From NCBI GenBank assembly GCA_902613185.1, contig CACMGP010000001.1:558001-622000 (forward strand): DNA of 64,000 nucleotides, in the 5' to 3' direction. The notes below the pieces were generated by a model. That model did no database searches. It worked only from the letters and a program-made list of their open reading frames with translations, and had not been told where the DNA came from. A program made the translations under genes and the position numbers. Shown here one piece after another: positions 1-64,000 of this stretch (positions within the stretch are counted from its first letter, which is position 1; every line of letters begins with the position of its first letter). The stretch comes from an uncultured Alphaproteobacteria bacterium (GTDB lineage: Bacteria; Pseudomonadota; Alphaproteobacteria; HIMB59).

Positions 1-123
1 AATTCACTTGAAGACATTGTTCTTGAACTTCTTCAATCCAAAACATCTGAAAGACAAGGAAGAGCTATCGATACAGATTCAAGTAGCTCTATGGAAATCA
101 AAAAAATTGATGGTTATTTTTAA
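1..123 (+). CDS. cysD: Sulfate adenylyltransferase subunit 2, C-terminal fragment
   Basis: The window opens inside this gene; the last 40 codons are visible. The tail contains SERQGRAID and ends in a basic, Gly-Tyr-Phe C-terminus, which is typical of CysD. CysD is the PP-loop subunit of ATP sulfurylase that makes adenosine 5'-phosphosulfate from ATP and sulfate in the cytoplasm. The stop codon directly abuts the ATG of cysNC, the usual operon partner, so the two are co-transcribed. The catalytic region lies outside the window. Confidence 0.9.
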
Positions 124-1989
124 ATGTATAAAGCCAGTACAATTAGCAGATACTTAAAAAGTCAAGCTTCCCTTAATCTATTAAGGTTTATTACTTGTGG
201 ATCTGTTGATGATGGTAAAAGTACATTAATTGGAAGGATGCTTTATGAATCTCAAATGATATTTGATGATCAAGTTGCTTCGTTAAAAAACGACTCAAAA
301 AAATATGGAACACAAGGTGAGAATATAGATTTTGCATTACTGGTCGATGGTTTATCAGCTGAGAGAGAACAAGGTATTACTATAGATGTTGCATATCGAT
401 TTTTTTCGAGTAGCAAAAGAAAGTTTATTGTAGCAGATACACCAGGTCACGAGCAATATACTAGAAACATGGCGACTGGAGCCTCAACAGCTGAATTAGC
501 TATTTTACTTGTTGATGCCCGTAATGGCATACTTACACAAACTAAGAGACATTCTTTTATTGTATCTCTTCTCGGAATTAAAAATATTGTCTTGGCAATA
601 AATAAAATGGATTTAGTTAACTATGATAAAAATATTTACGAAAAAATAAGCTCTGAATACAAATTATTCTCAAAAAAATTAAATTTTGAAAATATTCAAA
701 GTATTCCTATATCAGCACTTAAGGGAGATAATATTCACAAAAAATCTAAATACATGAAATGGTACAATGATAAAACCCTATTTGACTACTTAGAAACTAC
801 TAAAACTAAAATACAAAGCTCAGACAGTTTTGTACTTCCTGTTCAAAATGTCAATAGACCTAATTTAAATTTCAGAGGATATTCAGGAACCATCGCTGAG
901 GGAAAAATTAGAAAGGGTGATGAGTTAATTTCTCTTCCGTCAAATCAAAAAGTAAAAGTAAAAGATATTTTTGTAGGCGAAAGATCTCTTAAAACAGCTC
1001 ATTTAAAGCAAAGTATTACACTTACTATAGACAAAGAGATAGATACCTCCAGGGGCGATATACTCTGCTCAAAAAACTCCTCAGTTGATATGGCTGACCA
1101 ATTTAACATGAATGTTATTTGGATGTCAGAGGATAAGGGTTTTACTGGAAGAACTTATTTAGCGAAAATTCATAATATCTCAACCAGTATTAAAATTATG
1201 AACATAAAAAAAATATATGATGTAAATACGCTAGAGTTCACTGCTGGAAATGAACTACAACTTAATGATGTTGCAGAAATTTCAATCTCATTTAATAAAA
1301 CTGTTCCCTTTTCGACTTTTAAAGAAAATAAAATTTTGGGATCTTTAATAATTATTGATCCAATTAATAATCAAACTATTGGAATGGGAATGATAAACTT
1401 TTCTCTTCGTAGATCACAAAATATTCAACTTCAAAACTTAACCATCAATAAGAATTTAAGAGAGAAGATTAATGGTCATAAAGGTCAAGTGCTGTGGATG
1501 ACTGGCCTCTCGGGATCAGGAAAATCCACTATAGCTAATGAACTAGAAAAAATATTATATTCTCAAGGTAAAAAAACATACATTCTTGATGGGGACAATA
1601 TCCGACACGGATTAAATAAAGATTTAGGTTTTACAGACAAAGATAGAGTTGAAAATATAAGACGAGTTGCAGAGGTGGCAAAACTTATGTGTGACGCTGG
1701 ACTAATTGTGATCACTGCTTTTATATCACCGTTTAGATTAGAGAGAGAAATGGCTCGATCACTTTTTGAAAAGAATGATTTTAAAGAAATTTATATTTCA
1801 ACTCCTTTAAAAGTAGCTGAAAAAAGAGATCCTAAAGGTTTATATAAAAAGGCAAGACAGGGTAAAATACCAAATTTCACAGGCATAGACAGTATCTATG
1901 AAAAGCCTATCAATCCTGACTTAGAAATTGATACCTCTAAAGTTTCTTTACGTAAGGCTGTAAAAAAAATATTGAATATTATTAATTAA
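124..1989 (+). CDS. cysNC: Bifunctional sulfate adenylyltransferase subunit 1 / APS kinase
   Basis: The 621-residue protein fuses a CysN GTPase to a CysC kinase. The GTPase part has a P-loop near residues 26-34 (GSVDDGKST), the switch motif DTPGHEQY near 105 and the guanine-specificity motif NKMD near 160, followed by EF-Tu-like beta-barrel domains. A second P-loop (GLSGSGKST, near 460) begins the APS kinase domain. CysN drives ATP sulfurylase by GTP hydrolysis and CysC phosphorylates APS to PAPS. It starts immediately after cysD, and its end overlaps by 8 bp the opposite-strand DUF2141 gene. No PAPS reductase gene is in view, so PAPS may serve assimilation or sulfation. Confidence 0.96.
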
Positions 1990-2422
1990 GTTGGATTTCC
2001 AATTGTTGAAATTTAGTCATATCAAAAACTATGTTTTCAAAAACAACATCTTCAAAATTTAAATTAGGATTTAATGAAAAACCAAATGGTTCCAGAGGTT
2101 GGCCTTTAAAGTCTCTTGAAAATTCTCCATTTCCATCAGTATCTTGAAAAGCAAACAGGCCAATGTTGATATGTGGAAATGCTTTTAAATTAATCTGATT
2201 AAATTTGTTTATATCCTTTTCTACGACAATGAATAGTGGTGCGGAATTTTCCTCGAAATAAAATTTCCTGTCATACCCTAAGATGTAAATTGAACTAGTA
2301 GCATCAACAAAACCCGTGATTTTTGCTGTAAGATGATCAGAATATGAAGTTTTTATTACAAAAAAAGCCTGAAAAATCAGGAAATAAATGATCAATTTAA
2401 AACTAGTCATATAGCTGTGCAT
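1982..2422 (-). CDS. DUF2141-like secreted protein
   Basis: This short exported protein has an N-terminal hydrophobic signal segment followed by a domain with [16 protein letters not shown] and a later PLEPFGFS. That arrangement (a D-x-D/N-G-N-G turn, then E-P-x-G-F-S) is characteristic of the DUF2141 family. The function of the family is not established; the motif looks like a calcium-binding-type turn on a beta-sandwich. The start is uncertain: ATG codons at 2422 and 2410 both leave a good signal peptide, and the longer open frame to 2467 adds only a poor leader. It converges on cysNC with an 8-bp overlap. Confidence 0.7.
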
Positions 2423-2632
2423 AACTTTTGAAAGATTAATGTATTTTAACAAAAGTTGTACAAACAAATTAATTAGGTTTGGAAAAAAAGAACAAAGTAC
2501 AAAAAAAACTTGATAAACATGGTTTTTTTTATTGTCGTTTGATTATGTCTTATCATCATTTAATTAATAATCTACGTGCACACCAAATTAATGTGGATAA
2601 CTCTGTTTAAAAGTATTAATTTGTTCTACGTT

Positions 2633-2923
2633 ATGAAGAAAGGATACATCATTGTAAGAGTATCAATTCTTAACAATGAACTATTTCAAAAATATCCTCC
2701 TTTATCAACTGAAGTGATGAAAAAATATGGGGGTAAATACATAATTAGGGGTGGAAAAACTGAAGTTTTTGAAGGGGAATGGCCTGTAGACAGAACTACC
2801 GTAGTAGAGTTTGAAAGCTTTGAAAGTGCTAAAAAATGTTATGAGTCTGTTGAATACTCAAAGGCTATAAAAATTAGGCAAAATAGTACAAAAAGTGACC
2901 TTATATTGATAGAGGGAAATTAA
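2633..2923 (+). CDS. DUF1330-family protein
   Basis: This is a 96-residue cytoplasmic protein, starting at the internal ATG of a slightly longer open frame because MKKGYIIVRV is the normal beginning of the family. It shows the typical order: an N-terminal beta strand, KYGGKYIIRGGKTEVFEG, a W-P-x-D/R segment, and VEFESFESAKKCYES followed by a Y-S-K-A helix. DUF1330 proteins are small ferredoxin-fold dimers related to antibiotic monooxygenase-like folds, without a well-defined reaction. It ends 4 bp inside the convergent DUF1192 gene. It has no clear ribosome binding site. Confidence 0.8.
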   Translation: MKKGYIIVRVSILNNELFQKYPPLSTEVMKKYGGKYIIRGGKTEVFEGEWPVDRTTVVEFESFESAKKCYESVEYSKAIKIRQNSTKSDLILIEGN

Positions 2924-3096
2924 TTCTTTTTAAAAAATTGATCGGCTAATTTGAGTTTGTCTTTTTTCTTTTTCAGTAAAATCTCTAGGTTTTTGATTTC
3001 TAATTTATGATTGCCAATCATCTCCTCAATTTCTTCAACACTCAAATCATCTAAGTCAATAGGTTTTGTTTTTTTAGGCTCTTCTTCATCAAACAT
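2920..3096 (-). CDS. DUF1192-family small protein
   Basis: This is a 58-residue acidic then coiled-coil protein. DLSVEEIEEMIGNHKLEIKN followed by a lysine-rich helix ending in ADQFFKKN matches the DUF1192 pattern (L-x-x-L-S-V-E-E-L, E-I-x-x-L, A-D-x-F-F) seen almost only in Alphaproteobacteria. The start at 3096 is preferred because a strong Shine-Dalgarno (GGGAGG) lies 9-10 bases upstream; an upstream ATG at 3144 would run further into the dioxygenase gene. The gene overlaps the end of that dioxygenase gene by 8 bp, implying translational coupling. Function unknown. Confidence 0.75.
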   Translation of the reverse strand: MFDEEEPKKTKPIDLDDLSVEEIEEMIGNHKLEIKNLEILLKKKKDKLKLADQFFKKN

Positions 3097-3928
3097 TTGT
3101 TCTATATCCTCCCTTTGTCCAAATAATTGGAAAAAAACTTTCATCTAACTCATCTGTTTCTAATTTTTTATATTTTTTATAAATTCTCGCAGTGCCTCCT
3201 GTGTTTGTAGGATGAAACTTTGAGTCGGAGGGAACACAATGAGCAACTATTGCTCTTCTATTGCTATTTGTATTATTAATACCTGATCCGTGCCAAGTGT
3301 ACCCATGATGAAATGCTGCTCCACCTGCTGGAACTTCAACATATTGAATTTGAATTTCTTTATTTAATTTTGAAGCATATTCATTTAACTCTTTTTTATA
3401 ATCTTTAGGAGAATGAAATTGTCCCTTAGGGGGGCTTAATCCCCAAAGATGTGATCCTTTTACATATTCAAGTGTCCCTTTTTCTTTATCGACATTATCG
3501 ATAGGCATCCAACATGTCATCATAGTCTGCGGTACAATCCAATCATCGTAAGCAGCATCTTGATGATAAGCCAAAGTTTTACCTCCAGGTGGTTTCCACA
3601 AAACATTGTCTTGTAAAAGTCTTGAACCACTCCAGCCCATTAGTTCAGCACAAGCTTTTCCTAAAAATTCATTGCAAACTATTTCCTTTATAGAATTATC
3701 TGATTTCCAAGCGTTACAAATTTGTCTAGTAACATCTTTCGGTCCACTTTCAAACTTCCAATTCCACTCGTCAGGCTCAATACCTGTTTCAAAATTTCCA
3801 TTAAATAAACTCTGAAACCTCTCATACAATCGCTCAAAATGGGTGGTTTCGAGAAAACTCTCAATAATCAAAAAACCATTTTTTTGAAAATCTTTTTTTT
3901 GATCTTCATTTAAAGAAATTTCTATCAT
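3089..3928 (-). CDS. Phytanoyl-CoA dioxygenase (PhyH) family Fe(II)/2-oxoglutarate oxygenase
   Basis: The protein of about 279 residues has the PhyH signature. An early KNGFLIIESFL is followed by the iron-binding H-x-D in AYHQDAAYDDW and a distal His in FHHGYTWHGSG, then a C-terminal Arg-rich NRRAIVAH that should bind 2-oxoglutarate. These enzymes hydroxylate lipids or small molecules using O2 and 2-oxoglutarate in the cytoplasm; the substrate cannot be read from the sequence. The start is set at the ATG encoding MIEISLNEDQ; an alternative TTG lies nine codons upstream. It shares 8 bp with the downstream DUF1192 gene. Confidence 0.85.
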   Translation of the reverse strand: MIEISLNEDQKKDFQKNGFLIIESFLETTHFERLYERFQSLFNGNFETGIEPDEWNWKFESGPKDVTRQICNAWKSDNSIKEIVCNEFLGKACAELMGWSGSRLLQDNVLWKPPGGKTLAYHQDAAYDDWIVPQTMMTCWMPIDNVDKEKGTLEYVKGSHLWGLSPPKGQFHSPKDYKKELNEYASKLNKEIQIQYVEVPAGGAAFHHGYTWHGSGINNTNSNRRAIVAHCVPSDSKFHPTNTGGTARIYKKYKKLETDELDESFFPIIWTKGGYRTNV

Positions 3929-4014
3929 TACAAAAATTTTATCATCCTTAATCAAATATATTTTAGATTATAATTTAAATAAATTGACATTTTTGTTAGA
4001 TTTCTGATAATCCA

Positions 4015-4179
4015 ATGATGTCAAAAAAATTAATATTAATCATACTTTCTTCATTTTTTTTAATCACTAGTTGCGCAACTGTGAGCGAAAAAGCTAATGA
4101 CGCTTACGATACTGTAGCGGGTGCCGTAGCTAAAGGTTACAACAAAGTTAAAGATACAGTAACCGGCGACGACGATTAA
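4015..4179 (+). CDS. Small lipoprotein (54 residues)
   Basis: An unlisted-size open frame begins with two consecutive ATG codons and encodes a short Lys N-region, a hydrophobic core and a lipobox ending LITSC. A short acidic/amphipathic tail (EKANDAYDTVAGAV, then KGYNKVKDTVTGDDD) follows. The lipobox predicts Lsp cleavage and lipid attachment at the Cys, and a periplasmic-side tail. The tail resembles entericidin-like or YtxH-like small envelope proteins, but no specific function can be assigned. It stands alone between the divergent dioxygenase and the amidotransferase gene. Confidence 0.7.
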   Translation: MMSKKLILIILSSFFLITSCATVSEKANDAYDTVAGAVAKGYNKVKDTVTGDDD

Positions 4180-4232
4180 GTTTAGCGCTTTACAAGGCGT
4201 GTCCTTTAGTTAGATCAAATAAATTTAATTTA

Positions 4233-4958
4233 ATGAAATTTATATCTCTGCAACATATTTCAATTGAAGATCCGGGGACGTTTAAAGATTTTCTTTTAGA
4301 AGATGGTCATAGCATTACAACTATCCAATTGGATGAGGGCGATAGTATTCCAAATAATTTAGATGAATTTGACGCTATGCTTTGTATGGGTGGGCCTATG
4401 GATACATTTATGGAAAATCAATACCCATGGTTAGTAACTGAAAAAAAAGCAATAGGTGAATATGTTTTAAATCTTAAGAAACCTTTTTTAGGGTTTTGCT
4501 TAGGATGTCAGCTTTTAGGTGAGGTATTGGGAGGAAAGGTAGTTGAGTCTAAACCACCTGAAATTGGTTTACTGGATATTAACATTGAAGCAAGTGCTAA
4601 AGAAGATCATATTTTTGATTTTCTTCCAAATAAAATAAAAGCATTACAATGGCATTCTTATGAAGTAGTTGGTTTGGAGACTAACTCTAAAGTTAGTGTT
4701 ATAGGCACCTCACCCTCAACAAAATATCAAATATTTGGTTATGATAAGTACGCCTATGGAATTCAATTTCATTTAGAAATTCGAAAAACTACTGTTGATG
4801 ATTGGGCTCAAGTTCCTGAATACAAAAATGCTCTCGAAAAATCTCTTGGAACCGATGCCTTACCTCAAATGAAAAATTTGGTAGCTAAAGAAATTGATAC
4901 TATGATGATGCAGTGCAACCAAATGTATAAAAACTTCGTTAAAATAATTAATAATTAG
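4233..4958 (+). CDS. Class I glutamine amidotransferase-like protein
   Basis: This 241-residue protein has a GATase1 fold like the amidotransferase domain of GMP synthase. MCMGGPMDTFMENQYPW-type features precede the nucleophile elbow GFCLGCQLLG, and the catalytic His-Glu pair lies in GIQFHLEI. Free-standing members of this group often act as gamma-glutamyl hydrolases or unassigned amidotransferases; the partner or substrate is not evident. There is no adjacent synthetase domain, so it is not guaA. It is followed after 20 bp by the metallo-hydrolase gene on the same strand. Confidence 0.8.
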   Translation: MKFISLQHISIEDPGTFKDFLLEDGHSITTIQLDEGDSIPNNLDEFDAMLCMGGPMDTFMENQYPWLVTEKKAIGEYVLNLKKPFLGFCLGCQLLGEVLGGKVVESKPPEIGLLDINIEASAKEDHIFDFLPNKIKALQWHSYEVVGLETNSKVSVIGTSPSTKYQIFGYDKYAYGIQFHLEIRKTTVDDWAQVPEYKNALEKSLGTDALPQMKNLVAKEIDTMMMQCNQMYKNFVKIINN

Positions 4959-4978
4959 TTTTTTATTACTTAATTTAG

Positions 4979-6016
4979 ATGCACAGAAGAGATTTTATAA
5001 AAAAGGTTATACTTTTCTCTTTATCCTTTTTAATTCTAAAAACAAAAATTATGGCAAACACTCTCTTTAAACCTTTCAATCTAGTAGATGGGGTCTTTGT
5101 CAATAACTACGTTTCACATAAAAGTAGTTTCAAAGATTTTTGGAAATGGAGAAGGGAGTCAAGTAAGCCGGAACCGATTGCATTTCCTATGGTTGAAAAT
5201 GACCCTGAATATTTAAAATCAAATAAATCTGAAAAAACAATTACTTGGATTGGTCATTCAACTTTCTTACTACAGATTGATGGTATGAATATATTAACTG
5301 ACCCCCATTTCACTAAAAGAGCTTCTCCTCTAAGTTTCATGGGGCCTTCAAGAACAACACCTCCTGGATTAAAAATAGATGAATTGCCTTTTATTGACTT
5401 TGTTTTAATTTCTCATAACCACTATGACCATCTAGACTCAAAGACTATCCGGCTTTTATTAAAAAAACAAAATGTAAATCAACCTACATTTTTTGTACCA
5501 CTAAAATTAAGAGATATTTTATCAAAATTAGGTGCAAGAAATGTTATGGAGCATGAATGGTGGCAAATGACTCAGTTCAAAAACTTAGAAATTCATTCTG
5601 TCCCAGTACAACATTGGAGTAAGAGAACATTTAACGATACCAATAAAACACTTTGGTGTGGTTGGGTTGTTAAAGCAAATAACTTTAAGTTTTTTTTTGT
5701 TGGCGATACTGGATATTCAAAAGATTTTAAAGATATTCAAAAAAAGTTTGGATCGTTTGACTTATCAACAATACCCATCGGAGCATATGCCCCAAGGTGG
5801 TTTATGAAAGACTCGCATTGTAATGTTGAAGAAGCAATTCAAATTCACAAAGATGTTAAATCTAAAAAATCTATAGCTATGCATTGGGGAACGTTTCAAT
5901 TAACAGATGAACCGATGGACGAACCAATAAAATTACTCCAAGAACTAACTAAGCATTTAAAGATAAGCAAAGATGAGTTTTCTTATATGACTCACGGTCA
6001 AACAAGAAAAATTTAA
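4979..6016 (+). CDS. Metallo-beta-lactamase-fold hydrolase, NAPE-PLD/UlaG-like
   Basis: The 345-residue protein starts with a hydrophobic leader containing RRDFIKK, which resembles a twin-arginine signal, so export to the periplasm is likely. The core has TWIGHSTFLLQ, the zinc-binding SHNHYDHLD, a distal FVGDTGY and AMHWGTF, in the order seen in NAPE-phospholipase D and UlaG-like enzymes. Conserved RTTPPG and a W-rich loop also fit that group. The expected activity is hydrolysis of a phosphodiester or lactone. Its last codons overlap convergently the small membrane-protein gene at 6013-6189. Confidence 0.85.
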   Translation: MHRRDFIKKVILFSLSFLILKTKIMANTLFKPFNLVDGVFVNNYVSHKSSFKDFWKWRRESSKPEPIAFPMVENDPEYLKSNKSEKTITWIGHSTFLLQIDGMNILTDPHFTKRASPLSFMGPSRTTPPGLKIDELPFIDFVLISHNHYDHLDSKTIRLLLKKQNVNQPTFFVPLKLRDILSKLGARNVMEHEWWQMTQFKNLEIHSVPVQHWSKRTFNDTNKTLWCGWVVKANNFKFFFVGDTGYSKDFKDIQKKFGSFDLSTIPIGAYAPRWFMKDSHCNVEEAIQIHKDVKSKKSIAMHWGTFQLTDEPMDEPIKLLQELTKHLKISKDEFSYMTHGQTRKI

Positions 6017-6189
6017 GCAAAATAATTATAGGCCTGATATGACAGAGTTATTACAATTACTATTAATGCCCATATACTTAAATTACTTAAAAACTGTTTA
6101 AAGGAAGAGTTTGCATCCAAAAAATGAGGTCCTACTAAAATCAGTAGACATACAAAATAAATAATAGGCATTATGATTTCTGCTGACAT
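6013..6189 (-). CDS. 58-residue two-helix membrane protein coupled to the channel gene
   Basis: An uninterrupted 58-codon frame begins at the ATG of a TAATG overlap with the channel stop codon, strongly suggesting translational coupling. The product has two hydrophobic segments (about residues 5-20 and 40-55) separated by a short polar loop (DANSSFKQFLSN). It matches no family I recognise. Its position as the distal cistron after a voltage-gated channel makes an accessory membrane subunit possible, but that is inference. Its stop lies inside the convergent hydrolase gene. Confidence 0.6.
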   Translation of the reverse strand: MSAEIIMPIIYFVCLLILVGPHFLDANSSFKQFLSNLSIWALIVIVITLSYQAYNYFA

Positions 6190-6971
6190 TATTGATCTTT
6201 TTTTAATTTATCTAAACTAATCTCCTCAGAAAATTGTTCATTTAGCTTTTCAGCATTATTTCTGGTTTTTATTATATCATCTTTTTTTTCATTCTGGTTA
6301 ACAACTACATCAACCAAAATTGCTATCAAAAGATTTAACATTGTAATGGCACAGACAATTATAAAACTAAAAAAATAAATCCATGCCCACCAATAAATAT
6401 CTTGAAGAGGCAACATTACCTGTTCCCAAGATGATAATGTTAAAACTTGAAATAAAGTGATCATTGAAACCCCAACATCAGACCATCTCTCGGGTATGCT
6501 ATTTGAAAAGACTATTGCTCCGATAGTTGCGTAAATATAGAGAATTATAAAAAGCAATAAACTTACATAAAACACTCTTTTTAAAGATCCAATCAAAGAC
6601 TCAATGATTAATTTTAACTCAGGAATAATAGATATAACTCTCAAAACTCTAAACACTCTTAATAATCTCAAAAGAAGAAAACTGGAGTTGTTAGGAATTG
6701 GTATCAATGATACCAAAACAATAAAAGTGTCAAAAATATTCCAACCATTTTTAAAAAAATTTGATTTTCTAGGTTCACCAATAAAACGAATTGAAATTTC
6801 TATTACAAAAAAAATAGTTATCAAATAATCGAGATATTTAATGAGCTCTCTTGAGAACTCTCCTAAATTGTAAGTATTTAAACCGATAGTAAATGCATTA
6901 AATATAATGATAAATAAAACTGAGTATTGAAATAACTTGCTTTCTCGTATTTTAAAAAAGGTTTGTTTCAT
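6189..6971 (-). CDS. BacNav-type voltage-gated cation channel with atypical filter
   Basis: A 260-residue, six-helix ion transport protein. S1-S3 occupy about residues 14-92. S4 carries arginines at 102, 105, 108 and 111 at every third position. S5, a pore loop at 170-190 and S6 ending NLLIAILVDVVV follow, then a charged C-terminal coil. The architecture and S6 match bacterial homotetrameric sodium channels. The filter reads TLSSWEQ (178-184) where NavAb and NaChBac have TLESWS: the selectivity glutamate is Ser and a Glu sits three residues later. Selectivity therefore cannot be assumed. It starts right after the lyase-like gene and overlaps the downstream 58-residue frame. Confidence 0.9.
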   Translation of the reverse strand: MKQTFFKIRESKLFQYSVLFIIIFNAFTIGLNTYNLGEFSRELIKYLDYLITIFFVIEISIRFIGEPRKSNFFKNGWNIFDTFIVLVSLIPIPNNSSFLLLRLLRVFRVLRVISIIPELKLIIESLIGSLKRVFYVSLLLFIILYIYATIGAIVFSNSIPERWSDVGVSMITLFQVLTLSSWEQVMLPLQDIYWWAWIYFFSFIIVCAITMLNLLIAILVDVVVNQNEKKDDIIKTRNNAEKLNEQFSEEISLDKLKKDQ

Positions 6972-7874
6972 TTATTTCAAAAAGTTTATAGGTAATTTAA
7001 CAACAGAATGATTGTGAAATTTTATATCATTTTTATCATACATAAATAATTCGTATTTTTCGATTGTTTGAGAAGTTAAATTATTACATTTAGGTTTATC
7101 TAGTAACTTTTCACATTTTGACTCTGCATTTACACCATCAAAATAAACGATACGCTGTGGAATTATTTCAGTATTAAATGCTTTTTTATAACGTGATATG
7201 GCAGAAGCGTACAGTCCATATCTAAGATTTAGCTCCTCACCCTTAGATGTATTGCTAGTTCCTTTAAAATCTATTTTTAAAATCCCATCAATCCATACCT
7301 TCATGAAACCTTTATCCTCATCTGGATGCCAATTTGTGTTAAATATTATTTCTGTCCATTGGCCTAAAAGTACATCATTGCTTTTTAAAATTATGTGGGA
7401 GTCCTCAAAAGAGTCTTTATTCCTGTTAAAAGTTAATCCTGCATGAGTGTGTTGAAACATGACTAAAACTTTAGATGGGTTATGTCTTTTCCATTGGATT
7501 AACGACATTTTTGCAGGGGCAATAGAATTGTAATCTTTTGGAAGAAAAATATTAAACTTATACCACTTCTCTTTTTTCCACTTTTCGTGGCTGTAATATA
7601 TTTCAGACCTCTCTCTATCTGTATCACAGTCACTTGATTTAGGTTCTTCTCCGCACTCTCCATTATTAACTTCAAACTTTAAGGATTTATCTCCAATAAT
7701 TGAATTGCCGCTAACTGATATAGGATTTTTTGCATTTGGAGAGATTAATGGATGAAGTTCTTCAGGGATTATTTCTCCAAAACCATCTTGTTTTAAAGCT
7801 TTTTTAATTTCACTAAAACTTGAGGCAAGCACTAAACTTGGCAAAAATATAAATAAAGTTAAGAATGTCTTCAT
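6972..7874 (-). CDS. Secreted polysaccharide lyase-like protein (PF14099-like), copy 1
   Basis: This 300-residue protein has a cleavable signal peptide (cationic start, hydrophobic core, SLVLAS). A beta-jelly-roll domain follows with features of the heparin-lyase-like family PF14099: LKFEVNNGECG, a D-R-E-R-S-E-I segment, KWYKFNIFLP, FNTNWHPDEDKGFMKVWIDG and LRYGLY. Such proteins cleave acidic polysaccharides in the periplasm or outside the cell; the substrate is not determined here. Two paralogs lie at 54.2-56.3 kb. All three have the same 11-bp-spaced repeat pair just upstream of the ATG. It ends one base before the channel gene, so the two are probably co-transcribed. Confidence 0.75.
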   Translation of the reverse strand: MKTFLTLFIFLPSLVLASSFSEIKKALKQDGFGEIIPEELHPLISPNAKNPISVSGNSIIGDKSLKFEVNNGECGEEPKSSDCDTDRERSEIYYSHEKWKKEKWYKFNIFLPKDYNSIAPAKMSLIQWKRHNPSKVLVMFQHTHAGLTFNRNKDSFEDSHIILKSNDVLLGQWTEIIFNTNWHPDEDKGFMKVWIDGILKIDFKGTSNTSKGEELNLRYGLYASAISRYKKAFNTEIIPQRIVYFDGVNAESKCEKLLDKPKCNNLTSQTIEKYELFMYDKNDIKFHNHSVVKLPINFLK

Positions 7875-7880
7875 AGTTTT

Positions 7881-7900
7881 GCCCGTATTGAGTCCCTAAA
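7881..7900. repeat. 11-bp-spaced repeat pair, site a
   Basis: GCCCGTATT at 7881 and GTCCCTAAA at 7892 form an imperfect direct repeat with an 11-bp period, 7 bp upstream of the lyase start and 54 bp before the tRNA-Arg fragment. It resembles tyrosine-integrase arm-type sites and the four similar pairs elsewhere in the window. A regulatory role for the lyase gene is the alternative. Confidence 0.5.
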
Positions 7901-7953
7901 AACATTGTATTAAATTTTATTATTAATAAAAAGAGTATATAAATCAAGCTATT

Positions 7954-7992
7954 GGTTCTGTGGTGAAACGGATATCACACTTGACTACGGAT
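7954..7992 (+). repeat. 5'-half copy of tRNA-Arg(ACG), probable attachment-site duplicate
   Basis: Thirty-nine bases are identical to the first 39 bases of the intact tRNA-Arg(ACG) at 9412, from the first acceptor base through the anticodon loop, then the match stops abruptly. Flanking sequence differs on both sides. It cannot form a tRNA. The pattern fits a att-site duplication left by site-specific integration on the 5' side of the tRNA gene. Confidence 0.85.
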
Positions 7993-8062
7993 ATCCTACG
8001 TCTCTTTAATTCATTTATTATCAATACTATTCTTTGAGCTTTAACAACATTTTATCTATGTT

Positions 8063-8083
8063 GCCCGTAATAAGCCCGTAATG
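8063..8083. repeat. 11-bp-spaced repeat pair, site b
   Basis: GCCCGTAAT at 8063 recurs perfectly at 8074, an 11-bp period. It lies 70 bp inside the left boundary of the mini-island, where an arm-type integrase site would be expected, and 23 bp beyond the end of the cupin gene. Confidence 0.55.
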
Positions 8084-8106
8084 AAAATATAGCTAAAAAT
8101 TTAGTT

Positions 8107-8538
8107 TTAAGGAGAGGTTGTAAATTTTATACCCTCTGCACCAATGCCCACTATCAGCGCTTTGAGTGTTATGTCACCTAAATTTTTTCCGTAATGAGCA
8201 CTTTTACTATCCTCTATATATGCTTTACCAGGTTTGTAAATAGTAACTGTTCCGTCTTCCCAAGTATATGTCATCTCTCCTTCCATAATGTAAATATAAA
8301 CAGGGTAAGAATGAACATGGTTTGGAGTTTCACCACCAGGAGGCACCTCAACTATAAATGACACTATTTCAGCTTTTCCATCAGGATAATATATTTCATT
8401 TCCTAATATTGTAGTTGCAGATTTTAGAACAGGGGAAATTTTAGTTTTGAGATGTTCCTCAGAATGTAAAAATCCAAAACTAAATAGAAAAATTGAAAAA
8501 AGAAATATAAACCTAAATTTTTTAGTATAAATATACAT
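8107..8538 (-). CDS. Exported single-domain cupin
   Basis: This 143-residue protein has an N-terminal hydrophobic signal segment and one cupin domain. Cupin motif 1 is in VPPGGETPNHVHSYPVYIYI and EGEMTY, with two His and a later Glu as metal ligands. Motif 2 is PGKAYIEDSKSAHYGKN, with the final His. Small periplasmic cupins of this type bind a divalent metal, but the substrate is unknown. It lies within the tRNA-Arg-bounded mini-island, so it is probably cargo. The start chosen gives a basic N-region before the hydrophobic core. Confidence 0.8.
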   Translation of the reverse strand: MYIYTKKFRFIFLFSIFLFSFGFLHSEEHLKTKISPVLKSATTILGNEIYYPDGKAEIVSFIVEVPPGGETPNHVHSYPVYIYIMEGEMTYTWEDGTVTIYKPGKAYIEDSKSAHYGKNLGDITLKALIVGIGAEGIKFTTSP

Positions 8539-8674
8539 ATAAACTCTTATAACATCTAAAAAAATATTATTTATTGCAAATGAGTAATATATATATTTAA
8601 AAAAAGAAATAATACTCTTAACAAGTAATTATTATAATCATTTATTTTATAAATTTTAGAAAAGGAGATTAACA

Positions 8675-9079
8675 ATGCTTGGTGATAAAATTGGAACAAT
8701 GACATTACAGGAAACTAATAAGCCAATGGACTCTGGTAAATATGGTTTACCTGCTATGGACATTACTGCTGAAGGGAGCGGAACGATGCTAGGTCATGAT
8801 GTTCAGTCTATGGGCGCATTTACAGCCGAAATGAGACCAGATGGTTCATGGGCAGGAAATGCCTATGCTGGGGTTGTAATGTGTGCAGAAGGTGTCGCCA
8901 CATATAAAGCTACGGGTGTCGGAAACCAGAGGAAAGATGGAGGCACTTCTTTTAGAGGCGGCGCTATATTCGAAACCACATCTGAAGCGTTATCTGAACT
9001 GAATGGTAAATTTTACGCATTTACTTACGAAGCCGATGCAGATGGCAAAGCAGTTTGGGAACTTTACCCCTTTAACTAG
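8675..9079 (+). CDS. Unrecognised 134-residue protein, likely acquired
   Basis: It has a strong ribosome binding site (AAGGAG, 8 bases before ATG), unlike most neighbours. The product lacks a signal peptide and is rich in Gly and short beta-strand-like stretches (ITAEGSGTMLGHDVQS, MRPDGSWAGNAYAG, GGTSFRGGAIFETTS), suggesting an all-beta barrel such as a lipocalin- or DUF3224-like fold; I cannot name the family with confidence. The coding sequence is visibly richer in G and C than its surroundings, with many GGC, GCC and GCG codons. Together with its place inside the tRNA-bounded island, this indicates horizontal acquisition. Two hairpins follow the stop. Confidence 0.7.
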   Translation: MLGDKIGTMTLQETNKPMDSGKYGLPAMDITAEGSGTMLGHDVQSMGAFTAEMRPDGSWAGNAYAGVVMCAEGVATYKATGVGNQRKDGGTSFRGGAIFETTSEALSELNGKFYAFTYEADADGKAVWELYPFN

Positions 9080-9139
9080 AGGTTTGAAGATTTCACACCT
9101 CTGCACTACTAAGGAGGGAAACACAACGTTGTTCCCTCC
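9078..9139 (+). terminator. Tandem hairpins after the 134-residue gene
   Basis: The first hairpin pairs AGAGGT (9078) with ACCTCT (9097), with extra inner TGAA/TTCA pairing. The second pairs GGAGGGAA (9113) with TTCCCTCC (9132). Neither has a proper U-tract, so termination is plausible but not certain; they may be other folded RNA. The stretch 9140-9411 holds the integrase remnant, repeat site c and then nothing else I can identify. Confidence 0.45.
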
Positions 9140-9169
9140 CCCCGACAAACAACCTCTACTGATTAATCC

Positions 9170-9316
9170 CTTTTGTTCGCTAATGTAAGCCCTTGCTTCC
9201 CGCATATATTGAAAAGCTCGGGAATATCTTTGTCCCTTCATGTTCACCTATGCTTGAAATAAGACATAGCGATTGCCCTTTACATCTTTCATCTTTCGTC
9301 TAGTTATTGTTCCCAT
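9170..9316 (-). pseudogene. Decayed N-terminus of a tyrosine integrase
   Basis: Reading from the ATG at 9316, the frame gives MGTITRRKMKDVKGNRYVL, the common beginning of phage-type integrases (MGTI-x-R/K-R-K-x-K-D). An in-frame TAG (9248-9250) interrupts it. After the stop the frame continues as MKGQRYSRAFQYMREARAY, which looks like the K-G-x-R-x-S-x-x-F-x-x-x-R-E-A-x-A-W region of the arm-binding domain. The catalytic core is gone. It points away from tRNA-Arg(ACG), 96 bp away, with repeat site c between them, the normal geometry for an integrase gene next to its attachment site. Confidence 0.65.
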
Positions 9317-9337
9317 TATATCCCTTCTTCATTCGTT

Positions 9338-9358
9338 GCCCGTAATGGCTCCGTAATG
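9338..9358. repeat. 11-bp-spaced repeat pair, site c
   Basis: CCGTAATG occurs at 9340 and 9351, with GC/GCT extensions, an 11-bp period. It sits about 22 bp upstream of the integrase-remnant start and 54 bp before tRNA-Arg(ACG). It is nearly the same sequence as site b at the other end of the mini-island. Confidence 0.6.
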
Positions 9359-9411
9359 AGTTTCGTAGGATTAAGTACAACGATTGAATTATGGTGATAT
9401 ACTTAGATTAA

Positions 9412-9486
9412 GGTTCTGTGGTGAAACGGATATCACACTTGACTACGGATCAAGAATTCAGGGTTCGAATCCTTGCAGAACCGCCA
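9412..9486 (+). tRNA. tRNA-Arg(ACG)
   Basis: A complete cloverleaf. The acceptor GGTTCTG pairs with CAGAACC. The D arm contains GGTGAAACGGATATCAC. The anticodon stem CTTGA/TCAAG holds the loop CTACGGA (anticodon ACG). The T arm is AGGGTTCGAATCCTT. The discriminator G is followed by an encoded CCA. ACG is the inosine-modified arginine isoacceptor. It is the target of the adjacent mini-island; its 5' half is duplicated at 7954. Confidence 0.97.
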
Positions 9487-9488
9487 TT

Positions 9489-10319
9489 TTAAATTTTTAA
9501 ATTATCAATGAGTCTAATTTTGCCTTTATAGATTGCATAAAAAAGTCTCGACTCAGAAACTTTACCATTGAAACTTAGGTCCTCATTATTTCTAAATTCG
9601 AAGTAATCAAATTCTTCAATATCTTGTTCAACAATAAAATCTTTAGCTTTTTGGTTTGCAGTATTAATATCAAATGATTTTTCTAAAGTTTTTAGAAAAT
9701 TTTCTACTTTTTGATGAAAACTAACAAAATCTTGTATTTGTTTTTTACTTAATTTTTCATTTCTCGATGAATAGGCAATACCTTCTTCATTTCTTTTTGT
9801 TGGTACAGATACTATTTTTAAAGATTTATATTTTTCTTGAATAAATTTTTCAATTATCTTGAACTGCTGAAAATCTTTTTCACCAAAATAAACTTTATTA
9901 CTTTTTACAATTGAAAAAAATTTATTTAGTACAGTGATTACACCATCAAAGTGTCCTTTTCTAAATTTATCACAAAGAATATTATTAAAGTAAGTATTTT
10001 TTAAAATAGTTTCATCTTTGTTGTAAATTTCTTCTGCTGATGGTTCAAATAAAAGATCTACGTCGTTGTCAGAACAAAAATCGTAGTCAAGGCCTTTATT
10101 CCTGGGATAAGAGTTAAAATCTTCTTTACTGTTAAATTGTTTTTCATTTACAAAAATACTTACAATAGTTTTGTGATTATCATTTTTTGATTTTTTTATC
10201 AATTCTCCATGTCCTTTATGAAGAGCGCCCATAGTGGGAACAAAACCAATTGAGTATTTTCGATTTTGATAAGCTGTCAAATATGACTGTAAATTAGAAA
10301 TGTCTTTAATTATCAACAT
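9489..10319 (-). CDS. panC: Pantothenate synthetase
   Basis: This 276-residue cytoplasmic enzyme joins pantoate and beta-alanine using ATP, the last step of vitamin B5 synthesis. The ATP-binding HIGH-type motif is FVPTMGALHKGH (near 27-38). YFGEKDFQQ and the KMSKS-like SSRNEKLS are also present, and the length is normal. The loop usually written FVNPTQF reads FVNEKQF here, an unusual change close to the pantoate site. panB is not adjacent. It converges on the tRNA-Arg(ACG) gene. Confidence 0.94.
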   Translation of the reverse strand: MLIIKDISNLQSYLTAYQNRKYSIGFVPTMGALHKGHGELIKKSKNDNHKTIVSIFVNEKQFNSKEDFNSYPRNKGLDYDFCSDNDVDLLFEPSAEEIYNKDETILKNTYFNNILCDKFRKGHFDGVITVLNKFFSIVKSNKVYFGEKDFQQFKIIEKFIQEKYKSLKIVSVPTKRNEEGIAYSSRNEKLSKKQIQDFVSFHQKVENFLKTLEKSFDINTANQKAKDFIVEQDIEEFDYFEFRNNEDLSFNGKVSESRLFYAIYKGKIRLIDNLKI

Positions 10320-10392
10320 AATTTGTTTTTATTTATTGACTTCATATCAATAATTGTTAAATGTAGGAACCAATTTTTTAGGTGTATTAGCA

Positions 10393-10527
10393 ATGAAAAG
10401 AACATATCAACCAAGTCAATTAGTTAGAAAAAGAAGGCATGGATTTCGTTCTAGAATGTCAACTGTTGGTGGTCGCAAAGTCATTAATGCAAGAAGAGCT
10501 AAAGGTCGATCTAGACTATCTGCTTAA
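10393..10527 (+). CDS. rpmH: 50S ribosomal protein L34
   Basis: The 44-residue basic protein begins [19 protein letters not shown] and ends with the R/K-rich GRSRLSA tail of L34. It is a structural component of the large subunit that binds 23S rRNA. It heads the conserved rpmH-rnpA-yidD-yidC-engB cluster, with rnpA starting 3 bp after its stop. It lies divergent from panC. Confidence 0.97.
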
Positions 10528-10530
10528 TTA

Positions 10531-10860
10531 TTGAGACTTCCTACACTAAAAAAATCCTCCCAGTTTTCACAAGTCAGAAACAAAGGGAACTATTTCAAAA
10601 GTTTAAGTTTTAACGGCTATATTCTTCATGATGCAGATTTAGAAACTTTTCTAGTTGGTATTATAGCTAGTAAAAAGCTTGGTAATGCTGTGGAAAGAAA
10701 TAGGGCTAAAAGAAGAGCTAGAGAGGCAATACGCACATGCAGTCTTATAAATACATTAAATCATGTAAAATTTGTAATTATACTCAAAAAAACAGTTTTG
10801 AAAGTACCTTTTATTGATTTAAAACAAGATATTGAAAAATTCTTATCTCATGAAAAATAA
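10531..10860 (+). CDS. rnpA: Ribonuclease P protein component
   Basis: This 109-residue basic protein binds RNase P RNA and helps 5' maturation of tRNAs. The signature [16 protein letters not shown] (about residues 50-65) is the RNR motif that contacts the catalytic RNA. It starts with TTG, 3 bp after rpmH; no ATG is available near the conserved N-terminus ([10 protein letters not shown]). Its end overlaps the start of yidD by 11 bp. Confidence 0.94.
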
Positions 10861-11086
10861 TATTAAAAAGTTTTGGAAAATAACTTTTATTGCACCGATT
10901 AAATTCTACCAATTATTCATATCACCTATGTTGCCAAAAACTTGTAGACATCTTCCAACATGCTCTGAATATACAATTGAGGCTATTCAAGAATTTGGTG
11001 TTTTAAAAGGAATAACAATGGGAATAGTTAGAATTCTAAAATGTAATCCGTTAGGTTCATCTGGTTACGACCCAATAAAAAAATAA
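10850..11086 (+). CDS. yidD: Membrane protein insertion efficiency factor
   Basis: This protein of about 78 residues carries the YidD pattern: [20 protein letters not shown] followed by [12 protein letters not shown] and a C-terminal [12 protein letters not shown]. YidD is a small inner-membrane-associated protein that assists YidC-dependent insertion. The ATG at 10850 is chosen over one 18 bases upstream because it begins the usual short basic leader ([10 protein letters not shown]). It overlaps rnpA and is followed by yidC after 1 bp. Confidence 0.93.
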
Positions 11087-11087
11087 T

Positions 11088-12776
11088 ATGGAAAATCAAA
11101 AGAACTTATTCCTAGCTATTATTATTTCAATGGCAATTATTTTTGGTTTTCAGTTACTAGTGCCTCAACCAGAGAGAACACCAATGACTGAAGAACAAAC
11201 AAATGATGAAAGTCTTGTTGATCTCAGTATTCAAAAATCTTCAACTACTGTTTTAGCTGATAGAGTGGAAGTAATAAATCAGACAGGTAGAGTGAACTTT
11301 GATAACTCTAAAATTAAAGGCTCTATTAATTTAAATGGAGCAGTAATTGATGATCTAACCTTAGAAGAATTCAGGGAGACACTAGATCCAACATCTGACT
11401 TAATTGAATTTTTGAATCCTTTAGGATCTGATAATGCCTATTATTTAGATACAGGTTGGGTAAGCTCTGACAGTACAATTGAGTTACCTAATAGTTCTAG
11501 TATTTGGATTGCTGATAAAAACACTATTGGTGTTAATGAACCTGTAAAACTGACTTGGACTAGTGATCAGAACATCACTTTTGAAAAGATCATAACTCTA
11601 GATGAAAACTATTTATTTAGCGTTGATCAAAGAGTTATAAATAATTCAGGTCTTTCTTTTGACCTATATCCCTACGGATTATCCAAAAGACAAGGAATTC
11701 CAGAGATGCAAAATTTCTTCATCCTTCATGAGGGTCCCCTGTCAATCACTGATGGAGTATTGGAAGAATATGATTATGACGATTTAAAAGACGATAAAAA
11801 AATTAAACATTCTTCTGTTGGAGGATGGATTGGGATGACAGATAAGTATTGGCAAACTGCAATAATCCCTAACCAAAACGAACCTGTTCAGCAGACATAC
11901 AGTTACAGCTTTGTTGATAATATAGATAATTTTCAAACTGATATTGTTGGGGAAAGAATAGCTGTTTCAAATAATACGAGTATCTCCCATAATTTTAAAA
12001 TTTTTGCGGGACCAAAAATTGTAAATATTATCGACAAATATATGGAAGAATATGGGTTTGACGGTTTTGATCGCTCTGTAGATTTTGGTTGGTTTTATTT
12101 TTTAACAAAACCCATTTTTAATGTTTTAGAATTTATATACGGGTATGTAGGAAACTTTGGTTGGTCAATAATTCTGTTTACAGTTTTGATGAGAATTTGT
12201 TTTTTTCCACTTGCTCAACAATCGTTTAAATCAATGGCAAAAATGAAAAAACTTGCTCCTGAGATGCAAAGACTTAAGGAACAATACGGAGATGATAGAG
12301 CTGGAATGCAAAAAGAAATGATGGCTTTATATAAAAGAGAAAAGGCAAATCCTATAGCTGGTTGTTTACCAATACTTTTGCAAATACCAGTTTTCTTTGC
12401 CTTGTATAAAGTTTTATTTGTAACTATTGAAATGAGACATGCACCTTTTATAGGATGGGTGCACGATCTCTCTGCACCTGATCCCTTAGGTGCTCTTACT
12501 CTTTTTGGATTTGTGGAATGGAATGTTCCAGGTATTTTGCAAATCCTAAATGTTGGTATTTGGCCAATTTTAATGGGTATTTCGATGTATATTCAATTTA
12601 AACTGAATCCAGCTCCGGTGGATAAAATGCAGGCAAAAATTTTTGGTTTATTGCCAATAGTATTTACTTTCATTTTAGGTGGCTTCGCAGCAGGGCTGGT
12701 TATTTATTGGACAACTAACAATGTTTTATCAATGGCTCAACAATACATCATACAAAGAAAAATTATGAAGAGTTAA
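11088..12776 (+). CDS. yidC: Membrane protein insertase
   Basis: This 562-residue Oxa1-type insertase inserts and folds inner-membrane proteins alone or with SecYEG. It has an N-terminal membrane anchor (about 5-25) and a large periplasmic beta-super-sandwich domain. The conserved core starts near residue 340 with GWSIILFTVLMRICFFPLAQ and the coiled cytoplasmic loop with KMKKLAPEMQRLKEQYGDD. Later membrane segments end in YWTTNNVLSMAQQ. Length and domain order are those of Gram-negative YidC. Its last base is shared with the engB start. Confidence 0.97.
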   Translation: MENQKNLFLAIIISMAIIFGFQLLVPQPERTPMTEEQTNDESLVDLSIQKSSTTVLADRVEVINQTGRVNFDNSKIKGSINLNGAVIDDLTLEEFRETLDPTSDLIEFLNPLGSDNAYYLDTGWVSSDSTIELPNSSSIWIADKNTIGVNEPVKLTWTSDQNITFEKIITLDENYLFSVDQRVINNSGLSFDLYPYGLSKRQGIPEMQNFFILHEGPLSITDGVLEEYDYDDLKDDKKIKHSSVGGWIGMTDKYWQTAIIPNQNEPVQQTYSYSFVDNIDNFQTDIVGERIAVSNNTSISHNFKIFAGPKIVNIIDKYMEEYGFDGFDRSVDFGWFYFLTKPIFNVLEFIYGYVGNFGWSIILFTVLMRICFFPLAQQSFKSMAKMKKLAPEMQRLKEQYGDDRAGMQKEMMALYKREKANPIAGCLPILLQIPVFFALYKVLFVTIEMRHAPFIGWVHDLSAPDPLGALTLFGFVEWNVPGILQILNVGIWPILMGISMYIQFKLNPAPVDKMQAKIFGLLPIVFTFILGGFAAGLVIYWTTNNVLSMAQQYIIQRKIMKS

Positions 12777-13351
12777 TGAGCCTTGTCTCAAATTATTTCA
12801 AAAAACAAACTAAGTTTTTACTAAGCGCTACACAACCTCGTCAATATCCTAATGTAAGTTTTCCTGAAATAGCTTTCATAGGTAGGTCAAATGTTGGAAA
12901 ATCTAGTTTAATCAATGCAGTTTTTATGAAAAAACTAGCGCATATTTCTAATACTCCTGGTAAAACAAGACAAATTAATTTTTTTAATCACGGGGACTCA
13001 ATGATGGTTGTTGATCTTCCTGGGTATGGATATGCAAAAATATCTCAAAAGGAGGCAATTCAGATATCAGATCTTGTCTCTCAATATTTAACATCTCGTG
13101 AAAATTTAAAGAAAATATTTGTATTAATTGATAATTCATTGGGGCCAAAAAAAATAGACATAGAAATGATAGACTCGATGAAACAAATAAAACAAAAAAT
13201 TATTATTTGTTATACAAAAAGTGACAAAAAAATAAAAGAAAAGTCGGCTTTTTTAGACAATTTAAATACTGAATTTGAAAACTACATTGTAAGTTCAAAA
13301 ACAAATGAAAATATATTTGAAATTCAAAAAAAAATTTTTGAATTTTTATAA
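12776..13351 (+). CDS. engB: Ribosome biogenesis GTPase YihA/EngB
   Basis: This 191-residue TrmE-Era-type GTPase needed for 50S assembly has G1 GRSNVGKSS, the G2 region TPGKTRQINFF, G3 VDLPGYGYA and G4 TKSDK, in normal spacing. The start overlaps the yidC stop (TAATG type), indicating coupling. The 3' part is strikingly rich in AAA and AAT codons, as expected for this genome. Confidence 0.95.
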   Translation: MSLVSNYFKKQTKFLLSATQPRQYPNVSFPEIAFIGRSNVGKSSLINAVFMKKLAHISNTPGKTRQINFFNHGDSMMVVDLPGYGYAKISQKEAIQISDLVSQYLTSRENLKKIFVLIDNSLGPKKIDIEMIDSMKQIKQKIIICYTKSDKKIKEKSAFLDNLNTEFENYIVSSKTNENIFEIQKKIFEFL

Positions 13352-13394
13352 ATCTTCTTGGATTTTACATAATAAACATTAGTTTAACACGCTT

Positions 13395-14078
13395 ATGAAT
13401 AATATAACAAATTGGGTTTTTGACTTAGACAATACACTTTATAAAGCGGAGTGTGGTTTATTTGATAAAGTACACATACTTATGGGTAAGTTTATTGAGG
13501 AAAAATTAAACTTAAATTCTGGAGATGCACAAGCTTTAAGATCTAAATATTATCATCAATACGGAACAACACTCAGAGGTCTTATGATTGAACATCAAGT
13601 AAATCCTAATGAATATTTGGACTACGTTCATCAAATTAATTATGAAGTAGTTCAACCAAATACAACTCTTGCGGAAATATTAAAAAGCTTAAATGGAAAA
13701 AAGTATATTTTTACAAATGCTAATTTTGAACATGTGGAAAAAGTTTTAGAAAAACTTCATATGACTAATATTTTTGATGGATGTTTTGACATTTCTGAAA
13801 GTGACTATATGCCAAAACCTCACAAAGAAGTTTACGACTCATTCCAAAATAAATTCAATTTAGACAATAGTTCAACAGCTATGTTTGAGGATCTTCATAT
13901 TAATTTGAAAGAGCCACATAAAATGGGTTGGCAGACAGTTTGGGTAACGAATAACCTTGAATACAACCTAAATAAGGATGTCAATCAGCAAGGAGATATT
14001 CAAAAAATAATTGATGAAAAAGGCTACATATCACACGTTACTGATGATTTGGAAAAATTCTTAAAAAACGTGATATAA
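13395..14078 (+). CDS. HAD-family pyrimidine 5'-nucleotidase-like phosphatase
   Basis: The 227-residue protein has HAD motif I in [10 protein letters not shown], motif II in FTNAN, motif III Lys in [13 protein letters not shown] and motif IV in [15 protein letters not shown]. The pattern and the spacing after motif I match the SDT1/pyrimidine 5'-nucleotidase subgroup (TIGR01993), which dephosphorylates UMP/CMP-type substrates in the cytoplasm. In Alphaproteobacteria this gene often sits next to dapD, as here, where dapD begins 7 bp later. Confidence 0.85.
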
Positions 14079-14085
14079 GAGTATT

Positions 14086-14916
14086 ATGAGCAATCAAGAT
14101 ATAATTGAGAAATTATGGGATCAAAGAGATCAGATTAACTTTATTGAGGATAGTGAAGCAAAAAAAAATGTTAAGAGTGTTCTTAACTTATTAGATGAAG
14201 GAAAGCTTCGAGTATGCGAAAAAAAAGAAAATGATTGGCATGTAAATCAATGGCTTAAAAAAGCAATTCTTTTAAGTTTTAGAATTCAAGATATGGAAAT
14301 TATAACTGGCGGTCCGAGTGTAAAAGACGGGTCTACTTCATGGTGGGATAAAGTTCCCTCAAAATTCCAAGATTGGAAATCAGAAAATTTTCAATCAGCT
14401 GGTTTTAGAGCTGTCCCAAACTGTGTTGTAAGGAGATCAGCATTTATTGCAAAAAGTGCAGTTCTTATGCCTTGCTTTGTTAATTTGGGTGCATATGTAG
14501 ATGAAGGAACTATGGTTGATACTTGGGCTACTGTTGGATCTTGTGCTCAAGTTGGAAAAAACTGTCATATCTCAGGTGGTGCAGGTATAGGAGGAGTCTT
14601 AGAGCCTTTGCAGGCAAATCCAGTTATAATAGAGGATAATTGTTTTATTGGTGCGAGATCAGAAGTCGCCGAGGGTGTAATTGTCGGAGAGGGATCAGTA
14701 TTATCCATGGGGGTATTTATTGGTGCTTCAACAAAAATTTATAATCGTGAAACTAAAGAAATTTATATGGGGAAAGTTCCTCCATATTCTGTAGTCGTTC
14801 CGGGTAGTCTTCCAAGTTCTAAAGGAGATGCATCATTGTACTGTGTTGTGATTGTAAAAACGGTTGATGAAAAAACTCGTTCAAAAACCTCCGTTAATGA
14901 ATTATTAAGAGATTAA
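14086..14916 (+). CDS. dapD: Tetrahydrodipicolinate N-succinyltransferase
   Basis: This 276-residue trimeric enzyme of the succinylase branch of lysine/diaminopimelate synthesis transfers succinyl from succinyl-CoA to tetrahydrodipicolinate. The N-terminal helical domain is followed by left-handed beta-helix hexapeptide repeats (from [17 protein letters not shown] through [13 protein letters not shown] and [18 protein letters not shown]), with the C-terminal SLPSSKG. It is followed 1 bp later by dapE, the next-but-one enzyme of the pathway. Confidence 0.97.
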
Positions 14917-14917
14917 A

Positions 14918-16081
14918 ATGTTAGACACAATAGAGCTATCAAAAAAATTAATATCTTTTGACTCTGTTACACCAGCAAAACAAGATATTTTTGATTTCTT
15001 AATTGAAACATTTGAAGAAAATGGTTTTACAACAAAACAACTAAACTTTGATGGAGATGGGAGTTACGAAGTAATTAATATCATGGCTACGTATGGTCCA
15101 ATTAATACAAATGGAAAACATTTTAATTTTTTATGTCATGTTGATGTAGTGCCCCCTGGTAACTTAGAGGATTGGGACACACCACCTTTTGAGCCAACGA
15201 TTAAAGATGGGTATCTTTATGGTCGTGGATCAGAGGATATGAAAGGGTGTACGGCAGCTAGCATGGTAAGTGTCTTTAAATTCATTAAGGAAAATAAAGA
15301 TTTTAATGGCACAATAAGTTTTATCATAACTGGAGATGAAGAAGCAGACTCCGTAAATGGTGTGAATAAAGTCGTAAAATGGTTGAAAGAAAATAGTATA
15401 AGAATAGACGGGTCAATAGCCACTGAGTCATCCTCTGAGAAAATAATAGGTGATCAGATCAAAGTTGGAAGAAAAGGAGCTGTAGATGTTCAAGTTGAAA
15501 TTATTGGTAAGCAAGGGCATGCTGCGTATCCTCAACTAGCTCAAAACCCTCTCCATTGTTTGTCTAAGGTTATCTCTTTTTTTGATGATCAAAAACTTGA
15601 TGATGGTGCAGAATATTTTGAACCATCTACTCTTCAATTTACTCAGATCAATTTAAATAATAAAGCAAAGAATGTAATACCTGAAAAATTGATAACTGTT
15701 GGCGATATGCGCTTTAATGACAACTGGGATCAAGAAAGAATAAAGAGCTATTTCAATGAACATTTATCTAAGATTTGCTCAGAAAATAATTGTGATTTTA
15801 AATTGAATTTGACTTTTAGAGGTATGCCTTTCCAGTCTTTCGATAATCCATTTACAAAACATTGTATTAAAGCAATAAAAGATGTTACAGGATTAGAGGC
15901 TAGCCAAGATACTGGAGGTGGAACATCAGATGCTAGATTTATGCAAGAGGTCTGCCCTGTCTTCGAATTTGGAACGATTAACAAAACCCTGCACAAAGTT
16001 AATGAGTGTGTTTCTATAGAAGACCTCAAAACTACTGAACAAATTTACTATAAAACTTTAGAAAACTTTTTTGATAATTGA
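14918..16081 (+). CDS. dapE: Succinyl-diaminopimelate desuccinylase
   Basis: This 387-residue M20-family metallopeptidase removes succinate from N-succinyl-LL-diaminopimelate. Metal ligands are visible in FLCHVDVVPPG, YGRGSEDMKG, ITGDEEAD and a late FGTINKTLHKVNE. The dimerisation lid domain occupies about residues 180-290. The order dapD-dapE with a 1-bp gap gives a lysine/peptidoglycan precursor operon. Its stop overlaps the TTG start of the peroxiredoxin gene. Confidence 0.96.
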   Translation: MLDTIELSKKLISFDSVTPAKQDIFDFLIETFEENGFTTKQLNFDGDGSYEVINIMATYGPINTNGKHFNFLCHVDVVPPGNLEDWDTPPFEPTIKDGYLYGRGSEDMKGCTAASMVSVFKFIKENKDFNGTISFIITGDEEADSVNGVNKVVKWLKENSIRIDGSIATESSSEKIIGDQIKVGRKGAVDVQVEIIGKQGHAAYPQLAQNPLHCLSKVISFFDDQKLDDGAEYFEPSTLQFTQINLNNKAKNVIPEKLITVGDMRFNDNWDQERIKSYFNEHLSKICSENNCDFKLNLTFRGMPFQSFDNPFTKHCIKAIKDVTGLEASQDTGGGTSDARFMQEVCPVFEFGTINKTLHKVNECVSIEDLKTTEQIYYKTLENFFDN

Positions 16082-16554
16082 AAGAAGGAGATTTAATTCC
16101 TGATATTACTTTAAGATCTGTTTCAGCAGACGGTACTAAGAATTTTGGATTACATGATAACTTCAAATTAAAAAGGACAATGATAATCTGTGTACCAGGA
16201 GCATTTACTTCGACATGTCACATTCAACATCTTCCTCCATTTATTAAAGGGGCCAAAAAATTAATGTCTGAAAAGCAAATTGATCAGATTTGTTGTATGA
16301 CAACTAACGATCCTTATGTACTAGATTTGTGGAGAAAAGACTTTGGTAAATCAGAAATTTTATTTTTATCAGATGGAAATAATGAATTTTTAAAAACCTC
16401 TCAATTAATAAGAAATCATGAAAAAAGCTTTATGGGACAAAGACTTATTCGTTCAATTATCCTAATAAATAATCTTAAAGTTGAAAAATTAATTTGTGAT
16501 GAGCCAGGTGAGTTAAAAAAAACGAGTTATGAGGCAGTATTAGATAGCGTTTAA
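16078..16554 (+). CDS. Peroxiredoxin, Prx5-like
   Basis: This 158-residue thioredoxin-fold peroxidase has the peroxidatic Cys in CVPGAFTSTCHIQHLP, the Prx5 signature, and a supporting Arg in LIRSIILI. Prx5 enzymes reduce H2O2 and alkyl hydroperoxides in the cytoplasm with thioredoxin or glutaredoxin. It starts with TTG overlapping the dapE stop (TTGA), implying coupling. Its end overlaps by 15 bp the opposite-strand glycosyltransferase gene. Confidence 0.9.
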   Translation: MKEGDLIPDITLRSVSADGTKNFGLHDNFKLKRTMIICVPGAFTSTCHIQHLPPFIKGAKKLMSEKQIDQICCMTTNDPYVLDLWRKDFGKSEILFLSDGNNEFLKTSQLIRNHEKSFMGQRLIRSIILINNLKVEKLICDEPGELKKTSYEAVLDSV

Positions 16555-17586
16555 ATACTCTTTAATTTTTTTATTTGACTCAAATTTATTAGCAAATAAG
16601 TAACTTTGTCTACTATAGCTTTTATACGTTTTGAAAATATCGATAATTGATTTAACAAGTTGTTTGGTGTCATTTTCTTTTACAATTATACCATTGCGCC
16701 CTATCGACTCTGGAGTTCCCCCACTATTACTTACTATACAAGGTAATCCAAAAGATGCAGCTTCAACATTGGATATTCCAAAGCCTTCAATGCTGTCAGG
16801 TGTAGTTAAAGTTGGCATAATATGAACAGAGGAATTTTTAAAAATTTTTTCACTAGGGTAATCATAATATATAAAATCTACTTGTTCGATTAGTGAGTGT
16901 TTAATAACTAAATCCTTTAATCTCGATAATTCTGGTCCATCTCCTAGAATGGCATATTTGAGTATCATATTATATTTATTTCTTAGTACAGACATCGCTT
17001 CAAAAACTAAGTGATGCCCCTTTCTATACTCTAGTCTAGCTACTGTACATAAATCGTATTTTTTTTTTATTTTATTTTTTGAAATCTTTTTTGTAAAAGC
17101 AGGGTGGATTATTGTATGGTTAATTTTTTTTAAACTTTTAAAATTTTTTATAGCTTTGTTTTTTGTAAACTTAGAATTATAGATTACTAATTCTGCTTTA
17201 TTTAAAGAATTCAAAATTCTATCTTTACTACTTAATTTTAGTATTTCATTACCGTGAACTAAACAAATTTTTTTCGCACCAATGGTATGGTTAAATGGTT
17301 CTAGTGATTTCCAACTATCAAAAAAAATAATATCAATTTTATTTTTTTTTAAAAAATTCTGAGCAAAACTTAATTTAATTTTTTTTCTTAGAAATTTGAT
17401 TTGATCAAATCTGAAAATATCAAATTTACATTTACTATCAAAATCTGAAGAGGCAAATTTAGAACCATCAGATAAAACTATTACTTTATTTCGTGTGGCA
17501 AATGCATATTGAGCTATATTTGTCATTACAGACTCTATGCCTCCTACTTTTGGAGCAAAACATTGCGTGTATATAAGAATATTAAT
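16540..17586 (-). CDS. GT4-like glycosyltransferase, probable AUU start
   Basis: A GT-B glycosyltransferase of about 348 residues. The C-terminal domain has KKYDLCTVARLEYRKGHH, ILGDGPE, a PTLTTPDSIEGFGISNVEAA donor-site motif with its E-x7-E pattern, and SNSGGTPESIG. The first ATG (17526) omits an in-frame ILIYTQCFAPKVGGIESV, the glycine-rich first strand and loop typical of the fold. The frame continues up to ATT at 17586, 7 bases after AAGGAG, with no ATG, GTG or TTG between that signal and 17526. I therefore place the start at ATT, overlapping the truA stop. Acceptor unknown; envelope polysaccharide synthesis is likely. Confidence 0.75.
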   Translation of the reverse strand: MNILIYTQCFAPKVGGIESVMTNIAQYAFATRNKVIVLSDGSKFASSDFDSKCKFDIFRFDQIKFLRKKIKLSFAQNFLKKNKIDIIFFDSWKSLEPFNHTIGAKKICLVHGNEILKLSSKDRILNSLNKAELVIYNSKFTKNKAIKNFKSLKKINHTIIHPAFTKKISKNKIKKKYDLCTVARLEYRKGHHLVFEAMSVLRNKYNMILKYAILGDGPELSRLKDLVIKHSLIEQVDFIYYDYPSEKIFKNSSVHIMPTLTTPDSIEGFGISNVEAASFGLPCIVSNSGGTPESIGRNGIIVKENDTKQLVKSIIDIFKTYKSYSRQSYLFANKFESNKKIKEYLNAI

Positions 17587-18319
17587 AAGAAATCTCCTTT
17601 AAAATCAATCCTTTTGATGGAACTGTTGGTCCAGCTAGGCTTCTATCTTTAGCTTCGATTAATTCTTTTATCCAATTAATATTTTTGTTTTTTAATCCAA
17701 CTTCTAATAAAGAACCAACCATTATTCTAATTTGTTGATAAAGGAAAGACTGTGCTTTAAATATAAAGATAATTTTTTTACCTTTCACTTCAATTGATGC
17801 ATCGTCTATAGTTCTAAGTGGTATGTTAGCTTGACATCCTTGTGCTCTAAATGAAGAAAAATCGTGCTTACCAAGAAACAACTTAACAGCTTTTTGCATT
17901 GAGTCTATATCCAAAAGTTGACGAATATGTATACTAAAATCATCCTCAATGACTGATGGTGCTTGACTATTAAAAACTTGATAATTATAAATTTTGCTCT
18001 TGGCTGTAAAACGTGCATTAAATTCTTGATCTACATTTTCTACTTTAGTAATTCTAATTTTTTCCGTTCCTAGATGAAAATTAATTCCATTTAAAATTTG
18101 ATATTCATCAAATTTTTTTTCTAACTCAAAATTAGCACATTGTGCTAGAGCATGTACTCCAGCATCAGTTCTCCCAGCACCCTGAATAGTTTTTTTTTCT
18201 CCAGAAAATTTAAATATTGCTTTCTCTATTTCGCCTTGCACGGTTTTCTCATTTTTCTGATATTGCCAACCACAATAAGGTAAACCATGATATTCGATTG
18301 TAAGTTTTATATTAGTCAT
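17582..18319 (-). CDS. truA: tRNA pseudouridine(38-40) synthase
   Basis: The 245-residue enzyme converts uridines 38-40 of the tRNA anticodon stem-loop to pseudouridine. The catalytic Asp is in GAGRTDAGVHA (near 52-62), with the N-terminal strand LTIEYHGLPYCGWQYQ and later FLYQQIRIMVGSLLEVG. It overlaps the end of fmt by 8 bp and lies in a def-fmt-truA operon. Its last codons contain the ribosome binding site for the following glycosyltransferase. Confidence 0.96.
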   Translation of the reverse strand: MTNIKLTIEYHGLPYCGWQYQKNEKTVQGEIEKAIFKFSGEKKTIQGAGRTDAGVHALAQCANFELEKKFDEYQILNGINFHLGTEKIRITKVENVDQEFNARFTAKSKIYNYQVFNSQAPSVIEDDFSIHIRQLLDIDSMQKAVKLFLGKHDFSSFRAQGCQANIPLRTIDDASIEVKGKKIIFIFKAQSFLYQQIRIMVGSLLEVGLKNKNINWIKELIEAKDRSLAGPTVPSKGLILKEISY

Positions 18320-19241
18320 TATCGATCATTGCATTTAATTGAAATTGATTATTTCCTAAAACAAATTCTTTAATATCTAATGGTTTCTTTCCTTCAGCTT
18401 GAATTTTTAAAATATCTAAGCTGTCATTTTTACATGCTACAGTAAGAGGTAAATTAATTATCTTACCCTCATCATCTTGTTTGTTAGAAATTTTAGCTTT
18501 CAAAATTTTAAATCTTTGACCCTTGTATTTAAACCACATTGCTGGTGATGGGTAAAAGGCTCTTACTTTTTTTTCAATTATATCTGCGGATAGTCCCCAA
18601 TCCACTCGTGTTTCAACTTTATCTATTTTTTTTGCATATGTGGATTGTGAATGGTCTTGTTCTTTTAATTGGACTTGGCCTAGAAAATATTTTTTTAGCG
18701 TGTTGAATAATAATGAGCAAGAATCATTACTGATTTGATCAATTAATTGCTTTCCATCAGTTAATTCATTAATTTCAATATTTTGTTGGGCTAAAATTGG
18801 GCCTTCATCAATTTGATCATTCATTTTCATTATACTAATGCCCGTTTCTTTATCATTATTTTCGATAGCTCTTTGAACAGGCGCTGCTCCTCTCCATCTT
18901 GGTAGAAGCGAGGCGTGTATGTTAATAAATCCGTGTAAGGGAGTATTTAGCCAATTTAGTGGAACTGTTTTCCCATATGCAAAAAGAATTGCGACATCAG
19001 GCTTTAATAATTTAAATTCTTTCAAAGATTTATCATCAAGTGTTTTGGGAGTAAAAACAGGAAGAAGTTGACTTTCTGCCCATTGTTGAACTGGTGTATT
19101 ATATTTTTTTTGTCCTCTAAATTTTTTTTTTGGCTCTTGTGTGTAAATTCCTACTATATCGTACCCACCAAGGTAAAGTGTCTTTAAGGGAGGAAGAGAA
19201 AATTCTGGTGAACCAAAATAAACTATTCTTTTTTTTTTCAT
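18312..19241 (-). CDS. fmt: Methionyl-tRNA formyltransferase
   Basis: This 309-residue enzyme transfers formyl from 10-formyl-THF to initiator Met-tRNA. The N-terminal Rossmann domain starts RIVYFGSPEFSLPPL. The catalytic signature is in INIHASLLPRWRGAAPVQRA, followed by the Asp-containing MNDQIDEGPIL. The C-terminal OB-like domain has AFYPSPAMWF. It begins one base after the def stop and overlaps truA, so formylation and deformylation genes are paired as usual. Confidence 0.96.
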   Translation of the reverse strand: MKKKRIVYFGSPEFSLPPLKTLYLGGYDIVGIYTQEPKKKFRGQKKYNTPVQQWAESQLLPVFTPKTLDDKSLKEFKLLKPDVAILFAYGKTVPLNWLNTPLHGFINIHASLLPRWRGAAPVQRAIENNDKETGISIMKMNDQIDEGPILAQQNIEINELTDGKQLIDQISNDSCSLLFNTLKKYFLGQVQLKEQDHSQSTYAKKIDKVETRVDWGLSADIIEKKVRAFYPSPAMWFKYKGQRFKILKAKISNKQDDEGKIINLPLTVACKNDSLDILKIQAEGKKPLDIKEFVLGNNQFQLNAMIDND

Positions 19242-19754
19242 TTAAATTTTTTCTATTTCTTTTTTATACTTTCTCATCTTTCTAATAATTACATCTCTTT
19301 TTAAACGACTTAAATGATCAACGAATAAAATTCCATTTAGATGATCTAATTCATGTTGTATGATCCTTGACTCAAAACCTGTAAATGTAGAAATTTTTTT
19401 TGAGTTGTCTTCATCAAGATACTCCATTTTAATTTTTTCAGGACGGTCTATTTCTGCAAAATGCTCTGGGAAAGATAAACAACCTTCTTCGTATGGTACT
19501 TTATTTTCATCTAATGATATAATTTTAGGATTTATCATTGTCATAGGTTTTTTTTCATCGTCTCTAGAGCTAGCATCAAGAATAAATATGCGAATACTTA
19601 AACCTATTTGTGGAGCAGCTAAACCTACTCCATTTGCAGTATACATAATTTCATACATTTGTTTTATTAATTCTCTATGATGTTCGTCTACTTGCGGTAA
19701 AGATACACTCTCTTTTTTTAATATGGGATCAGGTGCATAAATAAGTTTTAACAT
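19242..19754 (-). CDS. def: Peptide deformylase
   Basis: The 170-residue Fe/Zn hydrolase removes the N-formyl group from nascent proteins. All three motifs are present: GVGLAAPQIG, EEGCLSFPE with the metal Cys, and the HELDHLNG metal-binding helix. It is the first gene of the def-fmt-truA operon and starts about 75 bp downstream of the recR stop, on the same strand. Confidence 0.97.
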   Translation of the reverse strand: MLKLIYAPDPILKKESVSLPQVDEHHRELIKQMYEIMYTANGVGLAAPQIGLSIRIFILDASSRDDEKKPMTMINPKIISLDENKVPYEEGCLSFPEHFAEIDRPEKIKMEYLDEDNSKKISTFTGFESRIIQHELDHLNGILFVDHLSRLKRDVIIRKMRKYKKEIEKI

Positions 19755-19828
19755 GAAATTAAATATAGGTTAATTTATACAGTGATTAGTGGCAATAAAT
19801 CAAACTTTTACAGTGTTACTTTAAAAAT

Positions 19829-20425
19829 TTAGCTTAAGTTTTTACGCGACTCTAATGCTGCTCCTAGAGTATTATCATCTAAATAATGAATTTCGCTTCC
19901 TACGGGAACACCATACGCAAGTTGGGTTATTCTAATATTTTGATTTTCAAGTTTATCCTTTATTACTAATGCCGTGGTTTGTCCCTCAATTGTTGCGCTC
20001 AATGCTAGAATAATTTCTTGTACTTGATTGTTGATAATTCTTTCTTTGAGTTTGTTTAAATTTAAATCTTGTTCTGTGAAATTCTTTGAGGCTGATAGAA
20101 GTCCACCAATAACGTGATAGAGACCTTTATGATATCCAGATCTTTCAAATGCCCAAACATCAGCCATGTCTTCGACAATACATATAGTAGTTTTTAATCT
20201 ATTATCTGAAGAGCAAATTTTGCAAGGAGCAATGACGTCTAATATTCCACAATCGGTACACTTTTTTACCACAGATGCAGTCTCTTTTATACTCTCTCCT
20301 AAAGGTAACATTAATTCTTGTTTATTCTTCATCAAATATAAGGCTATTCTTTGCGCAGAGCGCTGCCCAATTCCAGGCAGTCTAGAAATTAAATTAATAA
20401 ATTTTTGAAGTTCGTCTTGTGACAA
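19829..20425 (-). CDS. recR: Recombination protein RecR
   Basis: This 198-residue protein acts with RecF/RecO to load RecA. It has an N-terminal helix-hairpin-helix (LISRLPGIGQRSAQRIA) and a four-Cys zinc finger (CTDCGILDVIAPCKIC). A Toprim domain has VEDMADVWAFER, and a C-terminal GVPVGSEIHYLD Walker-like segment follows. It lies 2 bp after ybaB in the conserved dnaX-ybaB-recR operon. Confidence 0.97.
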   Translation of the reverse strand: MSQDELQKFINLISRLPGIGQRSAQRIALYLMKNKQELMLPLGESIKETASVVKKCTDCGILDVIAPCKICSSDNRLKTTICIVEDMADVWAFERSGYHKGLYHVIGGLLSASKNFTEQDLNLNKLKERIINNQVQEIILALSATIEGQTTALVIKDKLENQNIRITQLAYGVPVGSEIHYLDDNTLGAALESRKNLS

Positions 20426-20427
20426 TT

Positions 20428-20763
20428 TTAAAAAGGCATCTTCATTCCTGGAGGTAATGGTAATCCTCCAGTTATTTTTTTCATTTCTTCAGCTGACATT
20501 TCCTCAACTTTTTCTTTTGCTTGATTAAGAGCAGCTTTGATTAAATCCTCAAGTACCTCTTTTTCATCAGAAGATAACAGTGATGGATCAATATCAATAG
20601 ATTGAACAATTTGTTTACCATTCATAATCACTTTGACCATTCCACCTCCAGACTCGGCTTCAACAGTTTTATTTTCCAATTCCTTCTGCATTTCTTGCAT
20701 TTTTGTTTGCATTTCTTGGACTTTTTTCATCATACCGCCCATATTACCCATCATTTTCGTCAC
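20428..20763 (-). CDS. ybaB: Nucleoid-associated protein YbaB/EbfC
   Basis: This 111-residue protein belongs to a family of dimeric DNA-binding proteins. A Met-rich, Gln/Glu-rich helix (GGMMKKVQEMQTKMQEMQK) is followed by the conserved AESGGGMVKVIMNGK and SSDEKEVLEDLIKAALNQAK. The C-terminus GLPLPPGMKMPF is typical. It overlaps the dnaX end by 20 bp, so it is likely translated by coupling, and is immediately followed by recR. Confidence 0.95.
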   Translation of the reverse strand: MTKMMGNMGGMMKKVQEMQTKMQEMQKELENKTVEAESGGGMVKVIMNGKQIVQSIDIDPSLLSSDEKEVLEDLIKAALNQAKEKVEEMSAEEMKKITGGLPLPPGMKMPF

Positions 20764-22348
20764 CTCTTTCTAATTCTTCAATATCTATAATCTTTGCATT
20801 AGGAAATTTAGCAAGAACTTTTTTAAACTCATCAGTCTTCATTTCTTGCTCAATTAACTCTTGTTTATATAGAGACTTAATTTTCTCTATAGTTGTTATT
20901 TCTTTTTTCTCAGTGACCTCAATCTGATATTCAGTCATAATATTTTTATATAGCTCTTCACTTCCATTAAAATTTTTATCAATAACATTAATATGGAGTA
21001 TTTTATTTTTTTCTGAGAATTCAATTACTTGAATATTTTCCATAATAATTCCTGCCATTAAAGGTGAAAAATTTTTTCCATAATATTGAAAAAAAAGATT
21101 ATGCATATCAATTTTATCTTTTAAAGACTTCTCTGGTAATTGATTTACTTTATTTTGAATTACTTGTTCAAGGTTAGGTGAGGCTTGACTTACATTTTGA
21201 TTGATTTCAGACTTTTTTTTTTCTTCTGAGACTGTTGATTGATTATCATTTAATAGGAATGCGCACCTTAGAAGAACCATTTCTAAAGTTATGTGTGGTT
21301 GAGGTGAAATTTTAATTTCATCATATCCTTTCATTAAGCTTTGCCAAAAAATATTAAGCTTACCTTGGTCAAATTGAATAATGTACGAGGCAAAATTTTT
21401 ATCTTCTTCAGTCAAGAACTCATCATTAAGAAGTTCTTTATTTATTTTTAATTTACATGACCAATTTATTATATTCATCATATCTTCTATAATTTTAGAG
21501 GTCTCTGATCCTCTTTGATACATTTCATCAAGCATAGCTATTAATTTTGGAAGATTATTATTTAAAATATGTTTAGATAATTCATATAAATCAGTTTGCT
21601 TTGCAAAACCAAGCATGTTGATGATTTCTTCTACAGTAATTTCTTTTTGAGATTTGAATACATTAGCTTGGTCTAATATACTAAGTGAGTCCCTAACTGA
21701 ACCTTCGCTAGCCTTTACTATTAAATTTAATGCATTCTTCGATATCGATATAGCCTCTTTTTCAGCAATACCCTCTAGAAAATTTAACAAAGTACTCTTA
21801 TCAACTCGTCTAAGATCAAATCTTTGGCATCTCGAAAGAATTGTTATCGGAACTTTAGATATTTCTGTAGTTGCGAATATGAATTTTGAGTGAGGCGGTG
21901 GCTCTTCAAGAGTTTTTAGTAGTGCATTAAAAGCACTTTTAGATAACATGTGTACTTCGTCAATTATATAAACTTTATATTTTCCAAGAACTGGATTATA
22001 TTTTACGTTCTCAATTATATCTCTTGCGTTTTCTACACTTGTGTTCGACGCAGCATCAATTTCTATAACATCCGGGTGTCTATCCTCAGTGATAGCTTTA
22101 GCTTGTTCACAATTATCTAAATCAGGTTTGTTGTTGTTATCAAAAACTGTACAATTTAACATTTTAGCTACAATTCTTGCCGTTGTTGTTTTGCCTACAC
22201 CACGAATACCAGTGAAAATATAAGCATTAGGAATTTTATTAAGCTCAATTGATTTTTGGATGGTATCAACCAAATACTCTTGTCCAATCAAATCTTGAAA
22301 GTTTGAAGGTCTATATTTTAATGCTAGGATTTTAGATTGATTTTTCAT
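20744..22348 (-). CDS. dnaX: DNA polymerase III subunits tau/gamma
   Basis: The 534-residue clamp-loader ATPase has YRPSNFQDLIGQEYLV and the Walker A motif GIRGVGKTTTARI. The Walker B/DEVH region is VYIIDEVHMLSKSAFNALLK, and the SRC sensor is ILSRCQRFDLR. The usual zinc module seems reduced: only two of the four Cys are evident around NCTVF...LDNCEQ. Domains I-III end near residue 365; domains IV-V are short. A run of ten A ending in an A-AAA-AAG heptamer at codons 376-379 may produce a 380-residue gamma form. It is downstream of the 4.5S RNA gene and starts the ybaB-recR operon. Confidence 0.96.
   Translation of the reverse strand: MKNQSKILALKYRPSNFQDLIGQEYLVDTIQKSIELNKIPNAYIFTGIRGVGKTTTARIVAKMLNCTVFDNNNKPDLDNCEQAKAITEDRHPDVIEIDAASNTSVENARDIIENVKYNPVLGKYKVYIIDEVHMLSKSAFNALLKTLEEPPPHSKFIFATTEISKVPITILSRCQRFDLRRVDKSTLLNFLEGIAEKEAISISKNALNLIVKASEGSVRDSLSILDQANVFKSQKEITVEEIINMLGFAKQTDLYELSKHILNNNLPKLIAMLDEMYQRGSETSKIIEDMMNIINWSCKLKINKELLNDEFLTEEDKNFASYIIQFDQGKLNIFWQSLMKGYDEIKISPQPHITLEMVLLRCAFLLNDNQSTVSEEKKKSEINQNVSQASPNLEQVIQNKVNQLPEKSLKDKIDMHNLFFQYYGKNFSPLMAGIIMENIQVIEFSEKNKILHINVIDKNFNGSEELYKNIMTEYQIEVTEKKEITTIEKIKSLYKQELIEQEMKTDEFKKVLAKFPNAKIIDIEELERGDENDG
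21206..21223 (-). promoter_or_regulatory. Candidate programmed frameshift/slippage site in dnaX
   Basis: On the coding strand GAA AAA AAA AAG is followed by TCT GAA. A -1 slip on A-AAA-AAG makes the next codons GTC TGA, ending translation after one residue, the same layout as the E. coli gamma frameshift. One extra A from transcriptional slippage gives the same result. I did not find a clear stimulatory stem-loop or upstream Shine-Dalgarno. Confidence 0.5.
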
Positions 22349-22360
22349 TACAGACTTGCA

Positions 22361-22449
22361 GGAGAATTACACGACCCAATTCTTTATGTTACGGCTGCTT
22401 TCTTTCGAACCTGACCGGATTGGCATAAAAAACTGCCCATGTAATTCTC
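22361..22449 (-). ncRNA. ffs: 4.5S signal recognition particle RNA
   Basis: On the minus strand a hairpin closes with GAGAATTACA and TGTAATTCTC. It contains the invariant SRP core GGTCAGGTTCGAAAG and AAGCAGCCGTAAC, with the GGTC/GAAAG tetraloop region and asymmetric AGCAGCC strand that bind Ffh. It is the small bacterial type, without an Alu domain. It lies directly upstream of dnaX on the same strand, a common alphaproteobacterial arrangement. Confidence 0.93.
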
Positions 22450-22486
22450 AAATTATCTTATAGCAGTATTAAATGAAAATATGAAG

Positions 22487-23326
22487 TTATTGTCTTACCC
22501 GATATGGAGATTTTTCAAAAACTCCTAATTTTCTGACTTTTGAGCAGTAATGATACATATCATCTAAAGCAAATTTGGTATTATCTTGTTCAGGGTGTCC
22601 TTCAATTTCACAATAAAATTGTGTTATTACAAAGTCAGCTCCGTAATTATAACTTTCAAGTTTTATCATATTTACATTATTAGTTGCAAAACCACCCATT
22701 ACTTTAAATAAAGAACCTGGTGTATTTTTTACGGAAAATAGAAATGATGATATATAAGTCTTTTTTTTGTCAAATTCTAAGTTTTCGTTTTTAGACATGA
22801 CATAGAATCTTGTAATGTTATTTAAAGAGTTTGCAAAATTCTCATCAATTACTTTTAATCCATATGTCTTACCTGCCAAGCTTGAAGCAATTGCGGCAGT
22901 ATCAAGTATTTTTTCATCAGAAATAGTTTTTGCAGAGCCAGCAGTGTCAGCTCCAATCAAAATATTTAAATCTAATTTTTGGATTTTATCACTACATTGT
23001 GCCAAAGCCTGTTCGTGACTTAAAATATTTTTAATATTTTCGATTTTACTATCTGGATGTATTAAGAGCTTGTGTTCAACTTTTTGGAAATGTTCGAAGT
23101 TTATATGCAAATTAGACTTAGGTATTAAACGATGAATATCAGCAACTCTCCCTGCAGCAGAATTTTCAATTGGAATCATAGCATAATCGACGTTACCCGA
23201 CTCTGCTTCATTCAAAGCAATCTCAAATGTTTTGCATGGAAGTGTTTCTGCACCTGAAAAAAAATCTTTTACAGCCAATTGACTGTAAGCTCCATCAACT
23301 CCTTGGAAAGATATTCTTTTACTCAT
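22487..23326 (-). CDS. pheA: Prephenate dehydratase
   Basis: The 279-residue stand-alone enzyme converts prephenate to phenylpyruvate in phenylalanine synthesis. It has FQGVDGAYSQLAV (usual G-x-x-G-x-Y-S), PIENSAAGRV and the catalytic NNITRFYV (T-R-F). A C-terminal ACT domain (FSVKNTPGSLFKVMGGFA, ESYNYGADFV) should give phenylalanine feedback. There is no chorismate mutase domain. Its start overlaps the end of kdsB by 8 bp. Confidence 0.96.
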   Translation of the reverse strand: MSKRISFQGVDGAYSQLAVKDFFSGAETLPCKTFEIALNEAESGNVDYAMIPIENSAAGRVADIHRLIPKSNLHINFEHFQKVEHKLLIHPDSKIENIKNILSHEQALAQCSDKIQKLDLNILIGADTAGSAKTISDEKILDTAAIASSLAGKTYGLKVIDENFANSLNNITRFYVMSKNENLEFDKKKTYISSFLFSVKNTPGSLFKVMGGFATNNVNMIKLESYNYGADFVITQFYCEIEGHPEQDNTKFALDDMYHYCSKVRKLGVFEKSPYRVRQ

Positions 23327-24038
23327 TTTTTAAAATTAATTGATTTACTCTATCTAAATCCTCTTTTGTATCAACACCCAAAATCTCCTCCTTTATTATA
23401 GAAATTCCAATTTTACTAGTATTGATTATCCGAAGTTGTTCTAATTTTTCATCAAGTTCTCTTTGGGTTTGAGGCATAGAGATAAAATCTAATAAGAATT
23501 TTTTATGATAAGCATACACTCCAATATGATGAAATACATTTTTATTAATTTTTAAATTGCTATCAAGTATTCTTGAAAAATTTGAAGCATAATTTAGTTG
23601 ATCTATTGTGACTTTTACTCTGGAACTATTTTTAGCCTCATCAATGTTAATAAATGGGCACGCTAGAGTGCTAATTTGGAATTGTGATAATTTCTCTTTT
23701 AGTAATTGCAAGTGATTGGCACTAATGAATGGCATATCTCCCTGAACATTAATAACAAATTTAAATTTTTTCATTTTCTCTAATTTTCTTACTGCCTCTC
23801 CAATTCTATCAGTACCAGACATATGATTAGGATTTGTCATGATAAATTTTAGTTTCATTTCTTCGCAATATTCTCTTACTTCTTGATCACATATGGCTAA
23901 CAATAAATTGTCCGTGATATCCGATACACGTTTGTAAATATAATGAAGCATGGGTAAGTCTCCAATCTTTGCAAAAGGTTTATTCGGAAATCTAGAAGCC
24001 TTTAGTCTGATTGGTATAACTATTATAGTATCGTTCAT
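23319..24038 (-). CDS. kdsB: 3-deoxy-manno-octulosonate cytidylyltransferase
   Basis: This 239-residue nucleotidyltransferase activates KDO as CMP-KDO for LPS inner core synthesis. IPIRLKASRFPNKPFAKIG is the CTP-binding start, followed by GTDRIGEAV, the VINVQGDMPFI catalytic strand and HIGVYAYHK. It implies a KDO-containing outer membrane. It is the first gene of a kdsB-pheA pair and is divergent from the cytochrome c gene. Confidence 0.95.
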   Translation of the reverse strand: MNDTIIVIPIRLKASRFPNKPFAKIGDLPMLHYIYKRVSDITDNLLLAICDQEVREYCEEMKLKFIMTNPNHMSGTDRIGEAVRKLEKMKKFKFVINVQGDMPFISANHLQLLKEKLSQFQISTLACPFINIDEAKNSSRVKVTIDQLNYASNFSRILDSNLKINKNVFHHIGVYAYHKKFLLDFISMPQTQRELDEKLEQLRIINTSKIGISIIKEEILGVDTKEDLDRVNQLILKNE

Positions 24039-24098
24039 TAATGCGACAAAAATCCGTTTTAAGTGCTATATTTTTAAACATAGACTTCTCTATCAAAT

Positions 24099-24617
24099 AT
24101 GGAAACCAATAAAATTCTAGGGGCAATAATCCTTGCCCTTTTGTTAGCTGCTGTTTTCTCTAAAGTTGCGGATATGGCTATTCATCCAGAGTTTCCCGAT
24201 GAACTAGCTTATAAAATTGAGGTCCCAGAGGGTGGTGTATCCTCAGAAATAAAGGAAGAGGTTAATATATTTGAGGTTCTTCCTGAAATAACCCCTATGT
24301 TAGCTTCAGCAAGTATGGAAAACGGCGAAAAAATTTTTAAAAAATGTGCCTCTTGTCACACACAAGTTAAAGGTGGAGAAAACAAAGTAGGTCCTGCTAT
24401 GTGGGGAATAGTAAATAGATCAAAGGGATCTATGGAAGGTTTTGCATATTCTGGTGCTTTGGTAGAATTTGGTGGTGATTGGAATGTTGAAGAGTTAAAC
24501 AAATTTTTGTTAAAACCTAAAAAGTATATAGTTGGAACAAAAATGAATTATAATGGTATAAAAAAAGACCAAGATAGAGCCGATTTAATTAAATGGCTAA
24601 GTTCTCTTAGCGATTAG
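24099..24617 (+). CDS. Membrane-anchored cytochrome c (CycM-like)
   Basis: The 172-residue protein has an uncleaved N-terminal membrane helix (about 7-22), a short linker and a class I cytochrome c domain. The haem site CASCH is at 83-87. VGPAMWGIVNRSKG follows, and the axial Met is in YIVGTKMNY. This layout matches the membrane-bound c552/CycM type of Alphaproteobacteria, which shuttles electrons from the bc1 complex to the terminal oxidase on the periplasmic face. Confidence 0.93.
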   Translation: METNKILGAIILALLLAAVFSKVADMAIHPEFPDELAYKIEVPEGGVSSEIKEEVNIFEVLPEITPMLASASMENGEKIFKKCASCHTQVKGGENKVGPAMWGIVNRSKGSMEGFAYSGALVEFGGDWNVEELNKFLLKPKKYIVGTKMNYNGIKKDQDRADLIKWLSSLSD

Positions 24618-24654
24618 AGTTTTCATTCATTAAATTTTCAATATCATATAAATA

Positions 24655-26352
24655 ATGAGTTCTGTATCCATAGATTCTAGTAAATTAAAAACTTTATTTG
24701 GAGCCTACTATGACAGAAGAATGATACGTATTCTTCTTTTAGGTATAATTAGTGGTTTCCCTTGGGTGTTAATTGCAAGCGCACTATCTTTGTGGTTAAA
24801 GGAGGAGGGTTTAAGTAGAAGCACTATAGGTTGGGCTGGACTAATTTTTGGAGTATATGCATTCAATTTTTTATGGGCACCAATAATCGATAGATTAAGA
24901 CTTCCTTTTTTGACTAATAAGATGGGTCATAGGAAATCAATAATTATATTGATGCAAACAGTCATCTTAATATGTCTTGTTATATGGAGTGTCTTAGAGC
25001 CAACACAAAACTTGGCTTTAATTATTGGAGTTGGGTTAGCTATAGCAATTTCATCTGCTACTCAAGACATAACAATTGATGCTCTGAGAATCGAACAAAT
25101 AAAGAAAGAGGAGACATCAAGCATGGCCGCAGGTGCAGCAATGGCTGTTGTTGGATGGTGGACTGGTTTTAAACTTGGTGGATTTATTTGTCTTGAGATA
25201 GCTGAGAGACTTGAAATATCAGGTGTTGAGCAATATTGGCAAGTAACATTTATTTTTTTAATGGCAATTATTGTTTTATGCAACATAGGTCTATCTTTTA
25301 TTCCGGAATCTAACAAAGAAAGATTTAAGCAAATGACTCAAACAGATATCAACAATACAAATGTGGAAAGTATAAAATTTGCAAGCTATCTTTTTCTTGT
25401 GACTGGTGCATTAGTATTAGCGGTTGGTGTTTTCTTTGAAAAAATATGGTTTTTTAATGCCAGTTTTCACTTTATTTCTATTGGGGTAATGTTTTATCTC
25501 GCTAAAATTTTCATAGAAAAATTTGGTGGTGTAAATCTCACAGGTTGTTTATTCATATTTTTAATTGGTTTGTGGTATTTATTTCTTTATTGGAGAAATG
25601 ACCTAATTGGTGGCTTTCAAATAGGGATAGTTCTTGTTGCAACAAGTATTTTTTTTACAGTTCTCTCTATCTTTAGTAAAAATTTCAGAGATGCAAAATC
25701 CTTACCTAAATATTTCTACTACATAAACAATGTTGTAGCTAATCCATTAAGCAGTTTTCTGAGAAATAATGGTGTTAAAATAGGGATTTCTATTCTTGCT
25801 TTTGTATTTTTATTCAAAATAGGTGAGGCGTTTCTGGGAAGAATGAGTTTAGTTTTTTATAAAGAAATTGGTTTTTCAAAGGGCGATATAGCTATATTTT
25901 CAAAAGCATTAGGCTGGATTACAACCATAGTATTTACACTCATTGGGGGAGCTATTGCTATGAGATCTGGTATTTTTAAGACATTAATAATTGCAGGTAT
26001 TGCCATGGCTAGCACAAATGTTTTGTTTTCTGTGCTTGCTTGGGTGGGACCATCAAAATTTCTTTTTGCCTTTGCCGTAATATTAGATGACTTAGCAGCA
26101 GCATTTGCAACAGTTGCATTTGTTGCATTTATATCTCTTTTAGTTGATCGTAGTTTTACTGCTACTCAATATGCTTTATTAGCCTCTGTTGGAACAGCAG
26201 GAAGAACTTTACTAGCTTCTTCTTCTGGAGCATTAGTTGATGGGTTAGGGGGTAACTGGGGATTATTTTTCATCATTACAGCTTTAATGGTAGTTCCCTC
26301 TTTAGTTTGTCTTTTATTAATTAAAAATAAAATTAAGTTTAATAAAGCTTAG
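24655..26352 (+). CDS. AmpG-like MFS permease
   Basis: The 565-residue integral membrane protein has about 14 hydrophobic segments. The N-terminal RMIRILLLGIISGFPWVLI, APIIDRL and ISSATQDITIDALRIE are typical of AmpG permeases, which import anhydromuropeptides for cell-wall recycling. An extra central hydrophobic region (about residues 240-350) makes it longer than E. coli AmpG (491). Substrate is inferred from family only. It ends 4 bp inside the convergent IalB-like gene. Confidence 0.85.
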   Translation: MSSVSIDSSKLKTLFGAYYDRRMIRILLLGIISGFPWVLIASALSLWLKEEGLSRSTIGWAGLIFGVYAFNFLWAPIIDRLRLPFLTNKMGHRKSIIILMQTVILICLVIWSVLEPTQNLALIIGVGLAIAISSATQDITIDALRIEQIKKEETSSMAAGAAMAVVGWWTGFKLGGFICLEIAERLEISGVEQYWQVTFIFLMAIIVLCNIGLSFIPESNKERFKQMTQTDINNTNVESIKFASYLFLVTGALVLAVGVFFEKIWFFNASFHFISIGVMFYLAKIFIEKFGGVNLTGCLFIFLIGLWYLFLYWRNDLIGGFQIGIVLVATSIFFTVLSIFSKNFRDAKSLPKYFYYINNVVANPLSSFLRNNGVKIGISILAFVFLFKIGEAFLGRMSLVFYKEIGFSKGDIAIFSKALGWITTIVFTLIGGAIAMRSGIFKTLIIAGIAMASTNVLFSVLAWVGPSKFLFAFAVILDDLAAAFATVAFVAFISLLVDRSFTATQYALLASVGTAGRTLLASSSGALVDGLGGNWGLFFIITALMVVPSLVCLLLIKNKIKFNKA

Positions 26353-26834
26353 TTAACCAGTGCAGAAGATAATTTATTATAACCAGCCGTAAAACCAGAT
26401 AATGAATACGTAATAGTCGCTTGTCTGTTATCTAATAATAATACTTTTAGATTAACTTGATTTCCAGCTTTGAAAAAATTAACAAAATTCTCTCCAATTA
26501 TTTCTGCAACAAAACAAGCACTTTGGTTACAGTATGCATAATCTAATTCCAAAGGATCCTTGTCATCAATTTGTAAAGAAACTGGGCTCTTTAGATTTAC
26601 AGCATGTGGAAAAGCTATTTGCATTTGAGTTAAATTTTCAGGATTTATAGTAATTGATAAATAGCTCACAACCTCCTCTGTATTTGGATCAAATACTAAT
26701 TCTCTTAGTTCACAGATTTTTTGTTTTTGCTCCTCAACACAAGAAAATTGCCAAGCATCAAAATTTTCTTGCTCTAAAATATGCTCATCAGCAAATAAAA
26801 TTCCTATTAATAAAAAATAACTAAGTATTATTCT
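26349..26834 (-). CDS. Invasion-associated locus B (IalB)-like periplasmic protein
   Basis: This protein of about 161 residues, starting at the second ATG, has a signal peptide ending before DEHILEQ. The IalB/AmtB-like pattern follows: FDAWQFSCVEEQKQKICELR with paired Cys, a Leu/Val-rich strand region, LDYAYCNQSACFVAEI with two more Cys, and a C-terminal TYSLSGFTAGYNKL. Alphaproteobacterial IalB proteins are periplasmic beta-sandwich proteins of uncertain role. The four Cys probably form two disulfides. Confidence 0.85.
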   Translation of the reverse strand, partial: RIILSYFLLIGILFADEHILEQENFDAWQFSCVEEQKQKICELRELVFDPNTEEVVSYLSITINPENLTQMQIAFPHAVNLKSPVSLQIDDKDPLELDYAYCNQSACFVAEIIGENFVNFFKAGNQVNLKVLLLDNRQATITYSLSGFTAGYNKLSSALVN

Positions 26835-26885
26835 CATAAAAAAAGCATACATAATGTAAAATATTATCCAATAAGGAAATTTGTA

Positions 26886-27941
26886 CTATTTTAATTCGAG
26901 ATGAATAATTTCATTATTAGATCCAATTCTCATTTTTGGACCCCAAGTGGCTGATCCTGAGCTAACGTACAAATGGTTGTTATTATTTTTGTAAAGACCA
27001 TAATTTTGTGGAAATTTAAGTTTTACTATTAAATTAAATGGAAAAATTTGACCATTGTGTGTATGACCCGAAAGCATTAAATTGGCTTTATATGAGGCTT
27101 TTTTCCAAATTGATGGTTTATGAACTATCAAAAGGTTGAATAAGTTTTCTTTAGAAAGTTTATCTACGTAATCCATTTTAGATTTATTAGAAATGTTATC
27201 AGAAAGGCCGATTAAATTTATTTCATCCAATTGTATTGACTCATTATCTAAAGTTTTTATTCCAACTGTGCATAATTCATCAAGATGTTTTTTAAAATTT
27301 TGGACATAATATTCGTGATTTCCTGTTACAAAAAAAATAGGTTTATTTATTTTCTTAAATTCTTGAAGGTCGGAAATTTTAAATGCACTACTGTCAATTA
27401 AGTCACCACCAATTACTAAGAAACTAAAATCTAATTCACCGATTTTAGAAACTAATTTTTTTAGTGATAATGGATCATTTGAACCAATGTGAACATCACT
27501 AATAAAAATAAATTTAATACTTTTACTAATATATTTCGACTCTATAGATAGTTTTTTAATTTTAAGTTTTTTGGAATTTACATATCCATAAAAAATTGCA
27601 GGTATTTGAAAAGTAAAAAACAGAAGTGCTAAATGAAAATCAATTAATATTTGTACATAGCTAATTATTATAAGAGGTAAAATAATAAAAAAAGATACTG
27701 TTCCAACTCCTATTCCCTCATAAACAAAAAACTTGATAATTTTATTAGTACTTTTTGATCTAAAATAATATAAACAAATTCCAAAAACTATAGTAGTGCC
27801 CAACAGGGCTTCAAATAATGAAGTTGGCTTACCCAGCCAAGTTGACAAAATATCAAACGGAAAAATAAAAATAAGATATGAAAATACAAATAAAATTATA
27901 TAAGAAATCAATGCATTAATTATTTTTTGGACTTTTATCAA
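26886..27941 (-). CDS. Membrane-anchored metallophosphoesterase (YkuE/YaeI-like)
   Basis: The 351-residue protein has four predicted membrane segments in the first 140 residues and a calcineurin-like phosphatase domain after them. The metal-binding motifs are in order: FISDVHIGS, VIGGDLIDS, TGNHEYY and LSGHTHNGQIFPF. Members act on lipid phosphates or UDP-diacyl sugars; the specific substrate is unknown. The start at 27941 overlaps the DMT transporter end by 26 bp, suggesting one transcript. Confidence 0.87.
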   Translation of the reverse strand: MIKVQKIINALISYIILFVFSYLIFIFPFDILSTWLGKPTSLFEALLGTTIVFGICLYYFRSKSTNKIIKFFVYEGIGVGTVSFFIILPLIIISYVQILIDFHLALLFFTFQIPAIFYGYVNSKKLKIKKLSIESKYISKSIKFIFISDVHIGSNDPLSLKKLVSKIGELDFSFLVIGGDLIDSSAFKISDLQEFKKINKPIFFVTGNHEYYVQNFKKHLDELCTVGIKTLDNESIQLDEINLIGLSDNISNKSKMDYVDKLSKENLFNLLIVHKPSIWKKASYKANLMLSGHTHNGQIFPFNLIVKLKFPQNYGLYKNNNNHLYVSSGSATWGPKMRIGSNNEIIHLELK

Positions 27942-28788
27942 AATAAAAAAGTATTACTCCTGCCGATATGACTATTAGTATCCCTATATAATTATATAAT
28001 GTTGGTAACTGTTTAAAAACAAACCAGCCTAAAATAACACCAAAAATTATTTGAACATAACTCGTTAAACCAAATACAGAAGCAGGAAGAGTTTGAGATC
28101 CATAAATTACCGCACTGATACCAAGGCCTGCAAATATACCACCAAGTAAAGAGAGTGATAAATCCCTAAATGGCATAAACTCAAAGTGAAATTTTATAGA
28201 AAAAATAAAAATTATAACACTTACAACCATGCTGAAAAATGATGCAGAATATGATGATGTTAAGTGATTATATTTTCTTGTAATCAAGTGGGTAATAGCT
28301 ATACAAAAAGCACCCAAAAAAACAAAAAAAACTCCAAGGAATGAAACTACGTTAGTGCCAAATGGTTCTGCAGAAATCACCACACCTAAAAAACCTATTA
28401 AAATAGCTAAAACTCTTATTATATTAATATTATCGCTTAAGAAAAAATGAGACAAAACAAGCAACATTAATGGAGATGTAAAAAGCACTGGATAGACTAC
28501 TGAAAGAGGAAGTAATAAAACGCCTTTTAAAACAAAAAGAAATCCAATTGTATGAACAATTCCTCTTATAATTTGGAAGAAGTAATTTTGTTTTTTATAA
28601 AAATGAAAGCCATGATTTTTACATATAAAAAAAAGCAAAGGTATTAGAGAAAATAATGCATTTAAAAATAATAATTGTAGGACAGAATAGGTTTCTCCTA
28701 GGATTTTAATAACGGAGTCCATTGAAACTAAAAATAAAAAACCTATAAAAGAGATTACCGAGGGAAGGAAAAATTTTTTATCTAACAT
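27916..28788 (-). CDS. DMT/EamA-family exporter
   Basis: The 290-residue membrane protein has ten hydrophobic helices in two EamA repeats (about 1-140 and 150-285). Conserved features include the first-helix M-D region, VLKGVLLLPLSVVYPVLFTSP at the repeat end, and ASVFGLTSYVQIIFGVILGW. These transporters export amino acids or related metabolites; the substrate cannot be told. It overlaps the phosphoesterase gene downstream. Confidence 0.85.
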   Translation of the reverse strand: MLDKKFFLPSVISFIGFLFLVSMDSVIKILGETYSVLQLLFLNALFSLIPLLFFICKNHGFHFYKKQNYFFQIIRGIVHTIGFLFVLKGVLLLPLSVVYPVLFTSPLMLLVLSHFFLSDNINIIRVLAILIGFLGVVISAEPFGTNVVSFLGVFFVFLGAFCIAITHLITRKYNHLTSSYSASFFSMVVSVIIFIFSIKFHFEFMPFRDLSLSLLGGIFAGLGISAVIYGSQTLPASVFGLTSYVQIIFGVILGWFVFKQLPTLYNYIGILIVISAGVILFYFDKSPKNN

Positions 28789-28806
28789 TTTAAATGAGTT
28801 AAAACC

Positions 28807-29196
28807 TTAATCTTTTTTCAACGAAACACACTTTAAATCGTAAGCCCATTTTTTATTATACTCTTTATAAGATATTGAAAAAACTAAATCTAAATTTTCT
28901 TCGATTGAAATTGATGAAATGTAATCTTCTGTATCGTAATTAAATATTAAGCTTAAATTATCTTCATCAAATAATTGATAATTTTTTTCATCAAAGCTAC
29001 TAAAGATCATAACATTTTTATTTTTTTTATTTTCAATTATATCTAATTGCGTTCCAGAAACTTTTTGCTTACAATCAAAATATTTTAGTGCATTTATACT
29101 TTTGTCACATATACACGCAAGAGGGAATTTTTCTAAAATCTCAGTAAATGCCATATTAGGAAGAATTAAAGAAAAAAAGATGATAACATATTTCAT
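28807..29196 (-). CDS. Exported hypothetical protein
   Basis: The 129-residue protein has a clear signal peptide (MKYVIIFFSLILPNMAFTE) and a beta-rich mature part with four Cys (ACICDKS, DCKQK, LKCVSLK) that could form disulfides. I do not recognise a family. It precedes the DMT exporter by 18 bp on the same strand and is divergent from the small coupled genes at 29217. Confidence 0.6.
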   Translation of the reverse strand: MKYVIIFFSLILPNMAFTEILEKFPLACICDKSINALKYFDCKQKVSGTQLDIIENKKNKNVMIFSSFDEKNYQLFDEDNLSLIFNYDTEDYISSISIEENLDLVFSISYKEYNKKWAYDLKCVSLKKD

Positions 29197-29216
29197 ATCA
29201 TTTAATTGTATACATC

Positions 29217-29321
29217 ATGATAAATAAACAGTTAATCACAATTATTATCTTTTGTGGTATCGGTTTTGCGATAATAAGACTTTTATTAAACTTTTTTTTT
29301 CCTGGGGGAATTGCTTTTTGA
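29217..29321 (+). CDS. 34-residue membrane peptide
   Basis: A short frame encodes a basic N-terminus (MINKQ) and a single hydrophobic helix. The sequence ends PGGIAF. Its stop overlaps the TTG start of the next protein (TTGA), and the GGGGGA inside its final codons would serve as ribosome binding site for that gene. This coupling is the main reason to accept so short a frame. No family recognised. Confidence 0.45.
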   Translation: MINKQLITIIIFCGIGFAIIRLLLNFFFPGGIAF

Positions 29322-29545
29322 ATGAATATAATAGAAAAAAATTGTGGAAAAAAATTCAATCAACAGGTGACGAGCTTCAACCTCTTTTAAAACCATCTCA
29401 ATTTCATCCAAATGGGAGAAATGCATATGCACATATAGCTCTAAGTATCAAAGAAAAATTTGGTAAGAGCTACAAAGATCTTTCTGATGAAAAGTTTGAT
29501 GAAATAATTTCATACATCGAACGTTTGTTAAGAAATCCTGATTAA
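29318..29545 (+). CDS. 75-residue conserved-looking hypothetical protein
   Basis: The soluble, charged product runs MNEYNRKKLWKKIQSTGDEL, then PLLKPSQFHPNGRNAYAHIA, then a helical C-terminus (KEKFGKSYKDLSDEKFDEII). The composition and helix pattern look like a real protein rather than a chance frame. I choose the TTG at 29318 because a GGGGGA ribosome binding site precedes it and it overlaps the preceding stop; the upstream frame to 29252 reads through the membrane peptide out of phase. Function unknown. Confidence 0.6.
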   Translation: MNEYNRKKLWKKIQSTGDELQPLLKPSQFHPNGRNAYAHIALSIKEKFGKSYKDLSDEKFDEIISYIERLLRNPD

Positions 29546-29593
29546 ATTTACTTGATTTTTTTTTAATAAATAATAATTGTATTTTTTAAATAT

Positions 29594-29992
29594 ATGCCAA
29601 GAACAAAAAGTTTAGCCACTCTCATTAATCATTATGGTAATGAAAGAGAATTTAAGCTTAGGGCAAATAAAATCTCTGATGTTTATAAGATCTTAAATAG
29701 AGAAATTTTTAATAATCGTTTAAAAAAGCCCTATATCCTTACAAGAAGAATGCATGGTGCGCTGGGATTATTTGAATTCAACCCTTATGCAATAAAACAT
29801 TGCTATAAAATAACCCTTCATAATAAATTTAAAAATTTCCAAGAATTTGTTGAAATACTTGGACATGAAATGGTTCATTATTATCAAAAATTAGTCCTAA
29901 AACAAAATTCAGCAAAACATAATAAAGAATTTTATAGTTTTAAAAAAAAATTTAAAAAAATTGGACTGAATTTAAAAAGAGTTTATCGTTAA
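29594..29992 (+). CDS. SprT-like zinc metalloprotease-type protein
   Basis: The 132-residue protein has a zincin motif, EILGHEMVHYYQ (H-E-x-x-H), and a third ligand region with NSAKHNKEFYSFKKKFKKIG. An N-terminal IFNNRLKKPYIL strand fits the SprT-like fold (F-N-x-x-L). Eukaryotic relatives cleave DNA-protein crosslinks, while bacterial short versions are uncharacterised. It lacks the C-terminal zinc ribbon. Its stop abuts the convergent gpsA end. Confidence 0.8.
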   Translation: MPRTKSLATLINHYGNEREFKLRANKISDVYKILNREIFNNRLKKPYILTRRMHGALGLFEFNPYAIKHCYKITLHNKFKNFQEFVEILGHEMVHYYQKLVLKQNSAKHNKEFYSFKKKFKKIGLNLKRVYR

Positions 29993-30958
29993 TCACTCAT
30001 TTTTAAATTTTCTATTAAGTAATATCTTAATTTCTTTTTTCGGTGGACTTCCATTCATTATTTTAACAATAGAATTTATAATTGGAAACTTACTAATATT
30101 AATTTTTTTATTATTTTTAATGTTGAGACAGCTATTAATTCCTTCAATAGTCTTACGATTTAATGTTTTATATTTATTTTTTTTTTCAAAACAAAACCCA
30201 AAATTATAGTTTCTTGATTTATTTGAGCTGCATGAAAGTATTAAATCTCCTATGCCTCCAAGACTGTAAATCATATTAGTATTTAGCTTTAAACTCTTTA
30301 AGATACTTTTCGTCTCAACAATGCATCTTGCTATGTAGGCAGCTCTTGCGTTTTGACCTAATGATGTAGCATCAATGACTCCTGCACCAATCGCATAAAT
30401 ATTTTTGAGAATACCTAAAAATTCAAGTGTTTTATATCCTTCTGAATAATAAATTCTTATATTTGTATCTTTAAAAATATTACCAATATTTTTATTAATT
30501 TTATTACTTGATAAGCTTAAGGCTGTGGGTTTCCCATATAAAACCTCATCTGCAAAACTAGGTCCAGATAAAAAATGATAATTTTTCAAAATTAGTTTTT
30601 TCATTATTAGATTTGAGATGAAATCACCATTCTTACTGATACCTTTTGAGCATATTATTAATTCATTAATTTTTTGATTATTTAAATAATTATCGCAAAA
30701 ATTATCAAATGCAGCAGCAGGTAAGACATAGAAAATATAATGATATTCATTAACACTAAAATTACCCGATATTGATTTCAGTTTTGAAGATAATTTGAAA
30801 TTTTTATAATATTTTTTATTAATTTTGTTTTTATTTATTTGATTGGATAATTTTTGATCTCTTGCCCAAAGATAAACATTATTATTTTTCTTTGAGAGTG
30901 TATTTGCAATAGCTGTGCCCCAAGCACCTGCACCGACTACTAAAATTTTTTTATGCAC
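29993..30958 (-). CDS. gpsA: Glycerol-3-phosphate dehydrogenase [NAD(P)+]
   Basis: The 321-residue cytoplasmic enzyme interconverts dihydroxyacetone phosphate and sn-glycerol 3-phosphate for phospholipid synthesis. The Rossmann motif is VVGAGAWGTAIAN. ICSKGIS, LSGPSFADEV and the catalytic Lys region LKNIYAIGAGV follow, with later NARAAYIARC and GGIGDL. It is somewhat basic and Asn/Lys-rich, as expected from base composition. Divergent glpD starts 174 bp away. Confidence 0.94.
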   Translation of the reverse strand: MHKKILVVGAGAWGTAIANTLSKKNNNVYLWARDQKLSNQINKNKINKKYYKNFKLSSKLKSISGNFSVNEYHYIFYVLPAAAFDNFCDNYLNNQKINELIICSKGISKNGDFISNLIMKKLILKNYHFLSGPSFADEVLYGKPTALSLSSNKINKNIGNIFKDTNIRIYYSEGYKTLEFLGILKNIYAIGAGVIDATSLGQNARAAYIARCIVETKSILKSLKLNTNMIYSLGGIGDLILSCSSNKSRNYNFGFCFEKKNKYKTLNRKTIEGINSCLNIKNNKKINISKFPIINSIVKIMNGSPPKKEIKILLNRKFKNE

Positions 30959-31131
30959 TTTTATAATAATTTAAATCAATAGAGATAGACATTTTAATGG
31001 TATGTTTTGAATAAGAAAGAACAATATTTTTAATTAAGTCAATACTAAACTTATAAAAACTATTCAAAAAATTGAAAAAAAAATTTACTCCTACTTTACA
31101 TTTTTGATTTTTTGTATGAACTTCATTTGAA

Positions 31132-32565
31132 ATGTATGATGTTGTAATAATTGGTGGTGGTATTAACGGTGTTGGCATAGCAAGAGATGCTGCAGGAAGA
31201 GGGTTAAATACTTGTTTAATTGAAAAAGGCGATATTGCTTCCCAAACCTCTTCATGGTCAACAAAATTAATTCATGGAGGAATAAGATATTTAGAAAACT
31301 ACAATTTTAAACTTGTAAGAGAGTCTCTCATAGAAAGAGATGTGATAAAAAAAATTGCCCCCCATATTACAATACCTGTAAGATTTGTTTTACCTCATGT
31401 TCCAAGTTTAAGGTCAAGCTGGATTATAAGAATTGGTTTGTTTTTGTATGATAGATTGAGTGGCAAATCAACCTTTGAAAAATCAAAATTTATTTCTTTG
31501 AATGAAACTTTCAAAGAAAACCCAATAAAAGAGAATTTTAAAAGTGGCTATGTTTATTCTGATTTATTTGTTGATGACTCCCGTCTAGCTCTACTTAACG
31601 CAGAAGATGCTATAAATAGAGGTGCAAAAGTCTACTTAAACACAAATATTATCAAGACGGTCAGAGGTGAAGATAATTGGTCAATTTTTTTAGATAATGG
31701 TGAAGTTTTAAAATCAAAAGCTGTTGTTAATGCAACTGGGCCTTTTGCTATATCAGTTTTAAATAATATTTTTGGAATAAAATCTAAAAAAAAATTAAGA
31801 CTTGTTCAAGGAAGTCATTTAGTGGTCAAAAAAATATATGATGGCGATCAAGCATACATACTCCAATTAAATGATAAGCGTGTTATTTTTATGATACCAT
31901 TTAAAAAAAAATATACTTTAATAGGCACTACTGATCATGAAGTTGAAGATTTTGAAAATCCCAAAATTACATATGAAGAGAAAACCTATTTAATTAATTC
32001 AGTCAATTCCTTTATAAAAAATGAGATTGTCGATAATGATATTGTATGGACTTATTCAGGTGTAAGGCCGTTGATTGAAGACAATAATCAGAAGGCATCT
32101 AAGGTATCAAGAGACTATGCTTTTGAAATTGACGATAGAGATGGAGCTCCAATTTTGACAGTTTTTGGAGGAAAACTTACAACCTATAGAAAGCTTTCAG
32201 AACAAGTTTTGAAAAAGTTAAGCAAGTACATAGTAGTTTCAAATAAAACATGGACATCCGATGAAATTTTACCAGGTGCAACTGATATAAATATTAATAG
32301 CGAAAATATCCCTAAAAAAATATTACAAAGACTTATCGAAACGTATGGGGCTAAAATATCAAAATTAAATGAATATTATAATGAATTTAACGCAGGTGGA
32401 GATCTGATTTTTGAGGATTTTTATGAATTTGAAGTAAAATATCTTATTAAAGAAGAAATGGCTCGAACTTCTGAAGATATTTTATTTAGGAGAACAAAAC
32501 TTGGGATTAATTTTCCTAAAGAGGCGAAGGATAAATTAGAAATTATTTTAAAAAGACACCTTTAG
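31132..32565 (+). CDS. glpD: Aerobic glycerol-3-phosphate dehydrogenase
   Basis: The 477-residue FAD flavoprotein of the inner membrane oxidises glycerol 3-phosphate and passes electrons to quinone. The dinucleotide fold is VVIIGGGINGVGIARDAAGR. SSWSTKLIHGGIRYLE, the substrate region RVIFMIPF and VFGGKLTTYRKLSE match the DAO-type GlpD family, and a C-terminal helical domain follows. It is followed by glpK after 18 bp, giving a glycerol catabolic operon opposite gpsA. Confidence 0.96.
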   Translation: MYDVVIIGGGINGVGIARDAAGRGLNTCLIEKGDIASQTSSWSTKLIHGGIRYLENYNFKLVRESLIERDVIKKIAPHITIPVRFVLPHVPSLRSSWIIRIGLFLYDRLSGKSTFEKSKFISLNETFKENPIKENFKSGYVYSDLFVDDSRLALLNAEDAINRGAKVYLNTNIIKTVRGEDNWSIFLDNGEVLKSKAVVNATGPFAISVLNNIFGIKSKKKLRLVQGSHLVVKKIYDGDQAYILQLNDKRVIFMIPFKKKYTLIGTTDHEVEDFENPKITYEEKTYLINSVNSFIKNEIVDNDIVWTYSGVRPLIEDNNQKASKVSRDYAFEIDDRDGAPILTVFGGKLTTYRKLSEQVLKKLSKYIVVSNKTWTSDEILPGATDININSENIPKKILQRLIETYGAKISKLNEYYNEFNAGGDLIFEDFYEFEVKYLIKEEMARTSEDILFRRTKLGINFPKEAKDKLEIILKRHL

Positions 32566-32583
32566 TTCTTATGTTATTATAAA

Positions 32584-34077
32584 TTGGTGCAAAAATTTAT
32601 TTTATCAATTGATCAAGGAACAACTTCTACACGTTCGATAATTTTTAATGATAATTTTGAAATTGTTTCTAGTGATCAGTTGGAATTTAAACAATACTTT
32701 CCAAAAGATGGGTGTGTAGAACACGACCCTCAAGAGATATTTAATACTGTTTTACAAACGACACAAAATGCAATTAAAAAAGCAAAAGTTAATTCCAGCC
32801 AAATATTAGGTATAGGAATAACTAATCAAAGAGAAACTGTAGTCATTTGGGACAAACAAACAGGTAAGCCTATTTACAAAGCTATTGTTTGGCAAGATAG
32901 AAGAACAGTAAATTATTGCAAAGATTTAACTAGGAAAGGATTTGCAAAAAAAATACAAAAAATTACTGGTCTTGTAATTGATGCATATTTTTCAGCAACT
33001 AAAATAAAATGGATACTTGACAATATAGAGTCATCAAAAAAACTTTTAAAAGAGGATAGACTTTTATTTGGGACAATTGATACTTGGCTTCTGTGGAAGT
33101 TAACAGAGGGAAGGTCTTTTTTTACTGAGGCTACAAATGCTTCAAGAACCATGTTATATGACATCAAAAAAAACCGTTGGTCAAAGGAATTACTAAAAAT
33201 TTTTAATATCCCTTATAAAATTCTTCCCGAAGTAAAAGATAGTGCAGATGATTTTGGGTACACAACTCTTTTTGGAGATAAGATCAAAATAGGAGGTATA
33301 GCTGGTGACCAACAAGCAGCAACAATTGGACAGGCATGTTTTAAACCTGGATCTATTAAGTCTACATATGGGACTGGTTGTTTTATGATCATGAATATTG
33401 GACAAAAACTTAAAATATCAAAAAATAATTTGCTTACGACCATTGCATATAAAATTAATAATAAGACCACTTATGCCTTAGAAGGTTCTATCTTCATTGC
33501 TGGGGCTGCTGTTCAGTGGTTAAGAGACTCACTTAAAGTTATCAAAACAGCACAAGAGACAGAGATTTTTTATTCTAAGAGTGATCAAAGTCAAAAAATT
33601 TACTTTGTTCCCGCTTTTGTTGGTTTAGGGGCTCCTTATTGGGATGGGGAAGCCAGAGGTGCAATTTTTGGAATGACAAGAAATACTGGAATAGCAGAGT
33701 TTGTCAAAGCCGCTATAGATAGTGTTGCATACCAAACTAAAGACTTGGTCATTGCCATGCAGAAAGATAGTGGTGTTCCAATTAAACAACTTAAAGTCGA
33801 TGGTGGGATGGTAGCAAATGAAGATTTCCTGCAATTTTTGTCAAATATTTTAATTTTAAATTGTGATAGACCAAAAGTAACTGAAACAACTGCATTGGGA
33901 GCAGCCTATCTTGCTGGACTTTCTTCAGGATTTATTAAAAATACTGAGGAAATCTCTAAAAAATGGCAAAGTGATAAAATATTTAAACCAAAACTTCACA
34001 AGAAAGAAGTTAAATATCTTTATGAAGGGTGGCTAAAAGCTGTAAAGAAAACAACAACAAAAAAGAATAGCAAATAA
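32584..34077 (+). CDS. glpK: Glycerol kinase
   Basis: The 497-residue FGGY kinase phosphorylates glycerol to glycerol 3-phosphate. It begins LSIDQGTTSTRSIIF; GITNQRETVVIWD, GTIDTWLLWKLT, GTGCFMIMNIG and VDGGMVANEDFLQF are all present. The start is TTG or the next codon GTG. No glycerol facilitator (glpF) is adjacent, so glycerol entry must be by diffusion or another locus. Expression is probably shared with glpD. Confidence 0.96.
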   Translation: MVQKFILSIDQGTTSTRSIIFNDNFEIVSSDQLEFKQYFPKDGCVEHDPQEIFNTVLQTTQNAIKKAKVNSSQILGIGITNQRETVVIWDKQTGKPIYKAIVWQDRRTVNYCKDLTRKGFAKKIQKITGLVIDAYFSATKIKWILDNIESSKKLLKEDRLLFGTIDTWLLWKLTEGRSFFTEATNASRTMLYDIKKNRWSKELLKIFNIPYKILPEVKDSADDFGYTTLFGDKIKIGGIAGDQQAATIGQACFKPGSIKSTYGTGCFMIMNIGQKLKISKNNLLTTIAYKINNKTTYALEGSIFIAGAAVQWLRDSLKVIKTAQETEIFYSKSDQSQKIYFVPAFVGLGAPYWDGEARGAIFGMTRNTGIAEFVKAAIDSVAYQTKDLVIAMQKDSGVPIKQLKVDGGMVANEDFLQFLSNILILNCDRPKVTETTALGAAYLAGLSSGFIKNTEEISKKWQSDKIFKPKLHKKEVKYLYEGWLKAVKKTTTKKNSK

Positions 34078-34101
34078 AAAAATTTTTGATATTTATGTTA
34101 T

Positions 34102-34992
34102 ATGCGCATTAATATTGAAATTGGTGATATTGAAGCATTTATTGAATTAACTGAGACTAACTCTTTTGCTAAAGCTGCAAATAATTTAAATTTATCTCAA
34201 CCCGCTCTCTCAAGAAGAATTCAAAAGTTAGAGCACGAATTAGGAACTACTCTATTTGATAGGACCACTAGAAAAGTTCAACTTTCATATTCTGGGAGAA
34301 ATTTTTATGATCGAGCAAGAGGAATAATAGAGGCAGTCAAAACAGCAACAAAAACTCTAAATGAAAAATATAGCTTTCCCTCAATAATTAAAATTGGTGT
34401 GGTTCATTCGGCGCTAAGAAATATTTTATTTTCATCACTCAAACAATTCAAAGAAATTGAACCAAGGTGTAAAGTTCAAATCATTGAAAGGTCATCTAAT
34501 AATGTTGTTGATAGTGTTTTGGGAGGAGAATGTGATTTTGGTATTAATTTTACTGGTAAACAAGAACCTGGAATTAGCTTCGAAAATTTATTTGTCGAAG
34601 ATTACGTCGTTGTATTTCCAAAAGGAGACAAGTTAGAGAAAAAAAGAAAAATAAAGATATCTGAAATCAAAGGTAGGAATTTTATTTCAATATGGAAAGG
34701 TTCTGGGAGTAGAATTTATATTGAGAATGCACTTGCGCTCCAAGAAGAAGATATCGATTGGGCGTATGAAGTGAGGCACATACCAACTGCATTAAATATG
34801 GTTGAGCAAGGTCTTGGAATAACTCTTGCCCCAAAATTGGCTATTTCAAAGGATTATTCTTCTCTGTCATATAGGCCTTTAATTGATCCCTCTGTAACTA
34901 GAACAATTGGATTAATAAAAAGATCTGGAAGAGATTTAAGCTATGACTCGCAAAAATTATATGACCTTTTAAAAGAAAAATTTAAAAAATAA
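34102..34992 (+). CDS. LysR-type transcriptional regulator
   Basis: The 296-residue protein has an N-terminal winged helix-turn-helix (DIEAFIELTETNSFAKAA, LSQPALSRRIQKLEHELG, LFDRTTRKVQLS). A C-terminal periplasmic-binding-like effector domain contains IKIGVVHSALRN and MVEQGLGITLAP. It lies on the same strand between glpK and acnA. The separate starts and the lack of divergent target prevent naming its regulon; glpDK or acnA are candidates. Confidence 0.9.
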   Translation: MRINIEIGDIEAFIELTETNSFAKAANNLNLSQPALSRRIQKLEHELGTTLFDRTTRKVQLSYSGRNFYDRARGIIEAVKTATKTLNEKYSFPSIIKIGVVHSALRNILFSSLKQFKEIEPRCKVQIIERSSNNVVDSVLGGECDFGINFTGKQEPGISFENLFVEDYVVVFPKGDKLEKKRKIKISEIKGRNFISIWKGSGSRIYIENALALQEEDIDWAYEVRHIPTALNMVEQGLGITLAPKLAISKDYSSLSYRPLIDPSVTRTIGLIKRSGRDLSYDSQKLYDLLKEKFKK

Positions 34993-35045
34993 TTAATTAG
35001 TATAATGCATAAATAAATTTACTAATTAATGTTTATAATAAAAGT

Positions 35046-37679
35046 ATGTTGTCATTAGATAGTTTTAAAACACTTGATCAATTTTCAAATAATGGAAAAA
35101 AGTACATTTTCTATAACCTATCTAAATTGGAGGATAATTTTCCTAAAATAAAAAATATACCTAAATCAAAAAAAATACTCATTGAAAATTTACTTAGATT
35201 AGAAGATGGCAAAGATGTGAATAAAGACCTTATCGAAAATGTATTAGAAAATCCTGAGAAAAAACATGAAATATTTTTTCTTCCTTCAAGAGTGTTAATG
35301 CAAGACTTTACTGGCGTGCCTGCTGTTGCAGATTTAGCAGCAATGCGTGATGCTGTTTCAAAAAAAGGTGGTAATCCATCAAAAGTTAATCCTATGTCCC
35401 AAGTTGATTTAGTAATAGATCATTCTGTAATGGTTGATTATTTTGCTAGCCCAAATGCATTTCAAAAAAATGTAGATATGGAATTTGGAAGAAATGCAGA
35501 GAGATATGAGTTTTTAAAATGGGGACAACAAGCTTTAAAAAATTTTAGGGTTATTCCACCTGGCACAGGAATATGCCATCAAGTAAATTTAGAGTATTTA
35601 GCTCAAGTAGTCTGGAGCAAGGAGCTTGAAGAAAAAGTTTTATTATACCCCGACACATTAGTCGGAACAGATAGTCATACGACAATGGTAAATGCACTTG
35701 GTGTTCTAGGTTGGGGAGTAGGAGGAATTGAAGCTGAGGCTGCTATGCTTGGCCAATCTGTATCAATGCTTTTACCAGAAGTTGTTGGTTTTGAAGTATC
35801 AGGGAAAATGAAAGAGGGTGTTACAGCAACAGATCTAGTTTTAACAATTGTACAAATGCTAAGAGAAAAAGGAGTAGTTGGAAAATTTGTTGAATTCTAC
35901 GGTGATGGTTTGAAGAATTTATCACTCGCTGACAGAGCAACTATTGCCAACATGGCTCCAGAATATGGCGCAACTTGTGGTTTTTTTGCAGTTGATGATG
36001 AAACTATCAAATACTTGAAGTTGACATCTAGAGGCTCCGATCTGATAAATATTGTTGAAAAATATAACAGAATTCAAGGTTTGTGGGCCGATGACACATG
36101 TAATTATAATGATACCGTTCATTTAGAACTAGAAAATGTTCAAGCATCATTAGCAGGGCCTAAAAGACCTCAAGATAGAATTAATCTTGAAAGCGTGAAT
36201 TTAAATTTTAAAGAATTTTCAAAAAACAAACCTATTGAAAAAGAAATTAAAAATCACAATTACAAAATGCAAGACGGTAACGTTGTAATTGCTGCTATTA
36301 CTTCATGTACTAATACCTCTAATCCAGATGTTTTAGTTGCAGCAGGCTTAGTCGCAAAAAAGGCTTGTGAATTAGGTCTACAAGTAAAACCTTGGGTTAA
36401 GACTTCTTTAGCACCTGGTTCAAAAGTTGTTACTGATTATTTGGCTAAATCGGGTTTGAATAATTATTTAGACAAACTTGGTTTTCATCTAGTTGGTTAT
36501 GGATGCACTACGTGTATAGGAAACTCAGGGCCACTTGATAAAGATATTGCTGAGTGTATCTCAAAAAATGATTTAACAGTTGCTTCAGTACTTTCAGGTA
36601 ATAGAAATTTTGAAGGCAGAGTTAATCCTCACGTTAAAGCTAATTATCTTGCCTCACCACCTTTAGTTGTAGCATATGCTTTAGCAGGGTCTGTCCTTAT
36701 TAATTTGACAAGTGATCCCATTGGTATTGACACAGATGGTAATGAAGTATTTTTAAAGGACATTTGGCCAAGCAATAGCGAAATCCGAAATGCTGTTGAA
36801 AAAAATGTATCGCCTGAAATGTTTAAAAAACAATACAATAATGCTTTAGATGGACCAAAAGAATGGCAAAAAATTAATACTTCTACGGGAGAACTGTATA
36901 ATTGGAATTCTTCATCAACTTATGTACAGAAACCTCCGTTTTTTGATAATCAATCAAATGATGATAAAGAGATTAAGCCAATTGAGAATGCAAGACCTTT
37001 ATTACTTCTAGGCAATAGTGTTACAACAGATCACATTTCACCTGCAGGGGCTATTAAAGTTGATAGTCCTGCTGGCAACTACTTCATGGAAAGGCAAATA
37101 CGTCAAAATGATTTTAATTCATATGGTGCTAGAAGGGGCAATCATGAAGTAATGGTAAGGGGTACTTTTGCCAATATAAGAATTAAAAACCAACTGCTAT
37201 CAAATGTTGAGGGTGGATACTCAATTTTAGAACCTGATAAGAAAAAAATGAGTGTTTATGATGTTGCTATGGAGTATGCAAAAAGGTCTGAAAATGTTGT
37301 AGTTTTTGCAGGAGAAGAATACGGAACTGGATCATCGCGTGATTGGGCTGCAAAAGGCACGAAGTTATTAGGTATTAAGGCGGTTATTGCTGAAAGTTTT
37401 GAGAGAATACACCGATCAAATTTGGTTGGAATGGGAGTTCTGCCTATACAACTTAAAAGTCACACAATAAATGATTTAAATATTCAATCGTCTGATTTAA
37501 TAAATATAAAACTTACTGAAGACCTGAAGCCTTTACAAGAATTAGAAGTCATTATTCAAAGCAATGTGGGAAATATAAAAATAGATTGTATTTTAAGAAT
37601 TGATACTATAAATGAGTTACAATATTATAAAGCAGACGGCATATTAAATTTTGTTTTAAAAAATATTCTAAAAAATTAA
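35046..37679 (+). CDS. acnA: Aconitate hydratase A
   Basis: The 877-residue [4Fe-4S] enzyme isomerises citrate to isocitrate in the TCA cycle. The cluster ligands are in [12 protein letters not shown] and [48 protein letters not shown] and [16 protein letters not shown] (swivel domain, active-site Ser/Arg) are also present. Length and order match the AcnA/IRP1 type. It converges on the sucB end with a 4-bp overlap. Confidence 0.97.
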
Positions 37680-38761
37680 ATAATTTTTGGATTTTCTAAC
37701 AGTTCTTTCAGTCTAACTAAAAAAGTTACTGCTTGCTTACCATCTATTAATCTATGGTCATAACTTAATGCAATATACATCATTGGTTTTATAACAATCT
37801 TCTTTTTTACAGCAATAGGTCTATCAACTATTGAGTGCATACCTAATATGGCACTTTGAGGTGGGTTGATAATTGGGGTGCTCATCATAGAACCATATAT
37901 TCCTCCATTTGTAATTGAGAATGTTCCTCCTGATAAATCACTCATGGAAAGTTTATTTGAATTTGCTTTCTCAGATAATTCAATAATATACTTTTCAATT
38001 TCTGCATTTGATAAATCTCCAGCATTTCTAATTATTGGAACAACAAGCCCCTTTTCAGATCCAATTGCAATGCCTATATCAAAGTAGTTTTTATAAATTA
38101 TTTTATCTTCGTGAATTTCTGAATTAATCTCTGGTATTTCTTTTAAAACTTCTGTGCAGGCTTTAACAAAAAAAGACATAATGCCAAGTTTCACATCATG
38201 TTTTTTTTGAAAACTTGATTGTTCTTTTTTTCTAAGAGACATAATTGCTGACATATCGACTTCGTTAAATGTTGTGAGAATGGCAGCTGTATTTTGAGCT
38301 TCTTTTAACCTTCTGGCAATTGTTTGCCTTAATTTTGACATTGGGATAGTTTTTTCATCTAACGTAGAGTCATCTTTGTCGAAGTTTGGAAGATCAACTA
38401 CCTTAGCTGGAGTTTTTGTTTGATTTTCGCTAACTTTAGAGACATTAGATGGGTCAATTGTTTGTTTTTCTTCATTTATTTCTTCGATTTGACTTGTTTC
38501 TAGTTTGGGTTTTTGTTCAGTAGTCGTATTTTCTGATATTTCAGCAATAGATTGACCAACATTCACAGTAGATCCCTCTGGGGTTATTATCTTTGTTAAT
38601 TTTCCAGAGGTTTGAGCAGGAATTTCAATTGTGATTTTCTCTGTTTCAATTTCAGCTAAATTATCGCCAGACTCAAAGCTATCTCCCTCTTTGATCAACC
38701 AAGATGTAAGCGTGCCTTCAATGATCGACTCTCCAAGCTCAGGTACTGTTATGTTTTTCAT
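37676..38761 (-). CDS. sucB: Dihydrolipoyl succinyltransferase (E2 of 2-oxoglutarate dehydrogenase)
   Basis: The 361-residue core component has one lipoyl domain with the modified Lys in [11 protein letters not shown], an acidic/Gln-rich linker, and the catalytic acetyltransferase domain. That domain begins around residue 140 ([20 protein letters not shown]) and ends with the active-site [12 protein letters not shown]. The peripheral-subunit-binding domain seems very short or missing compared with the usual roughly 400 residues. It is coupled to sucA by a TAATG overlap. No lpd (E3) gene follows. Confidence 0.94.
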
Positions 38762-41610
38762 TACTCTTTCGGTAAGTTTTTAAATTTCATAAAACTGACA
38801 CCACTTCTTTCTTTTATAACACGTTTTAGTGATGATTTAAGAGCTAATTCTTTTATTAGTTGCTGATTAGTACTATGTCTTTTTGATATGCCTGTAGCAG
38901 GAGCTGCTGCAGGGCGTCTTCCAACATAATGAACTTTTTTGGTTAAATTATTTTTTACTAAAACATGTCTAATACGACTTTTAACAAAACTCCATGCACC
39001 CATATTTTTTGGCTCCTCTTGAACCCATAAAATCTCACTTTCTTTATGTTTTAATATAACATCTCCTATGGCATCAAATGGAAATGGATAAATTTGCTCA
39101 ATACGAACTATTTTTACATCTTTAATATTATTCTTTGTTCTAAAATCATCTAATTCATAAAATATTTTTCCAGAGCAGAAAATTATCCTTTTTGGGTTTT
39201 TGATTTCATCTTCAATGAGGCGATGAAAAGATGAGCGTCCAGTAAATTCACTAATAGATGATACATTATTTGGGTGGCGCAGTGTGGATTTAGGGGTAAA
39301 TACTATTAGTGGTTTTCTAAAATTTCTATGTATTTGCCTTCTCAAAGCATGAAAGTAGCTCGCAGGAGTGGTGCAGTTTACAATCTGAACGTTATCTTCT
39401 GCTGCCATTTGAAGAAATCTTTCTATTCTTGCACTGGAGTGTTCAGGACCCATACCCTCATGACCATGAGGTAATAACATGACTAATCCACTCATTTGCA
39501 TCCATTTTCTCTCACTTGAAGCAATAAACTGGTCAATGATAATTTGGGCACCGTTGGCAAAATCTCCAAATTGGGCCTCCCATAAAACCAAAGTATTTGG
39601 GTCTGCTAACGAGTACCCATATTCAAAACCTAGGACACCTAATTCAGAGAGAAAACTATCAATTACTTCAAACTGTTTTTGATTTTTTGCAATGTGATTG
39701 AGTGGAATATATCTCTCTTCTGATTTTTGATCATAAAAAACTGAGTGTCTCTGACTGAAAGTTCCCCTTCCAGAATCTTGACCTGCAAGCCTCACTCTAT
39801 ATCCTTCCTTTAACAATGCTCCAAATGCTAAAGCCTCAGCAAAAGACCAGTCAATATTCTTTCCTGATTTTATTGAAGTTAATCTAGATTTATTAAACTT
39901 TTCTAATTTCGGATGAAGATTAAATCCTTTAGGTATTTGTGAAATTTTTGTGCCAATTTCCTTTAAGGATTTTTCTGACTCAGCTGTTCTACCTCTTCTA
40001 AGTGGATCTTTTGGTGCAAGGCTTAATCCACTCCATTGTCCACCCATCCAAGATTTTGTTTTTAATTTATAGTTTTTTGCTTTTTCAAATTTTTTCTCGA
40101 GATCAGACCATATTCTGTCTTTGATGAAGTCTACCTGTTTTGTATTTACTACTTCTTGGCTTATAAGTTTATCTGCATAAATACTAGCAACTGTTTTTTT
40201 CTTTTTTATAGTTTGATACATCAATGGTTGAGTGAAAGAGGGCTCATCACCCTCGTTATGTCCATGTTTTCTGTAACAAAACATATCGACAAGTGTATCT
40301 TTTTTGAATGTGTTTCTAAATTCTGTTGCGGCTCTTGAGGCTAAAACAACAGCCTCTGGGTCATCTCCATTTACATGAAATATTGGGGATTGAACAATTT
40401 TTCCTATCTCTGAAGAGTAAGGCGCAGATCGGCTATATTGAGGACTAGTTGTAAATCCAATTTGATTATTAATAATAAAGTGAATTAATCCACCAATTCT
40501 GTAGCCATTTAATTGTGACATAGTAAAGGTTTCAGCAACAATACCTTGTCCAGCAATTGCTGCGTCTCCGTGAATAAGTAGACCTGAAACTTTCGTATTA
40601 TTTTTGTCTTGAATGATTGTTTGTTTAGCTCTTATTTTGCCGGCTACAACTGGATTTACCGCCTCTAAGTGAGAGGGATTAGCTGCCATACTCACATGAA
40701 TAATCTTACCTCCAAAACTTCTATCAGAGCTTGCACCTAAATGATATTTAACATCACCAGAGCCCTGATCACTGAGGGCATTCTCGCCTCCATGGATAAA
40801 TTCTCCAAAAATTTGAACATGAGGTTTTTTTACTATGTTAGCTAATATATTTAGTCTTCCTCTGTGGGCGCATGCAAAGGAAAAATCTTCTACACCATAT
40901 TCTGAGGATCTTTTTAAAATCTGTTCAAGCGCTGGTATTGTAGACTCAGCTCCTTCAAGTCCAAATCTTTTGGTACCTCTGTACTTTGTATCTAGAAATT
41001 TTTCAAAATATTCTGCTGTAATTAATCTCTCCAAGATTGTCCTTTTACCTTTGGAGGTTAATTGCATGTCTTTTTTTTCTTCTATTCTATCCTTTAGCCA
41101 TTTGTATTCTTCAGCGGACTGAATATGTTTATATTCAATTGCCAATGTGCCAGAATAGATGCTTTGAAGTTTTTCAAAAACTTCACGAACAGTAGCTTTC
41201 TGAAATCCTAAATATCCAAATAGAAATATTTTTCGATCATAATCTTTTTTTTGAAAACCGTAATACTCGGGATCTAAACCTGATGGATTGTTCTTTGCCA
41301 TTAAACCTAAAGGGTCAAGATCAGCTATAAGGTGCCCTATCTCTCTGTAAGCTCTTATCATCATAACAAGTCGAAGAGAGTCAGTAATTGCCTGATCAAG
41401 GGAAATCTGATTAAAATCAATGTCTCTTGAGGTCTCTGACCAATTTATTTTTTGATAGTCAGCTAGTATAGAGATTTCCTCAGGAGCGAGGGCTTTAAAG
41501 AATTCATGCCAGCTCTTATCAACAAGACTTGGGTCTTTTATATAATCTCTGTATATCGCTATTACTTGAGAGGCATTATTAGTTGTGAGAAATGAATTAT
41601 AAGATCTCAT
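38761..41610 (-). CDS. sucA: 2-oxoglutarate dehydrogenase E1
   Basis: The 949-residue thiamine-diphosphate enzyme decarboxylates 2-oxoglutarate and hands the succinyl group to SucB. The N-terminal helix includes [44 protein letters not shown]-like [23 protein letters not shown] (ThDP) and [18 protein letters not shown] follow, with the C-terminal [10 protein letters not shown]. Full length. It follows mdh and the sdh genes on the same strand after a 51-bp gap, making an sdh-mdh-suc block. Confidence 0.97.
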
Positions 41611-41661
41611 TAATAGGATTATGTATACGCCTATCTAATAAAGATGTCATTTGATTTTTGA

Positions 41662-42606
41662 TCATAAAAGCTTATCAACAGCTGATACTAAACCCTGCAC
41701 AGATTTGACAGATTTTTTTAACATTAATTTCTCTTTGGCTGTAAGTTTTACCTCAATAATTTTTTCAATTCCTTTATTTCCAATAATTGTAGGCACTCCC
41801 ATATACATATTTTTAAGGCCATATTGGCCATTGATATAAGCAGCACATGGTAAAAGTTTTTTTTGATTTAATAAAAAAGCCTCTGCCATCTGAATTGCCG
41901 AACTAGCAGGTGCGTAAAAAGCTGATCCATTTTTTAATAACTTCACGATTTCACCACCACCCATTCTTGTTCGATCGACTATTTTTTCAATTTTTGAATA
42001 AGGGAATTTTTTGAGCTTTATAAAATCGGTTAAAGGGACACCTCCTATTGTTGTGTAATTAATTAGAGGCACCATGTCATCTCCATGGCCTCCTAATACA
42101 AATGTTTCAACATCATTCACTGATACCTTCAAAGCATCTGATAAGAAGTATTTCATTCGGGAGGAGTCCAATACTCCCGCCATGCCCACACACATGTTTT
42201 TGGGTAGTTTGGAATATTTCTGGAGAACGTATACCATCGCATCTAGTGGGTTTGTAATACAAATAACAAATGCTTTAGGAGCATATTTTTTTATATCTAG
42301 TGCAATTTTTTTTATTATTTTTCCATTGATCTCAAGTAAATCATCTCTACTCATTCCAGGTTTACGGGGTAAGCCAGCAGTTATGATGATAACGTCAGAT
42401 CCCTTCATTTTTGAAAAATCATTGGTACCCTCTATTGACCCTGTGAAACCTTCGACTGCTGATGATTGACTAAGGTCTAAAGCTTTTCCTTGAGGCATCC
42501 CGGTAACAACATCAATAAGTGTTAGATTACCGAGTTTTTTTAAAGCTAATAAATGTGCGAGTGTGCCTCCAATATTTCCAGCACCAATTAATGAGATTTT
42601 ATTCAC
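41662..42606 (-). CDS. mdh: Malate dehydrogenase
   Basis: The 314-residue LDH-like malate dehydrogenase has the NAD fold [17 protein letters not shown] and the substrate loop [14 protein letters not shown]. The dinucleotide/substrate Asn is in CITNPLDAM, and the catalytic His is in [12 protein letters not shown]. It starts with GTG inside the sdhB stop (GTGA), so its translation is coupled. This alphaproteobacterial form groups with LDH-type rather than E. coli-type enzymes. Confidence 0.96.
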
Positions 42607-43406
42607 TTATTATCCATTTTGGATATTTCATGTTTTATTTCAGCTATCGCTTTAGCTGGATTTAATCCTTTTGGACAAGAGTTCGTGCAATTCATAATCG
42701 AATGACATCTATATAGTTTAAAACTATCATCTAATTCATTCAACCTTTCTTTTTTTTCTTCATCTCTACTATCTTGTATCCAGCGATTTGCTTGAAGCAA
42801 TACAGCTGGTCCCAAATATTTATCCTCGTTCCACCAATAACTAGGACAAGAAGTGCTACATGAGAAGCACATAACACATTCCCATTTACCATCTAACTTA
42901 TCTCTGTCTTCGACTGACTGTAAGTTTTCACGTTTATTATTTGGGGACTTTTTATTTAACCATGGTTTTATAGATTTAAATTGTTCAAATGCTTTTTTTA
43001 AATCAACCACTAGATCTTTTAAAACCTTCATATGAGGAAGAGGATAAATATTTATTTCATCCGAACACTCTTCTATATGTTTTTGACATGCAAGTGTATT
43101 TACTCCATCTATGTTCATTGCACATGATCCACAAACACCTTCTCTACAAGATTTTCTAAAAGTTAAACTTGGATCAACTTCAGCTTTAATTTTATTTAAT
43201 ATATCTAGAACCATTGTTCCTGCTTTAGCTACATCAATTTCAAATCGATCGATTTGAGGAGGAGTATTTTCATCACCAGACCACCTATAAACATTTATAA
43301 TTCGGATATCATGATTTTGTTGAGATTGCTCGTCAATGAGATCGACATTGGAATAAGATTTTCCTTTAACTGGAACTGAGTTTTTTGGAAGAGTAAGTTG
43401 TACCAT
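42603..43406 (-). CDS. sdhB: Succinate dehydrogenase iron-sulfur subunit
   Basis: The 267-residue protein carries three clusters. [2Fe-2S] is bound by [14 protein letters not shown] and the later C in LACQKH. The [4Fe-4S] ligands lie in [16 protein letters not shown], and the [3Fe-4S] ligands in [17 protein letters not shown]. It links the flavoprotein to the membrane quinone site of complex II. It starts immediately after the sdhA stop and overlaps mdh at its end. Confidence 0.97.
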
Positions 43407-45185
43407 TTAATAAACCCTTACTTGTGGTTGGATGACAGAAATTTGATTACTCAGTGTAGTCATTCTCACTGGTCTGTGGGTGACTTTATAATCAGTGACA
43501 TCGCCCCAAAAAAGAGTGTGTTTTAACCAATTTTCATCATCTCTGTCTGGAAAGTCCTCTCTAGCGTGAGCACCTCTACTTTCAGTTCTTTGCTCAGCAG
43601 AAACACCAACACTTCCAGCAACTTGCATTAAATTATGTAGTTCTAAAGCTTCAACTAAATCTGTATTGAAAACATCTGACTGATCTTTGACTTTAATATG
43701 TTTTAAATCTTGTGACATTGAGGCTAATTCATCATTGCCTAATTTCAAAGTTTCACTTTCTCTGTAAACACCAAATCTTTTTTGAACAGTCTTTTGCATC
43801 CTCTCTCTTAGCTCACCGACTGAAACATCACCTTTGTTACTTTTAATGGACTCTAGTCTCTCTATGATAGAATTTGTTTGCGACAGAGATGGGGTTCTCA
43901 ATGACTCTTTGGTATCAATAACTTGGCCAGCCTGAATTGCTGCGCCCCTTCCAAAAACTACGAGCTCAGCTAAAGCATTTGTTCCAAGTCGATTAGCTCC
44001 ATGGACTGAAGCGCATGCAGCTTCTCCGATAGCCATTAGTCCCTCACAGACTTCTTCTGTATTAGAGTCATTTGGTTTCAAAACCTCTGCTTTAAAGTTT
44101 GTAGGAATTCCACCCATACAATAATGAACAGTTGGAATTACTGGGATTGGCTCTTTTGAAATATCTCTTCCACAAAAGGCTTTAACTGACTCAGAAATAC
44201 CAGGTAATCTTTTTGCAAGCATATCTGCATCAAGATGTTCCAAATGGAGATTTATATAATCTTTGTTTGGTCCGCATCCTCTACCTGCGCTAATCTCTTT
44301 ACTTATGAATCTTGATATAACATCTCTAGCAGCAAGATCTTTTGCATTCGGGGCATATTCTAACATGAACCTTGTGCCTTCGTTGTTCTTAAGAATGCCT
44401 CCTTCACCTCTAGCTGCTTCTGAAATTAAAACACCCACACCATATATTCCTGTTGGATGAAATTGAATGAACTCCATATCAGATAGAGGAAGACCGGCTC
44501 TCAGCGCTATGCCTGCTCCATCACCAGTGCAAATATGGGCACTTGTTGAGGATTGAAAAATTCTTCCATAACCCCCTGTTGCGAGAATTGTCATTTTTGC
44601 AATAAAACGATGCAATGATCCGTCCTCTATACTAATTGCTAAAAGACCACAAATTGTATCATTATCATCTTTTAGTAAGTCTATAGCGAAATATTCGTTA
44701 TAAAAATCAACATTATTTTTGAGGCTTTGTTGATACAGAGTATGGAGTAATGCATGACCGGTCCTATCAGCTGCAGCGCAAGCTCGGCTTGCTGGCTCGC
44801 CTTTACCATTTTTTGTCATATGGCCACCAAAAGGTCTTTGATAAATCTTACCATCATCTGTTCTTGAAAATGGCATACCATAATGTTCAAGCTCAACAAT
44901 AGAGTCGACTGCATTTGAACATAAATACTCAATACTGTCTTGATCACCCAGCCAGTCTGATCCTTTTACAGTGTCAAACATATGCCACTGCCAGCTATCC
45001 TCACCCATATTAGCTAAGGCAGCTCCAATTCCACCTTGGGCCGCAACAGTATGACTTCTTGTAGGGTAAACTTTTGAGACACATGCAGTTTTAAGGCCTT
45101 GTTCAGAGCACCCTAAAGCCGCTCTCAAGCCCGCTCCACCAGCACCTAAAACAACTACATCTAATTTATGATCTGTATAATTCAT
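43407..45185 (-). CDS. sdhA: Succinate dehydrogenase flavoprotein subunit
   Basis: This subunit of about 592 residues oxidises succinate using covalently bound FAD. Key features are [15 protein letters not shown], the FAD-linking His in [39 protein letters not shown], and the C-terminal [14 protein letters not shown] and HRPVRM. I prefer the ATG at 45185, one base after the sdhD stop. The longer frame to 45230 adds an atypical hydrophobic leader inside sdhD. Confidence 0.97.
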
Positions 45186-45186
45186 A

Positions 45187-45498
45187 TTAAATAAATAACA
45201 CCGGTAAAAAGAAGAGAAAGGAAATACCAATAATTCCGTCTGTTATTAAAGAATAAAGTTTCATTTTATTTAATTGAAAATAATCCTCATAAACTTTGCC
45301 CAGTTGAATTCTAATATGAAGCATTGATATGATAAAAAAAATTAATAATAAAATCTTATTAGTGTAAGTAGATAATGAGATATTGAGAGAATTTGCATCA
45401 GAGTAAGAACTTAAAAAAAATAAAATAAACCAATAACTAATAGGAATTAACGCTAGATATAAAATTCTTTCTATTTTCCATTTTTGAGAAGCTTTCAT
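45187..45498 (-). CDS. sdhD: Succinate dehydrogenase membrane anchor subunit D
   Basis: This protein of about 103 residues has three membrane helices. Helix II contains [17 protein letters not shown], matching the SdhD pattern H-x4-G-x3-x-x-E/D-D-Y. It anchors complex II and contributes to quinone binding. The ATG at 45498 overlaps the sdhC stop (TAATG) and is preferred over one 15 bases upstream. sdhA begins one base after its stop. Confidence 0.9.
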
Positions 45499-45863
45499 TA
45501 AAATATCATCCAAGTAAAAATCAAAGTCATTATAATATTCGCTACTAGAATAAGATATGTCACTAAGTAGACATTTTTAAGATCCATTCCAATTGAAAAT
45601 GACCATAAGAAATATTTAAAACCGTTTAACAAATGATGATTAAAGATAAAAAACCAAAAGACAAATATTAGCTTTATAGGTAGCAAGTTTATCAACAATG
45701 TTAATACTTGATTAAGTTGAGGGAGAAAATTTAAGCTTCCTAACCAAATTGCAAAAAAAGGTAAAGAAAATGCAAATGCAATTACTCCTATCCTGCTGGA
45801 GATAGAAAATACCATTGTCAAAAAAGGTCTATATATTTGCAAATGGGGTGATATCGGAGCCAT
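45498..45863 (-). CDS. sdhC: Succinate dehydrogenase cytochrome b556 subunit
   Basis: The 121-residue protein has three membrane helices and starts APISPHLQIYRPFLTMVFSI, the classic SdhC beginning. The haem/quinone region NHHLLNGFKYFLWSF keeps a candidate ligand His. In the first motif the usual S-I-x-H-R-x-T/S-G reads SISSRIGV: the His is Ser while the Arg is kept. It is the first gene of the sdhCDAB-mdh cluster. Upstream is a 296-bp gap to dctQ that contains the structured element at 46025. Confidence 0.9.
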   Translation of the reverse strand: MAPISPHLQIYRPFLTMVFSISSRIGVIAFAFSLPFFAIWLGSLNFLPQLNQVLTLLINLLPIKLIFVFWFFIFNHHLLNGFKYFLWSFSIGMDLKNVYLVTYLILVANIIMTLIFTWMIF

Positions 45864-46024
45864 AGAAAGGCAATATATTTAAAAATGTCTTATAGTAAAA
45901 AACTATTATTTTATCAATTCATGCGTTACATGAATAAATAAGGCTGTGGAAAAAATGTTAATCAAATTGCCCATTCATTAAAATAAAGGTTCTGAAAAAG
46001 CCCTATATTCAATTAAAATTCAAT

Positions 46025-46110
46025 TAGGTCGTGAACATTTTTGTTTAAATGTGCCGAATCTCACCCCGCATGAGAAAGCTTTATTCATATAAAGTTGGCA
46101 CCACGACCTA
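46025..46110. ncRNA. Orphan structured RNA candidate between sdhC and dctQ
   Basis: A 9-bp perfect closing helix (TAGGTCGTG with CACGACCTA) encloses several hairpins. ACATTT/AAATGT is 46035-46052. TCTCA/TGAGA with a CCCCGCA loop is 46059-46075. A seven-pair stem is 46077-46096. GTGCC/GGCAC (46051-46101) can enclose the last two. It could be read on either strand: as an sdhC leader on minus, or upstream of dctQ on plus. It does not match a riboswitch or tRNA I know. The rest of the 45864-46159 gap shows no gene. Confidence 0.45.
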
Positions 46111-46145
46111 TCAATATACTCTCTTTCATATGTTTATTGTCTATA

Positions 46146-46151
46146 TATAAT
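46146..46151 (+). promoter_or_regulatory. Candidate -10 box for dctQM
   Basis: A perfect TATAAT ends 8 bases before the dctQ ATG, with no clear -35 match and no Shine-Dalgarno between. If used, the transcript would be leaderless or nearly so, and the structured element upstream would not be part of it. Confidence 0.35.
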
Positions 46152-46159
46152 CTGCTGCT

Positions 46160-46687
46160 ATGTCTGCTTTGGCACAATTATCCAAATTTATTGATCGATT
46201 TAATACAATCATAGGATATCTATGTGCTTTTTTTGTTTTCTCTATGGTCATAGTTGTATTCACTGTTGTCGTCTTAAGATATGGGTTCAATATTGGATTT
46301 ATATGGATGCAAGAAGTTTATGTTTGGCTTCATAGTTTTGTTTTTATGTTGGGTGCTGGTTTTACTTATTTAGCTAATGAACATGTCAGAATAGACGTCT
46401 TTTACCGAGAGGCATCAAAAAAGTATAAAGCTATCGTTGACCTGTTAGGAAATATTTTTTTACTTCTCCCATTTTTGTATATTATCTGGAAATACAGCTA
46501 TCCTTTTGTCTATAGATCTTTTTTAATGAATGAAGTATCCAGAGAAGCCGGGGGTATGCCAGCTTTATATATTTTAAAAAGTGCGATTTTATGGTTTTGT
46601 ATAGTTTTATTTCTTCAATTAATTTCAAATGTAATTAAATCAATACTAACACTCACAAATCATCAAGTGTCTGGTGAGAAAAAATGA
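46160..46687 (+). CDS. dctQ: TRAP transporter small permease
   Basis: The 175-residue inner-membrane protein has four hydrophobic helices. FNTIIGYLCAFFVFSMVIVV, the conserved WMQEVYVWLHSFVFMLGAG in helix 2 and a polar NEHVRIDVFYRE loop are typical of DctQ. It pairs with DctM to form the sodium-driven transporter. It lacks a visible ribosome binding site. Its stop overlaps the dctM ATG (ATGA). Confidence 0.94.
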   Translation: MSALAQLSKFIDRFNTIIGYLCAFFVFSMVIVVFTVVVLRYGFNIGFIWMQEVYVWLHSFVFMLGAGFTYLANEHVRIDVFYREASKKYKAIVDLLGNIFLLLPFLYIIWKYSYPFVYRSFLMNEVSREAGGMPALYILKSAILWFCIVLFLQLISNVIKSILTLTNHQVSGEKK

Positions 46688-48060
46688 TTAGCCCTGAAAT
46701 TTTAGCGATCGTAATGTTCTTAACAACATTGGGTTTATTGCTTTTTGGTTTTCCTGTAGCCTTCACACTTGCAGGAACAGCTCTTTTGTTTGGATTTTTA
46801 GGTGATTTTTTAGAAATCTTTAATTTTAGAATGCTAGGATTTTTTCCTCAGCGCATATTTGGAACAATGATCAATGAACCCCTCGTAGCGGTGCCTCTTT
46901 TTATTTTTATGGGAATTATGCTGGAAAAAACAAAAATTGCAGCTGGTCTTTTACAATCTATTGGTGAGCTTTTTGGGGCTACAAAAGGAGGTCTAGGTAT
47001 TGGTGTTGTGATAGTAGGTATGCTACTTGCTGCATCAACAGGAATTGTTGGGGCAACAGTTGTTACAATGGGAATGCTCTCTTTGCCATCTATGATGAAA
47101 GCTGGATATGATCAAAAAATAGCTACTGGCACTATTTGTGCTGCTGGAACATTGGGACAAATAATTCCACCTTCAATTGTTTTAGTTTTATTAGCAACAA
47201 TTTTACAAGGAGCAAATGAAGAAGCGGCAATGTTAGTTGGTAATTTAGCTCCTGATCCAGTAACTGCAATTGATTTGTTTGCAGGCGCAATATTGCCTGG
47301 ACTAATGTTGGTAGTATTATTCATTATATTCATTTTTTTTTACGCAAGAATAAATCCGCTATCCTGTCCTCCGGTAGAAACGACAAGGTCAAGAGGGGAG
47401 ATTTATATTGAAGCAGCTAAATCTGTAATTCCTCCAATAACTCTCATTGTATTAGTTTTAGGGTCCATACTTTTTGGCATTGCAACACCTACAGAGTCTG
47501 CTTCAGTTGGTGCAGTAGGTGCAGCAATGATAGCACTTTTAAAAGGTGAATTGAATTTTAAGAACCTCAAGGAAACAGCAATAGGAACAGTAAAGCTTAG
47601 TTCATTTGTGTTTGTAATATTAATTGGAGCGTCAATGTTTTCATTAGTTTTTCGTGCTTTTGGTGGTGATGAAATGATTGAACATTTTCTCGGTAATTTG
47701 CCAGGTGGACTTTACGCAGCTCTAATTTTAGTTATGGTAGTTATATTTCTTTTGGGTTTCTTTCTAGATTATATAGAGATAATTTTTGTCATTGTACCAT
47801 TAGTGGGTCCAATATTAATTGCAAATGGAGCTGATCCATTGTGGCTTGGTATTCTCATATCGTTGAATCTACAAACAAGTTTCCTAACTCCACCATTTGG
47901 TTTTTCCTTATTTTTTTTAAGAGGAGTAGCTCCGGACAATATTCAAACTAGAAACATGTATAAAGGTGTAATTCCATTTATTGGAATTCAAATATTAGCA
48001 ATATTAATTGTTGGTTTTTATCCAGAAATTGCAACTTGGTTACCAAGTAAAATGTTTTAA
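46684..48060 (+). CDS. dctM: TRAP transporter large permease
   Basis: The 458-residue integral membrane protein has about 12 helices and the DctM pattern. FGFPVAFTLAGTALLFG, FPQRIFGTMINEPLVAVPLF, GATVVTMGMLSLPSMMKAGY, PTESASVGAVGA and FLTPPFGFSLFFLRGVAP are present. It forms the translocation channel with DctQ. The substrate is set by the binding protein encoded just downstream on the opposite strand. Confidence 0.96.
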   Translation: MISPEILAIVMFLTTLGLLLFGFPVAFTLAGTALLFGFLGDFLEIFNFRMLGFFPQRIFGTMINEPLVAVPLFIFMGIMLEKTKIAAGLLQSIGELFGATKGGLGIGVVIVGMLLAASTGIVGATVVTMGMLSLPSMMKAGYDQKIATGTICAAGTLGQIIPPSIVLVLLATILQGANEEAAMLVGNLAPDPVTAIDLFAGAILPGLMLVVLFIIFIFFYARINPLSCPPVETTRSRGEIYIEAAKSVIPPITLIVLVLGSILFGIATPTESASVGAVGAAMIALLKGELNFKNLKETAIGTVKLSSFVFVILIGASMFSLVFRAFGGDEMIEHFLGNLPGGLYAALILVMVVIFLLGFFLDYIEIIFVIVPLVGPILIANGADPLWLGILISLNLQTSFLTPPFGFSLFFLRGVAPDNIQTRNMYKGVIPFIGIQILAILIVGFYPEIATWLPSKMF

Positions 48061-48068
48061 TGAAATAA

Positions 48069-48093
48069 TCACCCCCGAATATTTCGGGGATGA
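48069..48093. terminator. Hairpin between dctM and dctP
   Basis: CCCCGAA (48073-48079) pairs perfectly with TTCGGGG (48083-48089) with a 3-base loop and flanking TCA/TGA pairing. It lies between two convergent genes and is probably a bidirectional terminator, though the following U-tract is weak. Confidence 0.65.
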
Positions 48094-48109
48094 TATTAAT
48101 ATTATGAAT

Positions 48110-49237
48110 TTATGCTGATGGGTAAGTAAATGGGAGACTTCTAACTCTCATGTACTCTTTCTCAGACGTATTTGTCCATCTTAGAATTGAGGATCTAAAT
48201 TCAACAATATGTGAAAAAAGAGCCTGTGAAATTGGGTCTTCAGCAGCAATAGCGCTACAAACCTCACCTGCTCTTTGACCTAGAGCATTCATAACAGGAT
48301 CTGGAAGTTGTCTCATTTGAACACCGTGTTCGTTAATGAGTTTTTGGTATGAACTATCATTAACAGCTTGGAAAAAAGATAGCACTTCCATATTGACAGC
48401 TTTTGTAGCAACAGTAATTAGTTCTCTTGTTGCATCATCTAGCTTCTCCCACTCAAACATATCTATTGAACAGTCTAGGATTGTTGCTGGCTCATGCCAT
48501 CCAGGATTGTAGTAATATTTAGCTGCTTGATGTAAACCTTTACCTAAGTCAGCTGCTGGACCAATCCATTCTGTAGCATCGATAGCGCCAGAAGCAAGTG
48601 AAGGAAGCACATCCGCACCCGCTAAAAGAACAGTGTTAGCACCAAATGATTTTAATACTTCACCGCCAAGACCAGGCATTCTTATTTTTAAACCTTCAAA
48701 ATCTGCGAGTGAGTTAATTTCCTTATTAAACCAACCACCCATCTGGTTACCTGTATTTCCCATTGGAAGAAACTTTACACCAATAGCATTGTATGCTTTG
48801 TCTGCTGCTTCAATTCCTCCACCATAATAACACCATGCATTTTGTTCTTGAGCTGTAAGACCAAAAGGTAAAGCTGCAGAAAACGAAGGTGCCATACTGA
48901 TGTTAGTCCAATAGTAACCAGCGCCATAAGCCATTTGAGCAGCACCAGATCTAACTGCATCTAGTGACTCAAGAGGTGGCACTAATTCCCCACCATGATA
49001 TACAGTGACTTTTAACTTATCAGATGCATTATTGATATAACTAGCAAATCTATCTATTGCTTTGCCAAGACCACTTGCTTTGCCAAAAGCAGAACATGCA
49101 ATCCATTCCATGTGTCCACCTGATATTGCTGGTGCTGGAAATGAAGAAACTGCTGCGGCGCCCAGTGCTGCAGCACCTGCACCTTTAAGGAAATTTCTTC
49201 TTTTCATGGTCTTATTATTAGTCTTTTTTTTTGCCAT
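48110..49237 (-). CDS. dctP: TRAP solute-binding protein, TakP-like
   Basis: The 375-residue periplasmic protein has a twin-arginine-type signal (KRRNFLKGAGAAALGAAAV). The binding domain has VPPLESLDAVRSGAAQMAYG, LKIRMPGLGGEVLKSFGANT and ATEWIGPAADLGKGLHQAAK. YYYNPGWHEPATILD is characteristic of TakP, which binds 2-oxo acids such as pyruvate in Rhodobacter. An excellent Shine-Dalgarno (AGGAGGGG) precedes the ATG, unlike dctQ, which fits the high expression of binding proteins. It is encoded convergently to dctQM rather than as the first gene of the operon. Confidence 0.93.
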   Translation of the reverse strand: MAKKKTNNKTMKRRNFLKGAGAAALGAAAVSSFPAPAISGGHMEWIACSAFGKASGLGKAIDRFASYINNASDKLKVTVYHGGELVPPLESLDAVRSGAAQMAYGAGYYWTNISMAPSFSAALPFGLTAQEQNAWCYYGGGIEAADKAYNAIGVKFLPMGNTGNQMGGWFNKEINSLADFEGLKIRMPGLGGEVLKSFGANTVLLAGADVLPSLASGAIDATEWIGPAADLGKGLHQAAKYYYNPGWHEPATILDCSIDMFEWEKLDDATRELITVATKAVNMEVLSFFQAVNDSSYQKLINEHGVQMRQLPDPVMNALGQRAGEVCSAIAAEDPISQALFSHIVEFRSSILRWTNTSEKEYMRVRSLPFTYPSA

Positions 49238-49270
49238 AAATATTCCCCTCCTAAATTAAGAAATAATTAA

Positions 49271-50161
49271 TTATTTTTTATTAGCTATCATTATACCAAC
49301 AATCACAGATAAAATTCCAGCGTAATGATAACTCTGTAATGTTTCTTGAAAGACTAAATATGCAAGAATTCCACCAAAAATAGGCATTAAGTGGAGAAAA
49401 GGGCCTGATTTATTTGGTCCAATTAAAGCCACTCCAGTATTCCAACAAATATATGACAAGATGCTAGGAAAAGTTCCGGTATAGCCAATTACTAATAAGG
49501 TTTTGTGGTCAAATGTTATGAAATTATTTTGAATTATTATGTCATATAAATAAACAGGTAGGAGTAATATTACTGTAAATACGAATGATAAATATAAAAA
49601 ACTAAATCCTGAAACACCTGTTTCATTTTTTTTTAGAAATATTGAATATAATGCCCAAGATATAACAGCTAGTAAGATGAATAAATCTCCAGAATAAAAT
49701 TTTGAATCAAATATATTTTGATAGTTACCTTTTGTTATAACATAACTAACACCAATAAGAGATAAAATGACACCTAACATTTGAAACAAGTTTGTTTGAT
49801 TTTTATAAATCAATTTGTTTAAAAGGATTATCAACATGGGGGTTGTCGAAATAACTAATAAAGAATTAATAACAGTTGTTGCTGTTAAACCAATATAAGT
49901 TAAAGTATTAAAAAGCGTCGGACCAGTTAGGATTATCAAAAAAACCATTCCTGGTTGTTTTTTTAAAAGTGGTAAATCAACTAGAGCATTTTTTAAACAA
50001 AAGGGAGTTAAAATAATTAAAGCAATTACCCATCTGTAAAAAGATAACGATAGAGGTGATACTAATTCCTCAACTGAGGACAATCTTCCTACTATAAAAT
50101 TGCCTGACCAAAATAAGGAGGCAAAGCATAAAAATATGGCTGCTTTAAGAGAAACACTCAC
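49271..50161 (-). CDS. DMT/EamA-family exporter
   Basis: The 296-residue membrane protein has ten hydrophobic helices in two EamA repeats: FASLFWSGNFIVGRLSS and FYRWVIALI in the first, then ISWALYSIFLKK and LLVIGYTGTFPSILSYICWN in the second. Substrate unknown. It lies 9 bp after the thiolase on the same strand, so it may be part of the acetoacetate operon, perhaps only by read-through. Confidence 0.87.
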   Translation of the reverse strand: MSVSLKAAIFLCFASLFWSGNFIVGRLSSVEELVSPLSLSFYRWVIALIILTPFCLKNALVDLPLLKKQPGMVFLIILTGPTLFNTLTYIGLTATTVINSLLVISTTPMLIILLNKLIYKNQTNLFQMLGVILSLIGVSYVITKGNYQNIFDSKFYSGDLFILLAVISWALYSIFLKKNETGVSGFSFLYLSFVFTVILLLPVYLYDIIIQNNFITFDHKTLLVIGYTGTFPSILSYICWNTGVALIGPNKSGPFLHLMPIFGGILAYLVFQETLQSYHYAGILSVIVGIMIANKK

Positions 50162-50170
50162 TATGATTTT

Positions 50171-51322
50171 TTATTTTAAATTTTCAATAGCAATTGCTAG
50201 ACCTTGACCACCGCCAATACACATACTAGCAACACCAAACTTTTGTTTTGTCCTTCTGAGTTGATGAGACAAAGTTGTAATAATTCTTGCACCAGAACAA
50301 CCAATGGGGTGCCCTAATGCAATAGCGCCTCCAGCAATATTTAATTTATTTGGATCAATCTTTAAAGATCTTTGGACTGCAACTGAAGTTGCAGCAAACG
50401 CCTCATTGACCTCAACCAAATTAAAATAGTTAATATTTACACTCATTTTCTTCATTAATTTCTGTATAGCTGTAATTGGAGTAACACCCATATAATCAGG
50501 ATTGCCCGCCGAGGACGCCCAAGATAGTACTTTTGCTATTGGTTTAATTTTGTTTGAAGTTACATATTTTTCAGAAGCTAAAGCCAAAAAACTAGCTCCA
50601 TCATTTAATGAAGAAGCATTTCCAGCAGTGACTGTTCCAGATTTTTTAAAAACAGCTTTTAATTGGCTTAATTTTGGCAAAGTAGTGTCTTTTCGAACTT
50701 CATCTTTAAGTGGTGTTTTTATCAGTTCGTTTTTGAAGTAATTATTTTTAATTGCCTTATAAGTTTTTAGATAAGACTGATAAGCAAATTGATCTTGGTC
50801 TTGTCTTGAAACATTATATTTTCTTGAAACGTTTTCAGCTGTTATACCCATATGTTCTTTTGAAAAAGCATCAGTTAATCCATCATTAACTAAAGTGTCT
50901 ATAAAGATATTATTACCTAATTTTTTTTCTCCAGTTCTACTTAGGTATGCATGGCGTGCTCTTGACATACTTTCTTGACCACCAACGATTAATAAATTTG
51001 ACTCTCCGGAATAAATTTTAGATGAGCCATCGATTGTAGCTCTCATACCGCTTCCACAAACTTGATTTACCACATAAGCAAAGGATGTCTGTTGCATTCC
51101 GGAACCTAGTGCAACTTGCCTTGCTGTATTCATTCCTAGTCCGCTAGTTAATACTTGTCCTAAAATTAATCCTTCAACTTCTTTAGTATTGATTATTTGA
51201 TTTCTATCAAATAATTCTTTGAGACAAGAGGTTCCTAGTTCTACTGATTCAGTTTTTTTGTAATTACCTAAATAAGCTCCTATTGGTGTTCTAACTGCAT
51301 CGATTATAAAAACATCACTCAT
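50171..51322 (-). CDS. Acetyl-CoA C-acetyltransferase (thiolase)
   Basis: The 383-residue type II thiolase has the nucleophilic Cys in NQVCGSGMRA, the catalytic His in ALGHPIGCSGARII, and the C-terminal Cys in SMCIGGGQGLA. It reversibly cleaves acetoacetyl-CoA to two acetyl-CoA. Next to acetoacetyl-CoA synthetase, the cleavage direction is likely, so acetoacetate would enter central metabolism. There is no phaB, which argues against a polyhydroxybutyrate operon. It overlaps the synthetase end by 8 bp. Confidence 0.94.
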   Translation of the reverse strand: MSDVFIIDAVRTPIGAYLGNYKKTESVELGTSCLKELFDRNQIINTKEVEGLILGQVLTSGLGMNTARQVALGSGMQQTSFAYVVNQVCGSGMRATIDGSSKIYSGESNLLIVGGQESMSRARHAYLSRTGEKKLGNNIFIDTLVNDGLTDAFSKEHMGITAENVSRKYNVSRQDQDQFAYQSYLKTYKAIKNNYFKNELIKTPLKDEVRKDTTLPKLSQLKAVFKKSGTVTAGNASSLNDGASFLALASEKYVTSNKIKPIAKVLSWASSAGNPDYMGVTPITAIQKLMKKMSVNINYFNLVEVNEAFAATSVAVQRSLKIDPNKLNIAGGAIALGHPIGCSGARIITTLSHQLRRTKQKFGVASMCIGGGQGLAIAIENLK

Positions 51323-53231
51323 TAATATTTATCTTTCTGTATTCAATTACTGACTCAGGATTTGCCAACGATCCCAAGTTCTGCACTTTATCATTATTGA
51401 TAATTTTTTTGACAAGTATTTCAGAGTTTTTACCACTTTTTGTTCTTGGAATGTCTTTAACTATAAATATTTTCCAAGGAACATGCCTTGGACTAAGCGA
51501 TGTCTTGAGGTGTTTTTTCAATATTGTATTAAAATCAACATTAATTTTTGTGTTTAACAACTTCAAAAAAAGGACAATTTTTTCATCATTTTTAGTCAAA
51601 TAACCTGTTGCCAAACAGTCCTCGATCCAATGAAATTTTTGTAAGCAACTGTATATTTCACCTGTTCCTATTCTGACACCGCCTGGATTTAAAGTAGCAT
51701 CTGATCTTCCAAAGATTACATAACCTCCATTTTTTGTTTTTTTTACATAATCTCCATGAGACCATATGTTTGGAAATTTTTTAAAATATGCTGATTTATA
51801 CTTATTATTTAATCTGTCATTCCAAAAGTAGATAGGCTTAGAGGGGAAAGGGGTCTTGCAAACTAGCTCTCCTGTCTTTTTGGTTGGCTTACCATTATCA
51901 TTGAAAACATCAATATCCATGCCCAAGCCCGGTCCTTGAATTTCACCTGAATAGACAGGTAAAGTTGGTATACCTAACATAAAACATGAAACTATATCTG
52001 TTCCACCGCTAACTGAATGTATAAAAGATTTTGAATTTAAACTTTTATTAATAAACTTAAAAGTGTCTGGACTTAGAGGAGAGCCAGTTGATATAAAACA
52101 ATTAATTTTTTTTAAAATATCTTTTTTATTAGATTTATAATTATTTTGGATAGTTTCATAAACTTTTGCTCCCGCACCTAGCATTGTTGAATTAGTATCT
52201 TTTGTAATATTGATAACTCGATTTATATTTGGATAAAATGGGGAGCCATCATAAAGAACGATTGAAGAACCTAAAAGTAAATTTGAAACTGTCCAGTTCC
52301 ACATCATCCACCCGCAAGTAGTTAAGAAAAGCATTTTATCTTCAGATTTGACATTTGTGTGTAATGCTAATTCTTTTAAATGTTGCAGGAGTGAGCCACC
52401 ATGGCCGTGTGTAATACACTTGGGAAGCCCTGTAGTTCCACTAGAAAATAAAACATATAGCGGATGATTAAAACTCAATGATATATTTTTATTTGGTTTT
52501 GAATATTTTTTTTGATTGTAAATTTTTTTTAATTCAGATGTGTTATTTTTTGAAGGATAGCTAGTTTTTAAAATTAGTGGATTATTTAAATTTGCTTTTA
52601 ATGTTCTTAAGTTTTTTGAATATTGAAATTTCTTACCGTTATAAAAATAATAGTCAGCAACAATTAAAAGCTTAGGCTTAAGCTGGGAAAATCTGTCAAT
52701 CACAGCTTGTGTCCCAAAGTCAGCAGAGCAAGAAGACCAAACTGCACCAATTTTTGCTGCAGAAAGGAAGCTTATTACTGTATCAGGTATATTTGGCAGA
52801 TATCCGACAATTACATCACCTTTTTTTATGCCTTTATCTCTAAAGAAATTGCTTAATGCATTAACTCTTTTATTTAAATCACTATAAATAATTTTTTCGC
52901 TGAATTTGTTTTCTCCAATAAATTCAATGGCCAAATCTGATGAATTATTTTTAAAAATTAAATTATAATAATTGAGATTACTGTTATCAAAAAAAATTGA
53001 ATTCCAAAAAGATTTTTTTTTGTAAGCTTTAAAAAATCTTTTCCTCTCAAGATCGATATTAAAATACTCAACTATAGACTCCCAAAACTCACCAGGATTC
53101 TTATTAGTCCATAACCAAAGCTTGTTATAATTTAAGAATTTCTTAGAAAATTTTTGTTCTAAATATGTCTGAAATTTATAAAGGTTAGTAGTTTTAATAA
53201 ATTTTCTACTTGGCTCAAATAACTTATCCAT
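51315..53231 (-). CDS. Acetoacetyl-CoA synthetase
   Basis: The 638-residue ANL-superfamily ligase activates acetoacetate with ATP and CoA. The N-terminal helical part includes YNKLWLWTNKNPGEFWESI. The adenylation motifs are VLFSSGTTGLPKCITHGHGG, SVSGGTDIVSC and GYVIFGRSDATLNPGGVRIG, and the C-terminal Lys is in PRTKSGK. Length and the ACOAS N-terminal region match AACS rather than acetyl-CoA synthetase. It overlaps the upstream thioesterase by 8 bp and the downstream thiolase by 8 bp. Confidence 0.92.
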   Translation of the reverse strand: MDKLFEPSRKFIKTTNLYKFQTYLEQKFSKKFLNYNKLWLWTNKNPGEFWESIVEYFNIDLERKRFFKAYKKKSFWNSIFFDNSNLNYYNLIFKNNSSDLAIEFIGENKFSEKIIYSDLNKRVNALSNFFRDKGIKKGDVIVGYLPNIPDTVISFLSAAKIGAVWSSCSADFGTQAVIDRFSQLKPKLLIVADYYFYNGKKFQYSKNLRTLKANLNNPLILKTSYPSKNNTSELKKIYNQKKYSKPNKNISLSFNHPLYVLFSSGTTGLPKCITHGHGGSLLQHLKELALHTNVKSEDKMLFLTTCGWMMWNWTVSNLLLGSSIVLYDGSPFYPNINRVINITKDTNSTMLGAGAKVYETIQNNYKSNKKDILKKINCFISTGSPLSPDTFKFINKSLNSKSFIHSVSGGTDIVSCFMLGIPTLPVYSGEIQGPGLGMDIDVFNDNGKPTKKTGELVCKTPFPSKPIYFWNDRLNNKYKSAYFKKFPNIWSHGDYVKKTKNGGYVIFGRSDATLNPGGVRIGTGEIYSCLQKFHWIEDCLATGYLTKNDEKIVLFLKLLNTKINVDFNTILKKHLKTSLSPRHVPWKIFIVKDIPRTKSGKNSEILVKKIINNDKVQNLGSLANPESVIEYRKININE

Positions 53232-53622
53232 CTTTGTTTTTCATTAATCGTTGAAGGTCATCTGGTATTTTACTTGGAGCCCCTTGAGAATTGACGCAAA
53301 CCATCAAAATTTTTGATTTAAAAATAATATTATTTTGTTTGTAAATATTTTGTTCGAGCTTAAATGATGCATTTTTAAGAGACAAAATATTGCTTTTAAC
53401 AGTTAATTGATCCTCTAGTTTGCATGACTCAATATAATCACATTCGATCTTTTTTACTAAAAAAAGTCGATCATGATCTTTCAATAAAGAATTAAGTGTA
53501 AATCCCAACTCATTGATGATTTCAGTACGGGCTCTTTCAATAAATTTTAAATAATTTGCGTAATATACAACTCCACCAGAGTCTGTGTCTTCATAATATA
53601 TTTTGAAGTTGTATTGGAACAT
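53224..53622 (-). CDS. YbgC-like hotdog acyl-CoA thioesterase
   Basis: The 132-residue hotdog-fold protein has the YbgC active-site motif YYEDTDSGGVVYYANYLKF, containing the catalytic Asp, followed by FIERARTEIINELG. It hydrolyses short-chain or other acyl-CoA thioesters. In many Proteobacteria YbgC belongs to the tol-pal operon; here it heads an acetoacetate-activation operon instead. Its ATG overlaps the stop of a 26-codon frame (TAATG). Confidence 0.92.
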   Translation of the reverse strand: MFQYNFKIYYEDTDSGGVVYYANYLKFIERARTEIINELGFTLNSLLKDHDRLFLVKKIECDYIESCKLEDQLTVKSNILSLKNASFKLEQNIYKQNNIIFKSKILMVCVNSQGAPSKIPDDLQRLMKNKDG

Positions 53623-53702
53623 TAAGTAGTCAGACCTAAATACAATATATAAGTTATAATAATTATAACTATTCCAAATATTAAATATCTATATTCATTC
53701 AT
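53622..53702 (-). CDS. 26-residue membrane peptide coupled to the thioesterase
   Basis: A frame of 26 codons encodes a single hydrophobic helix after a polar start (MNEYRYLIFG, then isoleucine-rich). Its TAA shares bases with the ATG of the YbgC-like gene. The reading could be a leader peptide or a true small membrane protein; in AT-rich DNA such frames also arise by chance. No family. Confidence 0.35.
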   Translation of the reverse strand: MNEYRYLIFGIVIIIITYILYLGLTT

Positions 53703-53729
53703 TAAATTAAATACCTATTATAGAAATAC

Positions 53730-53945
53730 TTAAGATATTTTTTCTCTCTTAAAATAATAAATCATTTTGTGTTTTGAAGGGATATCAGATTTATCCTTAA
53801 TTACATTGACCAACTCCCAACCTTCTTTTCCACCTTTATTAAGCCAGTCATTTTCCGACTTTAATTCTTCATCATCTAAATATTGGGTATAAATTCTATA
53901 CTCCCACTTTGAATGTTCTTTTTTATCAAAAGTTGGGTTAATCAT
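53730..53945 (-). CDS. DUF4177-like small protein
   Basis: The 71-residue soluble protein has W-E-Y-R-I-Y at its N-terminal strand and LNKGGKEGWELVNVI in the middle, then a YYFKRE C-terminal strand. W-E-Y, L-N-x-x-G-x-E-G-W-E-L-V and F-K-R are the marks of the DUF4177 family of unknown function. It follows a 78-residue membrane-protein gene by 11 bp on the same strand. Confidence 0.7.
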   Translation of the reverse strand: MINPTFDKKEHSKWEYRIYTQYLDDEELKSENDWLNKGGKEGWELVNVIKDKSDIPSKHKMIYYFKREKIS

Positions 53946-53956
53946 TTCTTTATAAC

Positions 53957-54193
53957 TTACGCATTTAAATTATAGAAAAACCATACTGCAGATAAACACC
54001 AAAGTGTTAAAAAAATCTTACCTAGTTTATCTGCCTTTTTAAAATGTGATTTCATTTCATTAAGCTGAGCTACATTTTGTCCGTCTTGTTTTTGAGAGTC
54101 CTTTAATTTTTTTTGGTAAAAGAATTTGTATATATTTATTGCACAAGTCCATCCTGTTAGTATGTAAAAAATAGAGCTAGATAAAGTTGTCAT
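53957..54193 (-). CDS. Hypothetical two-helix membrane protein
   Basis: The 78-residue protein has hydrophobic segments at about residues 5-25 and 58-75, separated by a charged linker (KKLKDSQKQDGQNVAQLNEM). No family recognised. It lies between the DUF4177-like gene and a polysaccharide-lyase-like gene, all on the minus strand, and may share their transcript. Confidence 0.5.
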   Translation of the reverse strand: MTTLSSSIFYILTGWTCAINIYKFFYQKKLKDSQKQDGQNVAQLNEMKSHFKKADKLGKIFLTLWCLSAVWFFYNLNA

Positions 54194-54234
54194 CTTTCTA
54201 ATATAAACCTACTCCATAGTTCTTGCTAGTTTTA

Positions 54235-55164
54235 TCAATCTTTATATTGGATAAAAGTAGGTTTTATAACCTGATTATCTTTATCCCCTAAAGAGTCACA
54301 TGAGTATCCCAAGTTAGATAATAATTCAGAAAAATTTTTATCAGTGCATTTTTTTGCTCTGGCAATTCCATCATACCAAGCTGTGATTTTACCGTTAAAA
54401 ACTTTTGGCGCATTATTTTGGTATATACCATATCGAAAAGAAGGTCCGTAAGATTTTCCATTGTAAGAATAAATATTAGTTATAAATCCCTCCTCAGCAT
54501 ATTTTAAATCACCATTTATATATAGTTTTAGAAATCCATCATTGCCCCAACTTGCATGAATAATTACATCATGCCATTGGTTAAATAAAATATTTTCTGG
54601 AATTACCGTTGCAGTCTCATCAGTCTCTACAACAGTTTTTTTTGTACAGTGCGTTCTATTAATGGCTAACCCTTTATATTTCTTCTTATATTGAAATATG
54701 AAAACATTTTCAGAACCATTATCTCTGCAGTGTGAAAAAACTTTATTTTCATATGATAATTTCATTTGTCCAAATTGAATTAAATGATTGTCAATTTCTT
54801 TATGAGAAGTTGACGAATAAGTAAGCTCAGAATTGTCTATAAAAAATGACCATGCATACCAATTTTCTCCTCTCTCTTTTGTATTTATATAAGTCTCAGT
54901 TCTTCCAAAAGAACCTTCAAATTTTCCCCTTTCACAATCAAAGTCTTTACAATCAAGTGCTCTAAACTCAAATTTGTGTGATGACTCACCAAGTCTTGAA
55001 AATTCAGTATCGATGCTTTGACTCCAATCTTTACCAGCATCTAATCCATGTTTTTCAATAGTTGGCCAACCAATACCCTTGTAACTTCCAACTTGTTCTC
55101 CATTTTTAAATGTTAAGCCCCAACACAAATTAGGAATAATTAACAACAAGATTAAGAGAGTTTT
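54235..55164 (-). CDS. Secreted polysaccharide lyase-like protein (PF14099-like), copy 2
   Basis: This protein of about 309 residues starts at MKTLLILLLIIPNLCWG, a signal peptide almost identical to that of copy 3. The longer frame to 55206 would place 14 odd residues before it. The jelly-roll domain has KFEFRALDCKDFDCERGKFE, ENWYAWSFFID, FNQWHDVIIHASWGNDGFLK, LYINGDLKYAEEG and FRYGIY, the last strands matching copies 1 and 3. Cys pairs suggest an oxidising location. Repeat site d lies 25 bp upstream of the ATG. Substrate unknown. Confidence 0.72.
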   Translation of the reverse strand, partial: KTLLILLLIIPNLCWGLTFKNGEQVGSYKGIGWPTIEKHGLDAGKDWSQSIDTEFSRLGESSHKFEFRALDCKDFDCERGKFEGSFGRTETYINTKERGENWYAWSFFIDNSELTYSSTSHKEIDNHLIQFGQMKLSYENKVFSHCRDNGSENVFIFQYKKKYKGLAINRTHCTKKTVVETDETATVIPENILFNQWHDVIIHASWGNDGFLKLYINGDLKYAEEGFITNIYSYNGKSYGPSFRYGIYQNNAPKVFNGKITAWYDGIARAKKCTDKNFSELLSNLGYSCDSLGDKDNQVIKPTFIQYKD

Positions 55165-55188
55165 CATTAATAAAGTTATATCTTTAGT

Positions 55189-55208
55189 GTCCCATATTTG
55201 TCCCATAT
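55189..55208. repeat. 11-bp-spaced repeat pair, site d
   Basis: GTCCCATAT at 55189 recurs perfectly at 55200, an 11-bp period. About 40 bases from the lyase ATG through this pair are nearly the same as those upstream of copy 3, showing that gene and upstream region were duplicated together. Confidence 0.55.
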
Positions 55209-55239
55209 AATTTTAATAGCAATAGGGTTAAGAGTGTTT

Positions 55240-56298
55240 TCATTTTTCTTTTGCCTTCTCATATTCTAGTTTTCTTAAATTCTTCTTTAAATCATTAATT
55301 TTTTTTGATTTTTCTATGTCATAATTTTCAACAACTTCTTTTTTAAGTTTTGTAATCTTTTCTTCAATAAATTTAATTTCCTCATCAAGAAGTTCAATTG
55401 TACTTTTTTTGTAGAGATATTCTTGCTCACCTAACTGACTAAGATTTGAGTTAACCTCATCTTTAGTTTTGCCTATTCTAATCTCATCAAAGTAAACAAC
55501 TGTAGTGCCACCATCAGAGCCCGTTTCCCATGTATGTTCCAGCCAGTTTCTATAAATTCCAAATTTAAAGTTTGCTCTAATATTTTTATCCCATAATGTT
55601 TTGCCACTATAATCATAAATCAAATCACCATTTGCCCATATTTTATAATAACCATCATTTTTGTACGACCAATTTACGTGCATTAATATGTCATTCCATC
55701 TTCCAATCATATCTGTCTTAGATAAAGACAGGCCTATTTCTTTATTAATATTATTAGAAGGTGTGTATGAACCATCTTTCGCCTCAAAGCTAAAATGTTG
55801 GTCAGGGAAAACATCATCAGGCTTACTGTGAAATTGCAGAAGTTTAAGACTAGACCTTGGATGTAATTCAGTAAATTCAGGTTGTAAATAAATTGACCAT
55901 GCATACCACATCTCTCCTTTGCCCCATTCGTTAATAGAAGCTATTTCAGCTCTTTCAGATTTTCCGTTATTTCTATTACAGTCATTAATTTTACCTTTAC
56001 CCCCACATTCACCTGGTCTTACTTCAAATCTAATACTTAGATTACCATCTCTTACAGGGTGTCCCTCATCTTTAGAAACTACTTGTATTTGATGTTTTAG
56101 ACCTAAGACTCTTGAGCTAAGTCTCCATTCGCTCACTCCAGAGGAAACGTCCAACGGAAGGGTAAAATTTTTTTTACTAAGAGTGTATTTTTCAGAGATA
56201 GACTCAGTTAAGCCATCATTGACCTGCTTTCCATCTTTAAATGTTAATCCCCAACTCAAACTAGGGATTAATAACAACAAGGTTAAAAGAGTCTTCAT
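55240..56298 (-). CDS. Secreted polysaccharide lyase-like protein (PF14099-like), copy 3
   Basis: The 352-residue protein has a signal peptide ending SLSWG. The domain has LSIRFEVRPGECGGKG, a basic SERAEIAS segment, EMWYAWSIYLQPEF, LKLLQFHSKPDD, RWNDILMHVNWSYKNDGYYK, IWANGDLIYDYSG and FKFGIYRNWL, a good match to heparin-lyase-like PF14099. A C-terminal Lys/Glu coiled coil of about 50 residues is absent from the other copies. It sits 92 bp from tRNA-Arg(TCG), with repeat site e between. Confidence 0.75.
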   Translation of the reverse strand: MKTLLTLLLLIPSLSWGLTFKDGKQVNDGLTESISEKYTLSKKNFTLPLDVSSGVSEWRLSSRVLGLKHQIQVVSKDEGHPVRDGNLSIRFEVRPGECGGKGKINDCNRNNGKSERAEIASINEWGKGEMWYAWSIYLQPEFTELHPRSSLKLLQFHSKPDDVFPDQHFSFEAKDGSYTPSNNINKEIGLSLSKTDMIGRWNDILMHVNWSYKNDGYYKIWANGDLIYDYSGKTLWDKNIRANFKFGIYRNWLEHTWETGSDGGTTVVYFDEIRIGKTKDEVNSNLSQLGEQEYLYKKSTIELLDEEIKFIEEKITKLKKEVVENYDIEKSKKINDLKKNLRKLEYEKAKEK

Positions 56299-56320
56299 TA
56301 ATAAAAATTATATCTTTAGT

Positions 56321-56340
56321 GTCCCATATTTGTCCCTAAA
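56321..56340. repeat. 11-bp-spaced repeat pair, site e
   Basis: GTCCCATAT at 56321 and GTCCCTAAA at 56332 have an 11-bp period, 23 bp upstream of the lyase ATG and 50 bp before tRNA-Arg(TCG). The spacing to gene and tRNA closely parallels site a. Confidence 0.55.
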
Positions 56341-56390
56341 AAAAATATATCCTCTATGAATTAATAAAAAAGTTAATAAAATCAAATAAA

Positions 56391-56465
56391 GGTTCCGTGG
56401 TGTAACGGATAGCACAAATGACTTCGGATCATTTAGTCAGGGTTCGAATCCTTGCGGAACCGCCA
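56391..56465 (+). tRNA. tRNA-Arg(TCG)
   Basis: A complete cloverleaf. The acceptor GGTTCCG pairs with CGGAACC. The D arm is GGTGTAACGGATAGCAC. The anticodon stem AATGA/TCATT has loop CTTCGGA (anticodon TCG). The T arm is AGGGTTCGAATCCTT. The discriminator G is followed by CCA. It is a close sequence relative of tRNA-Arg(ACG) at 9412 and likewise has a lyase-like gene on its 5' side. Confidence 0.97.
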
Positions 56466-56502
56466 ACCCAATATCATAAATTCAATAAAAATTTTCCAAA
56501 AC

Positions 56503-57270
56503 TTATAATAAATTATAAATTTCAAACTTAAGTCTACTTAAGGGTTTTTGAGTGTAAGATCTGCCGCCTCTATCAAAAATATTAGTATTATCTATTTGTT
56601 TGCTAGACTCTATGTTATTAAATATTTTCATATAATATTTTTTAACGTCTTCATAATTTTTAAATTTTTCTAAAAATAAATCACTATTATTAGATGGATT
56701 AATTTTCTGGGAATTTAAATTAACTATGTTCCAATTTGATTTTTTCAATTCCTCCAAAGATGCAAAAGTTTTATCCTCATTAACAAAATAAACACCATAG
56801 TATGGATCTATCACTGACCACTTGTTATTAATTTTAAAAAAGGTAAGTGGGTGATTGATACTACCAAAATCTCTCTTAAAAAATGAGTCAATATTCTCGT
56901 AAACTAGAAAAACAGATAATATATCGTTGAATTGACTATGTACACCTAATCTTCTTTGAACAATAGTAAAAGGGTGATGATCTACAACATCAACCCCATC
57001 AGGAATTTTTTTTATATTCTGGTGTACCCACTTAGTGGTATTTATAACTATATTGTCTTTATTATTAAACTCTTTATTAATTTGTTTTGTAAGGTAAGAA
57101 TAATTATAGTGACGATTAATAAAGTCATTTATTTTTAAATATATAGGTATTTTGTATTCAAATACATTATAATTGATTCCTATCCTTCTTGTTGTCTCTT
57201 TTGTTAATAATATAAAAGCAAAAAAAATAAGCATAAAAAAAAGGAAAGATAAAAATAAGAATTTTTTCAT
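56503..57270 (-). CDS. Membrane-anchored transglutaminase-like protein, catalytic Cys replaced
   Basis: The 255-residue protein has one N-terminal membrane helix (about 4-23). A transglutaminase-like fold is suggested by TKWVHQNIKKIPDG, RRLGVHSQFNDILSVFLVYE and HPLTFFKINNKWSVIDPYYG. In the latter the His and the W-x-x-I-D-P-Y Asp of the triad are conserved. The expected Cys in the middle motif is absent (GVHSQFND instead of G-x-C-x-x-F/Y), so peptidase or crosslinking activity is doubtful. It follows the double-PAP2 gene on the same strand, suggesting an envelope role. Confidence 0.6.
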   Translation of the reverse strand: MKKFLFLSFLFFMLIFFAFILLTKETTRRIGINYNVFEYKIPIYLKINDFINRHYNYSYLTKQINKEFNNKDNIVINTTKWVHQNIKKIPDGVDVVDHHPFTIVQRRLGVHSQFNDILSVFLVYENIDSFFKRDFGSINHPLTFFKINNKWSVIDPYYGVYFVNEDKTFASLEELKKSNWNIVNLNSQKINPSNNSDLFLEKFKNYEDVKKYYMKIFNNIESSKQIDNTNIFDRGGRSYTQKPLSRLKFEIYNLL

Positions 57271-57350
57271 TAAATTAATTATATCAAGTAAAGTAAAAAA
57301 TCATTAGTCTTAAAAATTCTTTTAACGATGAAAATTTATATATTACTAAA

Positions 57351-58769
57351 TTATTTTAGTATTGGTTTTTTTACTTTGTTTAAATTTAAATCATCTGGGA
57401 ATTTTTTGAAAATATCATATAAAGCTTTTATTATTACGTAGGTAATTATAAAGCTCATAATTGTATCGCTCAAAAAATGATCACCTTCCATAATTCTTAA
57501 TAAAGAAATTAATACAATCAATGAGTAGGCAAAAATATTCCAAGAAGTTTTATTGAAGATTAGTAACAAAGCTAAAGATAAAGTGAAAAATGACACATCA
57601 CCTGAAACAAAACTGCAATTAGCACTACAATAATCAACATTTAACCATGGAATTGTAAAAGGCTCTTGTCCTCCAAAATCTAGAGTGTCATTGGGTCTTG
57701 CCCTTCCCCAGAAACTCTTAAAGATTGAGTTTACAACAATCCCTGTACCAATTATAAGACATGAAAATAAGTAAACCCATTCTCTTACGGCAATATTTAA
57801 AATTTTTTCTTTAAAATAGATTTGTTTTAAAACAGCAGCAATTGGTACAAAAAAGACTAACAAAACCATAATCGGTAACAATATTTTACGAATAAAGTAA
57901 ATAAACCAGTCAGATTCAGTAGCGATAAATTTACCATTCTGCCCAAAAAATAGACCACTGACAGTTGTGTCTAAAGAGGGGAATAAAAAAAATAAAATAG
58001 ACAGTAAGAGTGTTATCGTAAGAGTTTTAAAATAAAAATTGAAATTTAAGTAAAGAGAAAAAATATTACTATAAAGGTTAGCTATGTAACTTGAGATCAT
58101 ATTAACATTTTCAATTGGAATTAATTTATTATTTTCTAACAAAAATAGCATTTTTTTATTTGCTAATTTTTTGGAGATAAATATTGTTGAAAGGTATGCA
58201 ACAAGTGTGCCACCAAAAATATCGCTTATAAAATGGGCACCAACTATAACTCTTGTAGAGGCAATTATAATTGCAATGGCTATAAATGCATTTTTAATTT
58301 TCGGAAAGAGAAATATTATACAAAAGATAAAAGCAAAAATAGTTGCAGTATGACCTGATGGGAATGAATGCCATTTGGAGTCAAATTGTATTATATCTAA
58401 CGATTTTAATTCAAAGCCATTATATAAAACTGGCCGTGGTCTTCCAATTATATGTTTTAATATTTGTGTAACTATGCCACTTAATAAGATATTTAAAAAA
58501 ATAAATAGACTAATATCACTTACAGTTTCCATAATCTGATTTTTACTTTTAATAATTTTTATAAATCCCCAGATTAAAATAGTAGGTACAAAAAAATATA
58601 AAGAGTCACCAAAGTGAGTAAGTGTTCCAAAAAGAGACTTTGTTTGATAATTAATACTGTCAAAAAATGAAGCTACTGAGTAATCAAATAACAAGAAAAA
58701 AAAAGCTCCAACTAACAAATAAATACTTATTCTTTTTTCTTGATAGTTTAGCTGATTGAAGAAAGTCAT
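57351..58769 (-). CDS. Tandem PAP2 lipid phosphatase
   Basis: The 472-residue protein consists of two PAP2 (type 2 phosphatidate phosphatase) domains with about 12 membrane helices. Domain 1 has IIGRPRP, the PSGHTATIFAF core and STRVIVGAHFISDIFGG. Domain 2 has SFWGRARP, SFVSGDVSFF and RIMEGDHFLSD. The second core reads SGD where most PAP2 enzymes have SGH, as in LpxE-like phosphatases. Such enzymes dephosphorylate undecaprenyl pyrophosphate or lipid A on the periplasmic side. The start overlaps the end of the upstream GT-C-like gene by 4 bp. Confidence 0.85.
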   Translation of the reverse strand: MTFFNQLNYQEKRISIYLLVGAFFFLLFDYSVASFFDSINYQTKSLFGTLTHFGDSLYFFVPTILIWGFIKIIKSKNQIMETVSDISLFIFLNILLSGIVTQILKHIIGRPRPVLYNGFELKSLDIIQFDSKWHSFPSGHTATIFAFIFCIIFLFPKIKNAFIAIAIIIASTRVIVGAHFISDIFGGTLVAYLSTIFISKKLANKKMLFLLENNKLIPIENVNMISSYIANLYSNIFSLYLNFNFYFKTLTITLLLSILFFLFPSLDTTVSGLFFGQNGKFIATESDWFIYFIRKILLPIMVLLVFFVPIAAVLKQIYFKEKILNIAVREWVYLFSCLIIGTGIVVNSIFKSFWGRARPNDTLDFGGQEPFTIPWLNVDYCSANCSFVSGDVSFFTLSLALLLIFNKTSWNIFAYSLIVLISLLRIMEGDHFLSDTIMSFIITYVIIKALYDIFKKFPDDLNLNKVKKPILK

Positions 58770-60256
58770 AGTTTATTAAAGTTGATATTAATGAATGAGT
58801 TTGTTGTCATATCGAGAATGGTTTTATTTATTGAGTCACTATCTTCTATTGGAATTGTATCAAGGGAACTAAACTTTAATTCTATTTGGCAATCTGAAAA
58901 ATAGTCTGGTTTCACTTTGTCACTAAAAAACAACATTAAATCTAGTGGATAATTTTCTTCCAATAAAAATTCGGATTTTTTTATATCACAATTTAAATCA
59001 TTTTTTAAAGTATCATAGATAACAGGACTCAATGTTTTATTCTTATATTGTGAATAAAAAAAGACTGAAGTGAAAAATACAACTAAAATCATAGAAAATG
59101 AGATAGTTTTATATACTGTAGTTAAGGATTTTTCTTGCAGAGAAAAAACTGGATTAATTAATGATACTAAAATTATCATTAAATAAAAAATATAATTAAC
59201 CTGAGGTATCTCTGAAGTGCTGTGATAAAGGGAGGTATCAAAATAAATTATGCCTGCTGGTATAAAAAAAAGGGTTACTAAAACTATTTTCGACCATTTT
59301 AATTCAACAAATTCTAGTGTTCTAAAAATATAAATAGACATTATTGGTAATAAAAAGATTAAAATCGATATATTTAATCTATTAGAAAAAATAAATATAA
59401 ACCAACAAAGAATTATTGAAAAAAGGAATATAATCAATTCCTTATTCCAGTTAATTTTTTTTATGCCATTATAAAAAATAGAAATAATTAGCATACTTAA
59501 TAAAGGTAGTAAAAAAATAACACTCATTGAAAGTTTCTTTAATAAAATATTCGGATCGAAATTAAGTATGGAATAGTAATCCGTTTTATTAATACCCTGA
59601 ATAATCAGAAAAACTAAAAAAGATATATAAATAAAACTTAAATAAGAAATTAAGTTAAGACGTTTTTTTTTCTCTAGCTTTAAATTAAATAATTTTATGA
59701 ATATCAAAAATGTTATTAATATAACAAAATAGAAATTATTGAGAATTAATGCTATTAAACTAAATAATATAAAAAAAAATACATTATAAAAATTTTCATC
59801 ATCGAAAATTTTTAATAAATAATAGAATATTAATAAAGTCACCAAGCCTGAAATAAGCGAACCATCAATAGTTGTCATTGAAATTAAAATTGTGCCACTT
59901 AACATCACTGCTGTAAGAGGCATTAAATAATTGAGATCATAAAATTTTAATTTAATAATTTTATATGTAACAAAAATTAATAATCCTAAGTATATAAAAT
60001 TTGCTAGTCTAAATAGAAAGTAATTGTTAAAACCAAAAAAATTCGTAAGCTTTGATGCGATATTTAGAAATATTAAATGTGGATTTAAAAACTCTGAAAA
60101 ATTTGAAACTAATTCATTATCTTTAATTGCGATAAGTATTTTTATGTCTTCAATAGAAATATATGGTGCACCTAAAGTAATTGCACCAAGTAATCCAATC
60201 CAAATTATAGTGAAAAAAACAGTTGGAATATTATCTAGGAATCTAAAGATGCTCAT
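58766..60256 (-). CDS. Polytopic membrane protein, possible GT39-like glycosyltransferase
   Basis: The 496-residue protein has about 11-12 hydrophobic helices and a C-terminal soluble tail. ISIEDIKILIAIKDNE early in the protein is the position of the acidic loop of ArnT/PMT-type enzymes. LNPHLIFLNIAS followed by FGFNNYFLFRLANFIY resembles the second-loop pattern. These GT-C enzymes move a sugar from a polyprenyl-phosphate carrier to lipid A or protein. The assignment is weak and rests on architecture. Its ATGA overlap with the double-PAP2 gene supports a lipid-carrier-linked role. Confidence 0.5.
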   Translation of the reverse strand: MSIFRFLDNIPTVFFTIIWIGLLGAITLGAPYISIEDIKILIAIKDNELVSNFSEFLNPHLIFLNIASKLTNFFGFNNYFLFRLANFIYLGLLIFVTYKIIKLKFYDLNYLMPLTAVMLSGTILISMTTIDGSLISGLVTLLIFYYLLKIFDDENFYNVFFFILFSLIALILNNFYFVILITFLIFIKLFNLKLEKKKRLNLISYLSFIYISFLVFLIIQGINKTDYYSILNFDPNILLKKLSMSVIFLLPLLSMLIISIFYNGIKKINWNKELIIFLFSIILCWFIFIFSNRLNISILIFLLPIMSIYIFRTLEFVELKWSKIVLVTLFFIPAGIIYFDTSLYHSTSEIPQVNYIFYLMIILVSLINPVFSLQEKSLTTVYKTISFSMILVVFFTSVFFYSQYKNKTLSPVIYDTLKNDLNCDIKKSEFLLEENYPLDLMLFFSDKVKPDYFSDCQIELKFSSLDTIPIEDSDSINKTILDMTTNSFININFNKL

Positions 60257-60430
60257 TTTGTGATTTAACTAAGTTTAGTAGCATATAGATCTAATTTATT
60301 CTATATATTGTGGTTATTTCAATTTTCTTGATGTTATTTTTACCCATAATTATAATCATAAATAAGAGATTAATCTCTTTTTACAGCCTTATAGAAGCGG
60401 CTTTTTTCTTAGTGGGCCACTTCTTTCTCA

Positions 60431-60466
60431 AAGGGTTAGGACAAATTGTTCTAACCCTTTTTTTAT
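60431..60466 (+). terminator. Strong intrinsic terminator in the 60257-60613 gap
   Basis: AAGGGTTAG (60431-60439) pairs with CTAACCCTT (60451-60459), extended through a G-T pair to ACA/TGT, giving about 13 pairs and an AAT loop, followed by a T-run. It terminates plus-strand transcription, although no plus-strand gene is evident between 60257 and 60430. That stretch, with another AGAGATTAATCTCT palindrome near 60365, may encode a small RNA. Confidence 0.75.
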
Positions 60467-60487
60467 TTCTATATTATCTTTTTAAAG

Positions 60488-60613
60488 ATGTTGAAGTTAA
60501 TTTTCATGATACTCTTCTTTTTTATTGGATATTTTCTTGCTGATACAAAATTAGTGGATATACCATTTAGAAATATTCCAATTTTAGAAAATTTATATGA
60601 GGTTGTAGATTAA
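60488..60613 (+). CDS. 41-residue membrane protein before the aminotransferase
   Basis: The frame starts 20 bases after the terminator and its TAA directly abuts the aminotransferase ATG. The product has one hydrophobic helix (MLKLIFMILFFFIGYFLAD) and a short polar tail (IPFRNIPILENLYEVVD). The proper membrane-peptide layout and the tight junction favour a real gene over chance. No family known. Confidence 0.45.
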   Translation: MLKLIFMILFFFIGYFLADTKLVDIPFRNIPILENLYEVVD

Positions 60614-61963
60614 ATGATTAATACAGATAAAGTTTTGCATGGTTTTACCGATCTTAAAAATTTAAATGTACTTGGCCCTATTGTTTTAAACCAAGCGAAG
60701 GGGATATATGTTTACGATCAAGATGGAAAAAAATATTTAGATGCCAATTCAGGATTATGGAATTCTGTGGTTGGTTTCGATCATCCCAGAATGGTTGAAA
60801 CAGCAAAAAAACAATATGAAAAATTTTCTGGTTACCACGCTTTTTTTGGAAGAATATCTGAACCAGCAGTAGAACTTGCAGATAAATTAATTGAGATATC
60901 TCCTTTCACAGATGGTAAAGTTTTTTTTACAAATTCAGGATCTGAAGCTAATGACACTACTGTAAAATTATTATGGTTTATTAATAAAAGAAAGGGGCAT
61001 CCCAATCGGAGGAAAATAATTACTCGAATAAATTCTTATCATGGTGTAACGGCTGTTTCTGCTTCGATGACAGGAAAACCATACAATAGTGAATTTGGAT
61101 TACCTCTAGATGGTTTTATACATTCAGCTTGTCCTCATTATTGGAAATATGGCTTAGAAAAAGAAAGTGAGGAAATGTTTACCAAAAGAATGGGTGAAGA
61201 TTTAGAAAATTTGATTTTAAAAGAGGGACCTGACACCATTGCAGGTTTTTTTGCAGAACCTGTTATGGGGGCAGGTGGTGTGATCCCTCCCTCAAAAGGA
61301 TATTTTGAGATAGTTCAAAAAATTTTAAAAAAATACAATATTCCATTTATTGCTGATGAGGTAATTTGTGGTTTTGGTAGAACTGGTAACTTATGGGGAT
61401 CTCAAACATACAATATTGATCCCGATATTATTATTGCCTCTAAATGTATCACATCAGGTTTCTTTCCACTTGGTGCAGTTATTTTGGGAGAAAAAATGAC
61501 AAAAGAAATGATGGAGGCTTCTTATGAAGCAGAGGAATTTTTTCATGGCTTCACAGCCGGTGGACACCCTGTAGGTTGTGCCCTAGCACTAGAAGCAATT
61601 GATATTATAATTAATGAGAAAATGATTCAAAATGTCAGACACCTTGAGCCAATTTTTATGGGAGGTTTAAAGAACTTTGAAAATTTAGAGTTTATAGGTG
61701 AGTCTCGCGGCATTGGACTTATGGGTGCTTTAGAGATGGTTCAAGATAAAAAAAATAAACTACCCTTCGATGGTTCAATATCCATTGGCGAGCGTGTTGC
61801 TAATAAGTGTATTGAAAATGGACTGATATGTAGACCTCTTGGCCCATCAATTGTGTTATGTCCCCCTTTTATTACATCAGAGGAGGAAATGGGTATAATA
61901 TTTGATACTCTAGAGAAAACTCTTAAAGAAGTATTTAGTGAAGTTAAATCTTTAGGACAATAG
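60614..61963 (+). CDS. Class III aminotransferase, omega-amino acid:pyruvate type
   Basis: The 449-residue PLP enzyme has YLDANSGLWNSVVGFDHP, the PLP phosphate site FTNSGSEANDTTVKL, SYHGVTAVSASMTG, the Asp in FIADEVICGFGRTG and the Schiff-base Lys in ASKCITSGFFPLGA. GGHPVGCALALE is also present. The sequence fits enzymes acting on beta-alanine, taurine, putrescine or related terminal amines with pyruvate; the exact donor cannot be read. It overlaps the convergent quinone reductase gene by 20 bp. Confidence 0.92.
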   Translation: MINTDKVLHGFTDLKNLNVLGPIVLNQAKGIYVYDQDGKKYLDANSGLWNSVVGFDHPRMVETAKKQYEKFSGYHAFFGRISEPAVELADKLIEISPFTDGKVFFTNSGSEANDTTVKLLWFINKRKGHPNRRKIITRINSYHGVTAVSASMTGKPYNSEFGLPLDGFIHSACPHYWKYGLEKESEEMFTKRMGEDLENLILKEGPDTIAGFFAEPVMGAGGVIPPSKGYFEIVQKILKKYNIPFIADEVICGFGRTGNLWGSQTYNIDPDIIIASKCITSGFFPLGAVILGEKMTKEMMEASYEAEEFFHGFTAGGHPVGCALALEAIDIIINEKMIQNVRHLEPIFMGGLKNFENLEFIGESRGIGLMGALEMVQDKKNKLPFDGSISIGERVANKCIENGLICRPLGPSIVLCPPFITSEEEMGIIFDTLEKTLKEVFSEVKSLGQ

Positions 61964-62915
61964 ATCCCGTAGTCTCTCTGTTTTCCATATCTGTGTGTGC
62001 GTCAGCAACATTATCAAGATCATATTTTGTAATTTTATCCAATTTAATTTTATCTTTTACAATCATCTCAAATAATTTATTGCTTGCAATTTCAAGCCAC
62101 TCTCTATTAGCGTAAAAATGGAATAGTGTAGGTCGAGTTAAATAAAAAGAACCAAATGCTAGATCTGTCATTTGAATGTCTTTATATGGTCCAGATGATT
62201 GACCAAAGCTAACTAACATCCCATGTTTTTTTAAACATTTAAATGATTGAAACATTGTATCTTTACCAACACTGTCATAAACCACGTCAACACCTTTGTT
62301 ATTTGTGACTTTTAATACTTCATCTAAAAAATTTTTTTCAGAGTAATTTATAACCTCGTCAAAGCCTCTTTGCTTTGCTAATTCACATTTATCTGAATTA
62401 CCAGCTGTTCCTATTAATTTTGCACCAATGTCTTTTATCCATTGGCCTGCGATCAATCCTACGCCTCCAGCCGCAGCATGAAATAATACCTCATGATTAC
62501 TTTGTAAGTTATAACTGTCACAAACAAGATACTTTACTGTTAGACCTTTAAGAATTGATGCGGCTGCTTGATCGAAAGATATGCTATCTGGGATAGAAAC
62601 TACGAGATCCTCTGATATCATTCTATGTGTTGCGTATGCATTATTAGGTTGGGCATATGCTACGCGATCACCTATTTTAAACTTTGTTACATTTGAGCCT
62701 ATAGCTTCAACCTCGCCTGCACCTTCCGAGCCTAAAACAAGATCTTTGTCAACAGGCCAAGGATATAACCCTGCTCTAAAATAAATATCGATGAAATTTA
62801 CTCCAATTGCTCTATTTTTAATCAAAATTTCATTCGATTTAAGGTCAGTTAGATCAATACTTTTCCTTTGAAGAACGCTTGTATCTCCTGGCTTATTTGC
62901 AACAATTGAATACAT
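61944..62915 (-). CDS. NADPH:quinone oxidoreductase, zinc-independent MDR family
   Basis: The 323-residue protein belongs to the medium-chain reductase fold without zinc ligands. RAIGVNFIDIYFRAGLYPWP and LGSEGAGEVEAIG are typical QOR motifs, and the NADPH site is VLFHAAAGGVGLIAGQW. It reduces quinones or other electrophiles by one- or two-electron transfer in the cytoplasm. Length is normal for QOR. It is divergent from the heat-shock gene. Confidence 0.93.
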   Translation of the reverse strand: MYSIVANKPGDTSVLQRKSIDLTDLKSNEILIKNRAIGVNFIDIYFRAGLYPWPVDKDLVLGSEGAGEVEAIGSNVTKFKIGDRVAYAQPNNAYATHRMISEDLVVSIPDSISFDQAAASILKGLTVKYLVCDSYNLQSNHEVLFHAAAGGVGLIAGQWIKDIGAKLIGTAGNSDKCELAKQRGFDEVINYSEKNFLDEVLKVTNNKGVDVVYDSVGKDTMFQSFKCLKKHGMLVSFGQSSGPYKDIQMTDLAFGSFYLTRPTLFHFYANREWLEIASNKLFEMIVKDKIKLDKITKYDLDNVADAHTDMENRETTGSIVLKI

Positions 62916-62964
62916 TAAAGGAGCCTATCATCTAAAAAAATGATCCAACAGTCAATTTGAAAGT

Positions 62965-62993
62965 CTTGAAATTCACAATTGTAATCCCAAATT
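62965..62993 (+). promoter_or_regulatory. Sigma-32-type heat-shock promoter
   Basis: CTTGAAA at 62965 and CCCAAATT at 62986 are separated by 14 bases, close to the RpoH consensus (CTTGAAA, 11-16 bases, CCCCATNT). It faces the small heat-shock gene, leaving a 5' UTR of about 80 bases. Confidence 0.7.
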
Positions 62994-63002
62994 ATTAGTA
63001 AG

Positions 63003-63081
63003 AGAAATTGCCATTTGGAATTTCTTTATTAACGCAGGTTTAAAAACTGCAATTAACAATTAACGCTTAAGGAGGTTAATT
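63003..63081 (+). promoter_or_regulatory. Folded 5' UTR of the heat-shock gene, thermometer candidate
   Basis: The leader can form AGAAATT/AATTTCT (63003-63025) and GCAG/CTGC (63034-63050). It can also form one of two alternative AATTAAC/GTTAATT stems (63051 or 63058 with 63075-63081) that trap the AAGGAGG ribosome binding site in or beside the loop. AU-only stems over the ribosome site suit a temperature sensor. It lacks a clear ROSE U-x-G-C-U match. Confidence 0.4.
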
Positions 63082-63531
63082 ATGACTACATTTGACTTAT
63101 CTCCTCTATGGAGATCATCAGTTGGTTTCGATGAGTTTGATAAACTTTTTGATACCGTCTTTTCTACGAACAATAAAGGTGCTTCTTATCCACCTTATAA
63201 TATCGTCAAACATGACAAAAATATTTACCAAATTACCATGGCGATCGCCGGTTTTGGTGAGGACCAAATAGATATATCCCAAGAGGGTAATCTTTTGACT
63301 GTTAAAGGTGAAATGGGTGAAGATAAAACTATGAATAAATCAGAATATCTTTATCGAGGAATTGCCAACAGAAATTTTGAGAGAAAGTTTGAGTTAGCTG
63401 ATACTGTAAAAGTTATAGAGGCTGATTTAAATAATGGTCTGTTAAGTATAAATCTTGAAAGAGAAATACCTGAACACCAAAAACCTAGAAAAATAAAAGT
63501 TAATACGAATTCTAAACTTTTATCAGCTTAA
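63082..63531 (+). CDS. Small heat-shock protein, Hsp20/IbpA type
   Basis: The 149-residue chaperone has a short N-terminal region (MTTFDLSPLWRSSVGFDEFD) typical of IbpA. The alpha-crystallin domain (YPPYNIVKHDKNIYQITMAI through EADLNNGLLSINLEREIPE) includes the A-x-x-x-n-G-v-L pattern and ends with KPRKIKVN. It holds denatured cytoplasmic proteins for refolding by DnaK/ClpB. A strong AAGGAGG precedes the ATG, together with a sigma-32-like promoter upstream. Confidence 0.95.
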   Translation: MTTFDLSPLWRSSVGFDEFDKLFDTVFSTNNKGASYPPYNIVKHDKNIYQITMAIAGFGEDQIDISQEGNLLTVKGEMGEDKTMNKSEYLYRGIANRNFERKFELADTVKVIEADLNNGLLSINLEREIPEHQKPRKIKVNTNSKLLSA

Positions 63532-63540
63532 ATAAAAAAA

Positions 63541-63568
63541 TAGGGCTGTTTTTTTATAAGCAGCCCTA
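63541..63568. terminator. Terminator between the heat-shock gene and sodB
   Basis: TAGGGCTG (63541) pairs perfectly with CAGCCCTA (63561). The run of A before it becomes a U-tract on the minus strand, so it terminates sodB well and may also stop the convergent heat-shock transcript. Confidence 0.85.
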
Positions 63569-63572
63569 ATAA

Positions 63573-64000
63573 TTAATCTAATTGAGAAGCAACAAATTCC
63601 CAGTTTACAAGATTATCTAAAAAAGCTTTTAAATAATCAGGTCGTTTGTTTCTATAATCTATATAATAAGAGTGTTCCCATACGTCACATCCCAGTATTG
63701 GCTTAATCCCATCAACTAGAGGATTAGAAGCATTAGGTGACTTTGTGACCACTAATTTACCATTATCTATGGCTAGCCAAGCCCATCCAGAACCAAATTG
63801 AGTTGTTCCTGCCTGAATAAAAGCTTCTTTGAATTGATCAATCCCTCCTAGGTCTGATGTAATTCTACTTTCCAATTCGGACGGCATAGAGCCTCCCCCA
63901 TTGGGTTTCATACATTGCCAAAATAAAATATGGTTCCAATGTTGACCTGCATTATTAAAAATTCCTGCCATCGATGAGTCTTTACTTGATTTTACAACTA
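63573..64000 (-). CDS. sodB: Superoxide dismutase (Fe/Mn), N-terminus cut by window end
   Basis: About 141 C-terminal residues are visible; the frame runs on past 64000, so the ATG at 63971 is internal. FNNAGQHWNHILFWQCMKPN contains a metal-binding His. FGSGWAWLAIDNGKL and the metal motif DVWEHSYYIDYRNKR follow. It dismutates superoxide in the cytoplasm. The QHWNH and GSGWAWL forms suggest the iron type common in Alphaproteobacteria, but metal choice is not certain. Confidence 0.94.
   Translation of the reverse strand, partial: VVKSSKDSSMAGIFNNAGQHWNHILFWQCMKPNGGGSMPSELESRITSDLGGIDQFKEAFIQAGTTQFGSGWAWLAIDNGKLVVTKSPNASNPLVDGIKPILGCDVWEHSYYIDYRNKRPDYLKAFLDNLVNWEFVASQLD

Follow-up and report, generated by a model that had tools for sequence, protein, structure and literature searches.

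Elements that are bounded by att sites and lack an integrase are already known as cis-mobilizable elements (CIMEs), which are defined together with their accretion in the relevant part of PMC5704250. At Dehalococcoides ssrA, 15 islands without an integration module lie between att repeats and are read there as possible CIMEs (PMC3146451). In Methylopumilus, an additive flexible genomic island of 330 bp–42 kb carries tRNA-fragment repeats and mostly unknown proteins (PMC10872708). Tycheposons, as summarised in PMC10872708 and PMC11389934, are tRNA-linked, cargo-carrying elements of 4–200 kb with a tyrosine recombinase, and integron cassettes and CALINs are integrase-free arrays whose movement depends on an integrase acting in trans (PMC11389934). 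At attL/intS of the KplE1 prophage, the integrase promoter overlaps arm-type sites beside a tRNA-Arg gene, and the integrase is autoregulated (PMC2951348).

Here we describe repeat pairs at tRNA-Arg genes. With a probability of about 0.8, we read them as arm-type integrase sites belonging to small cassettes that lack an integrase and have been inserted into the 5′ half of those genes. We regard the cassettes as a variant of CIMEs. Like CIMEs as characterised in PMC5704250, which have neither integration nor transfer genes, they retain attL and attR, are without integration genes, and accrete in tandem; unlike them, they measure only 0.65–5 kb, often carry one cargo gene and often keep both arm pairs, restore the 5′ half of the tRNA, and hold a secretion leader in one end, with no recognised ICE or IME ancestor. 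They share with the Methylopumilus islands a streamlined aquatic host and tRNA-fragment repeats as marks, but the repeats there are the last 20 nt of tRNA-Lys, whereas those here are the 5′ half of tRNA-Arg, and arm pairs, matched types, and a common leader do not figure in the cited part of that description (PMC10872708). The Dehalococcoides islands differ in using a serine recombinase and a tmRNA gene, and the cited part of PMC3146451 does not describe arm-pair anatomy. Tycheposons, as summarised in those sources, carry a recombinase gene and are larger; from integron cassettes (PMC11389934), the cassettes here differ in having half-tRNA cores with arm pairs as their ends and an upstream leader of their own. 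The position that holds the integrase in KplE1 (PMC2951348) is held here by a secreted lyase or other cargo.

Repeat pairs and tRNA-Arg loci of the window

The window, the whole 64-kb stretch of DNA analysed, contains two tRNA-Arg loci with the following features, in which the assignments of pairs to cassette ends are our reading:

6972–7874, minus strand: PF14099 polysaccharide lyase with signal peptide (Pfam, E = 3.3e-26)
7881–7902, plus strand: pair a, GCCCGTATTGA/GTCCC, putative right arm pair of an older cassette, 73 bp before the half-tRNA copy
7954–7992, plus strand: half-tRNA copy, a 39-bp exact copy of the tRNA-Arg(ACG) 5′ half, left att copy of the cassette
8063–8084, plus strand: pair b, GCCCGTAATAA/GCCCGTA, putative left arm pair, at +109 from the att copy
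8107–8538, minus strand: cupin-domain cargo gene (Cupin_2, E = 4.4e-15)
8675–9079, plus strand: 134-aa cargo ORF, no Pfam match, recurring together with the integrase remnant
9152–9316, minus strand: putative integrase remnant, ~55 residues with one stop, resembling an integrase N-terminal region
9338–9359, plus strand: pair c, GCCCGTAATGG/CTCCGTA, putative right arm pair, 74 bp before tRNA-Arg(ACG)
9412–9486, plus strand: intact tRNA-Arg(ACG) (ARAGORN), of which 9412–9450 is the right att copy
54235–55167, minus strand: PF14099 lyase II (Pfam), signal peptide MKTLLILLLIIPNLCWG
55189–55204, plus strand: pair d, GTCCCATATTT/GTCCC, putative displaced copy of the right-end block
55217–55244, minus strand: truncated start of a signal peptide that remains at the junction upstream of pair d
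55240–56298, minus strand: PF14099 lyase I (Pfam), signal peptide MKTLLTLLLLIPSLSWG
56321–56336, plus strand: pair e, GTCCCATATTT/GTCCC, putative right arm pair, 70 bp before tRNA-Arg(TCG)
56391–56465, plus strand: tRNA-Arg(TCG) (ARAGORN), putative target of a second cassette family

An earlier note on this DNA had described five repeat pairs with 11-bp spacing; all five were located, and the spacing is exact in each. Its placement of every pair beside a tRNA-Arg locus needs correction for d, which has no adjoining att core and is 1.2 kb away from the tRNA. Measured from the pair, the lyase ATG is 6 bp away at a and 21–22 bp away at d and e (23–25 bp in the note), and the integrase remnant has its MGTIT-type start 21 bp from pair c (about 22 bp in the note).

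The 39-bp sequence at 7954–7992 is repeated exactly at 9412–9450 as the 5′ half of the intact gene. Because of this half copy, we interpret 7954–9411 as a cassette that has integrated here; pair b, at +109, would be its left pair and pair c, at −74, its right pair. The remnant matched nothing in Pfam and nothing meaningful in PHROG; we consider that it resembles an integrase from its N-terminal pattern and a weak similarity (E = 0.04) to the start of one intact integrase. We assign the lyase at 6972–7874 to the right, integrase-proximal end of an older cassette, of which no left end is seen. Its stop abuts an ion-channel gene, and the same gene lies 49 bp from the tRNA in the empty sites of three relatives (L116, L117, and L122).

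At the TCG locus of the window, a search for a half-tRNA copy found none, so pair e is read as a right end with an unseen left end. Site d holds an arm pair, leader, and signal-peptide start, a block that is absent from L143 and L149; it looks as if homologous recombination within the signal peptide had produced it.

In the window's own genome, the loose motif GYCC-N7-GYCC matches 18 times, against 8 for the reversed control, and is therefore weak evidence by itself. Across 162 genomes, GYCCGTA-N4-GYCCGTA has 21 matches, every one at a tRNA-Arg locus (control, 1), and GTCCCATATTTGTCCC has 17, each of them at a locus of tRNA-Arg(TCG) or at a half copy of this gene (control, 0). A chance origin of the pairs is ruled out by this confinement of the specific forms to tRNA-Arg; neither outcome that the earlier note had named as contrary evidence, wide occurrence of the pair away from tRNAs and mobile genes or its restriction to lyase genes in non-mobile positions, was seen.

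Cassette anatomy across relatives

Within the genus (probably HIMB59), we surveyed 40 tRNA-Arg(ACG) and 41 tRNA-Arg(TCG) loci. One of the 41 (L135, genome G023) differs from the tRNA at 17 positions and probably represents another gene. Two loci at contig ends were left out (G061:C63, ACG; G071:C25, TCG), as were 44 stretches from a contig scan, many of them from unrelated genomes. The 75 nt of tRNA-Arg(ACG) are identical in 40/40 loci. Half-tRNA copies bound 41 cassettes (31 ACG and 10 TCG) of 0.65–5.0 kb, with a median of 1.46 kb. One or two half copies are present in 22 of the 39 relatives' ACG loci, and two cassettes are stacked at 8/40 ACG and 2/41 TCG loci. When empty sites (L117 and L116) are compared with filled ones (L123 and L113), the flanks align to exactly tRNA nt 39, with the insertion between.

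The sequences show a common plan: a 5′-half-tRNA copy, a left pair, cargo, a right pair, and then the next half-tRNA or the intact tRNA. They also show that cassettes stack in tandem and that both empty and filled sites exist. Cargo and array order vary between relatives, and many cassettes are predicted to carry secreted proteins, such as polysaccharide lyases. The cupin gene also occurs as sole cargo of 0.65-kb cassettes; in the cupin-only cassettes of L119, L120, and the first of L100 the right pair is missing, and in L088 and L098 a single repeat of it remains. Pfam scans of cargo proteins, which covered part of the cargo ORFs, gave no conjugation family.

The pairs occupy fixed positions. 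In particular, a pair is present at +109 (±8) in 20 of 26 unique ACG left ends (0–1 in null windows). Among right ends, a pair stands at its own fixed position in 21/59 at ACG (0–2 in null windows, with 8 in one) and in 21/46 at TCG (null, 0–1). The null window with 8/59 mostly reflects a repeat in the chromosomal flank ~218 bp upstream. At TCG cassettes, the left pair is absent from its expected place in 6/10. Between core and arm, TT[AC]TCAATA is found in 30/31 ACG left ends, which are sequences related by descent; it is near, yet does not match, the IHF consensus. One-base shifts upset an ungapped comparison of the upstream regions of native and cassette tRNAs.

Pair types also match between the two ends of a cassette. 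Both pairs are good in 22 of the 31 ACG cassettes, a good pair being missing on at least one side in the other 9; with these 9 set aside and near-duplicates removed, 16 unique cassettes remained, and 0 of 20000 permutations gave as high a match (P = 5e-5). These data bear on the idea that the likeness is inheritance only, with one ancestral insertion copied vertically and its function lost. Many loci are indeed close kin with common flanks, and such copies are non-independent. Yet clearly different ACG motifs (CCGTA, CCGGTA, and GTGTGT) share one position, the left–right match persists without near-duplicates, and relatives differ in cargo and array order, all of which makes pure inheritance very improbable.

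Integrase genes and the search for a mobiliser

The earlier note had proposed looking for intact integrases preceded by the same kind of pair. In genomes of the order, an 11-bp pair lies just upstream of 22/30 integrase genes, compared with 3/58 control frames, which are open frames of at least 120 codons in the window, some of them not genes (Fisher P = 3e-11). The 30 genes are those of 35 matches that came with loci, and 29 of them are without an internal stop; 8 have no pair within 120 nt. A tRNA is visible upstream of 16, and in 15 of these, one of them doubtful, a pair separates it from the integrase. The pair of L297 overlaps the start codon and is doubtful, that of L310 is weak, and extra matches at −82/−83 in L290, L292, and L294 are the tRNA itself, the true pair being present at −33 as well. 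Pairs of this kind stand beside the integrase genes of L180, L187, L181, and L183. L180, at tRNA-Ala, has an intact integrase and displays the full plan, with a half-tRNA, a left pair at +131, a right pair at −76, and the integrase ATG at −100. Three features of attachment regions are present: a core repeat common to both ends and the target, repeats of one type at fixed distance on either side of the core, and repeats of this kind beside integrase genes. These results support the note's interpretation of the pairs as arm-type integrase sites; of its wider picture, a family of tRNA-Arg elements, the arm sites and the lyases in the integrase position stand, while the integrase-free nature of the elements had gone unstated.

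Searches for the mobiliser gave the following. With seven integrases as tblastn queries, 0/41 cassettes contained an integrase, and the 55-residue remnant is kept in 12/41. The window's own genome has only two PF00589 genes, both of XerC/XerD size, and the 162 order genomes yielded no integrase whose pairs read GCCCGTA or GTCCC. The remnant has three copies in 385 class genomes, all in the same genus and including the own genome. In viral contigs, the conserved left-end 22-mer left no trace, the remnant gave 7 pattern matches, none confirmed, and the two half-tRNA cores revealed no trace of ends; phages searched with the remnant and left-end DNA gave no trace either. Relatives of the L180 integrase in 572 phage records are distant, none reaching 60% identity, and they name no mobiliser.

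These findings could mean that the cassettes are dead, with arm pairs and half-tRNA copies as fossils, and that homologous recombination, for which tRNA halves, right ends, and signal-peptide sequences serve as substrates, is all that shuffles them at present. This account shares the arm-site identity and denies continued mobilisation. The lack of an integrase in cassettes and own genome (the two Xer-sized genes apart), the remnants, the 9 ACG cassettes with a weak or missing pair, and the exchange-like site d all speak for it. Against it, the other 22 retain both pairs, matched per cassette; spacing is exact to the base over divergent cargo; and the site is filled in some relatives and empty in others. 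On balance we consider it unlikely, though it keeps real weight, and we hold continued mobilisation with less assurance than the reading of the pairs as arm sites of integrase-free cassettes.

Right ends, proposed cargo exchange, and significance

The right-end gene often begins just inside the right pair, the position of the integrase in relatives with an intact element. Of the right ends, 56 were classified by a regular expression that did not capture the GCCCGTATTGAGTCCC variant; the TCG start codon lies at −90 to −93 in 18 of 27 classified right ends. Lyase starts at ACG are non-uniform, at −87 behind GTGTGT pairs and −143/−145 behind CCGGTA pairs. At least four pair types precede one lyase family, and several cargoes stand behind one pair type. 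Right ends often carry a portable signal peptide: its DNA is shared, with identities reaching 100%, and the mature proteins that follow it are unrelated.

The earlier note had offered as its alternative that the pair is an operator common to the lyase genes. Pairs a, d, and e do lie just upstream of lyase starts, and a promoter-like GGGACA-18-TATAAT (56336–56307) overlaps pair e; promoter scans, however, found no excess (3 promoter-like sites, against 6.6 in shuffles). The pairs are not confined to lyases, since they are also found before integrase genes, before integrase remnants, and before cargo of other kinds. The left pairs (+109/+132) sit at the opposite end of the cassette, which in the window is downstream of the cupin gene. 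The variety of pair types before one lyase family tells the same way, as does the absence of the GYCC pair from the tRNA-Gly/Thr lyase loci scanned; in L168, L172, L177, and L178, a rescan found no 11-bp pair outside the tRNA itself. The operator idea fails on these grounds, its residual probability being minimal. Since the pair may overlap a cargo promoter, a regulatory role in addition to that of an arm site is possible.

In the mechanism that we propose for arm-bearing, integrase-free cassettes, a tyrosine integrase from another element, phage, or plasmid would act in trans, its N-terminal domain binding the pairs. It would recombine the tRNA-half cores and so insert a circular cassette, and the inserted circle would supply its own 5′ half and upstream region to the tRNA. 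The right end may have turned into an expression and secretion platform comprising promoter region, pair, leader, and signal peptide. Secreted cargo, PF14099 lyases for example, would be exchanged onto this platform, probably by homologous recombination within the signal-peptide sequence. We propose that the cassettes are trans-mobilised and CIME-like; both their mobilisation and their transcription are inferred.

More tentatively, at slightly under even odds, the loci could form an integron-like tRNA-based system with a fixed, expressed address, portable right ends, reassorting arms, leader, and cargo, and integrases in trans. The portable right-end module would consist of the tRNA upstream region and 5′ half, the arm pair, promoter and leader, and the signal-peptide sequence.

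The Islander pipeline tests for an integrase gene, which the 41 cassettes lack, so that island finders of this kind, as described in the cited part of PMC4383910, would miss them. The matched 11-bp pairs may serve as a readable barcode for the missing integrase, in that an integrase with equal pairs would be a candidate mobiliser, and the near-fixed position of the start codon behind the pair makes att ends as cargo promoters directly testable. If arm specificity, leader, and cargo reassort, a streamlined ocean bacterium could swap secreted lyases and other exported proteins, and the cassettes would help to explain such exchange in a 1.35-Mb marine genome without visible mobile-element genes.

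tRNA-Arg cassettes in the window and the genus

The source genome of the window is 1.35 Mb in 11 contigs and 92% complete. Its clade is probably HIMB59, the name given to the single cell AG-893-E15 in PMC12416821. Five repeat pairs with 11-bp spacing are present where the earlier note had placed them, its three lyase genes all match PF14099 (Pfam), and its two tRNA loci were identified as tRNA-Arg(ACG) and tRNA-Arg(TCG), as follows:

6189-6971, Ion_trans channel gene, which in empty sites lies 49 bp from tRNA-Arg(ACG); the oldest lyase directly adjoins it, which would fit a deletion of the left end of the cassette
7881, 8063 and 9338, pairs a, b and c
7954-7992, exact 39-bp direct repeat of 9412-9450, the 5' half of tRNA-Arg(ACG) to the anticodon loop
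8675-9079, 134-aa protein without a Pfam match, companion of the integrase remnant in 12 cassettes
9152-9316, minus strand, integrase-like remnant of about 55 residues
9412-9486, tRNA-Arg(ACG)
55189 and 56321, pairs d and e
56391-56465, tRNA-Arg(TCG)

The half-tRNA repeat indicates that 7954-9411 is an integrated element with pair b at its left end and pair c at its right end, and that pair a is the right end of an older neighbouring element. No half-tRNA copy was found at the window's TCG locus, which leaves pair e as a right end with no left end in sight. The right-end block (pair and signal-peptide start) recurs as pair d, inserted in the second lyase gene of a cassette with two lyases; the block is absent from two loci of relatives (L143 and L149), and a truncated signal-peptide start is left at the window junction.

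A DNA search with the tRNA gave matches in 48 of 52 genus genomes, counting the window's own; in many of them one or two additional half copies lie upstream. We compared 39 ACG and 40 TCG loci from relatives, oriented together with the window's own, for cassettes comprising a 5'-half-tRNA copy, a left pair, cargo, and a right pair, followed by the next half-tRNA or the intact tRNA. Among all these loci, the relatives being non-independent samples, there are 31 cassettes in 23 of 40 ACG loci and 10 in 8 of 41 TCG loci (length 649-4987 bp, median 1459), and tRNA-Arg(ACG) is intact and identical in 40/40 loci.

Two loci with no cassette (L116 and L117) were compared with two filled loci (L123 and L113): the upstream flanks align at 94.8-95.7% identity exactly to tRNA nucleotide 39, and downstream the alignment restarts at the intact tRNA. 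The empty/filled alignments overlap in the 37-49 bp upstream of the tRNA, so that the end of a cassette is similar to what natively precedes the tRNA. GAGTATATAAATCA lies immediately upstream of the tRNA or half at 42/71 ACG ends, empty sites among them, with GTGATATACTTWGATTAA in its place at 13/71 and neither at 16/71. The occurrence of GAGTATATAAATCA at filled and empty ends suggests that cassettes restore a predicted promoter besides the tRNA 5' half.

Position and type of the repeat pairs

The left pair is located at +109 from the half-tRNA start in ACG cassettes and at about +132 in 4/10 TCG cassettes (+125 in L315), and the right pair at -73/-74 (ACG) or -70 to -72 (TCG) from the tRNA. 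Counting unique ends only, under a strict pair definition, a pair is at the expected place in 20/26 ACG and 4/10 TCG left ends, and in 21/59 ACG and 21/46 TCG right ends, where totals should fall short of 100% because native, never-filled ends are counted in. Null windows contain 0-2 pairs, except for one right-end window with 8/59, mostly one repeat in chromosomal flanking sequence. A pair is weak or missing in 9/31 ACG cassettes, including cupin-only cassettes.

Three clearly different motifs occupy the same ACG positions: CCGTA (variants GCCCGTAATGA, CCCGTATACAT, and GGCCGTATAGA), CCGGTA (CCGGTACTCAG), and GTGTGT (GTGTGTTATGA and GTGTGTACTGA). TCG motifs are GTCCCATATTT and two that resemble each other, TGGCGGAAATT and TGTCGGAAATT. 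Both pairs of one cassette belong to the same type: of 31 ACG cassettes, 22 have both pairs and 16 of these are unique, and in these 16 the left/right similarity averages 17.4/22 versus 13.4/22 when permuted, with 0/20000 permutations reaching the observed value. One protein binding both ends of each element explains such matching; a gene operator, the alternative meaning offered for the pairs, does not.

Two specific pair forms, searched for in 162 order genomes, are confined to tRNA-Arg loci or a half copy of that tRNA, and neither has a match outside the genus. GYCCGTA-N4-GYCCGTA has 21 matches in 15/162 genomes, of which 20 are in ACG loci and one is in a TCG locus (the reversed control gave 1), while GTCCCATATTTGTCCC has 17 matches in 12/162 genomes (control, 0), 16 in already mapped TCG loci and the last, in genome G022, beside a half-tRNA(TCG) copy. 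At L315 (1974-2722, also G022), the left end of a GTCCC-type element is present; the contig ends ~620 bp beyond the pair, and the remainder is unassembled. At L129, a left end at -1515 from tRNA-Arg(TCG) has a hybrid half-tRNA, its first nucleotides from the TCG gene and the rest from the ACG gene, with a CCGTA-type left pair and a TGGCGGA right pair, a combination that would fit the entry of an ACG-type cassette into the TCG gene.

Integrases of relatives and known kinds of element

Eight integrase-like proteins of relatives all match PF00589 (Pfam); five (L180, L181, L182, L183, and L187) match Int_N PF24624, L180 alone passing the curated cut-off. The integrase of L180, a tRNA-Ala element, has 35 protein matches in 27/162 genomes, of which 30 came with loci (29 without internal stop). 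In the kind of check that the earlier note had proposed, most of these integrase genes are preceded by an 11-bp pair: one lies no more than 120 nt before the start in 22/30 versus 3/58 window frames (Fisher P=3e-11), the 30 genes being non-independent, with motifs that vary by integrase group, are not the cassettes' exact ones, and in several share TGTCACA. In the other eight, the pair is at -121 to -123 in three, which have alternative starts nearer the pair, and absent in five.

L180 comprises, in order, half-tRNA-Ala, left pair (+131), five further ORFs, integrase, right pair (-76), and tRNA-Ala. This plan and the paired integrase genes make the cassettes look like elements of the L180 kind that have lost the integrase. 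Tblastn with seven integrases detected none inside 41 cassettes; the remnant, present in 12/41, may be an integrase piece, an assignment that is weakly supported. No integrase with exactly the cassettes' pairs was found among the genomes searched, and the own genome has just two PF00589 genes, both of XerC/XerD size; these results, like the ACG cassettes with a weak or missing pair and the weakly supported remnant, count against this reading. At L183 (3190-5449), elements flank a tRNA-Gly on both sides: one has an integrase with TGTCACA pairs, the other a DUF4268 protein flanked by TGTCGGA/GTCGGAG pairs at one end and by a 3'-half repeat at the other.

As far as tested, the cassettes carry the defining marks of CIMEs as excerpted from PMC5704250, and they differ from tycheposons, as excerpted, in size and recombinase. 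The Islander excerpt gives a 5' tDNA fragment in 159/3919 islands and a test for an integrase gene, so that a 5'-fragment, integrase-free class is either uncommon in that census or escapes it (PMC4383910). The excerpted account of HIMB59 phosphate-related islands reports no tRNA at their borders (PMC10734472), and among the papers listed by literature searches, judged by title and opening abstract lines, none describes such cassettes in this clade.

Cargo, start codons, and a shared signal peptide

Cargo families include PF14099 lyases, cupin, chalcone-isomerase-like, HNH/HIT, PLD-like, ankyrin, methyltransferase, sulfotransferase-like, and DUF2130 proteins, with many unknowns. PF14099 lyase stretches also lie downstream of tRNA-Gly(GCC) or tRNA-Thr(GGT) in relatives (L172, L177, L178, and L169), bounded by tRNA 3'-half copies, and no 11-bp pair was detected in L172, L177, or L178; from their sequence, these stretches appear to be a second, 3'-side class.

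Measured from the tRNA, right-end genes start at -90 to -93 in 18/27 classified TCG ends, behind three pair types. At ACG the start differs between pair types: behind CCGTA-type pairs, those of seven lyase ends and two unrelated proteins lie at -79 to -81, whereas the position is -87 for GTGTGT pairs and -143/-145 for CCGGTA pairs. In KplE1, integrase promoters overlap arm sites at tRNA genes, according to the excerpt of PMC2951348, which is the precedent for the proposed cargo expression from the cassette end.

The same signal peptide opens many right-end proteins. The mature parts of 57 genes with the signal-peptide pattern fall into 16 families without mutual BLAST similarity at E 1e-3, and signal-peptide DNA identity between families averages 79% (84% for a 12-member core set; maximum 100%) versus 46% among four other secreted-like window ORFs; selection by the pattern itself accounts for similar peptides, but not for identity at silent positions. 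Matches to a 97-nt right-end query occur in 46/52 genomes, largely via the signal-peptide part. Copies of this signal-peptide DNA are also present at sites other than the tRNA-Arg genes (G000, contig C2, 306723-306770, and relatives), which suggests that the leader spreads beyond the cassettes.
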